Assembly (NCBI GenBank): GCA_016874735.1
Contig: VGTI01000018.1
Span: 1 to 64,000 of the forward strand
DNA from: Deltaproteobacteria bacterium
GTDB taxonomy: Bacteria > Bdellovibrionota_B > Oligoflexia > Oligoflexales > CAIYRB01
Reading direction: 5' to 3'
DNA length: 64,000 bases
The position numbers and the translations under genes are program-made. Numbering within the stretch: position 1 is the stretch's first letter; the number at the start of each line of letters is the position of its first letter. Of the stretch, positions 1 through 64,000 are shown one piece after another. The notes under the pieces were generated by a model, which ran no database searches, was not told the origin of the DNA, and saw only the letters and a program-made list of their open reading frames with translations.

Positions 1-3000
1 ATGCCGACGTTGCCGGTAGCCAACATCGTCATCACTGGTGTGGAACGAACACTGCCCGGAGTGTAGTAATCGACAGCGTCGGTGGTCCCCCAGTATGTCC
101 TAATTAAATTATTAGTGCCTCCCACCCAGTTGGTGTTGGGAGACACCCTTATCCCACTTCCGTATGGGAACGCTATATTTCCATTCACTTCCAGTTTGTC
201 TCCAGGGGACCCCGTCCCAATCCCGACGTTGCCGCCTGGTAAAATCGTAGCTGCTACAGAGCCACCGTTGAAAAATCGGAGATTATTGTCGTAATTATCA
301 ATACGCCAAGTTGTGGATCTAGTCCCACCTGGAAGCAAAGCTAACTCGCCTCCCTCTGCAGTGGCGTCCTGATTCCGCAGGTTAAGAGTACCGGTGCCTG
401 TGTACATTGACCCCGACACATCCAGGCTGCCGCTTGGCACAGTAGAACCGATCCCGACGTTGCCAGAGGTAGCAGCAATCGTAATGCCCTTTGCACCCGA
501 GCTCTGCAACTGCAATGCACCAGCATCGTTGCGCAGCGTACCAGTATTGGTGCCGCCGTCGGCTGACCGAGTTGAGGAGTTGAGGAACAGATTCATGTTA
601 GCTACAGTGTCGTTAGCAACGCGGAAAATTGTGTACGCACTGGCACCAGTATTGGCGTTGTTGACTTTGGCACCGACTTCGCCGTTAGTGTTGCCGTAGA
701 CATGCAACGAGTTACCCGGGGCATTAGTGCCAATCCCAATGCTACCTGCAGTATCCATCGATAAGTACGAGGGGCTAAAGGACGTATCGGTAGCAGTACC
801 ACCGCCGAAACCGAAGGTGTTAGAGTTAGGCAAGTAACCAAGTGAGACAACTCGGTTACCGTTGCGGATGAAGGCAGCCTGTTGCCCAGCGGTGGGAGCC
901 CTTGTGATTTGCAGAGCTTGCCCGTAGTTTGTCGGATCGTTCGTTCCATCTGTGGTAATAGATAATTTAGCTGCAGCTGAAGTCGAGCCGATCCCGACAT
1001 TGCCTGTGCTTCTAGCAATCGCAATACCCAGTTTCTCAGTGCCATTTTCGTTACCCGAGAGTCTGAGAGTATCGCTGACCTCGTCGTACTTAATTTTGGC
1101 TCCGTAACTACTGGAGGCCTCCTGGAATTCGATCCCTTTGTAACCTCCTGACGGCACAAAGAGAGACAGCAATTCAGTCGGTGCAGTTGTTCCAACCCCG
1201 ACGTTGCCGTTGGTATCAATTCGGACTCGACCAGTATTGTTAGTAAGTAGGTCAAGAGGGTGAGCTGTATAGGAACCAACAAAAAATGTGTTTGCATTAA
1301 CAGCGAGATCGCCGCCAACAGAGCCGTTGCGTAACCTGTACCGGGTGTCGGTGGTCCCGGAAGTCATTAGGTCAAGCTGAGTAGTTGGCGCCGTAGTCCC
1401 AATCCCGACGTTACCACCCGTCGTGATCCGCATCTTCTCAGTGTTACTTCCACCATTCACCCGGGTGTTAAACGCCAGGTCAAACCCGTAATCACCAGCG
1501 GTCGCATTGGTCTTGAATGCGTGGATCGTTGCCGCTTCGGTCGGTGTCGTACCGGTGTAGTTACCCATAAACTCGATACCACCACCAACACCGGCAGCCA
1601 TGGACGTGGTGTCTTGCACGGCTAGGCCTACAGAGTAAGGCGAGGTCTTGGAGTCTTTGACTGAGGCAATGTGAAGTTTTTCGCCAGGTGAGCCAGTGTT
1701 GATACCTAGGTTACCCGCAGCTGTGAAGGCAAATCTGTTAGTACCGCCACTTTCTAGCTTCATCAAATAAGACCCTGCATCTGTCGCCGCAGTCTTAACA
1801 AGTAGGCCGTTACGGTTAGTTGCCGTTGCATCTGTATTGGAAATACCGAGAGAGTATCCTGCCCCGTTTGTTGCCCAGGTCAGACCACCAATGGCATTCA
1901 CTGGCGAGCTTGCAGCATCGGACACTGCAGTGGATGTATTAGCAAGTAAGCTTGGCGTCGATGTCACACCAATACCGACGTTACCTGACGAGTAGCTCAA
2001 GGTGTTAGAACTGTTGGTCCACCCAGTGCTCCAAGTCAGCGTACCAGCGTTGTTGGTCAGTACAGCGTTAGTGCCAGCGTTGCTTGCGGGCCAGGTGTAG
2101 GTCTGGCCTTTGATAGCCTTGATGTCACCCGTAGAGTCGACCTGGAATTGGGACGTGGAGCCGACGCTGAACAACCTGGCTGGGGCGGTGGTGCCGATAC
2201 CGACGTTTCCATCTTTCGCCATATAGACTCTGGTGTCGTAGGTGCCATTGTTATCAAAATCATTCGAGAAACTTAGGCCGTAACCACCAGTGCCAAGACG
2301 CCACTCTGCCGTATCAATATCGCCGATCTCAACCGTCGTAGCACCGCTGGTGCTACCTAGCCTGACGCTGCCAGCCACGTCTAGTTTGTAGAGAGGATTG
2401 TTCGTCCCAATGCCTACGTTACCACCAGACTGCTGCATCACTACCGCACCAGTCGTACCACCCACTACCCCAGCACCACCGTTGAGGGTCAAGCTGCCGC
2501 CGTTAGCAAGTGTCGCACCAGTTGCGTTACCGCCGCGGACGGTCACGCTACCACCGTGCGTGCTGCTGCCACCCTCACCACCACGCACGGTGACTGCACC
2601 TGAAGTGCCGGTCGAGCTAGTACCGCCGGCGATGGTGACAGCACCACCAGTAGCAGCACCAGTGGCGCCTGCACCCTGGATAGTCAGAGCAGCACCAGCT
2701 GTGGATGCCGTAGTGCTGTCAGCTACCTTGATGGTGCGAGCCGACTCTTTTGACAGTGTGATGTCGCCATTAACTTCAAGCGCTGTCGATGGGTTGGTGG
2801 TACCGATACCGAATTTACCAGCCGACGTGAAGGTAAACCGATTGGTACCACCACTCTCCATTTTCAAGAGGTATGATCCTGCATCAGTAGCTGCGGTCTT
2901 AAGGAGCATACCGTTGCGGTTGGCGGCAGTGGCGTCGTTGTTGGCGATCGTGGCGGCATAATTGGCACCATTGACGGCCCAGGTCACACCGTTAGCATTG

Positions 3001-6000
3001 GCGCCAATCGAAGCGGCGTCGCTCACCGCGGTGCCAGTATTGGCTAGCAGTGAGTAGGGACTATTAGTCCCGATACCAACAGAGCCACCTTGGTAGATCA
3101 AGTTGCTACCCGAGCTTACCCACTGGTTAGACCAGCTGAGGCCCCCGCTGCCGTTATTGGTCAGTACGGTGTTAACACCACCAGCTGCGACCGGCCAGGT
3201 GTAGGTCACACCACGGACCTTAGCCAAGTCACCATTGGCATCTACTTGGAACTGTGCAGAACCCGTGCCGATACTAAGCAGCTGGCCTGGAGTTGTGGTG
3301 CCGATACCGACGTTACCTACAGTGCTTAGCTGTCCATCAACATGGAATCTCGTAAAGTAGCTGTTAGTACCACCACCGTATGCGCTCGGTTTACGAGCTG
3401 AACTTGCACCAGCGCTTTCAAGGTAGAGCACGTTGGTACCGGTTGGATCCAAGCGGAATTGAGGACCACCACTGCCGTAGCGGTGGAAGCCCAATGTCGG
3501 TGCTGAAGTAGTGACCGTGGCATTATTGTTCACGATCTCGATACTGTTTGTGGTGAACGCTGCGTTCATCCAGGAGTAGCCGGCTGCACCGGTGTTGCCG
3601 TAAGCTGCCCAGGACTGGCCCGCAAGATTACTTGTACCAATAAGGTCGAGTTTGTATCCGGGATTAGTCGTTCCGATACCGACGTTGCCGCTGGCACCAT
3701 CAATCGTCATCTTTGCGTTGGATGAGGATGGAGTCGCACCCGACGAGTTCGCTGTAAAATACATCTTATTGCTGCCGCCCAAATCAGCCGCAATGCCTAG
3801 CCTTTCTGAGGTGCAACACGCTTCCGTGAAATCCAAGTAAGTAATACCACCGGTTGCCGCCATCATCCGGATGTTTCCCGACGTACCGAGGTCTAGGCGC
3901 TCAGCTGGAGCCGTAGTCCCAATCCCCACGTTACCCGCCGCAGTAATGCGCATACGCTCGTTTCTCACGGCAGCGGCTGACGTCGTATCAAAGGCCAAGT
4001 AACCGGCTTCGGCCGATGTCGTTGCATTCTCGATACCACCGCCGATGAAGGCGTATTCTGTACGAGTGCCGGCAGCATTTTTCTGATCGAAGGTATACCC
4101 AGCCTCGTCCCCAACTGCCGCCGCGGTCGCACCTTTGCGTTTGAAGGCAGTGATGATACCAAACGTCCCTGCGCCTGTGGCATCTGAGATACCGGTGATA
4201 ATCCCGGCATTACCCGTAGTGGTCACAACTTCAAGAGCCCTAGCCGGTGTGGTCGTACCGATACCTAGGTTACCGTTACTATCGAGTACCATTTTAGCCA
4301 AAGAATCAGTATACCACTTGTAACCGCCATCCGAGTTGAACCACATGTTGCTAGGTTCAACACCAAGCGAGTAGTCAGATGCACCCACGGTACCAGAGGT
4401 ACCTGATAATTGGATGCGCTGACCGGTACTGTTGGTACCAGGTACTGCAGCAGTTACACCACCCATGAAGATATCTGCATTGGCGGCAAGTGCGATGTTG
4501 CCGTTGACGTCCAGTTTCTGCGACGGCGTTGCAGAGCCGATACCGACGTTACCGCTTTGGAACAAATTGACGTTAGAGCCTGAAGTAGTCCATGGCCAGG
4601 CACTGATACAGTTAGCGCTACCACCGAGACAGATGGATCCGTTGACGTCTAGTTTGCCGGCTGGGGCGGTGGAGCCGATACCGACGTTGCCGGCACTATC
4701 GATCATTAATCGCGTAAGGTTTGAGGTACCAAGTATCAGATTTGATGTATATTCATTAACGAGATTTAATTGATTTGAAGAATCTAGACCGACACGCCCC
4801 TGAACAACTGCACCGTCTTGAGAAAACCGCAAAGTTGGAACATCAGTTTCAGTCACATTATCGGTATCAGCTTCAAGAAGTAAGCTAACGCTTCCTGTAC
4901 CTGACACGTGAAGATTGGACGTAGGATTAGTCGTTCCAATCCCGATGTTACCACCCTGCTTAATGATCATGTCAGTGGTCCAAGTACTTGGATTAGTTAA
5001 ACCCGAGCTAGCATGCATAAATCGGATATCACGATCAGCGCCGTTGAATGCGTAGATGTACAGGTCATCATCGCCAGCCGTAGCGCTCATACCACCTGCA
5101 CCGATACCAAAGTTCGCGTCGTTCATGTAGATTCGACTGTGTTTTGTATAGGTCACATCGCCGAATGCACCGTCCAGGAACATAGACGCGTTACTAGAGC
5201 CCTCGGTACCTAGTTGCAGGTTGTAAGATGGGTTGGTGGTTCCAATTCCGACATTGCCACTCACTGCGAGTCCGTTAGCTGGACCTGCAGTTGCGGCTGA
5301 GTAGCCAATAGCAGCGTTACCATTAACCTGGAGTTTGGATCCTGGCGACGTTGTTCCGATCCCGACGTTGCCGCTTAACGTCGTCGTGCCCTGAACGTGG
5401 AACCCGTCCCACACAGCTAAACCGGTATTGCCGCTGCCATTGGGATCAAGTGTTGTCCAGCCAGCCGTCGCTGTACCAACTTTGTCACCGGCACTGAAGC
5501 GAAGCTCAGTGGTTCCGTCGGTGATTTTTGCGGTCGAGGCGCTGACACCACCCGTACCTTGGACATGCAACTTGGCAGTCGGGTTGTTGGTACCGATCCC
5601 GACATTGCCAGTGTTGTAGTAGATGTCGTTGGTGTTGACCGAAGTCCACTTGGACGACAGGTAGGTAGTCCAGCTTAGGTTACCGGAGCCGTCGTTCATC
5701 AGTAGCTGATTCGAGCTGCCCTGAGCAGATGGCCAGACGTAAGGAACGTTGTTTACTCTCGAAAGGTTACCTGTTGAGCTCACTTGGAATTGTGAGCTAG
5801 AACCGACAGCTAGCATGTTTGTGGGGTTAGTGTTGCCAATACCGACGTTGCCGCTGTTTAGAATTGTCAAACGATCATCGTAACCTGCCGTCGCATTACC
5901 GGTCGCGAATACAAGACTACCAGTGTTTGTACTTACTGCTTTTTCGTAGATGCGAGCACCGCGCTCGGATGTCGAGTGCAAGAAGCTGATGGCAGCACCA

Positions 6001-9000
6001 TCACCCGCGCTTGATACGCCTCCTGTACCTACTGCAAGGTTTAATGAAGCGGCTTGTGCACCTGTCGTGGAATTGACTTGAAGCGTCGATCCTGGCACCG
6101 TTGTCCCCACACCGACGTTACCACCCGTAAACGTCGCAGCGTAGTTTGTGGTACCACCACTGACGTTGACGTTTAGACCAGTGTTGATAGCGCCAGCACC
6201 GTTCCAAGTACCTGTGCTTTGAATGTTGACGCCGGTCTTGTTGATGGAGGCTGTGCTCGAGGTGTTGGAGATGTTGAATGACGCGCCAGTAACCGCGGTA
6301 GTTTCTGCAGTCGCTTCAGAGACTTGCAAGAGCGAGGTCGGACTCGTGGTACCGATACCAACGTTGCCGTCGCCATTGAGCACCATCTTGGAACTACCGC
6401 CGTAACGGAAGTCTAGGTACCTAGATGACACGCCGCCCGTCGTGAAGTCTACGTAAGGAGACGATGTAGACGCATCATATGCGACGTCTAAGTATCGACC
6501 GCTCAAAGTATTGTGCTCCAAGCGGAGTGTTGCGGGCGCACCGGTCACATGGAGTTTTGTCGTTGGCGCTGTAGTCCCAATCCCGACGTTTCCATCTTTC
6601 GCCATATAGACTCTGGTGTCGTAGGTGCCATTGTTATCAAAATCGTTCGAGAAACTTAGGCCGTAACCACCAGTGCCAAGACGCCACTCCGCCGTATCGA
6701 TATCGCCGATCTCAACCGTCGTAGCACCGCTGGTGCTACCTAGCCTGACGCTGCCAGCCACGTCTAGTTTGTAGAGGGGATTGTTCGTCCCAATGCCGAC
6801 GTTACCACCAGACTGCTGCATCACTATCGCACCGGTCGTGCCGCCTGCCACTCCAGCACCACCTCTGAGGGTCAGACTACCGCCGTTGGCAAGTGTCGCA
6901 CCAGTTGCGTCACCGCCGCGTACGGTCGCGCTACCACCGTGGGTGCTACTGCCGCCCTCACCACCGCGCACCAGGACCGCTCCGGAAGTCCCGGTATCGC
7001 TCGCACCAGCGGCGATGGTGACAGCACCACCAGTAGCAGCGCCAGTGGCGGCTGCACCCTGGATAGTCAGAGCGGCACCAGCAGTGGATGCTGTGGTGCT
7101 GTCAGCTACCTTGATGGTCCTAGCCGTCTCTTTCGACAGTGTAATGTCGCCGTTTACTTCTAGTGCCGTCGATGGGTTGGTGGTACCGATACCGAATTTA
7201 CCAGCCGACGTGAAGGTAAACCGATTGGTACCACCACTCTCCATTTTCAAGAGGTACGATCCTGCATCAGTAGCTGCGGTCTTTAGGAGCATACCGTTGC
7301 GATTGGTGGCAGTGGCATCATTGTTGGCGATGGTTGCAGCGTAGTTAGCACCATTAACAGCCCAGGTCAGACCGTTTGCATTGGCCCCAATCGAAACGGC
7401 GTCGCTCACTGCGGTGCCAGTGTTGGCGAGCAGTGAGTAGGGACTATTGGTCCCGATACCAACAGAGCCACCTTGATAAATCAAGTTGCTGCCAGAGGTT
7501 ACCCATTGTGAAGTCCAGCTGAGGCTGCCGCTGCCGTTGTTGGTTAACACAGTATTGGCAGCACCTGCGGCCACCGGCCAGGTGTAGGTCACACCACGGA
7601 CTTTGACCAAGTCACCGTTGGCATCAACCTGCAACTGGTTGGCACCGGTACCGATGCTCAGTAGCTGGCCAGGGGTGGAGGTACCGATACCGACGTTGCC
7701 GGTTTTAAACACAGCTGCGTAGTTATTTGTGGCACCCGTCTGAGCGTCGACAAACAAGCTGTAGCTGTTTGTCCCACCACCCAGAGCTGTCGAGCCGATG
7801 CCCAGGGCGACCGAGTTAGTGATGGTGTCGTTGGTGCCTTTTTTCGGTGAGCCAGCTAGGTACAGAGAGTAGCCGTTGGTGGTCGTGACTGTTGTGTTAG
7901 TAGACGCCAAGGTCGGGGCAGCAATAGCGTTAAAGGCCATGTTGGCTGCGGTACCCGATGCAGCCGTAGCGCTGTCAGTGAAGGTTGGACCTGCGAGGCC
8001 GATATAGGCACCGGTCAGACTTGGTGTACCAGACTTAGCACCGCTGACGTCGAAAAGGGAGCCAGGAGCGGTGGTGTTGATACCGACGTTGCCAGAGGTA
8101 TTGATCATCATTCGTGGTGTATTCAACGGCGACGAATAGACCAGCGGTCCAGTGGATTGGAATACCAATGGGCTCCCAGTTACGCCGTTCCAGGTCCCGT
8201 TGATTTGGCCGAAGTAACTATTCGCTCCTCCGTTAGTAAACAACTGAACAACTGCATTGCCACCTGCCAAAGTATTTTCGAAGCGAATCATATCGCCCGC
8301 AGTGCTAGTTGATACATGAAGCGGTAAAGCCGGTATCGTCGTTCCTATCCCGACGTTGCCGTTCGTCTTGACCGTTAATTGAGCGCCACCACTGTTTGTG
8401 TAGAGGCCGAAATCATGATTGCTCAAAGTGCCGATAAATCCTCCGCGAGCGGAGTCTGCCCATGTAGAAACAATAACTCCGTTGGCGGTCTGTCTGATCC
8501 CTGAGACATTGTTAGCAGTGGCAACGTCCAATAATGAAGCCGGCGTCGTCGTCCCAATCCCCACATTACCCGTCGGCGTGATCGCCATCACACTGGCCAT
8601 CGTATTTGCCGTGCTGCTGGTCGCAGTGGTAGGCGCGGTTTGGAATAAGATCGTACCAGAACCACCAGTACCAGTGCCGTTACCTGCAGTTACCGTCAGG
8701 TCTTTACCTTTTTTGTCGGTACCGGTGATATTGGCTGCCCGCACCGTACCACCCGTGGCACTCGCGGTGGCTTCGTTAGTGCCTGCGATCACTGTGGGTG
8801 TGATCAGGTTGGTAGCATTGATGCTGTTAAAGGTGGGCGATGCCGTCGTGCGGATGTCTTGTGCCGTGTCGAGCGACAGGGTACCAGCACCTAATGTGTA
8901 CGTAACACCTTGGTAGGTACCTTGACCCAGGGTAGCTGGTACGGGAGCTGCACCCGTCGATCCCACCAGCACCTGACCATTGGTCATCGCTGCCGTCGAG

Positions 9001-12000
9001 GTCGGTGCTCCACCGGCACCACCACCTAGGACGATACCGCGCTGGGTCAAGAGACCAGACGATAGCATCGTACTCGTTGAATTGAAGTAAGGCATACCAC
9101 CCGAGGTACCCGTGGTGAGGCCAGTACCACCGCTTACTACTGGCAGGGTGCCGGTCACGGCATTAGCTGTCTGCGACAAATCGATTGCGCCGAATGATGG
9201 AGCGCCACCAGCATTGGGCACTCGTAGCACTTGGGCGCTCGTACCAGCTACCGTGCTGTTGAGTGTGTTCGTGCCGTTACCAAGCATGACGCCGTTAGTA
9301 GTAAACGTGCCAGCACCGGTACCGCCGTTGGTTACTGCCAGTAAACCGTTCACGGCCGAGGTCGATGCCAAGTTAACCGCACCGAAGGTCGGCGTACCAC
9401 CAGCACCGGCTTGCAGCACTTGGTACTGCGTGCCTGCAGCAGTGACGCCGACGTTGCTCGTACCGTTACCGTAGGTGATACCGTTAGGAGTGATCGTCGT
9501 GAGACCTGTACCACCCTGACCCACTGGGACTGTGTTTAGTGTCATGGTGTTGCCACTGATACTCAGAGGCGCGTTAGCTACTAAGTTGGTGGTCGTGCTA
9601 GACGCAGTGAGGATACGTGAGTAAGCGCTACCGTTTTCTGACAGCATCATGCGGTTGCCAGTCGAGTCAAAGTAGATCTCACCCTGACCCGCAGGGCTCA
9701 CTGCTGGTGCCGTCACACCACGAGCGATGATGGCACCGTTCATGTCGATCAGAGCACCTGGGTTGGTGACACCGATACCGACGTTACCGTCGTTCATGAT
9801 GCGCATACGCTCTGCAGGTGGTGCGTTGTTAGCAGTCGATAATACCAACGCGCCTTTGTACGAAGCATCCGTGATGTCGGTGATGATACCGCCGACGCCT
9901 GCCACGTTAGTGAGGCCGGTGCCCGTACGGTTAGCTGCGTAGACCGTTTGCGCACCAGAGTTATTGGCTGCTGCGACAGTGTTTTGCATCCGTTCTACAA
10001 CTTGCAGACCTGCACCCGAGGTAGCAACGTCTAATTTATAGGTCGCTGTCGTCGTACCGAGGCCGATGTTGCCGGAGACTGCTAGACCGTTGCTTGGAGC
10101 AGCTGTCGATGTCGCGTAGCCGACCGCGGCGCCGCCGTTAACCTGCAGAGCAGATCCTGCTACGGTCGTCGCGATACCGACGTTGCCAGAGACCGCGAGA
10201 CCGTTGGTTGGTGCCACCGTTGATGCGCTGTAACCAACCGCTGCACCACCGTTAATTTGCAGTTTAGAGCCGGCCGTCGTCGTACCGATGGCCACGTTAC
10301 CAGAGACTGCCACACCGTCAGTGGGTGCCGTCGTTGCCGTTGCGTAACCAACCGCTGCACCACCGTTAATTTGCAGTTTTGATCCCGCATCAGTGGTACC
10401 AATGCCCACGTTGCCAGAGACGGCGAGTCCGTTGGCTGGACCAGTCGTAGCTGTCGCGTAACCGAGAGCGGTAGCACCATTGACTTGCAGTTTCGAGCCT
10501 GCACCCGTCGTGCCGATGCCGACGTTGCCCGACACTGCCAAGCCGTTAACTGGTGCAGTGGTCGCCGCCGCGTAACCAACCGCTGCACCACCGTTAACTT
10601 GCAGTTTCGATCCTGGTCCCGTCGTACCGATGCCGACGTTACCGTCGCCCAGGATGATCATCTTCACATCGGGCGTACCATCGGTGGAGCCCGAGGCACC
10701 GCTGGTCGCGGTCGAGAAAGTGATCGCTGACGATCCCGTACCGGTGGAGTAACCAGAGGCGAGGGCCAGCGTGCCACCATTTTGGTTAGACACACCGGAG
10801 GCTGCACCGCCAGCATTGATACTCAAGCTTGCGCCACCCGCACCGCTCGTATTGCGGTCCACTTGCAGGACGCGCGGACCGTTACCGCCGAAGCTCAAGT
10901 CAGCAGTCGGCGACGCTGTACCGATGCCTAGGTACAGGAGCGAGTTGATACCTTGGTTGTTGAAGTTGGAGGCAGCCGTGGCGATAAAGCTCGTCGCTCT
11001 CACCACCCCGTTAACATCGAGCTTGTAACCAGGTGAATTAGATCCGATGCCGACATTACCAGCGATGATCATGCCGTCGGCAGGCGCATTGTCGGTGCCG
11101 TAAGCTGAGCCAACCGATACACCGCCACCGACGCTCAGTTTCGATACTGGGCTGGAGATACCGATGCCGACGTTGCCAGCATTTTTGATCGTCATCGCTG
11201 CCTGTGGGCTAGCGGCAGCTCCCGTGCCACTTGTGTTTTGTGACGCGGTCTTAAAGCTGATGTCACCACTACTAAACTGAATCGTATTACCGTAGCCGTC
11301 GGCGCCGTAGCGGAATGCCGATCCGTTCCAGTATAAGTTGTCGCTAATCAACGTATTATTGTTTGCAACACCCTGGAGCATCATGCCGGCAGCTTCGATC
11401 GTCGGGTATGACGACGTGCCAGCTAGTTCCAGGGAGGCACTTGGTTGCGTCGATCCAACACCAACATTACCAGCGTTGGTGATCGTTACGCGTGTTGCCA
11501 GCGTTGCCTGAGTTGAGCCCGACAGCAGCGGTGAGGCGGTTTGGAAGCTGATGTCTCCCGAGCCACCAGTGCCCGTGCCTACACCGGCAGCGATGGTTAC
11601 GGTGCCGCCTTTTTTATCCAAAGTGCCGGTAGCTACGTTGGACGAGCGTAGCGTACCACCAGCAGCGCTGGCGCTATTGTCACCCGTACCGACCATAGTC
11701 GTGCCTGCATTGAGCAAGGCAAAAGTCGGGCTTGCTGAGGTTTTAAGATCCTGGGCTGTATCAAGGGTAATGGTGCCACTGGCATTAGTGACGACAACAC
11801 TGTTAGTGCTGCCCTGCGTCAAGGTACCCAGGGTATAACCCGTGCCGTTACCAATGAGGAGCTGTCCACTCGTGGGTAAAGATCCAAGTCCAGTACCGCC
11901 TCGCGTCACATCCAAAGTGCCGCTTGCTATGGCCGATGCCGGAAGTGGAGGAATATCGGCCACGTCGAGTGTCGTACCCATGTAGGCACGGCCTTTAGCG

Positions 12001-15000
12001 TCCACGGCTACTTTGGTGTAGGTACCACCACCAACTCCCGTAGCAGTTAGCGTTGGACCTGGGTAGTTGCCTGTGAGATCACCGCTGGCAGCGCCAGTGA
12101 GTTGCGACGGCATCCAAGCCAGCGAGCCGGACCCGTTGGTGGTCAGCACTTGGTTAGAGGTACCATCGTTGACAGGTAAGACATAGGTAACTGAGGTGCC
12201 AAGTAATGCCGGCGCCTTGAGCGACAGCGTATTGATGTTGCCGTCGGTTAAGGTGATTTTGCTGTTGTTGTTGACAACGATGTCGTTACCAGAATTGACG
12301 GTGCCAGTGGTCGTGATATTGCCGTTGGCATTGATGGATCCACTCGCGATGGTGCCCGTAGTTGCTACGATGGTGGACCCACCAATCGTGCCGGAGTTCA
12401 TGACACTGGCCGTGATCGTTTTGTTGCTGAGTGCCTCGGCAGCGTCGCGCGTGACTACTACCCCGCTGGTGGGGAACGTTGCAGTCGAATTGACACCAGT
12501 ACCACCAAAGGCCGTCGGTAGCTGACCAGTCACCGCACCACTGGTGCCTAGGCTTAGCGCGCTGAATACGGGTGCGCCACCACTCACTGTGAGTACTTGA
12601 CCATTGTTACCCGTAGCCGTGGTTACCGGGCCAGTGCCGCCACCGATGACAACGCCACCGGCAGCTAGGTTGCTGACACCTGTACCACCGACGCTGACGT
12701 CGAGAGCACCGCTGGTGATGGCCGATGCAGATAGAGGTGGGATATCGCCCGGTACCAGCGTGCTAGCCATGTAAACGCGGCCTTTAGTATCGACCGCTAC
12801 TTTGGTAAACGTTCCGTTGTTTACACCCGTAGTCGTGAGCGTGGGGTTAGGATAATTACCAGTGAGATCACCACCACCCGCAGCACCGGTTGGCGTCGCC
12901 CCAGTGACCCAGCTCAGGTTACCGACGCTATCCGTGGTCAGGAGCTGACCGTTGCCACCGTACATAGTCGGCAGGGTAAAGGTGATATCGGACGGTGATG
13001 TCAGACTCGGAGCACGCAGCGAGACCGATCCTGAGTTGGCGTCGGTGTTAAAGACTAATTTGTTGGCAGATACCCCAGAGCCACGGATGGTGACGTCACC
13101 GCCCGTGGTCACGGTAGATTGAGTGTTGATCGAGCCGGTGGTGTCGATGACCGAGTTACCGCCAATGAGTGAGGCACCGCTCACCGTACTGGCGGTGACA
13201 AGCACCTGAGACAGAGTTTTGTTCGTCAGTGTCGCCGTACCGGCTTCAGTCACGATGGTACCGGTGACCGGGTAGACAGCATTGGATGCTGTACCGGTAC
13301 CACCCAGGGATGACGGCAGGATACCAGTCACCGCACCGCTAGCACCGAGATTAAGAGCACTAAACGATGGAGTGCCGCCAGCCGCAGGTATCGTCAGCAC
13401 TTGGTTGGCAGATCCAACCGCAGTAGCTCTCAGACCACTCGCGCCAGAGCCGATGACGACACCGTCGTTAGTGAGGCTCGCAACACCCGTACCACCTTGA
13501 GCCACAGCCAAGGTTCCAGAGGTTACGATATCGGCTGAGATTTGCGGGATATCGGAGCCCACAAGTGTGGTGGCCGCAACGACACGTCCTTTGGTATCGA
13601 CCGTAACTTTGGTGAAGATACCGCCAGCGCCGAGGACCGTAGCCAGGCTTGGGTTAGGATAGTTGCCAGCAAGGTCGCCGCCAGCGACGCCGGTAGGTGT
13701 GATGCCGCTCGTCCAAGCCAGCGTGCCAGAACCATTAGTGATCAGGAACTGACCTGATGTGCCCACACTTGCAGGCAGCGTCAGCACCATCGATTGGCTC
13801 GGTGCATCGGGTGCCTTGATGCCCACATAGTTGAGGTTATCGGCACCTTTGAGGACTAACTTGTTGGTGCTGGCACCGTTGCCGTTGATGGTGACATCGC
13901 CCGTGGCCGTCATCGTGGAGGTAGTCGTGATCGAACCAGCGGTGCTGATGACGGTGCTGCCACCGATAAGTGAAGCGCCTTCCACCGTGCTGCCACTGAT
14001 CACCGAGGCGGTGATCGTTTTGGTGGTTAAAGTCTCCGCCGCCTCACGAGTCACCACCGTGCCAGTCGTTGGGAAGGTGGCCGTGCCACTCACTCCAGTA
14101 CCGCCACGTTGGGTTGCCAGAGTTCCTGTCACCGAAGCGCTCGCGCCGAGGTCAATTTGCCCAAATTCAGGACCGGAGCTTCCGACGCGCAGCACTTGGT
14201 TTAGCGTACCCGGTGCCGTCTGGGTGAGTGCAGCGCTGCCGCCACCACCGAGAATGACGGCACCTGCGCTAAAGCTAGAACCACCGGTACCACCGTTGGC
14301 GACACTGAGTTCGCCAGTGGTAATTTTGCTCGCAGGTAGCGCAGGCACATCAGCTACGACGAGCGAGGTCGCACTCGTGACACGACCTTTGATGTCGACA
14401 GTAACCTTGGTGTACTCGCCGAACGGGACACCCGACGGAGCTAGTTCGGGGTTTGGATAGCTACCTGCCAGATCGCCTCCGGCAGCACCGACTGGCATCG
14501 TACCCGCCGACCAGCCAAGGGAGCCTGCACCATTAACGGTGAGCACTTGACCACTGGCTCCGGCGTCAGCTGGCAGTACCAAGTCAAGCGAGCCTGCTAG
14601 CGTGTCCGGCGCGCGCAGCGCTACGTAGTTGGTCGCACCTTTGTCATTCAACATCAGTTTATTAGCAGCAGTGCCCGATCCTTCGACTATCAAGTTACCC
14701 TGAGCCGTCACGCTGGCGGAGCTGCGGATCGCGCCGGTAGTATTAATCACCGTCGAACCTGTGATGAGGGACGCACCTGATACCGTGCCAGAGCTCAAGA
14801 CAGAGGCCGTTAAAGTCTTGGTGTTTAGTGTCTCAGTCGCTTCCCGTGTGACCACGGTGCCGCTGGTTGGGTAGGTAGCGGTCGATGCCACACCCGTACC
14901 ACCTAGCGATGTCGGTAACGTTCCCGTCACAGCCGCAGCACTCGACAAATTGACAGCACCGAAGGTAGGCGACCCACCTAGCGTCGGGACGACGAGCACC

Positions 15001-18000
15001 TGGCCAGGGCTACCTGCAGCTGAGTTGATCGTACCGGCACCGTTGCCGATGAGCACTGCGTTACTAGGCACACTCGACACACCGAGCCCACCGTTGTCCA
15101 TACCAAAGACACCGGTGATCGACGTTGTCGGCAGAGTTGGGATGTCGCTCACCGCAAGCGAAGTCCCGAAGATGGCCCTACCCTTCTCGTCGACGGCGAG
15201 TTTGGTGTAGGTGCCAGCAACCACAGAGGTGGCCGCTAGGACTGGGTTTGGATAATTACCAGTGAGGTCACCACCAGCGGCACCGCCTGGCGTCGCACCC
15301 GATGTCCAGGTCAAAGTGCCAGTACCGTTGGTCGCTAGCACTTGACCAGCGCTACCGTAAGACCCGGGTAGCGTTAAAGTGATCGACTGTGTCGGGTTAT
15401 CGGCCGCACGGAGAGCTACAAAGTTATTGTTGTTGGCACTGTTCAGGACGAGGTTATTGCGCGCGCTACCTGTGCCGCGGATGGTGACGTCACCGGTGGT
15501 CGCCAGTGTCGCGGTCGTATCGATCGCACCCGAGGTTGCGATTACAGTAGGACCAGTGATCAAACTCGCACCGTCGATGGTACTGGCGTTGACCAGGGCG
15601 CCTTGTAATGTTTTGTTGTTTAGAGTCTCGGTGGCATCGAGAGTCACAATGGTACCGGACGCAGGATACACGGCTGACGACGAGATCCCGGTACCACCGT
15701 TGCTGCTCGCCAGGATGCCAGTGACCGCGCCGGCAGACCCGAGTTTTACTGCACCAAACACCGGTCCGGTTGGTCCTACGGTCAACAGCTGATCGACACT
15801 TCCGGCAGCCGTCGCCGTAACCGCACCTGTGCCTGCACCGATGAGCACGCCTTTGTCTGTGAAGGTGGTTGCACCCGTACCACCAACCGTGACGTCAACA
15901 ACACCTGATTGAATCACCGAGCCAGCAAGCGGTGGGATATCGCCAGCCGTGAGCGTCGTCCCGGCAGTGACGCGGCCTTTGGTGTCCACCGTCACTTTGG
16001 TAAAGGCACCGCCACTTGCCAGGATGTTGGCAAGTGTTGGGCTTGGATAGCTACCAGTGAGGTCACCACCTGCGCTGCCAGACGGAATACCACCTGCGAC
16101 CCAACTCAAATTGCCCGAGCCGTCGGTCTGCAGGAGTTGACCCGAGCTGCCACTCGAGGCTGGTAGTGTGAGGGTGTAGGAGGCGCCGAGCGTGTTCGGA
16201 GACTTCACGTTCACAGCGTTGGTGCTGCCACTGTCGTTAAGCACCAAGCTACGTGCCGCAGTGCCGTCACCGATGACGGTGAGGTTGCCACTGACGTACT
16301 GAGCACCAGAGCGCACCGTGCCAGTGGTGTCGATCGTCGTGGTGCCACCAATCACTGACGCGCCGTTGATGGTCGCAGTGGTGATCAGCGGTGAGGTCAG
16401 TTGTTTGTTGGTCAGGGTCGCTGCACCACTTTCAGTAACGATGGTGCCGGCCGTAGGATAAACAGCCGTTGAACTCGTGCCGGTACCACCCATGGTGCCA
16501 GGCAGGATGCCGACAACCGCCGCTGGGCTAGCCAAGTTGAGGGCGCCAAAGATTGGGGCGCTGCCGTCAGCAGGCACCGAGAGGACTTGGTAGGCTGTGC
16601 CGACTGCCGTCGTCTTGACCGTACCAGTGCCGTTACCGAGCATGACGCCATTAGTGGTGAGTGTAGTCACGCCTGTGCCACCAACACTGACGGGCAACGT
16701 GCCCGAAGTGATCACACTGGCAGCTAAGTTTGGAATATCAGCAGCCGTCAGGTTACTGCCTAAGGTGACGCGACCTTTAGCATCGACGCTCACTTTCGTG
16801 TACTCACCCACCAAGACGCCAGTGCCCACGAGTGTTGGGCTTGGGTAGTTGCCAGTAAGGTCGCCACTTGCCGCACCGGATGGAGGCACGGACGATGCCC
16901 AACCCAAAGATCCCGAGGCGTTTACGGTAAGGACTTGACCGGACGTCCCTGCGCTCGCTGGGAGTACCAGGTCGACATTGCTACCTAGGGTATCTGGAGC
17001 ACGGAGGCTGACGAAGTTGCTCGTGCCTTTATCGTTAAACTGAAGTTTGTTTGAAGCCACACCGCTACCTTGGATGACCATCGCGTTACTAGTCGTAATC
17101 GTAGAGGTCGTCTTGATCGAGCCCGAGATGTCGATGGTGCTGGCACCCATCAGGAGCGAGTTACCACCGATGGTGGCATCGTCTATCACTGGTGTATCGA
17201 GCGTCTTGCCGGCAAGTGTTTGCGGTGCATCTTCGGTCACAACCACACCGGTGGTCGGGAATGTTGCTACCGAGGCAACACCGATACCACCGCGCGAGGT
17301 CGGCAAGATGCCCGTTACTGCAGCTGCATTGGTTAGATTGACTGCACCAAAGGTGGGAGCACCACCACCATCCGGAACCACCAGGACTTGGTTGGAGCCA
17401 CCAGGTCCTGCCATGCCCAGCGTCCCGCCGCTTGTACCGACGACGACACTGTTGGCCGTGAACGACGTGAAGCCAGTACCGCCGCGCACGACGGGCAGCG
17501 TGCCGCTCGCGATTTTAGATGCATCAACTGGGGGGACATCAGCTTCGACCAGTGTTGTGGCCGCAGTGACCCGACCTTTAGCATCGACGGTAACTTTGCT
17601 GTAGCTACCGGGCGTAACACCAGTGGTTGTTAGTTGTGGGTTCGGGTATGTGCCGGTCAAATCACCGCTCGCATTACCCGCAGCCGCAGCTCCCGACACC
17701 CAAGCGAGATTGCCGGCGCCGTCGGTACCAAGGAGTTGACCTGAGGCGCCGCTGCCGCTTGGGAGCGTTAAAGTACCCGAGGCGTTAAGGGTGTCGGGGA
17801 CTTTCAAGGCGATGAAGTTACTGTTGGCTTTATCCTGGAGCACGATGCTGCGCGCATTGGTACCGTCACCGGTGACCGTCAGATTACCGTTGACTGTTTG
17901 TGCGCCCGAGGTCACAGATCCCGTCGTATTAATGACGGTCGATCCCGTGATGAGCGAGGCACCGCTGATCGTACCAGCGCTCAAGGTCGCAGTAGTTAAT

Positions 18001-21000
18001 GTTTTGTTTGCCAGTGTCTCGACTGCGTCGCGGGTCACTACCGTGCCAATCGTCGGGAACACGGCCGACGAGGCGACGCCGATACCACCGTTAGCCGTGG
18101 CGAGAACTCCGGAGACCGCACCGGCCGATCCGAGATTCACCTGGCCGAAGGTCGGACCACTCGCGCCGACCACCAGGACTTGGTCCTGAGCACCAGCTGC
18201 CGTAGCCGTCACCGCAGAGGTGCCACCACCGACCAGGACGCCGCCTGCAGTCAGGTTGGAAGCTCCGGTGCCGCCGTTGGTCACGCCGAGGGTGCCCGCT
18301 GTGATCATGGTGGTCGAAAGTGGCGGTAAATCGGCTTGTTCGAGGGTCGTCATGCCAATGACGCGACCTTTGGTATCGACCGCAACTTTAGCATAGGTGC
18401 CGGCAGCAATTCCGGTCGCTGCGAGTTCTGGATTTGGATAAATGCCCGTCAAATCGCCACCAGCTTGACCCGTAGGCGATGCGCCGCTGACCCAGCTCAA
18501 ATTACCGAGGCTATCCGTGCGCAGCAATTGACCGTTGGTGCCAAGTGCCGCCGGGAGTGTCAGGACCACGGAACCAGCAAGGCTATCTGGAGCCTTCAGG
18601 GCTACACTCTGGCTATTGTCAGCGCTATTAAGGACCACACGACTCGTTACGCCACCGGTGCCCTGCAGCGTCACGTTACCACCTGATGTGATGGAAGAAC
18701 TCGTGCTGATCGCACCAGTGGTCGCAATCGTCGTAGCACCACCGATTAGTGAATTGCCCTGGACCGTGCCACCGTTGAAGACGCCACCAGTGATCGTCTT
18801 ATTAGTGAGGTTGGCGACGCCCGCCTCAGTTACGACGACGCCCTCTGTTGGGAATGTTGCCGTCGAGACCACCCCGGTACCACCGTTACTCACGCCAAGG
18901 ACGCCGCTCACTGCCGCCGCGTTTGCCAGATTGACCGCACTAAACCGCGGCGTACCACCACCTGGAGGCACTACCAATACTTGGTTAGCTGTACCTGGGT
19001 TGGTCGCCATCAAGGCACCCGAACCGCTACCGAGCACCACACCATTGTTATTGAAGGTGCTAGCACCCGTACCACCGTTGGTGACACCTAACGTGCCCGA
19101 GTCGATTTTGCTGGCCGGAATGCCAGGAATATCAGCCGCTACCAAGGAGGTCCCTGCGGTGACGCGCCCTTTGGTATCGACCGTGACTTTGGCGTAATCA
19201 CCGGCACTGATGCCAGTAGGTGCAAGTACTGGATTTGGATAATTACCAGAGAGATCGCCGCCAGCTGCACCCATGGCGCTGGCGGGCGAGGTCCACGAGA
19301 GCGACCCTGTGCCGTTGGTTGTCAGTAGCTGTCCGTTACTGCCGTCACCGCCTGGGAGTGTGAACGTGACAGAACTCGCAACGGTGTCGGGCGCTTTGAA
19401 GCCAATGAAGTTGAGGCTGCCCTTGTCATTAAACATGATTCTGTTTGCAGCGCTGCCGCTCCCCCGGATACCAAGATCACCGACAACCGTCTGCGCACCT
19501 GAGCGGATCGTGCCCGTCGTATCGATCACGGTCGCCCCGGTGATGAGCGAGTTGCCGCTCACGGTACCAGAGGCCAATATGGTCGCATTGAGAGTCTTAT
19601 TACTGAGGGTCTCGGTCGCAGCTTGCGTGACGATCACGCCGGTGGTGGGGTAAACGGCATTGGAGCTAGTTCCCGTACCACCTAAGCTCGCAGGCAAGAT
19701 ACCGCTTACAGCTGAAGCATTAGAGAGATCGACGGCGCCAAAGGTCGGCATCGCACCGTCAGCCGTGACGCGCAGCACCTGGCCGTTGGTTCCGGGACCA
19801 GTCGATTGGAGAGCTGAGCTGCCGTTACCGACCAGGAGGCTATTGGGTGTAAACGTGGCGACACCGGTACCACCGTTGGCAACACCAAGCTCACCCGAGG
19901 TGATCTTACTTGCAGCGATATTGGGAATGTCCGCAGCGACGAGATTCGTCCCGTAAATGGCGCGGCCTTTGGCATCGACTACCAGTTTGGCGTAAGTGCC
20001 AGCGACGACCCCACTAGATGCGAGTGTTGGGCTAGGATAAACGCCATCGAGATCACCCGTTGCCGGTCCCGTCGGTGCTGCACCACTGACCCAGGTGAGT
20101 CCACCAGTACCGTTGGTCGAAAGGATCTGGCCGTTCGTTCCCGTGCCGCTTGGCAGTGTCAGAGTCATCGACGACGCCAAGCCATCGGGTACCTTGATCG
20201 ACACGGCGGCCGAGTTATCTTGATTATTGAGCACCAGTTTATTGGCAGCAGCGCCACTGCCGCGCACCGTCACATCACCATTCGCTGTCACGCTACCTAC
20301 TGTAGCCGCTCCAGACGTCGCGATTACCGTGGCGCCACCGATCAGCGACGCACCGACGATAGAGCCAGACGTTATCACCGGAGCCGATAGCGTTTTGTTA
20401 GTCAGATTGCTGACACCAGCCTCAGTAACGATCACACCGGAGGTCGGATACGTAGCCGTGGAGCTGGTGCCCGTACCACCTGCACTTGCGGGGAGGATAC
20501 CAGTGACAGCGTCAGCGTTGCTGATGTTGATAGCACCGAATGACGGCGTACCACCACCAGCCGGAACGCGTAACACTTGGTTAGAAGTACCTGCCGTCGT
20601 CGCACTGAGACTGCCGTAACCACCACCAATCACGACACCATTGTTCGTTAAGTTATTGACACCGGTACCACCACGGTCAACACCAAACACACCGCTGTTG
20701 ATCGATGTCGTCGTTAGGCTGGGGATATCGGCGGCATCTAGTGTCGTTGAAGCCGTAACGCGACCTTTGGCATCGACCACCACTTTAGCGTAGGTACCCG
20801 CATTGACACCGCTATTTTTCAGCACTGGATTTGGATAGTTGCCGGTGAGATCACCATCGGCAGGACCGATGGGCGCTGCACCGCTGGCCCAACCAAGAGA
20901 GCCTGCACCGTTGGTACTTAGGAGTTGTCCAGCCGTTCCGTCAGCCTCTGGCAGCGTGATGGTATAAGAGCTGCCGACGGTATCGGGAGCTTTTACTTTG

Positions 21001-24000
21001 ACAAAGTTGGTGGTGCCTTTGTCGTTGAAGGTCAGCGTATTAGCTGTGGTAGCGTTACCTTGAATGGTGACGCCACCAGCGATCGTGGCCGTGCCGATGC
21101 TGAGCGTGCCCGTGCTTGCAATCGTCGTATCGCCCGTGATGAGCGACGTGCCGTTGATGGTGCCCGAAGCGACGACGGTGCGACTCAGGGTCTTATTGCT
21201 GAGTGTTTCTGTGGCCGTTTGCGTCACGATCACGCCGCTCGCTGGGAACGTTGCCGTCGTCGTGATGCCAGTACCACCGTTAGACTTACCGAGTATGCCG
21301 GTGATGGCTTCGCTCTGCGCCAGATTGAGAGCGCCAAACACTGGGGCGCCACCACCACTCGGTACGGTCAACACTTGATAGGCACCACCGGCCGTAGTCA
21401 CTTGCAAGGTGCCGCTACCGTTACCAAGCATGACGCCGTTACTAGTAAAGGTCGATGCCCCCGTACCACCACGCGCCACTGCTAACGTACCCGAGTCGAT
21501 CATGGATGCTGGCAGTGACGGGATATCACTGACGCTCAAGGTCGTACCCATGGAGACTCGACCCTTGGCATCGACGCGCACCTTAGCGTAAGTGCCAGCG
21601 GTGACGCCCGTGGTCGTGAGGATTGGGTTTGGATAGTTGCCCGTTAGGTCGCCGCTGGCATTGCCGGTAGGCTCGATGCCAGATATCCAAGTGAGTGTGC
21701 CACCACCATTGGTGGTGAGGATTTGCCCCGCAGTGCCCGCAGCTGACGGCAGTGTGATCGTCATCGACGTGCCGAGGAGGTCTGGGGCCTTAAGCGTAAT
21801 CGCTTGAGTGTTACTGCGGTTATTAAACACTAAACTATTGGCATTGGTGCCATCACCGAGGATCGTCACAGCACCGTTGACGTTTGCGCCACCGGTCGTG
21901 ATGGTTTGGCTCGTTGCAAAGGTGACGTTACCGTCGATACGCACATCACTGAGCGTGCCACCGTTGATGGTTGGCGTCGTTAAGGTTTTGTTGGTCAAGG
22001 TCTCGCTCGCGTCACGCACGACGACCACGCCAGACGTTGGGAACGTAGCTGTCGAATCGATACCGGTACCGCCTTTAGCTTTAGGCAAGATATTCGTCAC
22101 AGCATTGGCTTGAGCGAGGTCGATCGCACCGAATCTAGGTGCCGTGCCGTCACTTGGCGCGATAAGGCTTTGGTAGGGAGCACCGGCAGCCGTGGTCATC
22201 AGGCTGCCCGCGCCGTTACCAACGACGACACCGTTAGCCGTAAAGCTAGTAACTCCCGTACCGCCGCGCGTGACGGGGAACGATCCCGTGTTGATTTTCG
22301 CTGCATCGAGATACGGGACGTCGGTTGGCACAAGTGTCGTCGCACCGTAAACGCGGCCTTTGACATCGACCATCACTTTAGCGTACGTGCCAACGGCGAC
22401 GCCCGTGGTGGTCAGAGTCGGGCTCGGGAACGTGCCTGCCAGATCGCCACTAGCAGGACCGGTTGCACCGCCACCAGTGACCCAGCTCAAAACTCCGTTA
22501 CCGTCAGTAGTGAGCAGTTGCCCGCTGGTTCCGGCTGAACCCGGAAGCGTAAAGAGCACTTGACCCGTGACGTCACTCGGAGCGGTAAGAGCAACAGAAT
22601 TTAAACTACCCCGATCGTTCAGGACGAGGCGACTCGGCACGGTACCATTGCCTTGGACAGTGACCGTGCCTTGCACCGTGGCGGCAGCGGCAGTGATCGC
22701 GCCGCCGGTTCTGATGTTGGACGCACCGACAATCTCAACGCCATTCAACGTACCGCCGTTGATGGCGGGCGTCGTCAGTGTTTTCCCCGTCAACGTCGCG
22801 ACACCCGCCTCGGTGACGATGACGCCAGAGCTTGGGAACTGCGCCGTCGAGCTTATACCCGTACCACCGGCAGTTTTTGGTAGGATGTTGGTGATTGCGG
22901 CCGCTTGCGATAGATCGATCGCACCAAAGCCTGGCTGACCACCACCGGCCGGAACGACCAAGCTCTGATACGAGGTACCAACTGCTGTGGTTGCCAGCCC
23001 GCTGCTACCGTTACCAATCACAACGCCGTTTACCGTAAACGTATCGGTGCCAGTACCACCGCGACTGACGCTCAGGGTGCCTGAAGTAAGGATCGCAGTT
23101 GATAACTCCGGAATGTCGGCGACAGCGAGTGACATGGCACCAGTGACGCGACCTTTGGTATCGACGCTCACTTTGACGTAAGTGCCGAGAGCGATTCCGG
23201 TCGTGGTGAGGGTTGGGCTTGGATAATTGCCTGTTAAGTCGCCGCCAGCAGCGCCGATAGGTGCAGCACCTGTCACCCAACTAAGCACGCCCGCGCCAGT
23301 GGTCGTCAGGAGCTGACCAGCGGTGCCAGAGGAATTAGGCAAGGTCAAATTCACCGACCCGGTTAGCGTATTTGGCGCCTTGAGCGTCACGGCGTAGGTC
23401 GAGCCCTTATCGTTAAGAACCAGGCGATTTGCCGTGCTCGTGTTACCGACGACTGTCAAATCACCATTGACAGTTGTCGTTGCCATCGATGCCGTGCCTT
23501 GTGTACTGATGACGGTCGATCCACCGATGACCGACGTGCCCTCAATCGTGCCGCTCGTGATGATCGGCGCCGTCAGCGTTTTGTTGGTTAAAGTTTGCGG
23601 ACCGACATCCGTCGTGATCACACCCGAAGTCGGGAAGATCGCCGCCGATGGCGTGCCCGTACCGCCGAGCGAGCGAGGCAAGAGTCCCGTCACTGCTGCG
23701 GCCTGCGATAAGTTAACCGCACCAAACGAGGGCAGGCCACCGCCGCTACCGACTACCAAGCTTTGGTAAGGCGCACCGGCTGCAGTCGAAAGTAAATTGC
23801 CCGCCCCGTTACCGAGGATGACACCGTTACTAGTAAAGTTGGTAGCGCCGGTACCACCATTTGTGATGCCGAAGACACCCGATCCGATGATCGACGCAGG
23901 CAGTGTCGGGATATCACCTGGTACCAGAGTGGTACCAAAGAAAGCGCGGCCCTTGTTATCAACGCGGATTTTCGTATAGGTGCCAGCAACGACCCCAGTC

Positions 24001-27000
24001 GTCGTCAGCGTCGGGTTTGGATAATTACCGGTGAGGTCACCACTGGCTGCACCGACTGGACTCGCACCAGTAACCCAGGTCAAAGCTCCTGATCCAGCGG
24101 CACTCAGTAGTTGGCCACTCGTGCCTGGACCGGTCGGTAGCGTGAACGTGTAAGATGTCGCAACCGTATCGGGAGCTTTGACGCCCACATAGTTTACGCT
24201 GCCCTTATCATTGAGCACGAGTTGATTAGCGTAAGTGCCGTCGCCTTGGACGGTGAGGTTACCAACGACGCGCGTCGCACCTGCTTGTATCGTCCCTGTC
24301 GTATTAATTGATGTACCGCCTTCGATCACTGAAGAGCCGGTAATCGTGCTTGCGGTCACCACGCCACCGCTGATGGTTTTGTTGGTCAGCGTCTCTGAAG
24401 CAGCTTCCGTTACGATCACACCGCTGGCAGGGAAGGTTGCCACGGAGACGATACCGGTACCACCGTTAGATTTAGGCAGGAGGTTCGTGACGGCAGCAGC
24501 TTGCGAGAGATCTATCGCACCAAATCCTGGTGTACCACCGTTGCTCGGCACGACGAGCGACTGATAAGCGCTACCAGCTCCGGTCGAGTAGAGATTACCA
24601 GTGGCATTGCCGATGATGACACCGTTCGATGTAAAGCTGCTAGCACCGGTACCACCAAACGGTACGCCGAACACGCCCGTCGTGATCGCAGCGGTGCTGA
24701 GTGGCGGGATATCACTGGCCACTAAAGTGCCACCGTTTAGGACGCGGCCTTTAGTATCGACTGTCACTTTTTGATAGGTTCCGGCAGCGACACCGGTGAC
24801 GCGTAGACTTGGATTAGGATAGAGACCATCAAGATCGCCACCAGCAGCTCCGGTTGGCGAGGCACCAGCCACCCATGATAGGACGCCGCTGCCGTCGGTG
24901 CTCAGTAGCTCGCCGGCGTTGCCATCGGTCGTCGGTAGTACTAAATCTACCGCACCAACAACCGTATTAGGCGCCCGCAACGACACGTAGTTAGTCGTGC
25001 CCTTGTCGTTCAATATGATTTTGTTTCCTGCACTTCCCGTCCCTTGGACTGTAATCGTACCCGCTACGGTAGTGGCGCCTGAACTGATCGTGCCCGTTGT
25101 ATTGATCACTGTGGATCCCACGATCAGCGATGCGCCATCAATCGTGGCGGCGCTGATGACAGGGCTAGTTAACGTCTTACCCGTCAGAGTTTCGACAGCC
25201 GCTCTGGTGACGATGACACCGTCACTCGGGAAGATCGCCGTGCTGGTAATACCGGTACCACCTTTGGTTTTCGGCAGAATATTCGTGACGGCAGCATCTT
25301 GCGCCAGGTCGACAGCGCCAAAGGCCGGTGCCCCGCCGTTACTCGGCACGACCAGAGTTTGGTAAGCTTGGCCAGGGGAGGTAGCCTGAAGACCACTTGC
25401 TGCGTTACCCAAGATGACGCCGTTGGTTGTAAAGGTTGATTGGCCCGTACCGCCGAATGGCACGCCGAAGACACCCGAAGTGATTTTGCTCGCTGTTAGA
25501 TTAGGAATATCAGCCGCCACCAAAGTGGTCCCATCTGTGACGCGGCCCTTGGTATCGACCATAACTTTTTGATACGTACCAGCGGCAACACCCGTAGTCG
25601 TCAGTGTTGGGTTTGGATACGTGCCAGTCAAATCGCCGCTAGCAGTGCCCGTTGGCGCTGCTCCGCTGACCCAGGTGAGAACTCCCGAGCCCGTCGTTGA
25701 CAGGAGCTGACCGGAACTACCCGCGACACCTGGCATTGTGATGGTTACCGGTGATGCGACGGAATCAGGAGCCTTAATGGCGACGTAGTTGGCAGATCCA
25801 CCGTCTGTCAGTACTAAACGGCGCGCCGCTGATCCTGTGCCGACGATAGTAACATCGCCGGCGAGCGTTGCCGCGCCGGCGGTCATGTTGCCGGTCGTGT
25901 TGATCGTCGTCGCGCCAGCGATGAGTGAGTTGCCACTCATCGTGCCGGAGGTGATGGCAGGTCCTTGGAGCGTCTTATTGCTGAGCGTTTGCGTGCCGAC
26001 GTCGGTGATCACCACACCGCTACTTGGGAACGTAGCGACCGACGAGATGCCGATACCACCGCGACTTGTAGGCAAGATGCCGGTCACAGCAGCGGTCTCA
26101 CCGAGGTTTAGTGCTCCAAATGTCGGCGAGCCACCATCGGACGGCACCACCAGTGTTTGGTACGCCGTGCCGGCCGCAGTGGCGTAAAGGCTATCCGCAT
26201 TGTTGCCCAAGATCACACCACGTGCCGTGAACGCCGTCGCCCCGGTACCACCGACACCGACGCCGACGGTACCGCTACCAATTTTGGATCCTGGTAACAC
26301 GGGAATGTCGGCAACGAGCAGCGTGGTACCCACTGTGATACGGCCTTTGAGATCGACACCTACTTTAGCGTAGGTACCGGCCGCTACACCGGTAGCTGTC
26401 AGTTCTGGTTGTGGATAGGATCCCGTCAAATCACCGCCGGCGGCACCAGTTGGCTCTGCACCGGAGACCCAAACCAGATTGCCGCCGCCGGTCGTTGCGA
26501 GAAGCTGACCGCTACCGCCGGTGCTTCCTGGCAGCGTCAAGGTCAGCGATCCACTCAGGGTGTTTGGTGCTTTGATGGCAACACTATTGGCGTTGCCACT
26601 GTCGTTCAGGACTAAACTACGGGCCACGCTACTATTGCCACGAATGGTGACATCACCGCTGATGGCCGTGGCACCGGCATTGATCGTGCCCGTTGTGTCG
26701 ATGACAGTTGCACCGCCAATCGTCGAGCTTCCGTTGATCAGTCCCGTCGTCAGCGTGGAGCCAGTCAGCGTTTTATTGGCAAGGGTTTCCGTAGCTTCAC
26801 GAGTAGCCACTGTACCAGTGGCAGGATAAACCGCTGACGAAGCAACGCCAGTGCCACCAAGACCGACGGGCAAGACGCCGGTCACTGCTGCGCCTTGCGA
26901 AAGGTTGATCGCACCAAAAGTCGGCGTACCGCCGCCGGCTGGAACCACCAAGGTCTGATATTCCGATCCCGCAGCCGTCGAGAGGAGGTTGCCACCAGCG

Positions 27001-30000
27001 TTACCTATGATGACACCATTATTGGCAAAGCTCGTCGACCCCGTACCGCCGTAGCCCACGCCAAGTACGCCGCCGTTGATGATGTTGGCTGAGATGTTGG
27101 GGATATCAGACGAAGCAAGGGACGTTGCTGCCGTTACACGCCCTTTGGTATCGACGGTCACTTTAGTGTAAACACCGGCACCCACACCAGTGGTCGTCAG
27201 TACCGGATTTGGATAGGAACCGGTGAGGTCGCCACTGGCTTCTCCGATAGGCGCCACACCCGACACCCAACTCAGGACGCCGCCACCTGTGTTGCTGAGT
27301 ACTTGTCCCGCGCCACCCACTGTGCCTGGCAAGGTTAGGGTCACAGTGCCAGTGACATCATCCGGCGCTTTAATCGCTACGTAGTTACTGGAACCGCGAT
27401 CGTTAAGGACGAGTTTATTCGCGGCAGTCACACCGCCACGTACGGTGAGATCACCCGATATCGTGGTTGGGCCGCCGCTTATGGTACCCGTGGTGTCAAT
27501 CACGGTGGCGCCACTTATCACGGAGTTCGCAGCGATGGTGCCGGAATTGATTACCGGAGCTGATAGCGTCTTATTGGAGAGAGTACCCGCACCAGCTTCC
27601 GTCACGACCACACCGGTTGCAGGGAATGTTGCCGTGGAATTCACGCCAGTACCACCGACTGTCGTCGGTAGCACTCCGGTCACCGCCGCACCAGCCGAGA
27701 GATTCAGGGGACCAAAGGTCGGTGCGCCACCGACGCTGGGCACAGTCAGCACTTGATTGGCGCTACCTGCACCTGTTGCAACTAAACTTCCGGTGTTGTT
27801 ACCGAGGATAACACCGTTGGTCGTAAAGCTCGCAGCACCCGTACCACCGACCGTTACAGGAATCGTACCGCTGGCGATCGCTGTCGCTGGGAGTGGCGGG
27901 ATGTCACTCATCGTGAGGGTGGTTCCCAGGTAAGCGCGACCCTTAGCGTCCACAGCTAGTTTAGCGTAAGTACCGGCCGCGACACCCGTCGTGGCTAGGG
28001 ATGGGTTTGGATAGTTGCCACTGAGATCGCCGGTGGCAGGACCGCTTGGGGCTACGGACGATACCCAGTCAAGGACGCCGCCACCTGAGTTACTCAACAC
28101 TTGGCCAGCGGCACCAGCCGTGCTTGGCAGTGTGAGCGTTCCTGTGGCGTTCATAGTGTCCGGTGCTTTGATAGCTAACCACCCACCGTTGCTTTTGTCT
28201 TTAAACACAACTTTGTTTGCATTGGTATCATCGCCTTGAATCGTGAGATCGCCGCGCACGGTGGTCGCGCCGCCAGAGATCGTGCCGTCAATGTCGATCA
28301 CCGTCGCGCCACCGATGAGCGATGCCCCTGTGACTGTGCCACCTGTGAAGACTGAGCCCGCAATAGTTTTGGCACTCATGCTCTGCACACCAACGTCCGT
28401 AATCACCACACCGCTGGTCGGGAACGTTGCGGTCGAGTCAACCCCGGTACCACCGCGTCCAGTTGGTAAGACGCCAGTCACAGCAGCCGACTGCGACAGA
28501 TCTAGTGCGCCAAACTGAGGCGCCGCACCGTTACCTGGCACTACCAGTGTTTGGTAGGCGCCGCCGGCAGCCGTCGAGTAAAGAGCACCACCGTCGTTGC
28601 CTAAGATGACGCCTTTAGCAGCAAAGCTGGTTGCACCGGTACCACCGACGCTCACTGCTACGGTCCCGCTGCCGATCGCACTGCCTGGAAGCGACGGGAT
28701 GTCCGCAGCGCTTAGCGACATCCCAGCATAGGCGCGGCCTTTGGCATCAATGGCGACTCGCGCATAAGTACCAGCGGTAATACCGGTCTCCGTGAGAGTC
28801 GGAGCTGGATAGTTGCCACTCAAGTCTCCCGTTGCCGCACCGACGGGTGTCACGCCATTCACCCAACTCAGTATACCAGCACCGCTCGTGCTGAGCACAG
28901 CACCCGACGCACCGTCACCGTTCGGTAGCGTAAATGTCACCGACGTACCTATGGCGTTCGGTGCTTTAAAGGCGATGTATTTACTCGACCCGCTATCGTT
29001 GAAGACCAACTGGTTGGCCGCAACGCCATCACCGCGAACGGTCAGCGGACCGGCAAAGGTACCGGCACCGGCAGACACACTACCAGTCGTATCAATGACG
29101 GTTGCATCCGTGATTCGCGATGCGCCCGTGATGGTACTTGCAGTCACGACCGATGCACTCAGCGTTTTACGCGTCAGCGTAGCGACACCGTCTTCAGTCA
29201 CGACGACGCCACTCGTCGGGAACTGTGCCGTTGAGACCACACCGGTACCACCGACACCTGTCCCGAGGACACCTGTAACAGCCGACGACTGCGAGAGATT
29301 GAGAGCACCAAAACGTGGCGCGCCACCACCACTCGGCACCGTCAGCACTTGGTAATCGCCACCAGCCGCCGTCGACAGTAAATTGCCGCCACTATTACCG
29401 ATAATGACACCATTGTTAGTAAAGCTGGTAGCACCAGTACCACCTACCGTTACCGGTAGTGTTCCGTTACCAATGACCGAGGCTGGTAGTGTCGGAATAT
29501 CGCTAGCAGTGAGGCTCATACCTGCGTAGACACGACCGCGGTCATCGACCGCCAGCTTGCCGTAGGTGCCAGCCGTTACGCCCGTCAGAGAGAGTATGGG
29601 ATTGGGATAGCTACCAGCTAAATCACCACCGGCGAGTCCAGAAGGCCGCGCACTCGACACCCACGACAAGATCCCGGTGCCGTTAGTGGCAAGCACTTGA
29701 CCGTTACTACCGTCGGTACCAGGGAGCACATAAGAGTAGGAATTAGCTAGTGTGTCTGGCGCTCTAAACGAAAGACCTTTAGTCGAATCACGATCAGTCA
29801 ACGTTAGATTATTGCCGGTGGCACCGTTACCGCGAACGGTTAAGTCGCCACTGACGGTGGTGGCACCACCGCTGATCGAACCGGTGATGTTGATGGGACT
29901 ACCGCCCGTGATCACGGCATTGGTGATCGTGCCACCGGTGACTACAGGGCTCGTGATAGTTTTATTAGCTAATGTTGCGGCACCCTCGGCCGTGACCACT

Positions 30001-33000
30001 GTGCCACTCGCCGGGAACACTGCTGTCGAGTCGCGTCCGGTACCACCACGCGAGGTTGGTAGCACACCGGTGACAGCATTGTTTTGGCTGAGATTGATGG
30101 CGCCAAATACTGGCGTACCACCGCCAGTGGGCACTGTCAGGCTTTGATATTCAAGACCTGCAGCAGTCGTGCCCAAGTTACCAGACACATTACCAACGAC
30201 GACGCCGTTAGTGGTAAAGCTGGTGGCTCCGGTACCACCGACACCGACAGGTAGCACACCGCTGGTGATTTTAGTGGCCGAGATACTCGGGATATCGCCT
30301 GCAACCAGAGAGGCGCCAGTTGTGATCCGGCCTTTAGCATCGACCACAACTTTAGCGTAAGATCCTGGCACCACGCCGGTTGCACTGAGAGTTGGGGCTG
30401 GATAGAATCCCGTCAGGTCACCACTCGCTGCTCCACTAGGCCTGACGCCGGTAACCCAGCTCAGTGCACCGAAGCCGTTGGTCTGCAATACCTGGCCAGT
30501 CGATCCGTCGTTGCCTGGCAGGGTCCAAGTGACCGAGCCAGTCAAAGTGTCGGGAGCTTTCAGCGCCAAGGCATTGATAGAGCCAGCATCGTAAAGCACT
30601 AATCGTTTAGAATTGGTACCGTCTCCGACGACAGAAAGATCACCGTTGAACGATCCTGCGCCAGCAGTTACCGACCCCGTAGTGGCAATCACCGTGTCTC
30701 CGCCAATCAGGGATGCGTCGGTAATAGTAGACGCAGAGATAGTCGATGCGGCCAGCGTTTTACTACTGAGGGTCTGTTCCGCATCTTCCGTGACGACCAC
30801 GCCTGACGCGGGAAACGTCGCCGTCGATGTCACGCCAATACCACCGCGACTGGTCGGTAGGATTCCGGTGACAGCGGAAGATCGGCCGAGGTTGAGAGCA
30901 CCAAAATAAGGTGAACCACCGTTGCTTGGCACGACCAGAGTCTGGTAGGCAGTGCCCGCAGCTGTGGATAGGAGATTGCCGTCATTGTTACCTAGGATGA
31001 CTCCGTTCGCGGCGAAGTTGGCTGCACCGGTACCACCATTAGTCACACCGAGGATACCTGATTTGATCATCGTCGTGGCCAGTGGCGGCATATCACTCGG
31101 TAGCAGCGTGGTACCTGCAATCACACGTCCCTTAGTATCGACGCGTACTTTTGCATAACTACCGGCTGCGACACCAGTAAGGGTGAGAGTGGGGTTTGGA
31201 TAGGTGCCGGCAAGATCACCACCCGCATTACCTAGTGGGCGCACGCCGCTTACCCAACTCAGTATGGAACCACCGTTAGTCTGCAGCACTTGGCCTGGTG
31301 TACCGTCGCCACTGGGCAGCGTGAAGGTTGTGGATGACGCCAATAGGTCCGGCGATTTAAACGATATCGAGTTTACTGTTCCCCTATCGTTAAGAATCAG
31401 CCGATTAGCCGTTGCGGTGTTGCCCTGGATGGTGACGTTGCCGGCAAGTGTTGCAGAAGCCGCCGCGATGTTCGCAGTTGTGTTGATTTGCGCTGCCCCA
31501 GTGATGAGCGTGGAACCGCTCAGTGTGCCTGAGGTAATCACTGGCGCACTCAGAGTCTTACCGGTAAGCGTTTCGACCGCCGTGCGCGTCACAATCACGC
31601 CGCTTGTCGGGAAGGTCGCCGCAGAACTAATACCCGTACCACCACTTGCACGCGGCAAGATGCCTGTTACCGCTGCACTTTGGCTCAAGTCGACAGCCGC
31701 GAACCCAGGAGCACCGCCGCCCGCAGGTACAATCAGGCTTTGATAGGCCGTTCCTGCCCCGGTCGACAGCAAGTTACCCGTGGCGTTACCTAAAATAACG
31801 CCGTTAGTGGTGAAGCTTCCAGCACCGGTACCGCCTCGCTCGACTCCGAGTTGGCCCGCGTTGAGAATGCTGGTCGGCAAGCTTGGGATGTCAGCCACGG
31901 CTAATGTGGTGCCGTAGTAGACGCGGCCTTTGTCATCAACTGCAAGTTTCTGATAGGTACCAGCAGTGACGCCCGTGGTGGTGAGGACAGGGTTCGGGAA
32001 TTCACCGACGAGGTCACCACCTGCTGGTCCTTTAGGCACAGCCCCCGACACCCAGCTCAGGGTTCCAGTGCCATTTGTTTGCAGTAGCTGACCACCGACA
32101 CCGTCAGCGCCCGGAAGTGTAAACACAACATTGTTTGCAAGAACATCAGGTGCCTTCAGCGAGACAGACTTCGCTGCACCTTTGTCGTTGAGTACGAGTT
32201 TATTGGCGGTGGTGTTGTTGCCGCGGATTATGACGTTGCCTGCGACCGTCGTTGTCGCCATCGAGGCGGTACCGCTGATGTCGATATAGGTCGAGCCAGT
32301 GATCATGGCGCCGTCCAGCGTGCCCATGAGGATCGTAGGATTATCAAGCGTTTTGCTGGTCAGTGTCTGTGTTCCGGCCTCAGTGACGATCACGCCAGAG
32401 CTCGGGAACTGCGCTGTCGAAGCCACACCGGTACCACCAGCCGCAGTGGGGAGTACGCCTGTAACCGCAGCCGCCTGCCCGAGATTGAGTGGCCCAAAGG
32501 TCGGCGCACTACCGTCACTAGGCACAATCAGGGTCTGGAAGGGTGCGCCCACACCGGTCGACTGTAAGCCGCCAGCATCGTTGCCGATGACGACGCCTTT
32601 ACCGGTGAAGGTCGTAGCTCCAGTACCGCCGCGACCTACTGGCAACACACCGGAGCCAATGATGGAGGCCGGCAGACTCGGTAAATCCGCAACGCTGATA
32701 CTGCCACCACTTGTGACGCGGCCTTTGGCATCGACGGTAACGCGGAAGTAGCTACCCGCAGCTACACCCGTAGGTGCGAGCACTGGGTTTGGATACTCTC
32801 CTACAAGGTCACCACCAGCGGCACCGGTTGGAGCCGCACCCGATACCCAGCTAAGCACACCTGCGGCGTCGGTTGTCAGCAACTGACCAGCACCGCCGCG
32901 CGCCGCTGGCAATGTGAGATCGTAGGAATTTGCGAGGCTATCAGGCGCCTTAAGGCCGATACCTTTGCTAGTGCCCTTGTCGTTTAGGACTAAACGGTTG

Positions 33001-36000
33001 GACAAGGTCCCGTTACCCTCGACACTGATATCTCCCGCGATGTCTATAGCCGATGCCCTGACCCGACCGGTCGTATCAATGTTGGTTGCACCGGTAATCA
33101 GCGAGCCACCGGTGATCGTGCCGCCGGCAATGGTCGGCGCAGTGAGCGTTTTATTCGTGAAGGTTTCAAAACCCTCGAGAGTTGCCACTGTTCCCAACTG
33201 CGGGAACACAGCCGTTGATGCGACGCCAGTACCGCCGGCAGATGTCGGGAGAAGTCCACTGACGGCGCCAGACTGAGCGAGGTTAAGCGGACCAAAGCGA
33301 GGCGTGCCGCCGTCGCTGGGCACCGTCAAAACCTGATACGCCGATCCCGCACCAGTCGACAAGAGGTTAGCACCGCCGTTACCAATGATGACACCGTTGT
33401 TGGTAAAGCTGCTTGCCCCGGTACCACCATTGCTCACGTCAAAGACGCCGCTTGCGATAATCGAACTTGGTAGACGCGGAATATCAGCGGGCACCAAGCT
33501 AGTCGCCGTCGTCACTCGACCTTTGGCATCGACGGTGACTTTTGTATATTCACCCGCGGTCACGCCGGTGTTGACCAGAACAGGACTTGGATACTGACCA
33601 GACAAGTCACCACTGGCTACACCAGTCGGCGTGACGCCACTCACCCACTGAAGGATGCCCGTCCCGTCGCTGGTGAGAATTTGGCCCGGCGTGCCGGATG
33701 AATTTGGCAGCGTCAAAGTCAACGAAGTAGCAAGGTCGTCGGGTGCTTTGATAGAGACGGCGTTGGTGTTGAGGCGGTTGTTAAATACCACGCTGTTCGA
33801 TGTTACGGCGTTACCTTTAACGGTCACGTTACCGTCAATCGTCGCACTTCCCGACGCAAGCGTCCCCGTCGTGTTGATAACCGTCGCACCGCCAATGACG
33901 GAGTTGCCGGCGATGGTGCTGGTGCTGACCAAAGCTCCAGCCAGCGTTTTATTGGACAAGGTTTCGCGGGCATCACGCGTTACAATCGTGCCGGTGGTTG
34001 GGAATACGGCTTGCGATGCTGTGCCCGTACCACCAAGAGTGGTAGGGAGAATGCCAGTGACGGCCGCAGGCTGACTCAAATTGAGTGCACCAAAAGTTGG
34101 TGCGCCACCACCAGCTGGAACCACGACAGTTTGATAATCACTACCAGGGGCAGTCGAGAACAAATTGCCACTTTCGTTACCAAGAATGATACCGTTGCTC
34201 GTAAACCTTGTGGCGCCGGTACCGCCTTGAGATACATCGAGCGTGCCGCTACCGATGATGGATGCCGGCAGACTCGGGATGTCGGCTACAGTGAGGGCTG
34301 CACCGGCAGTGACACGACCTTTAGCGTCAACGGTTACAGTCTGATAATTGCCTGGTGCTACACCAGTGGTTGTGAGTTGGGGCGCAGGATAATTACCCGT
34401 TAAGTCGCCACTCGCACCACCGGTCGGTGTCGCACCCGATACCCAACCAAGGCGCCCTTGACCATCGCTCTTCAGGAGCTGATCCGAGCCGCCGACCGTC
34501 GCCGGTAGCGTGAACGTCACGGTGCCGCTTAAGGTATCGGGGGCTTTGAGTTCTACGGCATTGATGCTGTCTTTGTCTTGCAAAACAAGTTTATTCGCAT
34601 CAGCGCCATTACCAACAATCGTTACGTTGCCTGCAGCTCTGATCGCACCGCCACTGATAGGACCACTTGTGTCGATGACGGTGGCACCGGTCACGAGCGA
34701 TGCGCCACTGATCGTACCGGCGCTAACCATGGGACCAATAAGCGTCTTATCGGTCAGAGTGGCACGTCCGGCCTCAGTGACAACCACACCTGATGACGGG
34801 AATACCGCCGTCGACTCGATACCCGTACCGCCAAGTCCACGCGGCAATATGCCCGTCACTGCGGCCATTTGCGCTAGGTTGATGGCGCCAAAAGTAGGTG
34901 CCCCGCCACCACTCGGCACCACTAAACTTTGGAACGGACTGCCCGCTCCGGTTGACAGGAGATTGCCACTGTTGTTGCCAAGAATTACCCCGTTGTTGGT
35001 AAAGCTCGTAGCACCGGTACCACCGCGGCCCACACCGATCACACCCGATGTAATCACCGATGCAGGGAGCTCCGGAATATCGGCAACCTCGAGACTGCCG
35101 CCTGCAAGGACGCGCCCCTTGGTGTCGACATACATCTTCGTGTAGCTACCAGCACTTACACCAGTGGCGGTCAGCACTGGGTTGGGATACTGCCCGCCGA
35201 GATCACCGCCTGCCGTTCCCTTGGGAGTCGCACCGCTCACCCAGTTGAGCTGGCCCTGACCATTCGTCGTCAGCAGCTGACCGTTATCACCGTCCGTTGC
35301 AGGCAGCGTCCAGGTGACACTCCCACTTAAGGTGTCGGGTGCTTTGAAGGCGACATAGTTTTCCGTACCTTTATCGGTCAACACCAGACGCTTAGCATTG
35401 GTCAAATCACCACGGATCGTGACATCACCGTCAATCGTTGCCGCTGCGGATTTAATCGTACCGGTTGTGTCGATAACGGTGGCACCACCAATAAGGCCAG
35501 CGCCTGTCAGCGTGCCGGCACTAATCACTGGACTCGTCAAATTCTTGTTACTTAGGGTAGCGACGTTGCTATCCGTAATCACCAGACCGGACTGCGGATA
35601 AGTTGCCGTCGAAGTGATACCGGTACCACCGAGGCTAGTTGGCAAGAGACCCGTCACGGCAGCTGGCTGCGCCAGATTGATGGCCCCAAATGTAGGCGTC
35701 GTGCCATCGTGTGGGACGATGAGACTTTGGTACGGTCTACCTGCAGCGGTCGATAGGAGATTGCCGTCACCGTTGCCGATCATCACACCACCAGGTGCGA
35801 AACTTGTAGCTCCCGTACCGCCCTTACCTACATCGAGTATGCCCGAGGTGATCTTGGACATGGATAGGTTCGGGATGTCGTTCACCGCGATCGTGTCACC
35901 AGAGGTGACGCGGCCTTTGGCATCGACACCCACTTTAAAGTAAGTGCCCGGAGTGACACCGGTCGCTATCAGGGTCGGGTTCGGATAATTCCCCGTCAAA

Positions 36001-39000
36001 TCTCCACCGGCACTGCCAATAGGCGCAGCACCACTTACCCAAGTTAGCGCGCCGTTTCCGCTCGTGCTAAGTAGTTGACCGGTCGTGCCGGCGGCATTTG
36101 GTAAGGTCAAAGTCAACGTGCTCGTCATTTCGTCGGGCGCTTTGATCTCGTAGCCAAAAGTCGTCCCACGATCGTTGAGGACTAAACGATTAGCAGTTGC
36201 GCCGGCACCTTCGATCACGATGTTGCCGCGTGACGTGATGCGACTTCCAGCAATAGATTGCGCGGTGTCAATGACCGTGTTGCCCGAGATGGTCGTACTA
36301 CCGGCGATCGTCGCGTCGTTGATTGCGGGACTTTCCAGTGTCTTATTGCGAAGAGTCTCCGTGCCATCTGCCGTGACGATCACGCCAGATCCTGGGAACA
36401 CTGCCGTCGACTCGATACCCGTACCACCGAGACGTTTAGGTAAGATCCCGGTGACAGCCTCGGGTTGCGCCAGATCGACTGCACTGAAGACTGGTGCGCT
36501 GCCGTCTGCTGGGACCGTGAGGCTCTGGTAGCGCGAGCCTGCAGCGGTCACTTGCAGCGCACCGTTAGCATTACCGAGCATGACACCGTTGCTAGTAAAT
36601 GTAGAAGCTCCAGTACCACCATTGGTCACACTCAACGTGCCGTCGCTGATAATCGACGCCGGCAAGCTCGGGATATCGGCAACGACTAAGGACGTGCCGC
36701 TGACCACCCGACCTTTGGCATCAACGGTCACCTTGCTATATTGACCAGCAGTGACTCCCGTCGATGCAAGCGTTGGGTTCGGGTAATTGCCGACGAGATC
36801 ACCACCGGCCGTGCCCGACGGCGGTGCTGACGACATCCAGGTTAGCTGGCCGCTGCCGTTGGTACCCAGGAATTGACCGAGCGACCCATCACCGGCAGGT
36901 AAGGTGAAGGTCGTCGAACCTGCAAGGACGTCTGGTGCTTTGAGCGAGACCGCATTGACCGAGTCTCTGTCTGTAAACACCATTTTATTTGATGTTGCGG
37001 CGTTACCTTTAACCGTGATGTTGCCATTGGCGTTGATCGTAGTTGCCGAGACGCTGCCAGTAGTGCTGATGACGGTAGCTCCCGTGATCACCGAATTACC
37101 GGCCAAGGTACCAGTCGTAATCAGCGGGCTTGCCAGCGTTTTATTGGTCAATGTTTCCGATGCGTCTTGCGTGACGACGACACCAGCACTAGGGAAGGTC
37201 GCTACCGAACTGATCCCGATACCACCACGACTGGTCGGCAAGACTCCCGTCGTGGCAGCCGTTTGGCTAAGGTTAATTGCACCAAAAGTCGGAGCGCCAC
37301 CGGTGCTTGGCACTACTAAACTCTGGAACGCGACTCCCGGTGCCGTCGAGAACAGGTTGCCGCCATCGTTACCGAGGACGACACCATTGTTGGCAAAGCT
37401 TGTGGCACCCGTACCACCGACGCCTACGCCGAGGACGCCGCTACTGATTTGTGATGCAGGCAGTTGCGGTATGTCGCTGACCACGAGAGTGCTGCCCGCC
37501 AACACGCGGCCTTTAGCATCGACGGCAACTTTTTGATAGGTGCCCGCAGCAACACCAGTAAACGTTAGCTCAGGACGTGGATAAGAGCCTTGCAAATCGC
37601 CAGTTGCTGCACCTGCTGGAGCTGAGCCAGAAACCCAAGTTAAATTTCCGGCACCGTCTGTTGTGAGCAGCTGACCAATAGCTCCATCGGTGCGCGGCAG
37701 GGTGAAGGTGGTCGACCGCGTGAGGTCGTCCGGAGCTTTGATGGAGACGGCATAAGACGTACCGCGGTCATTAAGGACTAAACGATTCGCATAGGTCCCG
37801 TCACCCTGCACCGTGACGTTACCACTTAAGGTGGCTGACTGAGCCTTGATCCGACCCGCCGTATCAATCTCGGTCGCGCCGGTGATCAGTGACGCACCAG
37901 CGATCGTTGCGGTGTTAATCAGTGGTGCCGACAGAGTTTTGTTGCTTAGATTTGCGAGGCCTGCCTCGGTCACGACAACGCCACTTTGGGGGAACGTTGC
38001 CGTCGAGCTTACGCCCGTACCACCGGAGGTGGTCGGTAAAATCCCCGTGGTTGCGGCAGGCTGCGCTAAGTTCACGGCGCCAAACACCGGTGCTCCACCG
38101 CCCGCTGGCACGGTAAGGCTTTGGTACGCACCTCCTGCGGCAGTCGAGAAGAGGTTACCATCCTGGTTACCTACGATGACGCCGTTACTGCTGAAGCTCG
38201 AGGCACCCGTACCACCGAAACTCACAGGGAGACGTCCAGAACCAATGGCACTCGCTGGCAGGAGTGGAATGTCGCCGGCAGCAAGCTGCCCACCAGTAAA
38301 CACCCGACCTTTAGCGTCAACGGTTACCTTGGTGTAAACACCGGGTGTTACACCTGTCGCGGAAAGTGTTGGGCTAGGGTAGGAACCGACGAGATCTCCG
38401 CCTGCTGCACCTAGAACTTCGGCGCCACTCGTCCAGTTCAGAGCACCGTTGCCATCCGCAGTCAGCATCTGTCCGGCGCCACCGGCACTGGCAGGCAAGG
38501 TCAGAACGAAAGATCCGCTGAGGCTATCGGGAGCTTTCAGTGCAATGGCATTGATCGAGCCTTTGTCATTTAAAACCAATTTGTTGGCAGAAGTCGTATT
38601 GCCGCGGATCGTGATGTTCCCGTCAATGGTGGTGGCCCCGGCTGTGATCGTGCCTAGAGTGTCGATCACAGTGCTGCCGCCGATGACCGCTGATCCAATG
38701 ATCGAACCGCCGGCGATCACTGCGTTACTAAGCGTTTTGTTGGTTAATGTATCGCTCGTGCCACGGCCGACCAGCGTGTCGGTCGCAGTGGGAAGGAACA
38801 GCAGCCCACCACCGTTGGCAATACTGCTAATCGACGGGGCAATTAAGGTTTTGTTGCTGAGAGTCGTAACTCCGTCCTCAGTGACCACCACGCCCGAGGT
38901 TGGGAATGTTGCCACCGAATTGACACCAGTACCGCCCGCCGTCGTCGGTAATATCCCCGTCGTAGCTGCTCCTTGACTGAGATCGACGGCACCAAAGCGA

Positions 39001-42000
39001 GGTGCGCTTCCGTCACTTGGCATCACTAAGGTCTGGTAGGAGGAACCAGGTGCCACCGTCGCCAAACCACCACCGGTCGTACCAACCACAAGTCCACGGG
39101 CGGCGAACCCGGTGGTACCGGTACCACCGCGGGTGACGTCTATCACACCGGAGCCTATGGCCGATGCGGGTAGGCTTGGTATGTCGCTAGCCACCAGCTG
39201 TGATTTACCGACGACACGACCCTTAGTGTCGACTATGACTTTGGCATAAGTGCCCGCGGCCACTCCGGTAGGTGCCAGCTGAGCGTTAGGATAAGCACCC
39301 GTCAAGTCGCCACCGGCCGCACCGTACATGTTCTGGCCGGATACCCAGCTCAAGTTACCTAAGCCGTCGGTCTGCAGTAGTTCGCCTGGGCTGCCGTCCT
39401 GTGCTGGCAGCGTCCACACATAAGTTCCCGACAGGGTATCGGGGGCTTTGAGGGCGATGTAGTTACTCGTGCCTTTATCAGTCAAAACCAGTTTACTGGC
39501 CAAGTTGTTATTACCGAGAATTTTCACATCGCCAGACACTGTAGCCGCACCAGTTCTGAGGGTACCAGTCGTATCGATGGAGGTACTACCGGCAATCACT
39601 GAACTCCCCGTGATCGTACCAGTGGTAATCACCGGACTAGAAAGCGTTTTGTTTAGTAACGTATCAACAGTCTCACGACCGACGAGCGTGTCGTTTGTGG
39701 TCGGTAAAATCACCAAACCACCGTTATTGATGGCACTAATCGTCGGCATGGACAGCGTTTTATTAGTCAGTGTTTCTGCGGCGGTCCGCGTCACGACCGT
39801 GCCGCTGGTTGGGAATATGGCCGTCGAATTGACGCCGGTACCACCGAGAGCTGTGGGGAGTTGGCCTGTGAGTGCACCGTCGCTGGCGAGGTCCAAAGCC
39901 CCGAACGATGGCGCTCCACCACCACTCGGCACGCGCAGAATTTGATTAGAAGTTCCCGCAGCAGTTGAGAATAAATTACCGCCGCCGTTGCCAAGCATGA
40001 CGCCGTTAGTCGCAAAGCTCGACGCTCCCGTACCGCCGTTGAACACCGGTAATGTCCCGCTACCGATTTGGGAGGCCGGTAGCTTAGGAATGTCAGCAAC
40101 TGTTAACGTGGTCCCTGCAGTCACACGCCCCTTAGTGTCCACGGTGACTTTGGCGTAACTACCAGCGCTAACACCCGTAGATTTCAGAACGGGATTTGGG
40201 AAAACGCCCGTTAGATCGCCACCAACATTGCCACGTGGGATGGCGCCGCTCACCCAACTCAGGTTGCCGCTGGCATCAGTCTGCAGCAGCTGACCATCGG
40301 TGCCAAGTGTCCCAGGCATGGTGTAGGTGATCGATTCAAACATGGCATCGGGTGCTTTGATTGACACCGAGTAGGTTTGACCGCGATCGTTCAACATCAA
40401 CTTATTGGCAGTCGTATTGTTACCTTGAACCGCAATGTTTCCGTTAATGAAGGTCGGGCCCGCCGTGATCGTACCGACAGTGTTGATACTCGAGGCTCCG
40501 ACGATCACGCTGGACCCAGTAATGGTGCCATTAATCATAATCGGTGCACTCAGAGTTTTATTGCTGAGAGTCTCAACAGTTTCGCGACCAACTAGGGTGT
40601 CAGAGGTGGTGGGGAGCGTTAGTGTGCCACCGTTGACGAGCGTGCTAACCACCGGCTCGATCAGTGTTTTGTTTGTCAACGTATCAGCCGTGGCGCGTCC
40701 CACTAACTGATCGTTACCCTGAGGTAGGACGATCGTACCGTTATTAGAGATTGTACTGATCACAGGCTCTTGCAGCGTCTTATTGGTGAGCGTCTGATTT
40801 GCAGCCTCGGTAACGATCACACCGTCGGTCGGGAATATGGCGGTTGTGTTGATGCCTGTACCACCGAGGGCACGCGGCAAGATGCCAGTAACTGCTGCCG
40901 TTTCACCGAGATCAATCGCGCCGAACGAGGGCACACCCCCGTCGGCAGGAATTCGCAAAATTTGATTAGCGGCACCTGCTCCCGTTGAGAACAAGTTACC
41001 CGTGTCGTTACCGAGCACGACACCGTTGTTGGCGAAAGATGTGGTCCCCGTACCACCGCGTCCGACACCGATAACACCGCTTGTGATAGCCGACGCTGGA
41101 ATGGGAGGTAAGTCACCGAGCCCTATAGTGCCACCGCTTAAAACCCGCCCTTTGGCGTCGACTGCAACTTTGAAGTAAGTGCCAGGATCGACCCCGGTTG
41201 CTGCTAAAGATGGATTTGGATACACACCAGCCAAGTCGCCACCTGCGTCACCCGTGGGTGCAGCGCCAGATATCCAGGATAAGTTCCCTGCCCCATCGGT
41301 GCGCAGCAGTTGACCCGCAGTCCCCGCACCACCCGGCAATGTCAACACAGTCGTTCCACTGAGGTTGTCAGGAGCTTTAAGCACGACAGCATTCTCGGTG
41401 CCGCGATCGTTCATGACCAAAGAATTGGCCGATGTACCGTTACCACGGATCGTGACGTTACCAGTGACTGTGGTCGCACCTGCGTTAACGTTGCCAGCCG
41501 TATTGATCGTTGTGGTGCCATTAATGATGGAGCCGCCACTGACGATGGCACCGTTGATAATCGGATTTATCAGGGTTTTGTTTGTGAGCGTATCTGTGGT
41601 GCTACGGCCGACCAAGGTGTCCGTTGTGGTCGGTAACGTCAACGTTCCCGTGTTGTTGATCGTGCTGATGACCGGTTTCATCAGAGTTTTGTTGGTCAGA
41701 GTGTCCACGGTATCGCGACCAACCAAGGTATCTGTCGTGGTCGGCAGCGTTAAGGTGCCGGTGTTGGCGATCGTGCTAATCGTTGGCTCGACTAGGGTCT
41801 TATTGCTCAGTACAGCCGTGGCAGCCTCGGTGACGACCACGCCACTAGTTGGGAACTGAGCTGTAGAACTGACGCCGATACCACCGCGACTCGTTGAGAG
41901 CACGCCCGTCACTGCAGCACCTTGGCTTAAATCAATGGCACCAAACGTCGGCGCACCACCACCAGCGGGAACGCTCAATGTTTGGTAAGGCGCTCCAGCG

Positions 42001-45000
42001 TTCGTTGACACCAAGCCACCCGCGACACGCCCCAAAACGACACCGTTGTCGTTGAAGCTCGAGGCACCGGTACCACCGTTGACCACACCGAGCACACCAC
42101 TTGATATGACGGAGGCTGGAAGTGGCGGAATATCACCAACCACCAAAGTCGATCCGTTCGCGACACGCCCTTTGGCATCAACGGTTACTTTTTGGTACAC
42201 ACCGGGCGCGACGCCCGTGTTAGTCAGCTGCGGACTAGGATAGTTGCCGACGAGATCGCCACCTGCGGTGCCTGTAGGTGATGCACCGCTGACCCAGCGC
42301 CACGCTCCAGCGCCATCGGTAGTCAGCAGTTGTCCATCAGTCCCGTCACTTGCAGGGAGTGTGAAGGTCACGGAACCAGCAAGTGTGTCGGGAGCTTTCA
42401 GCGAGACGGCGTTAGTCCCAACCTTGTCGGTAAAGGTCAGGCGGCTCGCCGTATGGGTATCACCTTTCACCGTCAATTCGTTCGCTACAGTGATGCGACC
42501 CGTCGTATCAATCACGGTGGACCCAGTGATCAAACCAGAGCCGGTCATCGTGCCGCCTTGAATCATTGGCTGCGCGAGCGTCTTATTCGTTAATGTGTCG
42601 ACGGTCTTTAGACCAACCAGCGTGTCGGTCGTCGTTGGCAGGGCCAAAGTGCCCACGTTGGTGATGGTGCTGATCGTCGGATTGATGATGGTTTTGTTGG
42701 TCAACGTTTCCGATGCCGCGCGTGTGACGACCACACCATCAGTAGGGAATGTTGCTGTAGAAACTACACCCGTACCACCAAGTCTAGTTGGCAGCAGTCC
42801 TGTGACCGCGTCAGACTGGGACAGGTCTAAAGCTCCAAATTCTGGCGATCCCCCAGCTGCTGGAATGCGCAAGGTTTGGTAAGCAGTGCCAGGGGCTGTC
42901 GCATTGATACCACTCGTGCCATTACCGATCAGGACGCCGCCGGCCGTCAAACTTGCAACGCCGGTACCACCGCGTTCGACGCCAAGCGTCCCCTGGCCTA
43001 AAATCGACGTCGGTAGGCTGGGGATATCCGATACGCTCAGAGTCGTACCGTAGCTGACGCGCCCTTTGGCATCGACAGTCATTTTCTGATAAGTGCCAGG
43101 TGTGACGCCGGTCATGGTCAATTCGGGGTTCGGGTACATAGCCGTCAAATCACCCGACGCTGGTCCCGTCGGCGATGCACCAGAGCGCCAGCTCAAATTT
43201 CCAGCTCCATCGGTAAAGAGAAGCTGCCCGCTTGTGCCCACGCTATTGGGCAGCGTCAGGTTGACAGGCGACGCCAAATTATTTGGTGCTTTGAGCGATA
43301 CGTAGTTCGATGTGCCTTTGTCATTGAGGAAGATGCGATTAGCGCTAGTGCCATCTCCCTGCACTGTGATGCCGCCAGCGACCGTGGTCGCACCGCTACG
43401 AATCGTTCCCGTGATATCAATCACCGAGCTGCCAGTGATCAGGGAAGCGCCTGTGACTGTGCCTGATGTCATAGTCGTAGCGGTAAGATTTTTGTTAGCC
43501 AGTGTCTCGACAGCATCACGCGTTACCACCACACCTGCAGCAGGGAACACCGCTGTCGAGTTGACACCCGTACCACCGACACTCGTTGGCAATACGCCAC
43601 TGGTAATCTTGCTAGCTGAGAGCTCGGGGATATCCGCAGGTACCAATGTCGTACCGTAGATCACGCGCCCTTGCTGATCTGTCGTCATTTTCGTGTATTC
43701 ACCAGGCATACCGAGATTGGGGAGACTCACCATCGCGTTACCACCGATGGTGCTCACGACGACGCCGTTGCCGGCGGTGACGCTAGAGATCTTGTTGTTG
43801 AACGTGATCCAGTCGAGCACCGACAGATAACCAGACGAGACGGACGATGCCTGGCCCATCGAAATGTTGCCGGTCGTGTTGTTGTAGGTCACTGGAGCTG
43901 TCGCGGAGATCATTTTGCGCGCTGCTTGCTGCGCGCGGGCTTCGGTGAAGTAGAGGTTGGTAGTCTCAGTGACATCTGCCGTCGTCAAGGCGACGTCGCC
44001 AGTCTTACCAGCAACAGACGACACTGGCACCGTCGGGAAGTTGACCCAACCAAGCTTGCCCGAACCGTCGGTCTGCAGCACTTGACCGGTAAGTCCATCA
44101 CCAGATGGCAGCGTCCAAATTTTATTCGCCGCGATTTCATCTGGGGCTTTGAAGCCAACGTAGTTACTGCCCGTCAAGTTACCGAATCTGAGTTCACCAG
44201 TGGCACCAGCACCGGTGTCATACGGTTTCAAGAACACACCAGCCTGTTTCGATGTTTCCAGACTGCCGGGAGTAATGACTGAGTCTGCCGTGATGGCATC
44301 TTGTTTCGCGTTAAATTTGAGCCAATCTGAGGTCGTCAGGTAACCGTTACTGACACTGCTCGCCTGCGTCATGCTGAGCACTGGCGTCGTTCCCGCCATC
44401 GTCACTGCCAACGGTGCTTGCGCTGTCACGGTGGTGCTCGCTGGTATCCACTGGCTACCGTCGTAGCTGAGTACTTGTCCCACTTCAGGAGCGGTGGCAC
44501 TAACGTTGGTTCCCTGGAGGGCTCCCGCGCTTGCTGAAGGTGTTTTCCAAACAATTTTTCCCGAGCTGTCCTTCGTCATAAACTGGTTCGGTCCTGGCGC
44601 AGCATCGGGACCCACCGTTAGTTCCCCGTCAGAGCTAAACTTAATTGTTTTATCATCAACGGGGACGCGTGCAGCGTAAGGAACAGTGACAACTTGTTGC
44701 AGTGGATACGGTGACCCACCGTGCGTGAGATCTGTCACTTGGAACCACACGCGCTGCCCGACATCTGGAAACACGCGATGATAATCTTCTGGGCTGAGCG
44801 TCACGCGTACTTGAAAGATGCCGTCTTGTAGGACGATTTTTTCAAAGCCATCGCGCACCGTAATAATTGGTGCACTCGCGTCGCCATCATGGAAGAACGA
44901 GATATCAAGTGCAACTGGTCCTTCGACAGGACGTCCACTCGGATCAGTTAACCGACCACTGACGACGAAATCGTAACTCGTATCGGCGGACGCGATACTC

Positions 45001-45155
45001 ACGTGAAACGACGCAGCAAGTGCCACCATCGCAGATAAACTATTTTTACTCAATTGAGGCGACGACAGAATAAGTGCACGCAAAATTTGCGCAAAGCGAT
45101 ACCGGTGCGCTGCTGCGCGCACTGACTTGGTCGCTTTGTTCAATTCTCGCATCAT
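1..45155 (-). CDS. Giant secreted repeat protein (GNVGIGTT / VDAKGR type), C-terminus beyond left edge
   Basis: One frame without a stop runs from ATG 45155 to the left edge: at least 15,051 residues, very roughly 1.4 MDa. The frame at both ends and at every repeat motif is the same (codon low positions divisible by 3), so there is no net frameshift. Residues 1-57 look like a signal peptide with a long basic N-region, a hydrophobic core and an ASA cleavage site. Residues about 60-165 match the N-terminal domain typical of tail-fibre-like surface proteins ([11 protein letters not shown] ... DGIFQVRV ... VPYAARV). A transition follows, then about 40 units of about 266 residues with motifs GDLxGNYPNP, [11 protein letters not shown], SVGGTG, LTNKT and NYVSLKAP, and finally about forty GNVGIGTT modules. 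I saw no Cys in the first 500 residues. Family knowledge suggests an extracellular beta-rich fibre or adhesin, often ending in an S74 endosialidase-chaperone domain; that end is not visible. A second ATG at 45152 is possible. Function is inferred only. Confidence 0.93.
2201..3315 (-). repeat. Copy A of a 1.1 kb internal duplication
   Basis: This segment matches 6584-7698 at a constant offset of 4383 bp (1461 codons) with no insertions or deletions that I can find. The first 180 bases differ at only about four positions. Both ends fall at a GNVGIGTT motif. Confidence 0.88.
6584..7698 (-). repeat. Copy B of the 1.1 kb internal duplication
   Basis: Near-identical partner of 2201-3315, 1461 codons earlier in the protein. 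Divergence rises towards the 7.5 kb end. It includes an unusual run of short TVRGG/S- and A/G-rich repeats at 6870-7080. The similarity is far above that between other modules, so the duplication is recent or has been homogenised. Confidence 0.88.
10071..10640 (-). repeat. Five tandem 114-bp (38-residue) units
   Basis: Motif positions 10071, 10185, 10299, 10413, 10527 and 10641 are each exactly 114 bp apart. One unit reads [19 protein letters not shown] then [20 protein letters not shown] single isolated copy of the same unit sits near 5250-5370. Confidence 0.92.
11900..43720 (-). repeat. About 40 tandem units of about 266 codons in the giant gene
   Basis: The VDAKGR-type motif recurs about 40 times, near 43663, 43060, 42166, 41145, 40126, 39217, 38307, 37506 and so on to 12778 and 11989. 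From 38.3 kb down to 12 kb the spacing is nearly constant at 792-806 bp. Each unit reads GDLxGNYPNP, KVTVDxKGRVT, ADIPxLPAS, GTLxVxxGGTG, NGVxLGNG, a glycine-rich VPAGGG stretch, a second LPTSVGGTG, FPxSGVVVT, TLTNKT, a threonine/glycine-rich beta-like stretch, NYVSLKAP and LPxxxGxxGQLLxTDGSG. Neighbouring units use different synonymous codons for the same motif, so the array is old and kept at the protein level. Boundaries are approximate. Confidence 0.9.
38690..42720 (-). repeat. 37-codon mini-repeats inserted in five consecutive large units
   Basis: The motif [11 protein letters not shown], often followed by [11 protein letters not shown], occurs near 42616, 41722, 41611, 40702, 40591, 39685 and 38771. 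Where two copies sit in one unit (41.6-41.7 kb and 40.6-40.7 kb) they are exactly 111 bp apart. The insertions explain why these five units measure about 900-1020 bp instead of about 798. They lie near the N-terminal end of the array only. Confidence 0.8.
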
Positions 45156-45164
45156 CTGCCGTCG

Positions 45165-45169
45165 CCCTC
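45165..45169 (-). promoter_or_regulatory. Ribosome binding site of the giant gene
   Basis: Minus-strand GAGGG lies 9 bases before ATG 45155 (12 before ATG 45152). No other ATG or GTG occurs in frame in the roughly 100 bases upstream, so this site fixes the start. Confidence 0.55.
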
Positions 45170-45270
45170 GTTGGCCGCACTGGTAGAGCGAACTCGCACC
45201 TGTGGTATCAGGGGCTTCGGCATTTCGGGGGCTAACCTTAAGCGAATACTTGGGTAGGCAAATTTTTCCT

Positions 45271-45300
45271 ATAAATGTCCCAAAAATTTGGACTTATTTA
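45271..45300. promoter_or_regulatory. Imperfect inverted repeat in the divergent spacer
   Basis: The core GTCC-CAAAAATTTG-GAC at 45277-45293 is nearly self-complementary and is flanked by taaat and ttattta, which also pair imperfectly. It lies about 40 bases upstream of the plus-strand -10 and about 120 bases before the giant gene's start, so it could be an operator for either direction. No regulator is assigned. Confidence 0.35.
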
Positions 45301-45330
45301 GGCCGGTGGTTGGTTCTCGGTGACTGCAGG

Positions 45331-45339
45331 TGCTATAAT
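45331..45339 (+). promoter_or_regulatory. Extended -10 promoter for the 45382 gene
   Basis: TGCTATAAT is a perfect extended -10 (TGnTATAAT). A -35-like TTGGTT at 45310-45315 is weak, as often with extended -10 promoters. Transcription would start near 45346, leaving a short leader of about 36 bases. Confidence 0.6.
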
Positions 45340-45381
45340 ATTGATTAATCCCAACAATTCCCGATCACAGACGAGCGGCCC

Positions 45382-47373
45382 TTGAGGCGAACACCGCCAG
45401 GCGTATCCCACTACCCACGGACCGGGCTCCTGCCCTTGGTTCTCGGTGCCGCTTTTTCTCTTCCGGGCACGGTCCTTGCACAAGGGCGTAAACCGACGTC
45501 TTCACTAGGTACTTCGGGGTCCAGCCCAACCGCCTCTGACGTCCTAACCACGCCTGTGCAAACCGGGTACCTAAAGGTACTGTGGCCAATGCCCCCCTCA
45601 CGGGATCCCGACACCGATCGGACCAACGCCACCATCGCCGCTGAGGCCTGTAAACAATTTGGACACTCATTTTTGCTTGGTTACGGGCTTTGGGGCACCG
45701 GACTTTTTGACGAATTTGGCTGCTTCACATCGATCGGTCAAAAGTTCTTTGGGGGCCGCGAGCCTAAATCGGATCCAGCGTGGACAGTTGAATTCACGCA
45801 AACACAAGATCGTTTAGTTGTGCGCTTGATGCTCGCCACCGATAAGCTCACCAATTCAGCAGCCGCTGCCTTGGTCGCTCCAGCGATCGAAGCTGGCTCC
45901 GTTGCCTTTCCCGCTCCCCCGAACTGGCAGTATCTGATGCGCGATGAGTTTTACTCTAAACTCGTCGCCGCCGCTGTTCTCGATACCGCTCCGGCCGCTA
46001 CGCGCCTACCGTTGCCAGCCACTGCGCTCAGACCTGAAGATGCCAACCAACTTGGCAAGACCGCAGCACCAACGTCGCTCCAGCTCTTTACTTGGGGCGT
46101 TCAACCCGAAACGGGCCTGTGGACCGCGCATGTGGTCGGGGCGGCGCGTATCGAAGGCAGTGACCGCGTGTTTGATTGGGTCGACCGCGGCGGTGTGACG
46201 CGTGAGTCCATCGTTTATGCGCAGCGCCGCCCTGGTCCCGAATACGGAGCTCAAGCACTCCTGATTTCGATACGCCACCGCGGGCAAACGATCATCGACG
46301 GCTCCGACGAACCGCGGCCAGGTCGCTTACCCGGACTGACGCAGACTGCCCCCATGCCTTTAATACAGCCTTTGGCTCAGACAACGACGATGGCCCAGTC
46401 ACCGATGCCACAAACGCCAGCGCCTTCCTCACCGGTCGAGTCCCAAGTGCCTTTGCAACCGATCGCACCACCACCAGTTCCGGTAGAGCAGCCGATTGCC
46501 CCACCACAAGTCGAAGTTGCCCCAATCCAGCCACCAGCTCCGGTGGCGGAGGCAGCCCCGATCGCACCCAGCCCGATTTCTCCATCGCCCATCGAGCCAA
46601 TGGCAGCACCGATGCAAGCACCGGCGCAGATGTCAGCCCCGCAGGACGAGGGACCCATGCATTTTTCGTGGGAAAACAGGCCTCCGCGTGTGGCTACGAG
46701 CGAAAGCTTCGTGTCTCTACGCTACGGTTTTGAAATGATTGATTCGGCAACGGCCCTCTTCTCGCCGGGGTCCGTCGTGAGCTTTACCAGCGAATTCCAT
46801 CGTGGCTGGTTCAACGGCCTCCGCCTCTACACTGACTCTTGGCCCGATCATAAGCGGGATATTGAGGGCGAAGTCTTCAGTATTACATGGTCCCGTTACA
46901 ATGTGGGTTGGGCGTACCTGTACAGATTGACAGGACTGATCGACAGGATTGAGGTCATTCCCAAGGCCGGGCTATGGAGCATCACCTCGCGCCTGCCTAT
47001 AACGATGCCCAACGAAAATATTGTGACGCGTGAATACAAGGCAAGTGGCCTCAAAAACTTCGGTCTCGAGATTAATGGTGTTATCGAAAATGCGAGTTAT
47101 CTAGCTAGGCTCTTCCATTCGCGCGACATGACGCTGCTCAAGGAAAAAACTGCCGACGGTGCGGCAAACGAGCTCACTGCAAACCGCACTGGGCTTGAGC
47201 TCTACATCAAGGGCGGTCCGCTACGCTATATCAGTAACAGCATTCGATGGAATCTACTCGCCTTTGACTACTTCGAAGACCTCACCATCAATGAGACTGG
47301 TGGGACGAAGTCTGATCTTAAATTTGTCTACAGCACTGCCTTCGCTGGTGGAGGGGTGAGTCTGTCATGGTGA
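45382..47373 (+). CDS. Exported protein with proline-rich linker and C-terminal beta (outer-membrane-like) domain
   Basis: 663 residues; no family recognised. An in-frame stop at 45346 leaves only TTG 45382 as start, and the protein then begins with a good signal peptide (hydrophobic LLPLVLGAAFSLPG, cleavage after TVLA, about residue 33). Residues 60-315 form a mixed domain with Cys90 and Cys114. Residues about 320-425 are a Pro/Gln/Ala/Val-rich linker with many APxP and PIxP motifs. Residues 426-663 alternate polar and aromatic/hydrophobic residues and end in GVSLSW; a terminal aromatic residue is typical of the signal that directs beta-barrels to the outer membrane. It is divergent from the giant gene and overlaps the next gene by 7 bases. 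It could be a barrel or surface anchor for the giant protein; that role is inference from position. Confidence 0.8.
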   Translation: MRRTPPGVSHYPRTGLLPLVLGAAFSLPGTVLAQGRKPTSSLGTSGSSPTASDVLTTPVQTGYLKVLWPMPPSRDPDTDRTNATIAAEACKQFGHSFLLGYGLWGTGLFDEFGCFTSIGQKFFGGREPKSDPAWTVEFTQTQDRLVVRLMLATDKLTNSAAAALVAPAIEAGSVAFPAPPNWQYLMRDEFYSKLVAAAVLDTAPAATRLPLPATALRPEDANQLGKTAAPTSLQLFTWGVQPETGLWTAHVVGAARIEGSDRVFDWVDRGGVTRESIVYAQRRPGPEYGAQALLISIRHRGQTIIDGSDEPRPGRLPGLTQTAPMPLIQPLAQTTTMAQSPMPQTPAPSSPVESQVPLQPIAPPPVPVEQPIAPPQVEVAPIQPPAPVAEAAPIAPSPISPSPIEPMAAPMQAPAQMSAPQDEGPMHFSWENRPPRVATSESFVSLRYGFEMIDSATALFSPGSVVSFTSEFHRGWFNGLRLYTDSWPDHKRDIEGEVFSITWSRYNVGWAYLYRLTGLIDRIEVIPKAGLWSITSRLPITMPNENIVTREYKASGLKNFGLEINGVIENASYLARLFHSRDMTLLKEKTADGAANELTANRTGLELYIKGGPLRYISNSIRWNLLAFDYFEDLTINETGGTKSDLKFVYSTAFAGGGVSLSW

Positions 47374-48242
47374 AGCAACCAAGCTTGCTACGTCAGCTAC
47401 TATACTGCGCGCCCTTCTTGATGGCGACACACGCGCCCCTAGCCGCAGCAGAGGACTATGGCCAACAGCAGACGAGTGGCGGCAGTGAATCTGCTACCCC
47501 CGATCCACTAAACTGGTTGGCGCGCATGAATTTCCCAGCCTCCAGTCCACTGGTACGACGCGTTATTACATTGAAAGCCCTACCCTCCGACCGTGGCGAG
47601 CTACAGGTATCGCCCGTTGATCGGACGATGCTACAGAGTCTCCATTTTCTGGACGTTGCCAGCCTTGAAGACATTAGCTGGACCGACGTGATCAACAGGC
47701 GACACGCCTGGGCAGGGCGCGGGGTGACGCGCCGCCTAAAGGCCCTACTACAAGCTACGGGATCTCAGGCTATTTTGATCATCCCCCCACCCGGCAGCAG
47801 TGAGGCGATGGCATTGATTCGCCCAGACACTAACGGCCAACTGGACACGGTCGCACAGAAGTTGGAACGCCTACCTAAAGCAGAAGACGCGAAAGACGTG
47901 GCTGTAGCTCTCCGAGAAATGCTCGGCTACGATGCCATTGTGCTTTCCCACGAGGGTCCCTACGTCCTTTTGCAAACACCAGATCTCAATGCTGGGGCCA
48001 AGCTGCTTCACGGCGTAGCCATAGGCAACTCAGCGACCAGAGCATCGGTAAACAGAGAGACCGGCGTACCTACTGCGTTCCTGCGGCTTAGCCGCTCCCT
48101 CGGTCACTACTCCGTGTGGCGCATCGTCTCGGCGACCACTCCCAGCCTGATCCCAGCTGGCACTAAGGTGCTACTGGAGTCACGAGCTAGGCCTGAACGT
48201 TCCCCACGCCAGCCTTCGCCACCAGTGGTCGCGCCCCAGTGA
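47367..48242 (+). CDS. Exported protein of unknown function
   Basis: 291 residues. ATG 47367 overlaps the preceding stop (ATGGTGA), and GGAGG lies about 13 bases upstream inside that gene, so translation is probably coupled. The N-terminus has the form of a signal peptide (LLRQLLYCAPFLMATHAPLAAA, cleavage near residue 28). The mature part contains LQATGSQAILIIPPPGS at about residue 130 and a hydrophilic proline/arginine-rich C-terminal tail. No catalytic motif or known domain is recognised. Coupling to the beta-domain protein suggests that the two act together, perhaps as a periplasmic partner. It converges on the 48262 gene with only 19 bases between the ends. Confidence 0.78.
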   Translation: MVKQPSLLRQLLYCAPFLMATHAPLAAAEDYGQQQTSGGSESATPDPLNWLARMNFPASSPLVRRVITLKALPSDRGELQVSPVDRTMLQSLHFLDVASLEDISWTDVINRRHAWAGRGVTRRLKALLQATGSQAILIIPPPGSSEAMALIRPDTNGQLDTVAQKLERLPKAEDAKDVAVALREMLGYDAIVLSHEGPYVLLQTPDLNAGAKLLHGVAIGNSATRASVNRETGVPTAFLRLSRSLGHYSVWRIVSATTPSLIPAGTKVLLESRARPERSPRQPSPPVVAPQ

Positions 48243-48261
48243 GCTGGTGTGAGTCATTTGC

Positions 48262-49497
48262 TTAGTGAGCGAGCATCGCCGACGTCGACATGAGCTGCAC
48301 CGGACGATTGAACAGTCCCGTGGCATGCTGCAGATATGCCGCTATTTCGGGCTCAGCCAGCAAGGTTCCGGGGAGCACGGGATAACGGCCATCGCCAGGT
48401 CGCGCATCGTAGACGTAAATTGGCTCGTTTCCGATAGCATTGGTCTGCGCTAGCTTCTTCTGAAACTCAGGTTCGAACCGTGGTGACATGATAAAGGCCG
48501 AGGCTGCACCACGATAGATCAGCGAGGCTTTTAGGCCCGAGGCAATTTTTGCCCAAGTTTCAGTAGCAAGAGGTGCGCCCCAAATCGTCGCCACAACCTC
48601 TCCTCGACGCACGAAACAGTAACCCTCCTGAGAGCGATCGACCGTGCCACCTGGTACGGCGGTCATTCCCTGGGCTGCCCGAATCAGCGGCAGGAACACA
48701 TCGAGATCTTCGCCACTTTGCAGATGAATGGAGATCGTGTCATTGCCCTCACGCGATGGCGGCAAAGCAAGCCACGACCCCGACGCAGGATTGGACTCCC
48801 ACCCCCCTGGTGCCAGGTGCAAGGTCAGCGGCGAACGTGTTTTGAGATCGGTCAACGATCCTAAACTTAAATGCAGCGAGCCATTGCCTACCTTGCCTGG
48901 ACTGCGACGGGTGCGGGGTTGAGCACTGGTAATTGTCAGATTCAAAAGATCACCGATCCGTCGATGCTCATTGGTATCGCCTAAAATATCTTTGATTAGT
49001 ATGTAAGGCGTTGGATTGCCAGCATCACTCAGGACGGGGACACCGTGGATCTCATCATCGCCCTCGACAGTCACGCGAACGAATGGCAGATCGTCTCCCC
49101 CATCGCGCTTTACCTTACCCCGTGTCCGCGTCGTAACACCGGTGCCAAAGCTAGCCGGGATGCTCAAAGATACTTCGCTGAGTTTACGCTCCGTCCAAAG
49201 CACAGTACCACCAGGGGCTGCCGCGCGTGGTGCAGGCATATCCATGGGTGGCGGTAGCGGCGCCGGCTCGTCTTCTAGGGGCTTACCAAAATCGGCATCT
49301 GCGGTAGCGACGCCTTTCGGCTCCTTAGGTGCCTTAACTAAAGGTTTCGCCGCCAGGGTACGCCTGACGGTCGTTGGCGCGACGGCATTCGGTTTGTCCT
49401 CGCCCGCTACGAAGGCCGTATAAAATAGACCGTTGAGCAGGAGCACTAAGGCAACCGTTACTGGCGTTGAAGATGGATCGAATCTACGGGCTGTCAT
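48262..49497 (-). CDS. Membrane-anchored periplasmic protein of unknown function
   Basis: 411 residues from ATG 49497, preferred over GTG 49503 because GGAGG lies 9 bases before the ATG but only 3 before the GTG. Residues about 11-31 form one hydrophobic segment (VTVALVLLLNGLFYTAFVAG), either a signal anchor or an uncleaved signal. A Pro/Ala/Lys-rich linker spans about residues 35-95 and a predicted soluble, beta-rich domain follows. YCFVRRGEVVATIWG and PIYVYDARPGDGRYPVLPG are recognisable local motifs but match no family I know. It converges with the exported pair on its left and is divergent from maiA. The linker-plus-periplasmic-domain layout resembles envelope-spanning adaptor proteins in general; nothing more can be said. 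Confidence 0.8.
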   Translation of the reverse strand: MTARRFDPSSTPVTVALVLLLNGLFYTAFVAGEDKPNAVAPTTVRRTLAAKPLVKAPKEPKGVATADADFGKPLEDEPAPLPPPMDMPAPRAAAPGGTVLWTERKLSEVSLSIPASFGTGVTTRTRGKVKRDGGDDLPFVRVTVEGDDEIHGVPVLSDAGNPTPYILIKDILGDTNEHRRIGDLLNLTITSAQPRTRRSPGKVGNGSLHLSLGSLTDLKTRSPLTLHLAPGGWESNPASGSWLALPPSREGNDTISIHLQSGEDLDVFLPLIRAAQGMTAVPGGTVDRSQEGYCFVRRGEVVATIWGAPLATETWAKIASGLKASLIYRGAASAFIMSPRFEPEFQKKLAQTNAIGNEPIYVYDARPGDGRYPVLPGTLLAEPEIAAYLQHATGLFNRPVQLMSTSAMLAH

Positions 49498-49506
49498 GAC
49501 CACCGA

Positions 49507-49511
49507 CCTCC
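49507..49511 (-). promoter_or_regulatory. Ribosome binding site deciding start at 49497
   Basis: Minus-strand GGAGG is 9 bases from ATG 49497 and only 3 from GTG 49503, favouring the ATG. Confidence 0.6.
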
Positions 49512-49764
49512 ACCCCGAAGATCGGCCAAAGCTCTAAAATCATGAGGGCAATTAAGACAAACATTGAATTTTATTGAATTACTTTTTTCGAAATTGGCAA
49601 ATTCGCCCTTGGCAACTGACAAGAGTTGGCGTCAGTCCAAGTGACTTCGGGTGCTTGCGCCCGCGCGCGGCTGATGCCAATATCAGGTGGGCCCACAGGA
49701 CTTTGCCAGACGGCTAAACTGCGGCGCTAATTTGGCTTTTTTCGAACGAGTGGGATGATTCCTT

Positions 49765-50394
49765 ATGCAACTGACCCTTTACCACTACTGGCGCTCTTCC
49801 TGTTCCTGGCGTGTGCGCTGGGCCTTAGCACTGAAAAAAATCGCCTATACCCCCGTAGCCATAAACATTCTTAGTGGCGAGCATCAAGAAGTCGTCTATC
49901 GCGCGATTAATCCATCCGGGCAGTTACCGACGTTAGTGATTGACGGCCGTAGCTTCAGCGAGAGCCTAGCCATCATCGACTGGTTGGACGAGACTTACCC
50001 TAGCCCGCCTCTTTATCCGCCGAGCCCTCTGGACAAACTGTACGTGAAACAGTTGGCGCTAAAGATAGTTGCTGGGACGCAGCCCCTGCAGAATCCTAGC
50101 CTGATGAAATATTTTGTCCCGGTTGAGAGTGAGCGACGTAAGCACATGCAGCACTTCATATTTCAGGGACTGTCTGTTTACGAGCGACTCCTCGCCCAAC
50201 GTAAACCTGGGACATGTAGCTTTGGAGATTCCCTAACTGTCGCTGATATATGTTTAGTTCCGCAGGTTTACAATGCCCTTAGATTTGACGTCGACCTCAA
50301 AGACCTGCCACATATCCGGCGGATCTACGAGCACTGCCTCAAAACGGAGGCCTGTGACCAGGCGGCGCCGCATCGCTTTGCCCCTTCTAACTGA
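49765..50394 (+). CDS. maiA: Maleylacetoacetate isomerase / zeta-class glutathione S-transferase
   Basis: 209 residues, normal for the family (about 210-220). The zeta-class active-site motif SSCSWRVR is at residues 11-18. The thioredoxin-fold half continues with NPSGQLPTLVIDG (cis-Pro) and FSESLAIIDWLDE. The alpha-helical half holds FGDSLTVADICLVPQVYNA. Zeta GSTs isomerise maleylacetoacetate to fumarylacetoacetate with glutathione in cytosolic tyrosine/phenylalanine breakdown; here no other gene of that pathway is adjacent. ATG 49765 is preceded by a weak GGGA. The last codons, Asn and TGA, lie inside the left inverted repeat of the neighbouring insertion sequence, so the present C-terminus may differ by a few residues from the ancestral one; the enzyme itself looks complete. 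Confidence 0.92.
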   Translation: MQLTLYHYWRSSCSWRVRWALALKKIAYTPVAINILSGEHQEVVYRAINPSGQLPTLVIDGRSFSESLAIIDWLDETYPSPPLYPPSPLDKLYVKQLALKIVAGTQPLQNPSLMKYFVPVESERRKHMQHFIFQGLSVYERLLAQRKPGTCSFGDSLTVADICLVPQVYNALRFDVDLKDLPHIRRIYEHCLKTEACDQAAPHRFAPSN

Positions 50395-50413
50395 TCCAGT
50401 TAAATGTTGGTGA
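50388..50413 (+). repeat. Left terminal inverted repeat of the insertion sequence
   Basis: TAACTGATCCAGTTA followed by AATGTTGGTGA. Against the reverse complement of the right end it differs only at positions 9, 16 and 17. It contains the maiA stop codon TGA at 50392-50394. Confidence 0.88.
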
Positions 50414-50425
50414 AGAAGGGTCGGA

Positions 50426-51334
50426 TCAATCCATGCGTATCGGTCCTCGGATCGGTGCAAGCATGCGGTTGTGCCACCAAGCATAGATATTGAGTAAATG
50501 CCTCAGGCGTTCGATTTTCTTTGTCGTGCACCATGTACGTCGCGATAATCTTTTGATTCTATCGCGAAACATAGCGCATGTATGATTTAGGGCAAAGAGT
50601 GGATCCCTACCACCTCTTTTGAGTTCACCTTGGCCGACGACACATCCGCGTCGTCCTTTGTGTTGCTCGTGAGGCATATGTTTCCCAAATACCTCTTTAA
50701 CGATGACGGGGTATTTGGGCCAGCAATCCGATTTCAGTAATGTTAAGTTGGGACAGAGCCTCTTAACCTCATTCAAAACCCGACGGAGGGATTCGGGCCT
50801 ATTATCCGCACGCGGTCCGTAGCGTTTTACAGCCCGCTTAGCTAGGGTACTTTTTGCTGGCATTTCTGCGGCACTAATTGCAATCACTTGCCGACTTGAT
50901 GCTGCCACCGCTAGGGAAACCGAGATCGGCTTACACTTAGTGTGTTCAAAAGTTTCCATATCATCAAATATCACCGTAGTTTCTTGGCCAGCTGCAATGT
51001 TTTTAGCCTGTCGGTCTTTGAGATGAAGCTCAGCCCGGTTACCAATGCGGATAATCTTACGAGCTACGGTAATCGGCCGACAGCCGAGAAGTCTGGCACA
51101 TCCGCGCTGCGAAACAGATTCCATCGCTAGGCGCAAAACTTTCTGTGTTAAATGAGGCTTACGCTCGCGATACGTTAGCGCTCCCGTTTGATCAGAAAAG
51201 GAAGATGCACAATCCTTACAAAAATATCTTTGAACCCGCCCTAAGTGACCTGTTTCACGAAAAAAATATCCAAATTTGATCACCTGATTGTGACCTTTTG
51301 GACAAAGTTTTAAAAATTTTTTTTGTTTATTCAC
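50426..51334 (-). CDS. DDE-type insertion sequence transposase with N-terminal zinc ribbon
   Basis: 302 residues from GTG 51334, chosen because GAGGAGG lies 5 bases upstream; the GTG at 51340 would overlap that site. The N-terminus has CPKGH plus CKDC, a zinc-ribbon-like set (counting from GTG 51340: C13, H17, C41, C44) around GRVQRYFC, common in IS1/IS1595-type transposases. A helix-turn-helix-like part (SQRGCARLLGCRPITVARKI) follows. The catalytic core shows VIFDDMETFEH (D126/D127), LLKSDCWPKYP (D205) and NHTCAMFRDRIKRLSRRTW, where D260 may be the third acidic residue. The end, LRHLLNIYAWWHN, is typical of the group. It looks intact. It cuts and joins DNA at the flanking inverted repeats. 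Confidence 0.87.
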   Translation of the reverse strand: MNKQKKFLKLCPKGHNQVIKFGYFFRETGHLGRVQRYFCKDCASSFSDQTGALTYRERKPHLTQKVLRLAMESVSQRGCARLLGCRPITVARKIIRIGNRAELHLKDRQAKNIAAGQETTVIFDDMETFEHTKCKPISVSLAVAASSRQVIAISAAEMPAKSTLAKRAVKRYGPRADNRPESLRRVLNEVKRLCPNLTLLKSDCWPKYPVIVKEVFGKHMPHEQHKGRRGCVVGQGELKRGGRDPLFALNHTCAMFRDRIKRLSRRTWCTTKKIERLRHLLNIYAWWHNRMLAPIRGPIRMD

Positions 51335-51339
51335 GACCA

Positions 51340-51346
51340 CCTCCTC
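51340..51346 (-). promoter_or_regulatory. Strong ribosome binding site of the transposase
   Basis: Minus-strand GAGGAGG, 5 bases before GTG 51334; it sets that start rather than the in-frame GTG at 51340. Confidence 0.65.
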
Positions 51347-51426
51347 ATCTTGAGGCGGCGATCATGCTACAAACTCATTGCCGGAAGAAGTGACATGAGC
51401 ACGCATAACGGCGACATGAGAGATTC

Positions 51427-51452
51427 TCACCAACAACTAACTGAATCAGTTA
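51427..51452 (-). repeat. Right terminal inverted repeat of the insertion sequence
   Basis: Read on the minus strand it begins TAACTGATTCAGTTA and ends TTGTTGGTGA. Its outer edge is one base from the slt stop codon at 51454-51456. Confidence 0.88.
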
Positions 51453-51453
51453 A

Positions 51454-53952
51454 TCACGATTTAGGAGGCTTTTCAGCCTCAACCGCCGCGGCGGCGGCAT
51501 GATCCGAACGCACCGATGCCACTAGGGCATCGGCCACCGTATCAAAATGGCGCAGATCCTGTTTAGCATCATTGTAAAGGCGCTTGTAATAAAAGTAGTT
51601 TCTGAGCACTAGCTTTACGTATCCGCGTGTCTCTTTGTAAGGAATGCGTTCGACAAAGACCAAGGGATCGCGCGTCGGCAGCGTGGTGATCCAACGTTGT
51701 GCCGCGGCAGGGCCGGCATTGTAGGCAGATAGCAGGTAGATCGGGCTGAGATACTTGTCGAGCAGTGATCTCACGTGATGCACACCGATTTGCAAGTTGA
51801 CGTCAGGCGTCAGGAGTCCATTGCCAGCGGATAAGCTGGCCAGGACCGCCTTCTTCACATCATTGCCCATATAATCCGAGCCCACCTGCCGCATCTCTAG
51901 CTGCGCCGTCTGCGGCATAATCTGCATGAGTCCTAGGGCGCCGACAGGTGACCTTGCTAACGGATTGAACACGCTTTCTTGCCGAATAATGGCAAACACA
52001 AAATCAGCATCCACCCCGACCTTCGCGGCAAATGCCCGCACCTCCTCGGCGAACTTTTGCGGATACAGTATGCGCTCAAAACCGGCCGGCAAACTGCTCC
52101 TAAAAGAACGCGGTAGCGCATCATAGATTTTCACTGCGTCCAACCATTTACCTGCAGCATAGGTAACCAGAGCTTTGACTATTAGTTTCTCTGGTTTACC
52201 GTCCGCGATATCGACCTCTTCCATCTCGCAGACAGCATCGTGATGCAAACCAATGCGCATCAGCGCTTCGATTCGCCGAATCTTCTGCTGATCAGGAGAG
52301 GAAAATGGCTCCTGCAGCATCTCAGGTCTAAACCGAGGTAGTCGCGCTGGTTGCATAGCTAGGTGCTGACCTGTTACCTTTTCCAGCATGTAGTGACCAA
52401 GGGCTCCGTAGTAGGTCGAATAGTACTCGGAGGCAACGCGACGCCACATCTCGCTAGCCTCGCTAAGCTTACCGAGTTCAAGGTAGGCTCGCCCCGACCA
52501 AAATAAGGCAAATGACAGCGATGATGCTGAGCGCTCGTCAACAGGCATACCGGATTGGCTGTTAATTAGGCCTTTGAGCGGCTCTAAGACCTTCTGCCAC
52601 TCGCCGCGGCCAGCCAAATTGACACCGAGCGCCATCATGGCTTCGTCATAATTTTCCTCTTTAGCAAATCGCGACAAATAGTCTTCATAAAGCACAGCAG
52701 CGCGTTCCAGCTCGCCCTGGTTTTCGGCGATACGTGCCAACGAATAAACAGCTCGCGCCTCGTACTTTTTATATTTAGTGGCGGCTTTAGCTGCAACGTC
52801 TTCAAAGGCCTTACGTGCCTCGTCAAATTTATTGCGTGACCAGTCGATAAAGCCAAGGCGCAGACGGGCCTCCGCCCATCCGTCGAATCCGTAGGTATCG
52901 CTCATCGCCTTGGTGATATTCTGCCAGAACTCCGCCCTTAGCTTGGTATCTTGGGCGCGAAAACATCCATCAATCACCTTACCGGTATTCGTGGCATCAG
53001 TCAGTGAGCTGAGACCTTTAGCAATATGCAGTCCACCTAACATGAGGTCTTTGGCCTTGCCGCACTGCTTTTTCCCGGCAAGTTGCCGGGCCTTATTGAA
53101 ACTTGCTTCCGGTTCATGAGAATCCACGGTTTTACCGCTAGATTCAGCCAATTGACTCAGCCAAGGGGTCGTCGCAACCAGCGCCGGATACGACTGCGCC
53201 ACAGCTAAAATACTGTCGCCAACGGTACGCCGCCGGGGCTCGGGTAAATTAAGGATCACCCGCTTCAACGCCAACTGCTTGAAACCACGCGACCTGTAGC
53301 GATCAATCCGCTGCAAAAGTGCACGTAAATCATCGTCATTGAGAGGCGTTAATTTATCAGAGGTAAGATCAACCAAAAGACTTTGTTTACTAGCACAGGT
53401 CCCAGCTGCACTTTGGTTGAATCGCTGGCTTATGGCCGCACGCTCACCAGCGTCTAGCTCGGGCGATTTCAGCAAATTCAGGTAAAGAAATGGTAAAAGA
53501 GGATGGCTATCGGCAGCGCTCCCGGCAAGATCGCCCGACGCTTTGAGGATCTTGAAGGTTCCCTCAACCACCTGCCGGCGTGACTCTGGAGGTTTAAAAT
53601 TAGGAGCCAGATTGCGCGGTGGACCGACAAGCTCGGCGGCCTCGTCCTCGTCGTCATTGATTTCAGGGGTGTTCATGCGCGCCAGTTTGAGGAACGCAGT
53701 GGTGATCTGATCCTGGCTCGCCAGCATGGCCGTGAACTGATCCTCTGGAAGCTCAAGCGGTGATGGCTTTTTCGCGTGAAGCGCCAGCCAAGCACTAAAG
53801 CTAGGATCGACGGGTGTCGGACCTGACGCCGCTCGATTGAGGGGATAACTGTCGGGAAGTGCCGCAGCAAATCCAACTTTTGCAGAAGGGCTCAAAAGGA
53901 TCGAGCCGGTCAAAAATACCAAGCGGAGGTTCATGCGGGATGGCCCATTCAT
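51454..53952 (-). CDS. slt: Soluble lytic murein transglycosylase (Slt70-like, GH23)
   Basis: 832 residues from ATG 53952; ATG 53934 (MNLRLVFLTG) also fits and would give a more usual signal peptide. The protein is exported and cleaves the MurNAc-GlcNAc bond of peptidoglycan to give 1,6-anhydro ends. The long N-terminal part (about 60-600) is helical and TPR-like, with repeated A/Y/L patterns such as ARAVYSLARIAENQGELERAAVLYEDYL, as expected for the Slt superhelix. The catalytic SLT domain is at about 630-790: IIRQESVFNP with the catalytic Glu at about 659, GLMQIMPQTA, and LLSAYNAGPAAAQRW. A charged tail (KQDLRHFDTVADAL ... EKPPKS) follows. The stop codon is one base outside the insertion sequence, so whatever originally followed slt has been displaced. 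Divergent from phoU. Confidence 0.93.
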   Translation of the reverse strand: MNGPSRMNLRLVFLTGSILLSPSAKVGFAAALPDSYPLNRAASGPTPVDPSFSAWLALHAKKPSPLELPEDQFTAMLASQDQITTAFLKLARMNTPEINDDEDEAAELVGPPRNLAPNFKPPESRRQVVEGTFKILKASGDLAGSAADSHPLLPFLYLNLLKSPELDAGERAAISQRFNQSAAGTCASKQSLLVDLTSDKLTPLNDDDLRALLQRIDRYRSRGFKQLALKRVILNLPEPRRRTVGDSILAVAQSYPALVATTPWLSQLAESSGKTVDSHEPEASFNKARQLAGKKQCGKAKDLMLGGLHIAKGLSSLTDATNTGKVIDGCFRAQDTKLRAEFWQNITKAMSDTYGFDGWAEARLRLGFIDWSRNKFDEARKAFEDVAAKAATKYKKYEARAVYSLARIAENQGELERAAVLYEDYLSRFAKEENYDEAMMALGVNLAGRGEWQKVLEPLKGLINSQSGMPVDERSASSLSFALFWSGRAYLELGKLSEASEMWRRVASEYYSTYYGALGHYMLEKVTGQHLAMQPARLPRFRPEMLQEPFSSPDQQKIRRIEALMRIGLHHDAVCEMEEVDIADGKPEKLIVKALVTYAAGKWLDAVKIYDALPRSFRSSLPAGFERILYPQKFAEEVRAFAAKVGVDADFVFAIIRQESVFNPLARSPVGALGLMQIMPQTAQLEMRQVGSDYMGNDVKKAVLASLSAGNGLLTPDVNLQIGVHHVRSLLDKYLSPIYLLSAYNAGPAAAQRWITTLPTRDPLVFVERIPYKETRGYVKLVLRNYFYYKRLYNDAKQDLRHFDTVADALVASVRSDHAAAAAVEAEKPPKS

Positions 53953-54107
53953 AGCAGAGTGTACCTATGCTATCCGTGTCGGCAAAAACCAGGCGACCTT
54001 AAGCTGACATTGTCTACAAACTCTGACCACATCATAGCTGTACGCGACCCTAAAAGACTAGTGCGCACAGCGAAATTCCTGCGATTTATCCTAAGGAACT
54101 GCTTTAC

Positions 54108-54857
54108 ATGGGGAGCCATGTGAGTCATGGTATTATTGCCAAAAAGTTTGGGGCCGAGATGAAACAACTCAACCTAGCAGCCAAAGAATACGACCAGATT
54201 CACTCACTTTTGGAGCGTCTTAGCACCAATGTGCGGGATCAATTGCGCGAGCTAAAAAAGGCCGCCACCGATGAGGACGTGGTCAAACTGCGTCAGATTG
54301 TCGAGAGGGACCGCGACATCGATTCCCTCGAACTGGATCTTAACCGCCGTGCCAGGTCCTTTATCGAATTGCGTGCGCCGCTAGGCCCAGATTTTCGCTC
54401 GCTCATGCAGGTTGTACAAATAGCCAGCAATCTTGAGCGCATAGGCGACTGTACGGAGTACGTAGCGCGGCATATAGCGACTAGCTTCCAGCTCAAGACG
54501 GCCATGCCGGAGGGCTGGGATCTGATCGCCAACATGATAGCGAAGTGCCTGGAACTCCTTGATCTCTCGCACGCTGCTTGGCAGCGCACCGACGCCCAAC
54601 TGGCCGAGCGCTTGCCGCACCAGGACGAGGAGGTCGATCTATTGCAGAAACATGCACGCCAGCTCATGATTGCGCAGGTTCGCGCCGGCAAGATCGATGT
54701 CGAGCTAGGGTTGGAGTTGGTGCTCATCGCCAACAAGCTCGAAAGTATCGCCGACATTAGTTCGCACATTGCCGAAAGCGTGGTCTTTGTGGTGCAGGCG
54801 CGTCAGATTCGGCACGAAAAGCGTAAGTCACCGCTGGCCGAGCCCACTAAGGGCTAA
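54108..54857 (+). CDS. phoU: PhoU-family phosphate regulator
   Basis: 249 residues, slightly longer than usual PhoU (about 220-240). Two three-helix-bundle halves are visible. The first holds the PhoU signature VERDRDIDSLELDL ... FIELRAPLGPDFRSL ... ASNLERIGDCTEYVARHI. The second holds DEEVDLLQKHARQLM ... LELVLIANKLESIADISSHIAESVVF. The E/DxxxD pairs are the family's metal-binding positions. PhoU is cytosolic and links phosphate transporters to the PhoR histidine kinase. ATG 54108 has AAGGA 10 bases upstream; the alternative ATG 54159 would remove the conserved KKFGAEMKQL start. No pst, phoR or phoB gene is adjacent, so it may serve another transporter. Confidence 0.9.
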   Translation: MGSHVSHGIIAKKFGAEMKQLNLAAKEYDQIHSLLERLSTNVRDQLRELKKAATDEDVVKLRQIVERDRDIDSLELDLNRRARSFIELRAPLGPDFRSLMQVVQIASNLERIGDCTEYVARHIATSFQLKTAMPEGWDLIANMIAKCLELLDLSHAAWQRTDAQLAERLPHQDEEVDLLQKHARQLMIAQVRAGKIDVELGLELVLIANKLESIADISSHIAESVVFVVQARQIRHEKRKSPLAEPTKG

Positions 54858-54861
54858 GAGG

Positions 54862-55521
54862 TTAAGGCTTAGCGCCACCGCTACCGGCCCGGGCCAGGAG
54901 TGTGCTGTCCATCTGCACAACGATGCGATGCTGCAGGCATTCAGCCTCACTCGACAGATCCTGCAGCAGCGGCTCTAATTTATTCAGGAGCAACTTAGCA
55001 CAAGCCTTCCAGTCGGAATTGGCACGAGCCAGGGCCACCTGCGCCATGATGCGCCGCATCAGGCCTCCAATTCCCTGAATAGCCGCAAGCTCCGGATGCG
55101 ACCGATCCACCAGACCACTCACGTGGTCCAGTAACTCACAAATCAGATTGAGATCATCGGCGATACCGTCTAGTTCGTTGGGTTTCTGCTGCGCCTTGGT
55201 TTGCCAACATGCCACCGCCAAGGTCTTTAGCCCACCGGTGATGGCACTCGCCAGATTCCGCATGGCATCGAGCGTCTGTGTTGTCAGTTCAGCAGGAGAA
55301 TCGATCTGAAGCTCGAGCTTGGTGGACTCACTCAGTGGCACTTTCCCGGCAGCACCTAAATCACCGTGATCCGCAATCAGCATGTCATTAAGACTGACAC
55401 GGGTGATCACGTGACCGGGCGGCACCAGCGTCGTATCAACCCAGTCGAGCGCCTCGCGCAGCGACCGGATCGGTACTGGGACCGGAACCTTTTTATTGTT
55501 TATAAAAATTCGTTTCAGCAT
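54862..55521 (-). CDS. Conserved-looking cytosolic protein of unknown function
   Basis: 219 residues with no signal peptide or membrane segment. The first 75 residues look beta-rich (MLKRIFINNKKVPVPVPIRS ... VITRVSLNDMLI); the rest is helical (LDGIADDLNLICELLDHV, LLLNKLEPLLQDLSSEAECLQHRIVVQMD). ATG 55521 follows the stop of the glycosyltransferase-TPR gene by a single base (TGATATG), so the two are translationally coupled and should work together. Its 3' end converges on phoU with 4 bases between. I do not recognise the family. The short N-terminal beta part recalls small unknown proteins found in flagellar gene clusters of other bacteria, but this is weak. Confidence 0.8.
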   Translation of the reverse strand: MLKRIFINNKKVPVPVPIRSLREALDWVDTTLVPPGHVITRVSLNDMLIADHGDLGAAGKVPLSESTKLELQIDSPAELTTQTLDAMRNLASAITGGLKTLAVACWQTKAQQKPNELDGIADDLNLICELLDHVSGLVDRSHPELAAIQGIGGLMRRIMAQVALARANSDWKACAKLLLNKLEPLLQDLSSEAECLQHRIVVQMDSTLLARAGSGGAKP

Positions 55522-55522
55522 A

Positions 55523-57373
55523 TCACGCGTTTAATGTGCCTGCGGTTGGGTCAGTGAGACGAGCGATTTGCTGCGAGAGAGCCTGCGCACGCTCGTTGTA
55601 TGGATCAATGGACACGATACGTTCGACCAAGCTCTTGGCCGCTTGGTTGTCACCCACCTTGAACTTAATGACGGCAAGCGTATAGAGCATGTTGTGATCG
55701 TGTGGGTGGAGCCCGATATAGGTGGCCAGTGCCTGCTGGACTTCCGCAAACTTGCCGCGCTCGCTAGCGATCTGCACAAGGGTAAACAGTGCTGCCGTAT
55801 TTTCCGGATTACACTCTAAAGTCTTGACCACCCAGCGACTGGCTTCGTTCAGCTCACCCATGCCCTGGAATGCCAGGCCGAGTCCGAGGTTCGCCATCTC
55901 GTCTTCCGGCGCCAAGCTGACGGCTTTTTGGAACTGCAGGACAGCGCTATCGAAGGAGTTACGCGTCAAACTGATGGTGCCGAGACCGATGAAGGCACGG
56001 GACGCATAAGGATCGAGCTCAATGGCTTGCTGGTAGGCTTGCTTGCCGGCCTCGCCGTCACCCAATTTGGTGAAGCAATCACCGATCAGACGGTAGAGGT
56101 TGGCCTTATGATGGATAGGAATATCTTTAAGCTGGAAGATCGATTCGATCACATCGATTGCAGCCAGGTACTGCTTGGCATGGACTTGCGCCTCGACCTC
56201 GAGAACCTGATGATCAAGGGCATTGACGTCGATCGTCGGCGTTTGGCGGTTCACGATCGAGAACACCTCGAGCATCTCTCTGGTCACCCGAGGCTTAGCG
56301 GCCTTGAGCTGCTGCAAATTCTTTGCCGCAATATCAATGCGGAGACTTTGGGTGGCGGCGGCTTTCCGGATGGCCTTAGCGAGCGACTCCGGTGACCCCG
56401 GACAGAAGTCAAAGCGATGTTTACCGATCGTCTCCTCGACGAGTGGTCCCCGCGCCGCGATCACTGGCACACCGTTAGCTGTAGCGATCATCAAACGATA
56501 AGGGTCGCCGTCGACGCGGTCACGCGACGCAATCGGTGAGTAGTAGAAGCAATCAGCAGCGGTCAGCACCTCGTGGAAGGCATCGCGACTCGGTGCGGCA
56601 TAGACGGCTTGGCGGTCGAGTCCCAGCGTCACAAGACGGTCACGAATTTCAGCTGAGAAGCTACCAATGCCGCAGAACACCAGCTTCATCCGTCCTGCCA
56701 GCGACTTATCGCTAAACTCGATAAGCTTCATCGCGTGGACCAGGTCCAGAAGCGACTCTTCCCACTCAATCTGCCCGAAGTGTGCAATCACGAAGTCAGT
56801 ATCGGCAAGACCGAGATTGGCGATAGCTCGTGCCCTGGTCTTGGCCTGGCGTTGGATTCGCTGCTCAACAAATGGCGAAAAGCTGAGGATTCTTTGCGTG
56901 TCGACACCCTCGATGAGGAGTGCTTGCCGTGCCGCCTCTGTTTGGACCAAGAACGCGTCAGCAGCGTTACCCACTTCCGTGCGGATAGTGCGCATGTGGG
57001 TAATATCTTCGCCTGGCATAGGGGTCAAGTTATCTACCCAAATGATCAGACGGAATCGGCTACGCCATTTCGCTTTGACCGCTTGGTAGGCATACATCCC
57101 GAGGCGTTCTTTGACGACCACGAGGTCAAACCCCTGCAGGACTTTTTCAAGCCCCGGCAGGTAGGTCGTATTTTCGCTGTGGTCTGGCAGCGCTATACAC
57201 GTCAGCTGGTCGTAACGGCTGGTCTGCGTCAGGTAGCCGACTATGGATTCCGAGGTAACGACCGTGACCTCATAGTCGGATGCTGTCAAAAGAAACTGAT
57301 CGATTTCCTCGACTGACGGCAACGTGCCGTAAACGAGAGCCAGTTTTTTTTGTACTCCGCTGTTGGACACCAT
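55523..57373 (-). CDS. Glycosyltransferase (GT4-like) fused to TPR repeats
   Basis: 616 residues. The N-terminal half (about 1-380) has two Rossmann-like parts: LALVYGTLPSVEEIDQFLL and LIIWVDNLTP in the first; FVIAHFGQIEWEESLLDLVHAM, MKLVFCGIGSF, AADCFYYSPIAS and TANGVPVIAARGPLVEETIG in the second, the last resembling the donor-sugar site of GT4 enzymes. Residues about 395-605 form TPR units (KANLYRLIGDCFTKLGDGEAGKQAYQQAIELDP, ASRAFIGLGTISLTRNSFDSAVLQFQKAVSLAP and further copies). TPR-linked glycosyltransferases usually modify proteins, the repeats binding the substrate. It lies between a small coiled-coil protein and a coupled unknown protein. Very strong ribosome binding site. Flagellin or surface-protein glycosylation is a reasonable guess; the acceptor is unknown. 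Confidence 0.88.
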   Translation of the reverse strand: MVSNSGVQKKLALVYGTLPSVEEIDQFLLTASDYEVTVVTSESIVGYLTQTSRYDQLTCIALPDHSENTTYLPGLEKVLQGFDLVVVKERLGMYAYQAVKAKWRSRFRLIIWVDNLTPMPGEDITHMRTIRTEVGNAADAFLVQTEAARQALLIEGVDTQRILSFSPFVEQRIQRQAKTRARAIANLGLADTDFVIAHFGQIEWEESLLDLVHAMKLIEFSDKSLAGRMKLVFCGIGSFSAEIRDRLVTLGLDRQAVYAAPSRDAFHEVLTAADCFYYSPIASRDRVDGDPYRLMIATANGVPVIAARGPLVEETIGKHRFDFCPGSPESLAKAIRKAAATQSLRIDIAAKNLQQLKAAKPRVTREMLEVFSIVNRQTPTIDVNALDHQVLEVEAQVHAKQYLAAIDVIESIFQLKDIPIHHKANLYRLIGDCFTKLGDGEAGKQAYQQAIELDPYASRAFIGLGTISLTRNSFDSAVLQFQKAVSLAPEDEMANLGLGLAFQGMGELNEASRWVVKTLECNPENTAALFTLVQIASERGKFAEVQQALATYIGLHPHDHNMLYTLAVIKFKVGDNQAAKSLVERIVSIDPYNERAQALSQQIARLTDPTAGTLNA

Positions 57374-57378
57374 GGAAA

Positions 57379-57385
57379 CCTCCTT
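57379..57385 (-). promoter_or_regulatory. Consensus ribosome binding site of the glycosyltransferase-TPR gene
   Basis: Minus-strand AAGGAGG, 5 bases before ATG 57373; the best Shine-Dalgarno match I noticed in the window, suggesting high expression. Confidence 0.75.
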
Positions 57386-57412
57386 GAGGTCGGGGGAGAC
57401 TACTAACTATGG

Positions 57413-57790
57413 TTAAGCTGATTGCTCAAATCTCGAGGGTTCGGGCTCACCGGAGCGGTAACAAGTGATCTTTTGGCGGGCGATTTGCAGTTTGCGCACT
57501 AGTTCCGCGGTCTTTGACTGGGATTCACTGATGACGGCCTGGAGTTTACTATCGATCTGTCTGATGTCTTGCCAGAGTTCTTGAACCTCGGGGTCGTCGG
57601 CCAGTTCCTCGATCGATCCCGTTGCCAGTCGCGTCTCAACCACCCGGAGATTGTGAAATGCTGCGGTGCGACGCTTTAACCATGTGTTACCTTCGTCAAT
57701 CTTTCCTGCCGTCAAACTCGCTAAAGCTGCTGCGCCGCGGTCTCTATAGACCCGCAAGATACACCGCACCTGATGTGCAAAGTCCGCCAT
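57413..57790 (-). CDS. Small coiled-coil protein, possibly a flagellar-type export chaperone
   Basis: 125 residues, without signal peptide or membrane segment, mostly helical with charged heptad-like stretches (VQELWQDIRQIDSKLQAVISESQSKTAELVRKLQIARQKI). Size and character fit FliT/FlgN-like chaperones, but no diagnostic motif is present, so this is only a suggestion. It is the first gene of a minus-strand trio with the glycosyltransferase-TPR gene (39-base gap). ATG 57790 has no good ribosome binding site. A possible promoter upstream is minus-strand TTGTTT, 17 bases, TGTTAT (about 57860-57831), a weak match. Confidence 0.65.
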   Translation of the reverse strand: MADFAHQVRCILRVYRDRGAAALASLTAGKIDEGNTWLKRRTAAFHNLRVVETRLATGSIEELADDPEVQELWQDIRQIDSKLQAVISESQSKTAELVRKLQIARQKITCYRSGEPEPSRFEQSA

Positions 57791-57929
57791 AGCTTAAAGC
57801 CGACAAGAGTTATGATTTTATGGTCTATATAACAGTCTAGGGCATGCTTATAAACAATGTCAAAGGTAGGTCTAGACAGGATGGACTTAAGTAATCGGGA
57901 ACACTTCAAAAGATCATCAAAATGGCTGC

Positions 57930-57960
57930 GGCACCTAATCGTATTTACGGTGCCTTTTTT
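57930..57960 (+). terminator. Plus-strand intrinsic terminator without a plus-strand gene
   Basis: GGCACC (57930-57935) pairs with GGTGCC (57949-57954), with further TAA/TTA pairing inside, followed directly by six T (57955-57960). The U-tract orientation is for plus-strand transcription. On the minus strand, where both neighbouring genes run, the hairpin is followed by GCAGCC, so it would work poorly there. The T run overlaps the gspN stop codon. Confidence 0.6.
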
Positions 57961-58903
57961 AAAACGTTGTCACTGCCGGCTCATCGAGAGAGCCTCTAAC
58001 TTGCATCGTCAGGCGCCCTTCACTCGTGGCACTTCCGGTCACGGCATCAATGAGGAAGCCAAACTTTTCCTTCAGCCCCGAGTTCAGTCTAAACATAATC
58101 TTCATATCGAGCTGCGATGACCCTGTGTCGGGTTTGAGGAGGATCTTGCCGTCAGTCAGAAGCTCAAGTTCTTCGGCGACAAAGCCCGAGCTACGGTCAA
58201 TCACGACACTGCCGTTCTCAACCTTGGCCTTGATTAGGGCTTTACTGAAGGCCTGATCCGGTAATCCTAGAGAGGGATGGCTCAGCTTCAAGACTGCACC
58301 TATGAGCTTCAGATCGGCTTGCCCAGTGGACTGCACCGGATTTTTGGCATCGAGTTTAAAATCGGCCGTTCCGTTAAGCTGACCGGATACCCCGACTGCT
58401 GCCAGTAAAGGCGCCACCATGGGGTTGGCATCAGGAGATGAGGCAGCAATATTGAGAGCGAAGCCAACGATGCCGTCGAGGGGAAAGTTCTTGGCCTCGA
58501 CGGCAAGACGCTTGGGCGCCACCGCACCTTTGGCCATATCGATCAGACCAAAACTTACGGCGACGTTGAGACTGCCTTTACCAGCTAAAGCTTGGCCTGA
58601 TACGCCGAGGCTGCCGGTAAAAAGGCGCAGTAGTTCCACGCTTACCTTGAGGCCCTTAAGATCCAGGGATGCCGTACCATTCTGCGTCTCGATATGAATA
58701 TCCTCGGCGGCGAATCCCACCGGTAGGGCAGGACCCATCCCGCCGATGCGCACGGTGTAGCCCGTAGCCTTAGTGAGCTGAGCTGCTACTGCTTCCTTGA
58801 GCACCTCGTAGGGAAAGGTCACAAGCATAAAGAAGTTAAAGCTAACGAAAAAGAGCATCACCATGAGAGTGATCTGAAGTGCTCTTCGCGTCTGCTTAGC
58901 CAT
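57959..58903 (-). CDS. gspN: Type II secretion system protein N
   Basis: 314 residues from ATG 58903, which has GGGAG 4 bases upstream; GTG 58936 has no such site. One N-terminal membrane segment (about 8-30, ITLMVMLFFVSFNFFMLVTF) is followed by a periplasmic domain of the GspN/AsmA-like type: PYEVLKEAVAAQLTKATGYTVRIGGM, then a repeated beta pattern (FAAEDIHIETQNGTASLDLKGLKVSVELLRLFTGSL, GSLNVAVSFGLID and so on). GspN is an accessory T2SS component of uncertain role, present in some systems only. It is the last gene of the gspI-J-K-L-M-N run and ends directly at a hairpin. Confidence 0.85.
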   Translation of the reverse strand: MAKQTRRALQITLMVMLFFVSFNFFMLVTFPYEVLKEAVAAQLTKATGYTVRIGGMGPALPVGFAAEDIHIETQNGTASLDLKGLKVSVELLRLFTGSLGVSGQALAGKGSLNVAVSFGLIDMAKGAVAPKRLAVEAKNFPLDGIVGFALNIAASSPDANPMVAPLLAAVGVSGQLNGTADFKLDAKNPVQSTGQADLKLIGAVLKLSHPSLGLPDQAFSKALIKAKVENGSVVIDRSSGFVAEELELLTDGKILLKPDTGSSQLDMKIMFRLNSGLKEKFGFLIDAVTGSATSEGRLTMQVRGSLDEPAVTTF

Positions 58904-58965
58904 AGGACTCCCTACCCTCTCTTGAGACACCGTCACAGCGTCTTAACTTGTAACGATTGACTGGT

Positions 58966-59622
58966 TTATTTGTTGCTATCGTAGCCACGGACCTTGGACT
59001 GGGCGTCAAAATAGAGCTTGGTCCCATACCGGGCTCGTATCTGCAGATCCTGAACACGGAGATATTTATTCGACTTCTCGACCTCGACAAGGAAGCTCAG
59101 TAGGCGCGGAATCGAGATATTAGGCATCCGCATCTCAACCCTCACCTCTTTGATCCGGTCGGACAAAGGGTTGTCGGCTGGCAGCGGCGACTGCGAGTCG
59201 CTAAGACCTTCCAGAGTGACGGATTGCTCGTTAGCAATTTTCTCAAAAAATGGCTTTAAACTTACCTGCTTAGTCTTGCGCTCCAGGGTATCGGCTAGTT
59301 TTTCGAAGTTGCGGTTTTCCTGCTCGTACATGGCCTTTTTTGACTGCAACTCATGAAGAGCGGCAAAACTTTGTGACAGATCAGACTTAAGCCCATTGAC
59401 CAACGAAAAATACAAACCAAAGATCATAACGACTACAAGAAAGACACCCACAATACCACCGGCAAGAACACCGGTACGCTGATTCGGCGACAGCTTGTAA
59501 AAGCTGTCCATAAGGAAATCCAACTTCTCGTTATTAGCCCCAAAAATCTGCCGCTTGGCTAACCCGAGGCTAATCTGCAGTTGGCTTTTCAATCTGTCGG
59601 TAAATGTTGCAAGAGCACTCAT
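58966..59622 (-). CDS. gspM: Type II secretion inner-membrane protein M
   Basis: 218 residues. A cytoplasmic N-terminus of about 50 residues, longer than usual for GspM, is followed by one membrane segment (about 51-72, VLAGGIVGVFLVVVMIFGLYF), a coiled coil (LSQSFAALHELQSKKAMYEQENRNFEKLADTLERK) and a small alpha/beta domain (DRIKEVRVEMRMPNISIPRLLSFLVEVEKSNKYLRVQDLQIRARYG), the ferredoxin-like fold of GspM/PilO. It partners GspL in the inner-membrane platform. ATG 59622 has GGAG 5 bases upstream and lies 26 bases after gspL. Confidence 0.88.
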   Translation of the reverse strand: MSALATFTDRLKSQLQISLGLAKRQIFGANNEKLDFLMDSFYKLSPNQRTGVLAGGIVGVFLVVVMIFGLYFSLVNGLKSDLSQSFAALHELQSKKAMYEQENRNFEKLADTLERKTKQVSLKPFFEKIANEQSVTLEGLSDSQSPLPADNPLSDRIKEVRVEMRMPNISIPRLLSFLVEVEKSNKYLRVQDLQIRARYGTKLYFDAQSKVRGYDSNK

Positions 59623-59648
59623 GAACTCTCCGTCATCCTCACTACGAC

Positions 59649-61322
59649 TTACGCCTTGGTTGCGGTATCAACATTACCGGCGTAATCAGCATTGATCGTG
59701 AATTCGATCACCTTATTATCAGTGCCTGGTTTGGGGCTTGATTGTTTACTCTCGACGTCTTTCAGCATTTTTGCTGTCTTGACGGCATCTAAGATCTTAT
59801 CCACTGAGGCATAGCTATCTGTTTCGCCGCGGAGCACCAACTTACCGCCACCGGCGGCAAGCGTGTTGAACTGATACAGGGTGACATCTAGCTTGAGCTC
59901 TTTGGGAATGGCCTCGCTCAAAGACTTAAGGATTGTTAAAGCAGGGCTTTCTGCGTTTTCCTCGATAAAACTGGTAATGGCGTTATTCTTAGTGAGAATT
60001 TCCTTCTGCAGTTTTTGTAGGGAATCATTGCGCAGCTTATCAAACGTGTACTTCCCAGCCACATACTGGCTCTTGGCGGACGGGAAAATCTGCACATACT
60101 CTTTCAAATATTGCGCACGCAGCGCCTCAATCTGCCGCTTATAAAACCAAAACTTGATCCCGTAACTAAGGCACATAATGGCAATGGCTGCTGCCACCAC
60201 GCGGAAAGCAACCGCCGACCCTTTGAGTAGCGCCTCATAATTTTGGACAAAAGCAAATTCACCCTGACGCAGGTTGATCTGCGAATGGCGGCGCGCCGAG
60301 CCCACTGCGCGCATGCCGATGGCGATACTCTGGGGCATGACCGCTAGATGTTCCGTGAGATCAGCGCTGAGTTTCAGATCAGTCTTATCGATACGGTTAT
60401 GCTTAGCTGGGATCTCGAGTTGCTCTTGCAAGTAGAGGTCGAAGTTTTTGATCTTACTCGTCCCGCCCGAAATGTAGATCCCGGAGAGCGGCGTCTTTTC
60501 CCAATTTTTGAAGGCGTAAAATGTACGCCCCAATTCTTTAACTATAGCGTTGGCAGCTAAGGTAGTGCGCTCAGCTACGAGGCGATCATCACCGCTCAGG
60601 TCGGCGCCAGGCTCACCGTCACAAAGCACTTGCGAGACCCTGTGCTTGACGCGCTGCGCATCGCCAAATGGAATCTCCAGATCACGAGCGAGAAACTCAG
60701 TCAGATAACGTCCGCCGAGATTGATCGAGCGGAACATCCGAAGCACGCCGTCCTGAACAATGCAGAGAGAGGTCTTTTCATGACCAACATCGACCAAGGC
60801 GTAGCACTGACCTGGCTCGGCTTCAATGTAGGGAGCTAAGTTGTAAAATGCCAAACTATCGACATCAACGAGCTTGGGATCGATGTTGATGCGCTGCAAA
60901 TGTTCGAGAAAACTGCGCAGAAAGTTTTTGCGCGTCATCACGGCCAAAGCAACCGTCATATCTTTCATCGACCCTAAAACTTGATGGTCGATGATCATGT
61001 CGTCCATATTGAACGGTACGGCATCCTCAAGTTCAGCCATGATAGCCGCTTCGATTTTACGCGGATCAGAGAAGCTAAACGACATGACACGGCTAGAAAT
61101 ATACTGACCTGGCATAGCCGTAATGATGCGATCGGCCTGCAGATCATTTTGCTGAAAAAGTTGTTCCATACATGATGGAATGACCATGTCGGGGTCAAGG
61201 TCTTCGACATGGGGAATAATATTCTCGTAAAAATTTGCGATCTCATACGATTTAAACGTATTGACGATCTCGACCGCTTTGATCGAATAGCTTCCGATAT
61301 CAAGTCCGATGATGCGTTGCAT
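59649..61322 (-). CDS. gspL: Type II secretion protein L (PilM-like actin fold fused to PilN-like part)
   Basis: 557 residues, longer than enterobacterial GspL (about 400). The cytoplasmic actin-like ATPase fold shows IGLDIGSYSIKAVEI (residues 5-19, first phosphate motif), ALVDVGHEKTSLCIV (175-189, second phosphate motif) and YISGGTSKI (283-291, adenosine motif), all well kept as in PilM. One membrane segment (about 371-394) is followed by a coiled coil (LRNDSLQKLQKEILTKNNAI) and a periplasmic ferredoxin-like domain (KLVLRGETDSYASVDKILDAVKTAKMLKDVES) like PilN. GspL recruits the GspE ATPase and binds GspM. The preserved nucleotide motifs suggest real ATP binding, unlike classical GspL. ATG 61322 has AGGAGA 9 bases upstream. 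Confidence 0.92.
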   Translation of the reverse strand: MQRIIGLDIGSYSIKAVEIVNTFKSYEIANFYENIIPHVEDLDPDMVIPSCMEQLFQQNDLQADRIITAMPGQYISSRVMSFSFSDPRKIEAAIMAELEDAVPFNMDDMIIDHQVLGSMKDMTVALAVMTRKNFLRSFLEHLQRINIDPKLVDVDSLAFYNLAPYIEAEPGQCYALVDVGHEKTSLCIVQDGVLRMFRSINLGGRYLTEFLARDLEIPFGDAQRVKHRVSQVLCDGEPGADLSGDDRLVAERTTLAANAIVKELGRTFYAFKNWEKTPLSGIYISGGTSKIKNFDLYLQEQLEIPAKHNRIDKTDLKLSADLTEHLAVMPQSIAIGMRAVGSARRHSQINLRQGEFAFVQNYEALLKGSAVAFRVVAAAIAIMCLSYGIKFWFYKRQIEALRAQYLKEYVQIFPSAKSQYVAGKYTFDKLRNDSLQKLQKEILTKNNAITSFIEENAESPALTILKSLSEAIPKELKLDVTLYQFNTLAAGGGKLVLRGETDSYASVDKILDAVKTAKMLKDVESKQSSPKPGTDNKVIEFTINADYAGNVDTATKA

Positions 61323-61365
61323 CCGAGACTATCTCCTAGAGTTTCTCATATGTTAGATCTTCTCA

Positions 61366-62646
61366 TCAGATCATCTTCCAGTAAAGGAGACGGTAGGCAA
61401 GCCGCTCGCTTTTCTTCTGATCAGGCATGACACGTTCTATAACTGCGATGAGCTTTTTGGTGCTTCCCCCAACACTCCCCTCAACCTCTATGCGATACGT
61501 CATACTATACTGCTTAAACCAGGCACCGCGGTTGGTGGCCTCGCCCGTATTACCGTTGTTGTCACCACCGGCATAACAGAGTAGGTTCCTTAGCGTATCA
61601 GCCATCTTTTCGCCTGGCTGACTAAGCAAGGAAAAATCCTCGTCCCGCTTTTTGATCGCCAGAGCCACCTTCTCAGCGCAGTCACCGCGGGTCTCCGGAA
61701 AGAGACATTGGAGCAGTCCTCGCTGCGCCGTATTGATGTTGAGCTGGAAGTTATTGTTGTCCGTCGATCCACGCTGGAACGGATAGGCCGTCAGGTAGGG
61801 CCCGAAGACTGCCTGCATCTCGGCATCCCACCCCTCGACCATGCGCAGTTCTTCAATCGAGTCCAGTGGTGCTGCCTTAGCCATTTGCTTGGGCTGGCGT
61901 CTTTGGTAGGGCTCATTCTTGTCGTTAAAGCCCGAAGCTTCGTCAGCCTTTGGATCTTTTTTGATGTAATCCTTGATCCGGTAGGCCATCTCCCGCGGAT
62001 TGAGCTTCTTCTGCTCGAGAAACTGCTTTTCCGCTGGGCAGGAGAAGAGAGCCTCGAGCATCAGCATGACCTGACTACACTTGCCGCTAAAGCAGTTATT
62101 GACATTGATGCGCTGCGATTCATCACTAACATTAATGGTAAACATCCCATCAAACTCTTTAAGCTTGGATAGGACATCACCGTCCATGACGGCATTGAGA
62201 TTAAATTCCTTTTGAAAACCCTCCAACATCTCCGCCGTCTCTCCACCAAGCGGCAGTCCGTTCATCACTGTCCAGATATCGCCGATACCGGTGGATAACT
62301 GGGATTTAGGATCTTGCTGCGCCATGAATAATTTATAGGCCCAGTCGGCAGACAGGAGCAGCGTAGCAATATTGGCTCCCGACTTGACCATGTACTCGGC
62401 TTTGACGTTATCTTTAACCTGATTAGCTAAAGTTACGTTGACGCGTGATGACAAAATGAGATCACTCGTAAAAAGCATCATGATCGAAACAATCATGATA
62501 GCGATCAGGAGCGCAATCCCACGCTCCCGTGGCCGCCCATCGCCTGTTTTTTGATTACCCTGCGGCGCCGCAGCATCCTCGTCTACGACAGGAAACCCAA
62601 AGTAAAGCTTGGGCCAACGTTTCTTGGGTGAGGGACGAGCACTCAT
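61366..62646 (-). CDS. gspK: Type II secretion minor pseudopilin K
   Basis: 426 residues from ATG 62646, which overlaps the gspJ stop as ATGA; GTG 62658 is less likely. The prepilin site RG/IALLIAIMIVSIMML falls after Gly43, so the leader is unusually long (43 residues, containing basic and proline-rich stretches). The large globular domain has the GspK pattern: FTINVSDESQRINVNN, LNPREMAYRIKDYIKKDPKADE, PLDSIEELRMVEGWDAEMQAVFGPYLTAYP and FQLNINTAQRGLLQCLFPE. GspK caps the pseudopilus tip with GspI and GspJ. Like classical GspK it lacks Glu at +5. Its four or more cysteines in the globular part may form disulphides. Confidence 0.93.
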   Translation of the reverse strand: MSARPSPKKRWPKLYFGFPVVDEDAAAPQGNQKTGDGRPRERGIALLIAIMIVSIMMLFTSDLILSSRVNVTLANQVKDNVKAEYMVKSGANIATLLLSADWAYKLFMAQQDPKSQLSTGIGDIWTVMNGLPLGGETAEMLEGFQKEFNLNAVMDGDVLSKLKEFDGMFTINVSDESQRINVNNCFSGKCSQVMLMLEALFSCPAEKQFLEQKKLNPREMAYRIKDYIKKDPKADEASGFNDKNEPYQRRQPKQMAKAAPLDSIEELRMVEGWDAEMQAVFGPYLTAYPFQRGSTDNNNFQLNINTAQRGLLQCLFPETRGDCAEKVALAIKKRDEDFSLLSQPGEKMADTLRNLLCYAGGDNNGNTGEATNRGAWFKQYSMTYRIEVEGSVGGSTKKLIAVIERVMPDQKKSERLAYRLLYWKMI

Positions 62647-63443
62647 AGCGTCCCCCACTTTATATTCTTGTCACGTTCTTTGATCTCGGCAAATTCTATG
62701 GCGCGCGTCAGATAGATGACCGAATTAATTTTTTCCGTTTGTAAATCCGCCTGTGCCGGATCTTGCCCGTCGCCATCAAACCGATCCTGAACATAAGCTT
62801 CGATGGTAATCTTAACGAGACGCGGAATCAGTGCACGAGTTTCCGATCGATTAGTATCCCAACCGTCTTTGGACCAACGATCACCATTCCAGCACTCAAC
62901 CATAAACGACTTAACTCCCGACGCGAGCACGCGCATCGTCGGCTCTTCTTTAATGTCGAGAGGAATCACCGGTGTCTCAGCGCGGTAGAGATCCTGACGA
63001 CCTGGAGCAGTCTTCGAATCTCTTAGGGCGTAGACCACCATAGTTAGATCGGATTCGTAGGAATTGGAGAGCAGAGGCTGGTGGGTCATGGTGGTAAACC
63101 ACAATTTATCACCGTTGACGCCTGACTTTTCAACTTTGAACAAGGTCTTCACCGTCCGATCGATGCCGTTGCGGTCGCCGTCCCTCGTCGAAACGTAGAT
63201 CGTGTGCTGTAGATCGTTACCGATCTTCTCCATGCTCACAGTGAGCCGGTGAAGCACGCGCGCCCGATCCGACAGCCCCTGCCGCACGTCAAAACCGTTG
63301 CGCATCATCACTGCGACCGCAATGGTCAAGGTCATCAAAATCGCCACGGTAATGACCACCTCGATCAGCGAGAATCCCGCCTGACCTTCAGTGTGCCACT
63401 GGGCGCCTTGATACTTTGACGTTCGATCTTTCAACTCACTCAC
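62643..63443 (-). CDS. gspJ: Type II secretion minor pseudopilin J
   Basis: 266 residues from GTG 63443; the TTG at 63434 has better spacing (8 bases) from GGAG and may be the real start, giving 263 residues. The prepilin motif QAG/FSLIEVVITVAILMTLTIAV has Glu at +5, cleavage after about residue 23. The globular part shows RVLHRLTVSMEKIGNDLQH, FTTMTHQ, VVYALRD and VLASGVKSFMVECWNGDRW, typical of GspJ. It forms the pseudopilus tip with GspI and GspK. Ten-base gap from gspI and a 4-base overlap with gspK, so one operon. Confidence 0.92.
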   Translation of the reverse strand: MSELKDRTSKYQGAQWHTEGQAGFSLIEVVITVAILMTLTIAVAVMMRNGFDVRQGLSDRARVLHRLTVSMEKIGNDLQHTIYVSTRDGDRNGIDRTVKTLFKVEKSGVNGDKLWFTTMTHQPLLSNSYESDLTMVVYALRDSKTAPGRQDLYRAETPVIPLDIKEEPTMRVLASGVKSFMVECWNGDRWSKDGWDTNRSETRALIPRLVKITIEAYVQDRFDGDGQDPAQADLQTEKINSVIYLTRAIEFAEIKERDKNIKWGTL

Positions 63444-63453
63444 TCCGCATACG

Positions 63454-64000
63454 TTACTGGATCTCTGGTGGTTGCTCTATGGGTGGAGGTTCAACGGGCT
63501 GAGCATCGATGGGGTTATCGATAGGGGCCGGCTGCGCGTCCATCGGATTATCGGTGGCAGTGGGCGGTGGCGGTGGCACCGCACCTGGGGCACCTGGTTT
63601 CGCCGGCGGTTTGGTCAATCGCTCATGGACCGCCTTAAGCCCAAGAATGGCCTCGTCTAACTTGGCTTGATTGGTCAGGAGATAAGTCATCGACGTCGAG
63701 TTACGCTGCGCCCCCTCGGGCCAGGAGACATCGACCTTGGCGATGAGAAAGATGGGCTCATCGGCAAATATTTGCTTCACCACCTGCTCGACCATACCCG
63801 ACATCCCTGTCGTATCCACTTCGCTGACACGGCTATCGTAGTCGTCTTTGTCTTTCTTTTTCCGACCACCGCTCAGCGCCGTTTCTAGAAGCTTCACAAA
63901 CGGGAACTTCCACTCTGCAATCTCAAGCTTGTAGCTGTACTCGTCAAAATCCTCAAACTTCTGCTCGCCCTGCGTAACGATGAGATCCTTAAACGGCTTG
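63454..64000 (-). CDS. gspI: Type II secretion minor pseudopilin I, 5' end beyond right edge
   Basis: At least 182 codons in frame from the right edge to TAA at 63454-63456; the prepilin leader is outside. The visible part has YSYKLEIAEWKFPFVKLLE and FLIAKVDVSWPEGAQRNSTSMTYLLTN, matching the GspI pattern of a W/E-rich strand region and a final V.VSWPEG...TYL strand. Together with the position before gspJ-gspK, this supports GspI. Two oddities: a charged insert (GGRKKKDKDDYDSR) and a proline-rich C-terminal tail of about 60 residues with a doubled NPxDAQP motif, absent from ordinary GspI (about 120-130 residues). Confidence 0.8.
   Translation of the reverse strand, partial: KPFKDLIVTQGEQKFEDFDEYSYKLEIAEWKFPFVKLLETALSGGRKKKDKDDYDSRVSEVDTTGMSGMVEQVVKQIFADEPIFLIAKVDVSWPEGAQRNSTSMTYLLTNQAKLDEAILGLKAVHERLTKPPAKPGAPGAVPPPPPTATDNPMDAQPAPIDNPIDAQPVEPPPIEQPPEIQ

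Follow-up and report, generated by a model that had tools for sequence, protein, structure and literature searches.

A giant bacterial gene of at least 15,051 codons, with a 39-unit array kept in number and order, predicted to encode a MAT-like surface fibre

The giant gene and its surroundings

The window analysed here is a stretch of 64,000 nucleotides (G000:C18:1-64000) of contig C18, which measures 69,235 bp and belongs to a 4.65-Mb draft assembly of an uncultured freshwater bacterium (166 contigs, 96.8% complete). Most of it is occupied by a single minus-strand open reading frame, with neither a stop codon nor an N from 45293 to window position 3 (15,097 codons), 15,051 of these stop-free codons being counted from the ATG at 45155. 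By base composition alone, the probability of so long an open run is about 10^-244. Base 1 of the window is also the end of the contig, so that the 3' end of the gene is missing from the assembly and the true length of its product is at least 15,051 residues. The start at 45155 is supported by a GAGG-type ribosome site about 10 nt upstream, and by a relative (G004) which keeps the start, the leader and the upstream DNA of the gene. The leader resembles a signal peptide and ends in ...SIASA/D, the putative cleavage site being placed by alignment. These results are in line with a previous sequence-only reading, which had described an uninterrupted frame of more than 45 kb opening at 45155 with a ribosome binding site and a signal peptide, and running without a stop to the end of the window. 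That reading fairly placed the gene among the largest coding sequences of bacteria, though it is no record, since a frame of 39,678 aa has been reported in Omnitrophota (PMC10066038).

The visible protein, which contains four cysteines only, can be divided into a leader, an N-domain, a linker, a long array and a distal region rich in GNVGIGTT motifs (Table 1). The array was previously put at about 40 large units and is made of exactly 39: the first five measure 298, 340, 340, 303 and 304 aa, and the others 263-269 aa, with about 266 aa as the typical length. The distal region spans at least 3,760 visible residues. Its modules, also estimated at about 40, number 39 when GNVGIG-type motifs are counted with a loose pattern and 29 with a stricter one, while a capping-loop motif (V-G-x...P-x-x-x-L) is present in 27-28 copies, every one of them after residue 11,230. 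The sole recent-looking long repeat of the gene is a duplication inside this region. Neither Pfam nor NCBIfam had a match for the pieces of the giant protein that were scanned, and an Rfam search of the window was likewise negative.

Table 1. Features of the giant gene and of its divergent neighbour (window positions).
Feature	Position	Strand	Remarks
Giant CDS	3..45155	-	15,051 visible codons, 3' end cut by contig end
Leader, residues 1-57, predicted signal peptide with a long extension at the N-terminus	44985..45155	-	from sequence; start region conserved in G004
Conserved beta-rich N-domain, residues ~58-170 (~110 aa)	44646..44984	-	common to ~54 matches in the genome; AF2 core pLDDT 60-80
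Linker with partial units, from the N-domain to the array, residues ~171-666	43158..44645	-	
Array of 39 contiguous units, residues 667-11289	11289..43157	-	phage tail-fibre-like
Units 1-5 (long units)	38403..43157	-	length pattern common to paralogue C20 and orthologues
GNVGIGTT / capping-loop region, residues 11290-15051+	3..11288	-	related in sequence to phage tail fibres and to the tips of Bdellovibrio MAT fibres
Internal duplication, copy 1	6594..7739	-	86% DNA identity between copies
Internal duplication, copy 2	2211..3356	-	4,383 nt further along the gene
Divergent neighbour, 663 aa	45382..47370	+	C-terminus resembles an outer-membrane barrel; synteny with the giant kept in G004 and G002

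At 45382-49503, three genes without annotation (663, 291 and 413 aa) diverge from the giant gene. This block is syntenic with it in two relatives (G004 and G002) and is also found in a third (G003:C53), there without a fibre gene; the 663-aa neighbour is a possible partner of the giant gene. Further away, positions 50429-51340 hold a transposase-like gene of 304 aa, recognised by eye and with no Pfam match; contig C12 has another copy, with 61% identity. At 57959-63443, some 12 kb upstream of the giant gene, are genes for type II secretion (gspN, M, L, K and J), with a GspN of the Leptospira type and a PilM-like GspL. Cell genes near the giant gene include those of type II secretion, PhoU and a lytic transglycosylase, and phage structural genes were not recognised next to it.

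Conservation of the gene and of its array

A gene which stops at the contig edge of a 166-contig draft may raise the suspicion of an assembly artefact, with units wrongly joined or duplicated, or of a decaying, non-working pseudogene, and misassembly can indeed befall repetitive genes. Here, however, the 39 units share a mean DNA identity of only about 48% with each other and 62% at most (ungapped comparison), and the longest exact repeat within the gene is 89 bp, which leaves the units too dissimilar for mis-joining and makes it unlikely that the assembly collapsed or expanded the array. Moreover, the same genome encodes a paralogue on contig C20 that is complete within its contig (12,490 codons, with a stop) and a third large paralogue on C34, also complete, of about 4,690 residues. 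Orthologues are present in relatives from separate lake metagenomes (G004, G002 and G005), in three orthology groups: C18 with G002:C188 and G004:C250, C20 with G005:C24 and G002:C240, and C34 with G005:C69 and G002:C3. Between close orthologues of the gene family, dN/dS was 0.072 in the C20 group (G002:C240 versus G005:C24, 3,065 codons) and 0.086 in the C34 group (G002:C3 versus G005:C69, 1,585 codons); between G004:C250 and C18, dN was 0.125, with synonymous sites near saturation. Such values indicate strong purifying selection on the gene family, in accordance with the earlier proposal that selection holds the frame open, and argue against decay. The repeat-array artefact, which the same reading had named as a possible refutation, is disfavoured by low unit identity, by the complete C20 paralogue and by the orthologues in independent MAGs, where unit number, order and length pattern recur. 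The giant gene is real, and we hold the artefact or pseudogene explanation to be extremely improbable.

Unit number and order were indeed conserved between gene copies. The C18 and C20 paralogues have exactly 39 units each, with the same pattern of unit lengths, while their units are only about 55-60% identical. When these units were paired by index, the mean score was 277 bits versus 220 bits after shuffling, and the shuffles did not exceed 240 bits in 20,000 permutations. Index pairing so far above the shuffles is most simply explained by the descent of both genes from a gene that already possessed all 39 units. Orthologous units also match by index, in 32 of 32 cases between C20 and G005:C24, a gene which stops at a contig edge after 32 units, and in 14 of 14 between C34 and G005:C69. 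On G005:C106, another contig of the same relative, units best matching C20 units 36, 37, 38 and 39 occur in this order, ahead of a GNVGIG region and a tip. This contig may most simply be taken as the 3' end of G005:C24, though its distances to C18 and C20 are about equal, and three of its four units also match C18 by index. What appears to be new is an array fixed in unit number and order across gene copies and species, with tips that are not always kept. This frozen array suggests selection on the length of the shaft or on position-specific units.

The family is large. At E <= 1e-10, an N-domain profile found 54 matches in this genome, 54 in G002 and 42 in G005, and the domain was present in 11 of the 43 genomes of the order. 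The fibre-like frames examined total about 269 kb, or about 5.8% of the genome. Tips were compared in 49 frames whose C-terminus is closed, most of which belong to this genome; they form 34 clusters, a few single-member tips possibly being frameshifted ends. One cluster corresponds to S74 with SDxxxK motifs; the paralogues carry five S74 tips, seen in the smaller ones, and many other tips. C20 ends in a non-S74 tip that differs from the tip on G005:C106, whereas C34 and G005:C69 have their tip in common. Two loci of the family show adjoining frames: on G000:C12 (12963-19058), a short S74 frame comes after two fibre frames that overlap in different reading frames, an arrangement which looks like a broken fibre gene, and on G002:C185 (1249-5433), adjacent fibre frames of 438 and 956 aa are separated by an in-frame stop.

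Regarding the tip of the giant protein itself, no SDxxxK motif was found in its last 1,000 visible residues, and the C-terminal S74 (endosialidase chaperone) domain for which the sequence-only reading had suggested a test is not present in the window. A search of contig-end DNA overlaps for the 3' continuation of the gene found none. Since the contig stops at base 1, the present assembly offers no extension, and the first 200 bases of the window have no second copy in the genome. Synteny did not lead to the 3' flank either: the upstream block in G003 has no adjoining fibre gene, and its flanking genes in that relative sit on C46 here. The best candidate for the 3' end, out of several fragments without a start, is C107, a contig-end fragment of 907 aa which is open at its start, carries S74 and shows 62% identity over 205 aa.

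Relationship to known fibres and giant proteins

Sequence comparisons with solved structures linked the two repetitive regions to fibres. The GNVGIG region matched Bd2133 of Bdellovibrio (8ond, E 3.3e-7) and two other fibre chains of the same Bdellovibrio family (8ojn/8onb/8onc, with 2.5e-5 for 8ojn, and 8oml, 1.1e-4); beyond these MAT fibres, it had no significant match in the PDB. The unit profile matched the fibre of cyanophage P-SCSP1u (8i4m, 9e-9) over unit positions 147-260 and the tail fibre protein 6cl5 (5e-4) over positions 34-59. Tail-fibre families of PHROG match both the units and the GNVGIG region, and parts of the unit, chiefly the initial ~60 residues, recur on at least 176 viral contigs. 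The unit has no Pfam model, and the N-domain has no match in the PDB. AlphaFold was run on single chains, for the N-domain as well as for two units. Confidence was low in these models, with pLDDT values of 62 and 50, and Foldseek returned nothing significant.

The mosaic adhesive trimer (MAT) superfamily was defined in Bdellovibrio bacteriovorus, whose MATs are typically about 1,000 aa long and number 21 per genome; one of them, Bd3182, has 922 aa and was modelled as about 550 Å long (Caulton et al., 2024, PMC10769870). The giant protein is similar to MATs in its capping loops, which have detectable sequence similarity to solved MAT tips, and in the conserved base and variable ends of its family, with S74 and non-S74 tips within one genome; its signal-peptide-like leader and the conserved beta-rich domain that follows (about 110 aa) may be the counterparts of the leader and N-domain of MATs (about 130 aa). 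It differs from them by its size of at least 15,051 aa, by a shaft with a fixed number of 39 units, and by about 54 N-domain matches per genome. Two defining features of MATs, a fibre sequence related to solved MAT fibres and the capping-loop motif, were both found, and we class the giant protein as a variant of the MAT type, not as a proven member. Tail fibres of the phage or pyocin type (P-SCSP1u gp28, 8i4m; 6cl5; PHROG families) share sequence matches with parts of the unit and with the GNVGIG region, but the giant protein is cellular, predicted to be secreted, far longer and equipped with its own N-domain. The giant frames of Omnitrophota (PMC10066038) and the giant surface proteins Giant1-5 of Apilactobacillus kunkeei (PMC12863079) are likewise very large and predicted to be extracellular, several per genome, with a proposed role in cell contact, but their domain content is unlike that of the giant protein. 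Omnitrophota frames were moreover described as poorly conserved (PMC10066038), whereas unit number and order are kept here across paralogues and species.

Proposed function and alternatives

The extracellular role, as a fibre or adhesin, put forward by the sequence-only reading is supported by the leader and by the sequence matches to fibre families. With a probability of roughly 0.7, the product is a secreted, surface-displayed trimeric fibre that would work like the Bdellovibrio MAT fibres, about 15 times longer, and carry an adhesive tip. From a mechanistic point of view, the chain would be exported via a Sec signal and the base of the fibre would be held at the cell surface by the conserved N-domain. 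The 39 phage-tail-fibre-like units may intertwine in a long trimeric shaft, the GNVGIGTT region may form a distal beta-helix, and the unseen C-terminal tip would bind a target, for instance a glycan or another cell. The trimeric fold is proposed by analogy with MAT fibres; the single-chain models and Foldseek were uninformative. At the rise per residue of Bd3182, and given the same trimeric geometry, the visible chain would perhaps reach about 0.9 µm, and the 39-unit array about 0.63 µm.

The phage-like nature of units and GNVGIG modules, and the presence of unit modules on viral contigs, may also evoke the capture of a prophage or tailocin tail-fibre gene whose product still serves in a phage-like particle. 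A particle of this kind would go with phage structural genes alongside and no Sec signal; a signal-peptide-like leader was found instead, next to cell genes and with none of the former recognised. Synteny kept in relatives and a family of about 54 N-domain matches also speak against this origin, which we regard as highly improbable. A less remote alternative is a long extracellular matrix or attachment fibre, built from phage-fibre parts and serving adhesion to surfaces, biofilm or sister cells, with no recognition of prey or host. The sequence indeed indicates a secreted fibre without naming its target, and tips so diverse could bind any surface. However, the nearest solved relatives are fibres with which a predator handles its prey (PMC10769870), and the tips, by their number and variety, fit the recognition of many targets; this alternative is considered rather unlikely.

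Under the preferred reading, a surface-displayed adhesive fibre, the frozen array invites a further, tentative proposal, to which we give less than even odds. The shaft may act as a length standard, a trimeric fibre of about 0.6-0.9 µm in which the tip is exchanged but the 39 position-specific units stay the same in number and order, thereby holding swappable adhesins at a fixed distance from the surface.

Reports on giant bacterial genes usually present them as poorly understood and little conserved; this one can be divided into units. Its orthologues and paralogues reveal what selection keeps, namely the frame, the unit number, the unit order and the base, and not always the tip. MAT-like adhesion, detailed so far in Bdellovibrio with proteins of about 1,000 residues, would thus be extended to fibres that may match a cell in length, in a lineage which devotes about 6% of its genome to fibre-like proteins. 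Fibre length, as a selected trait, becomes directly testable.
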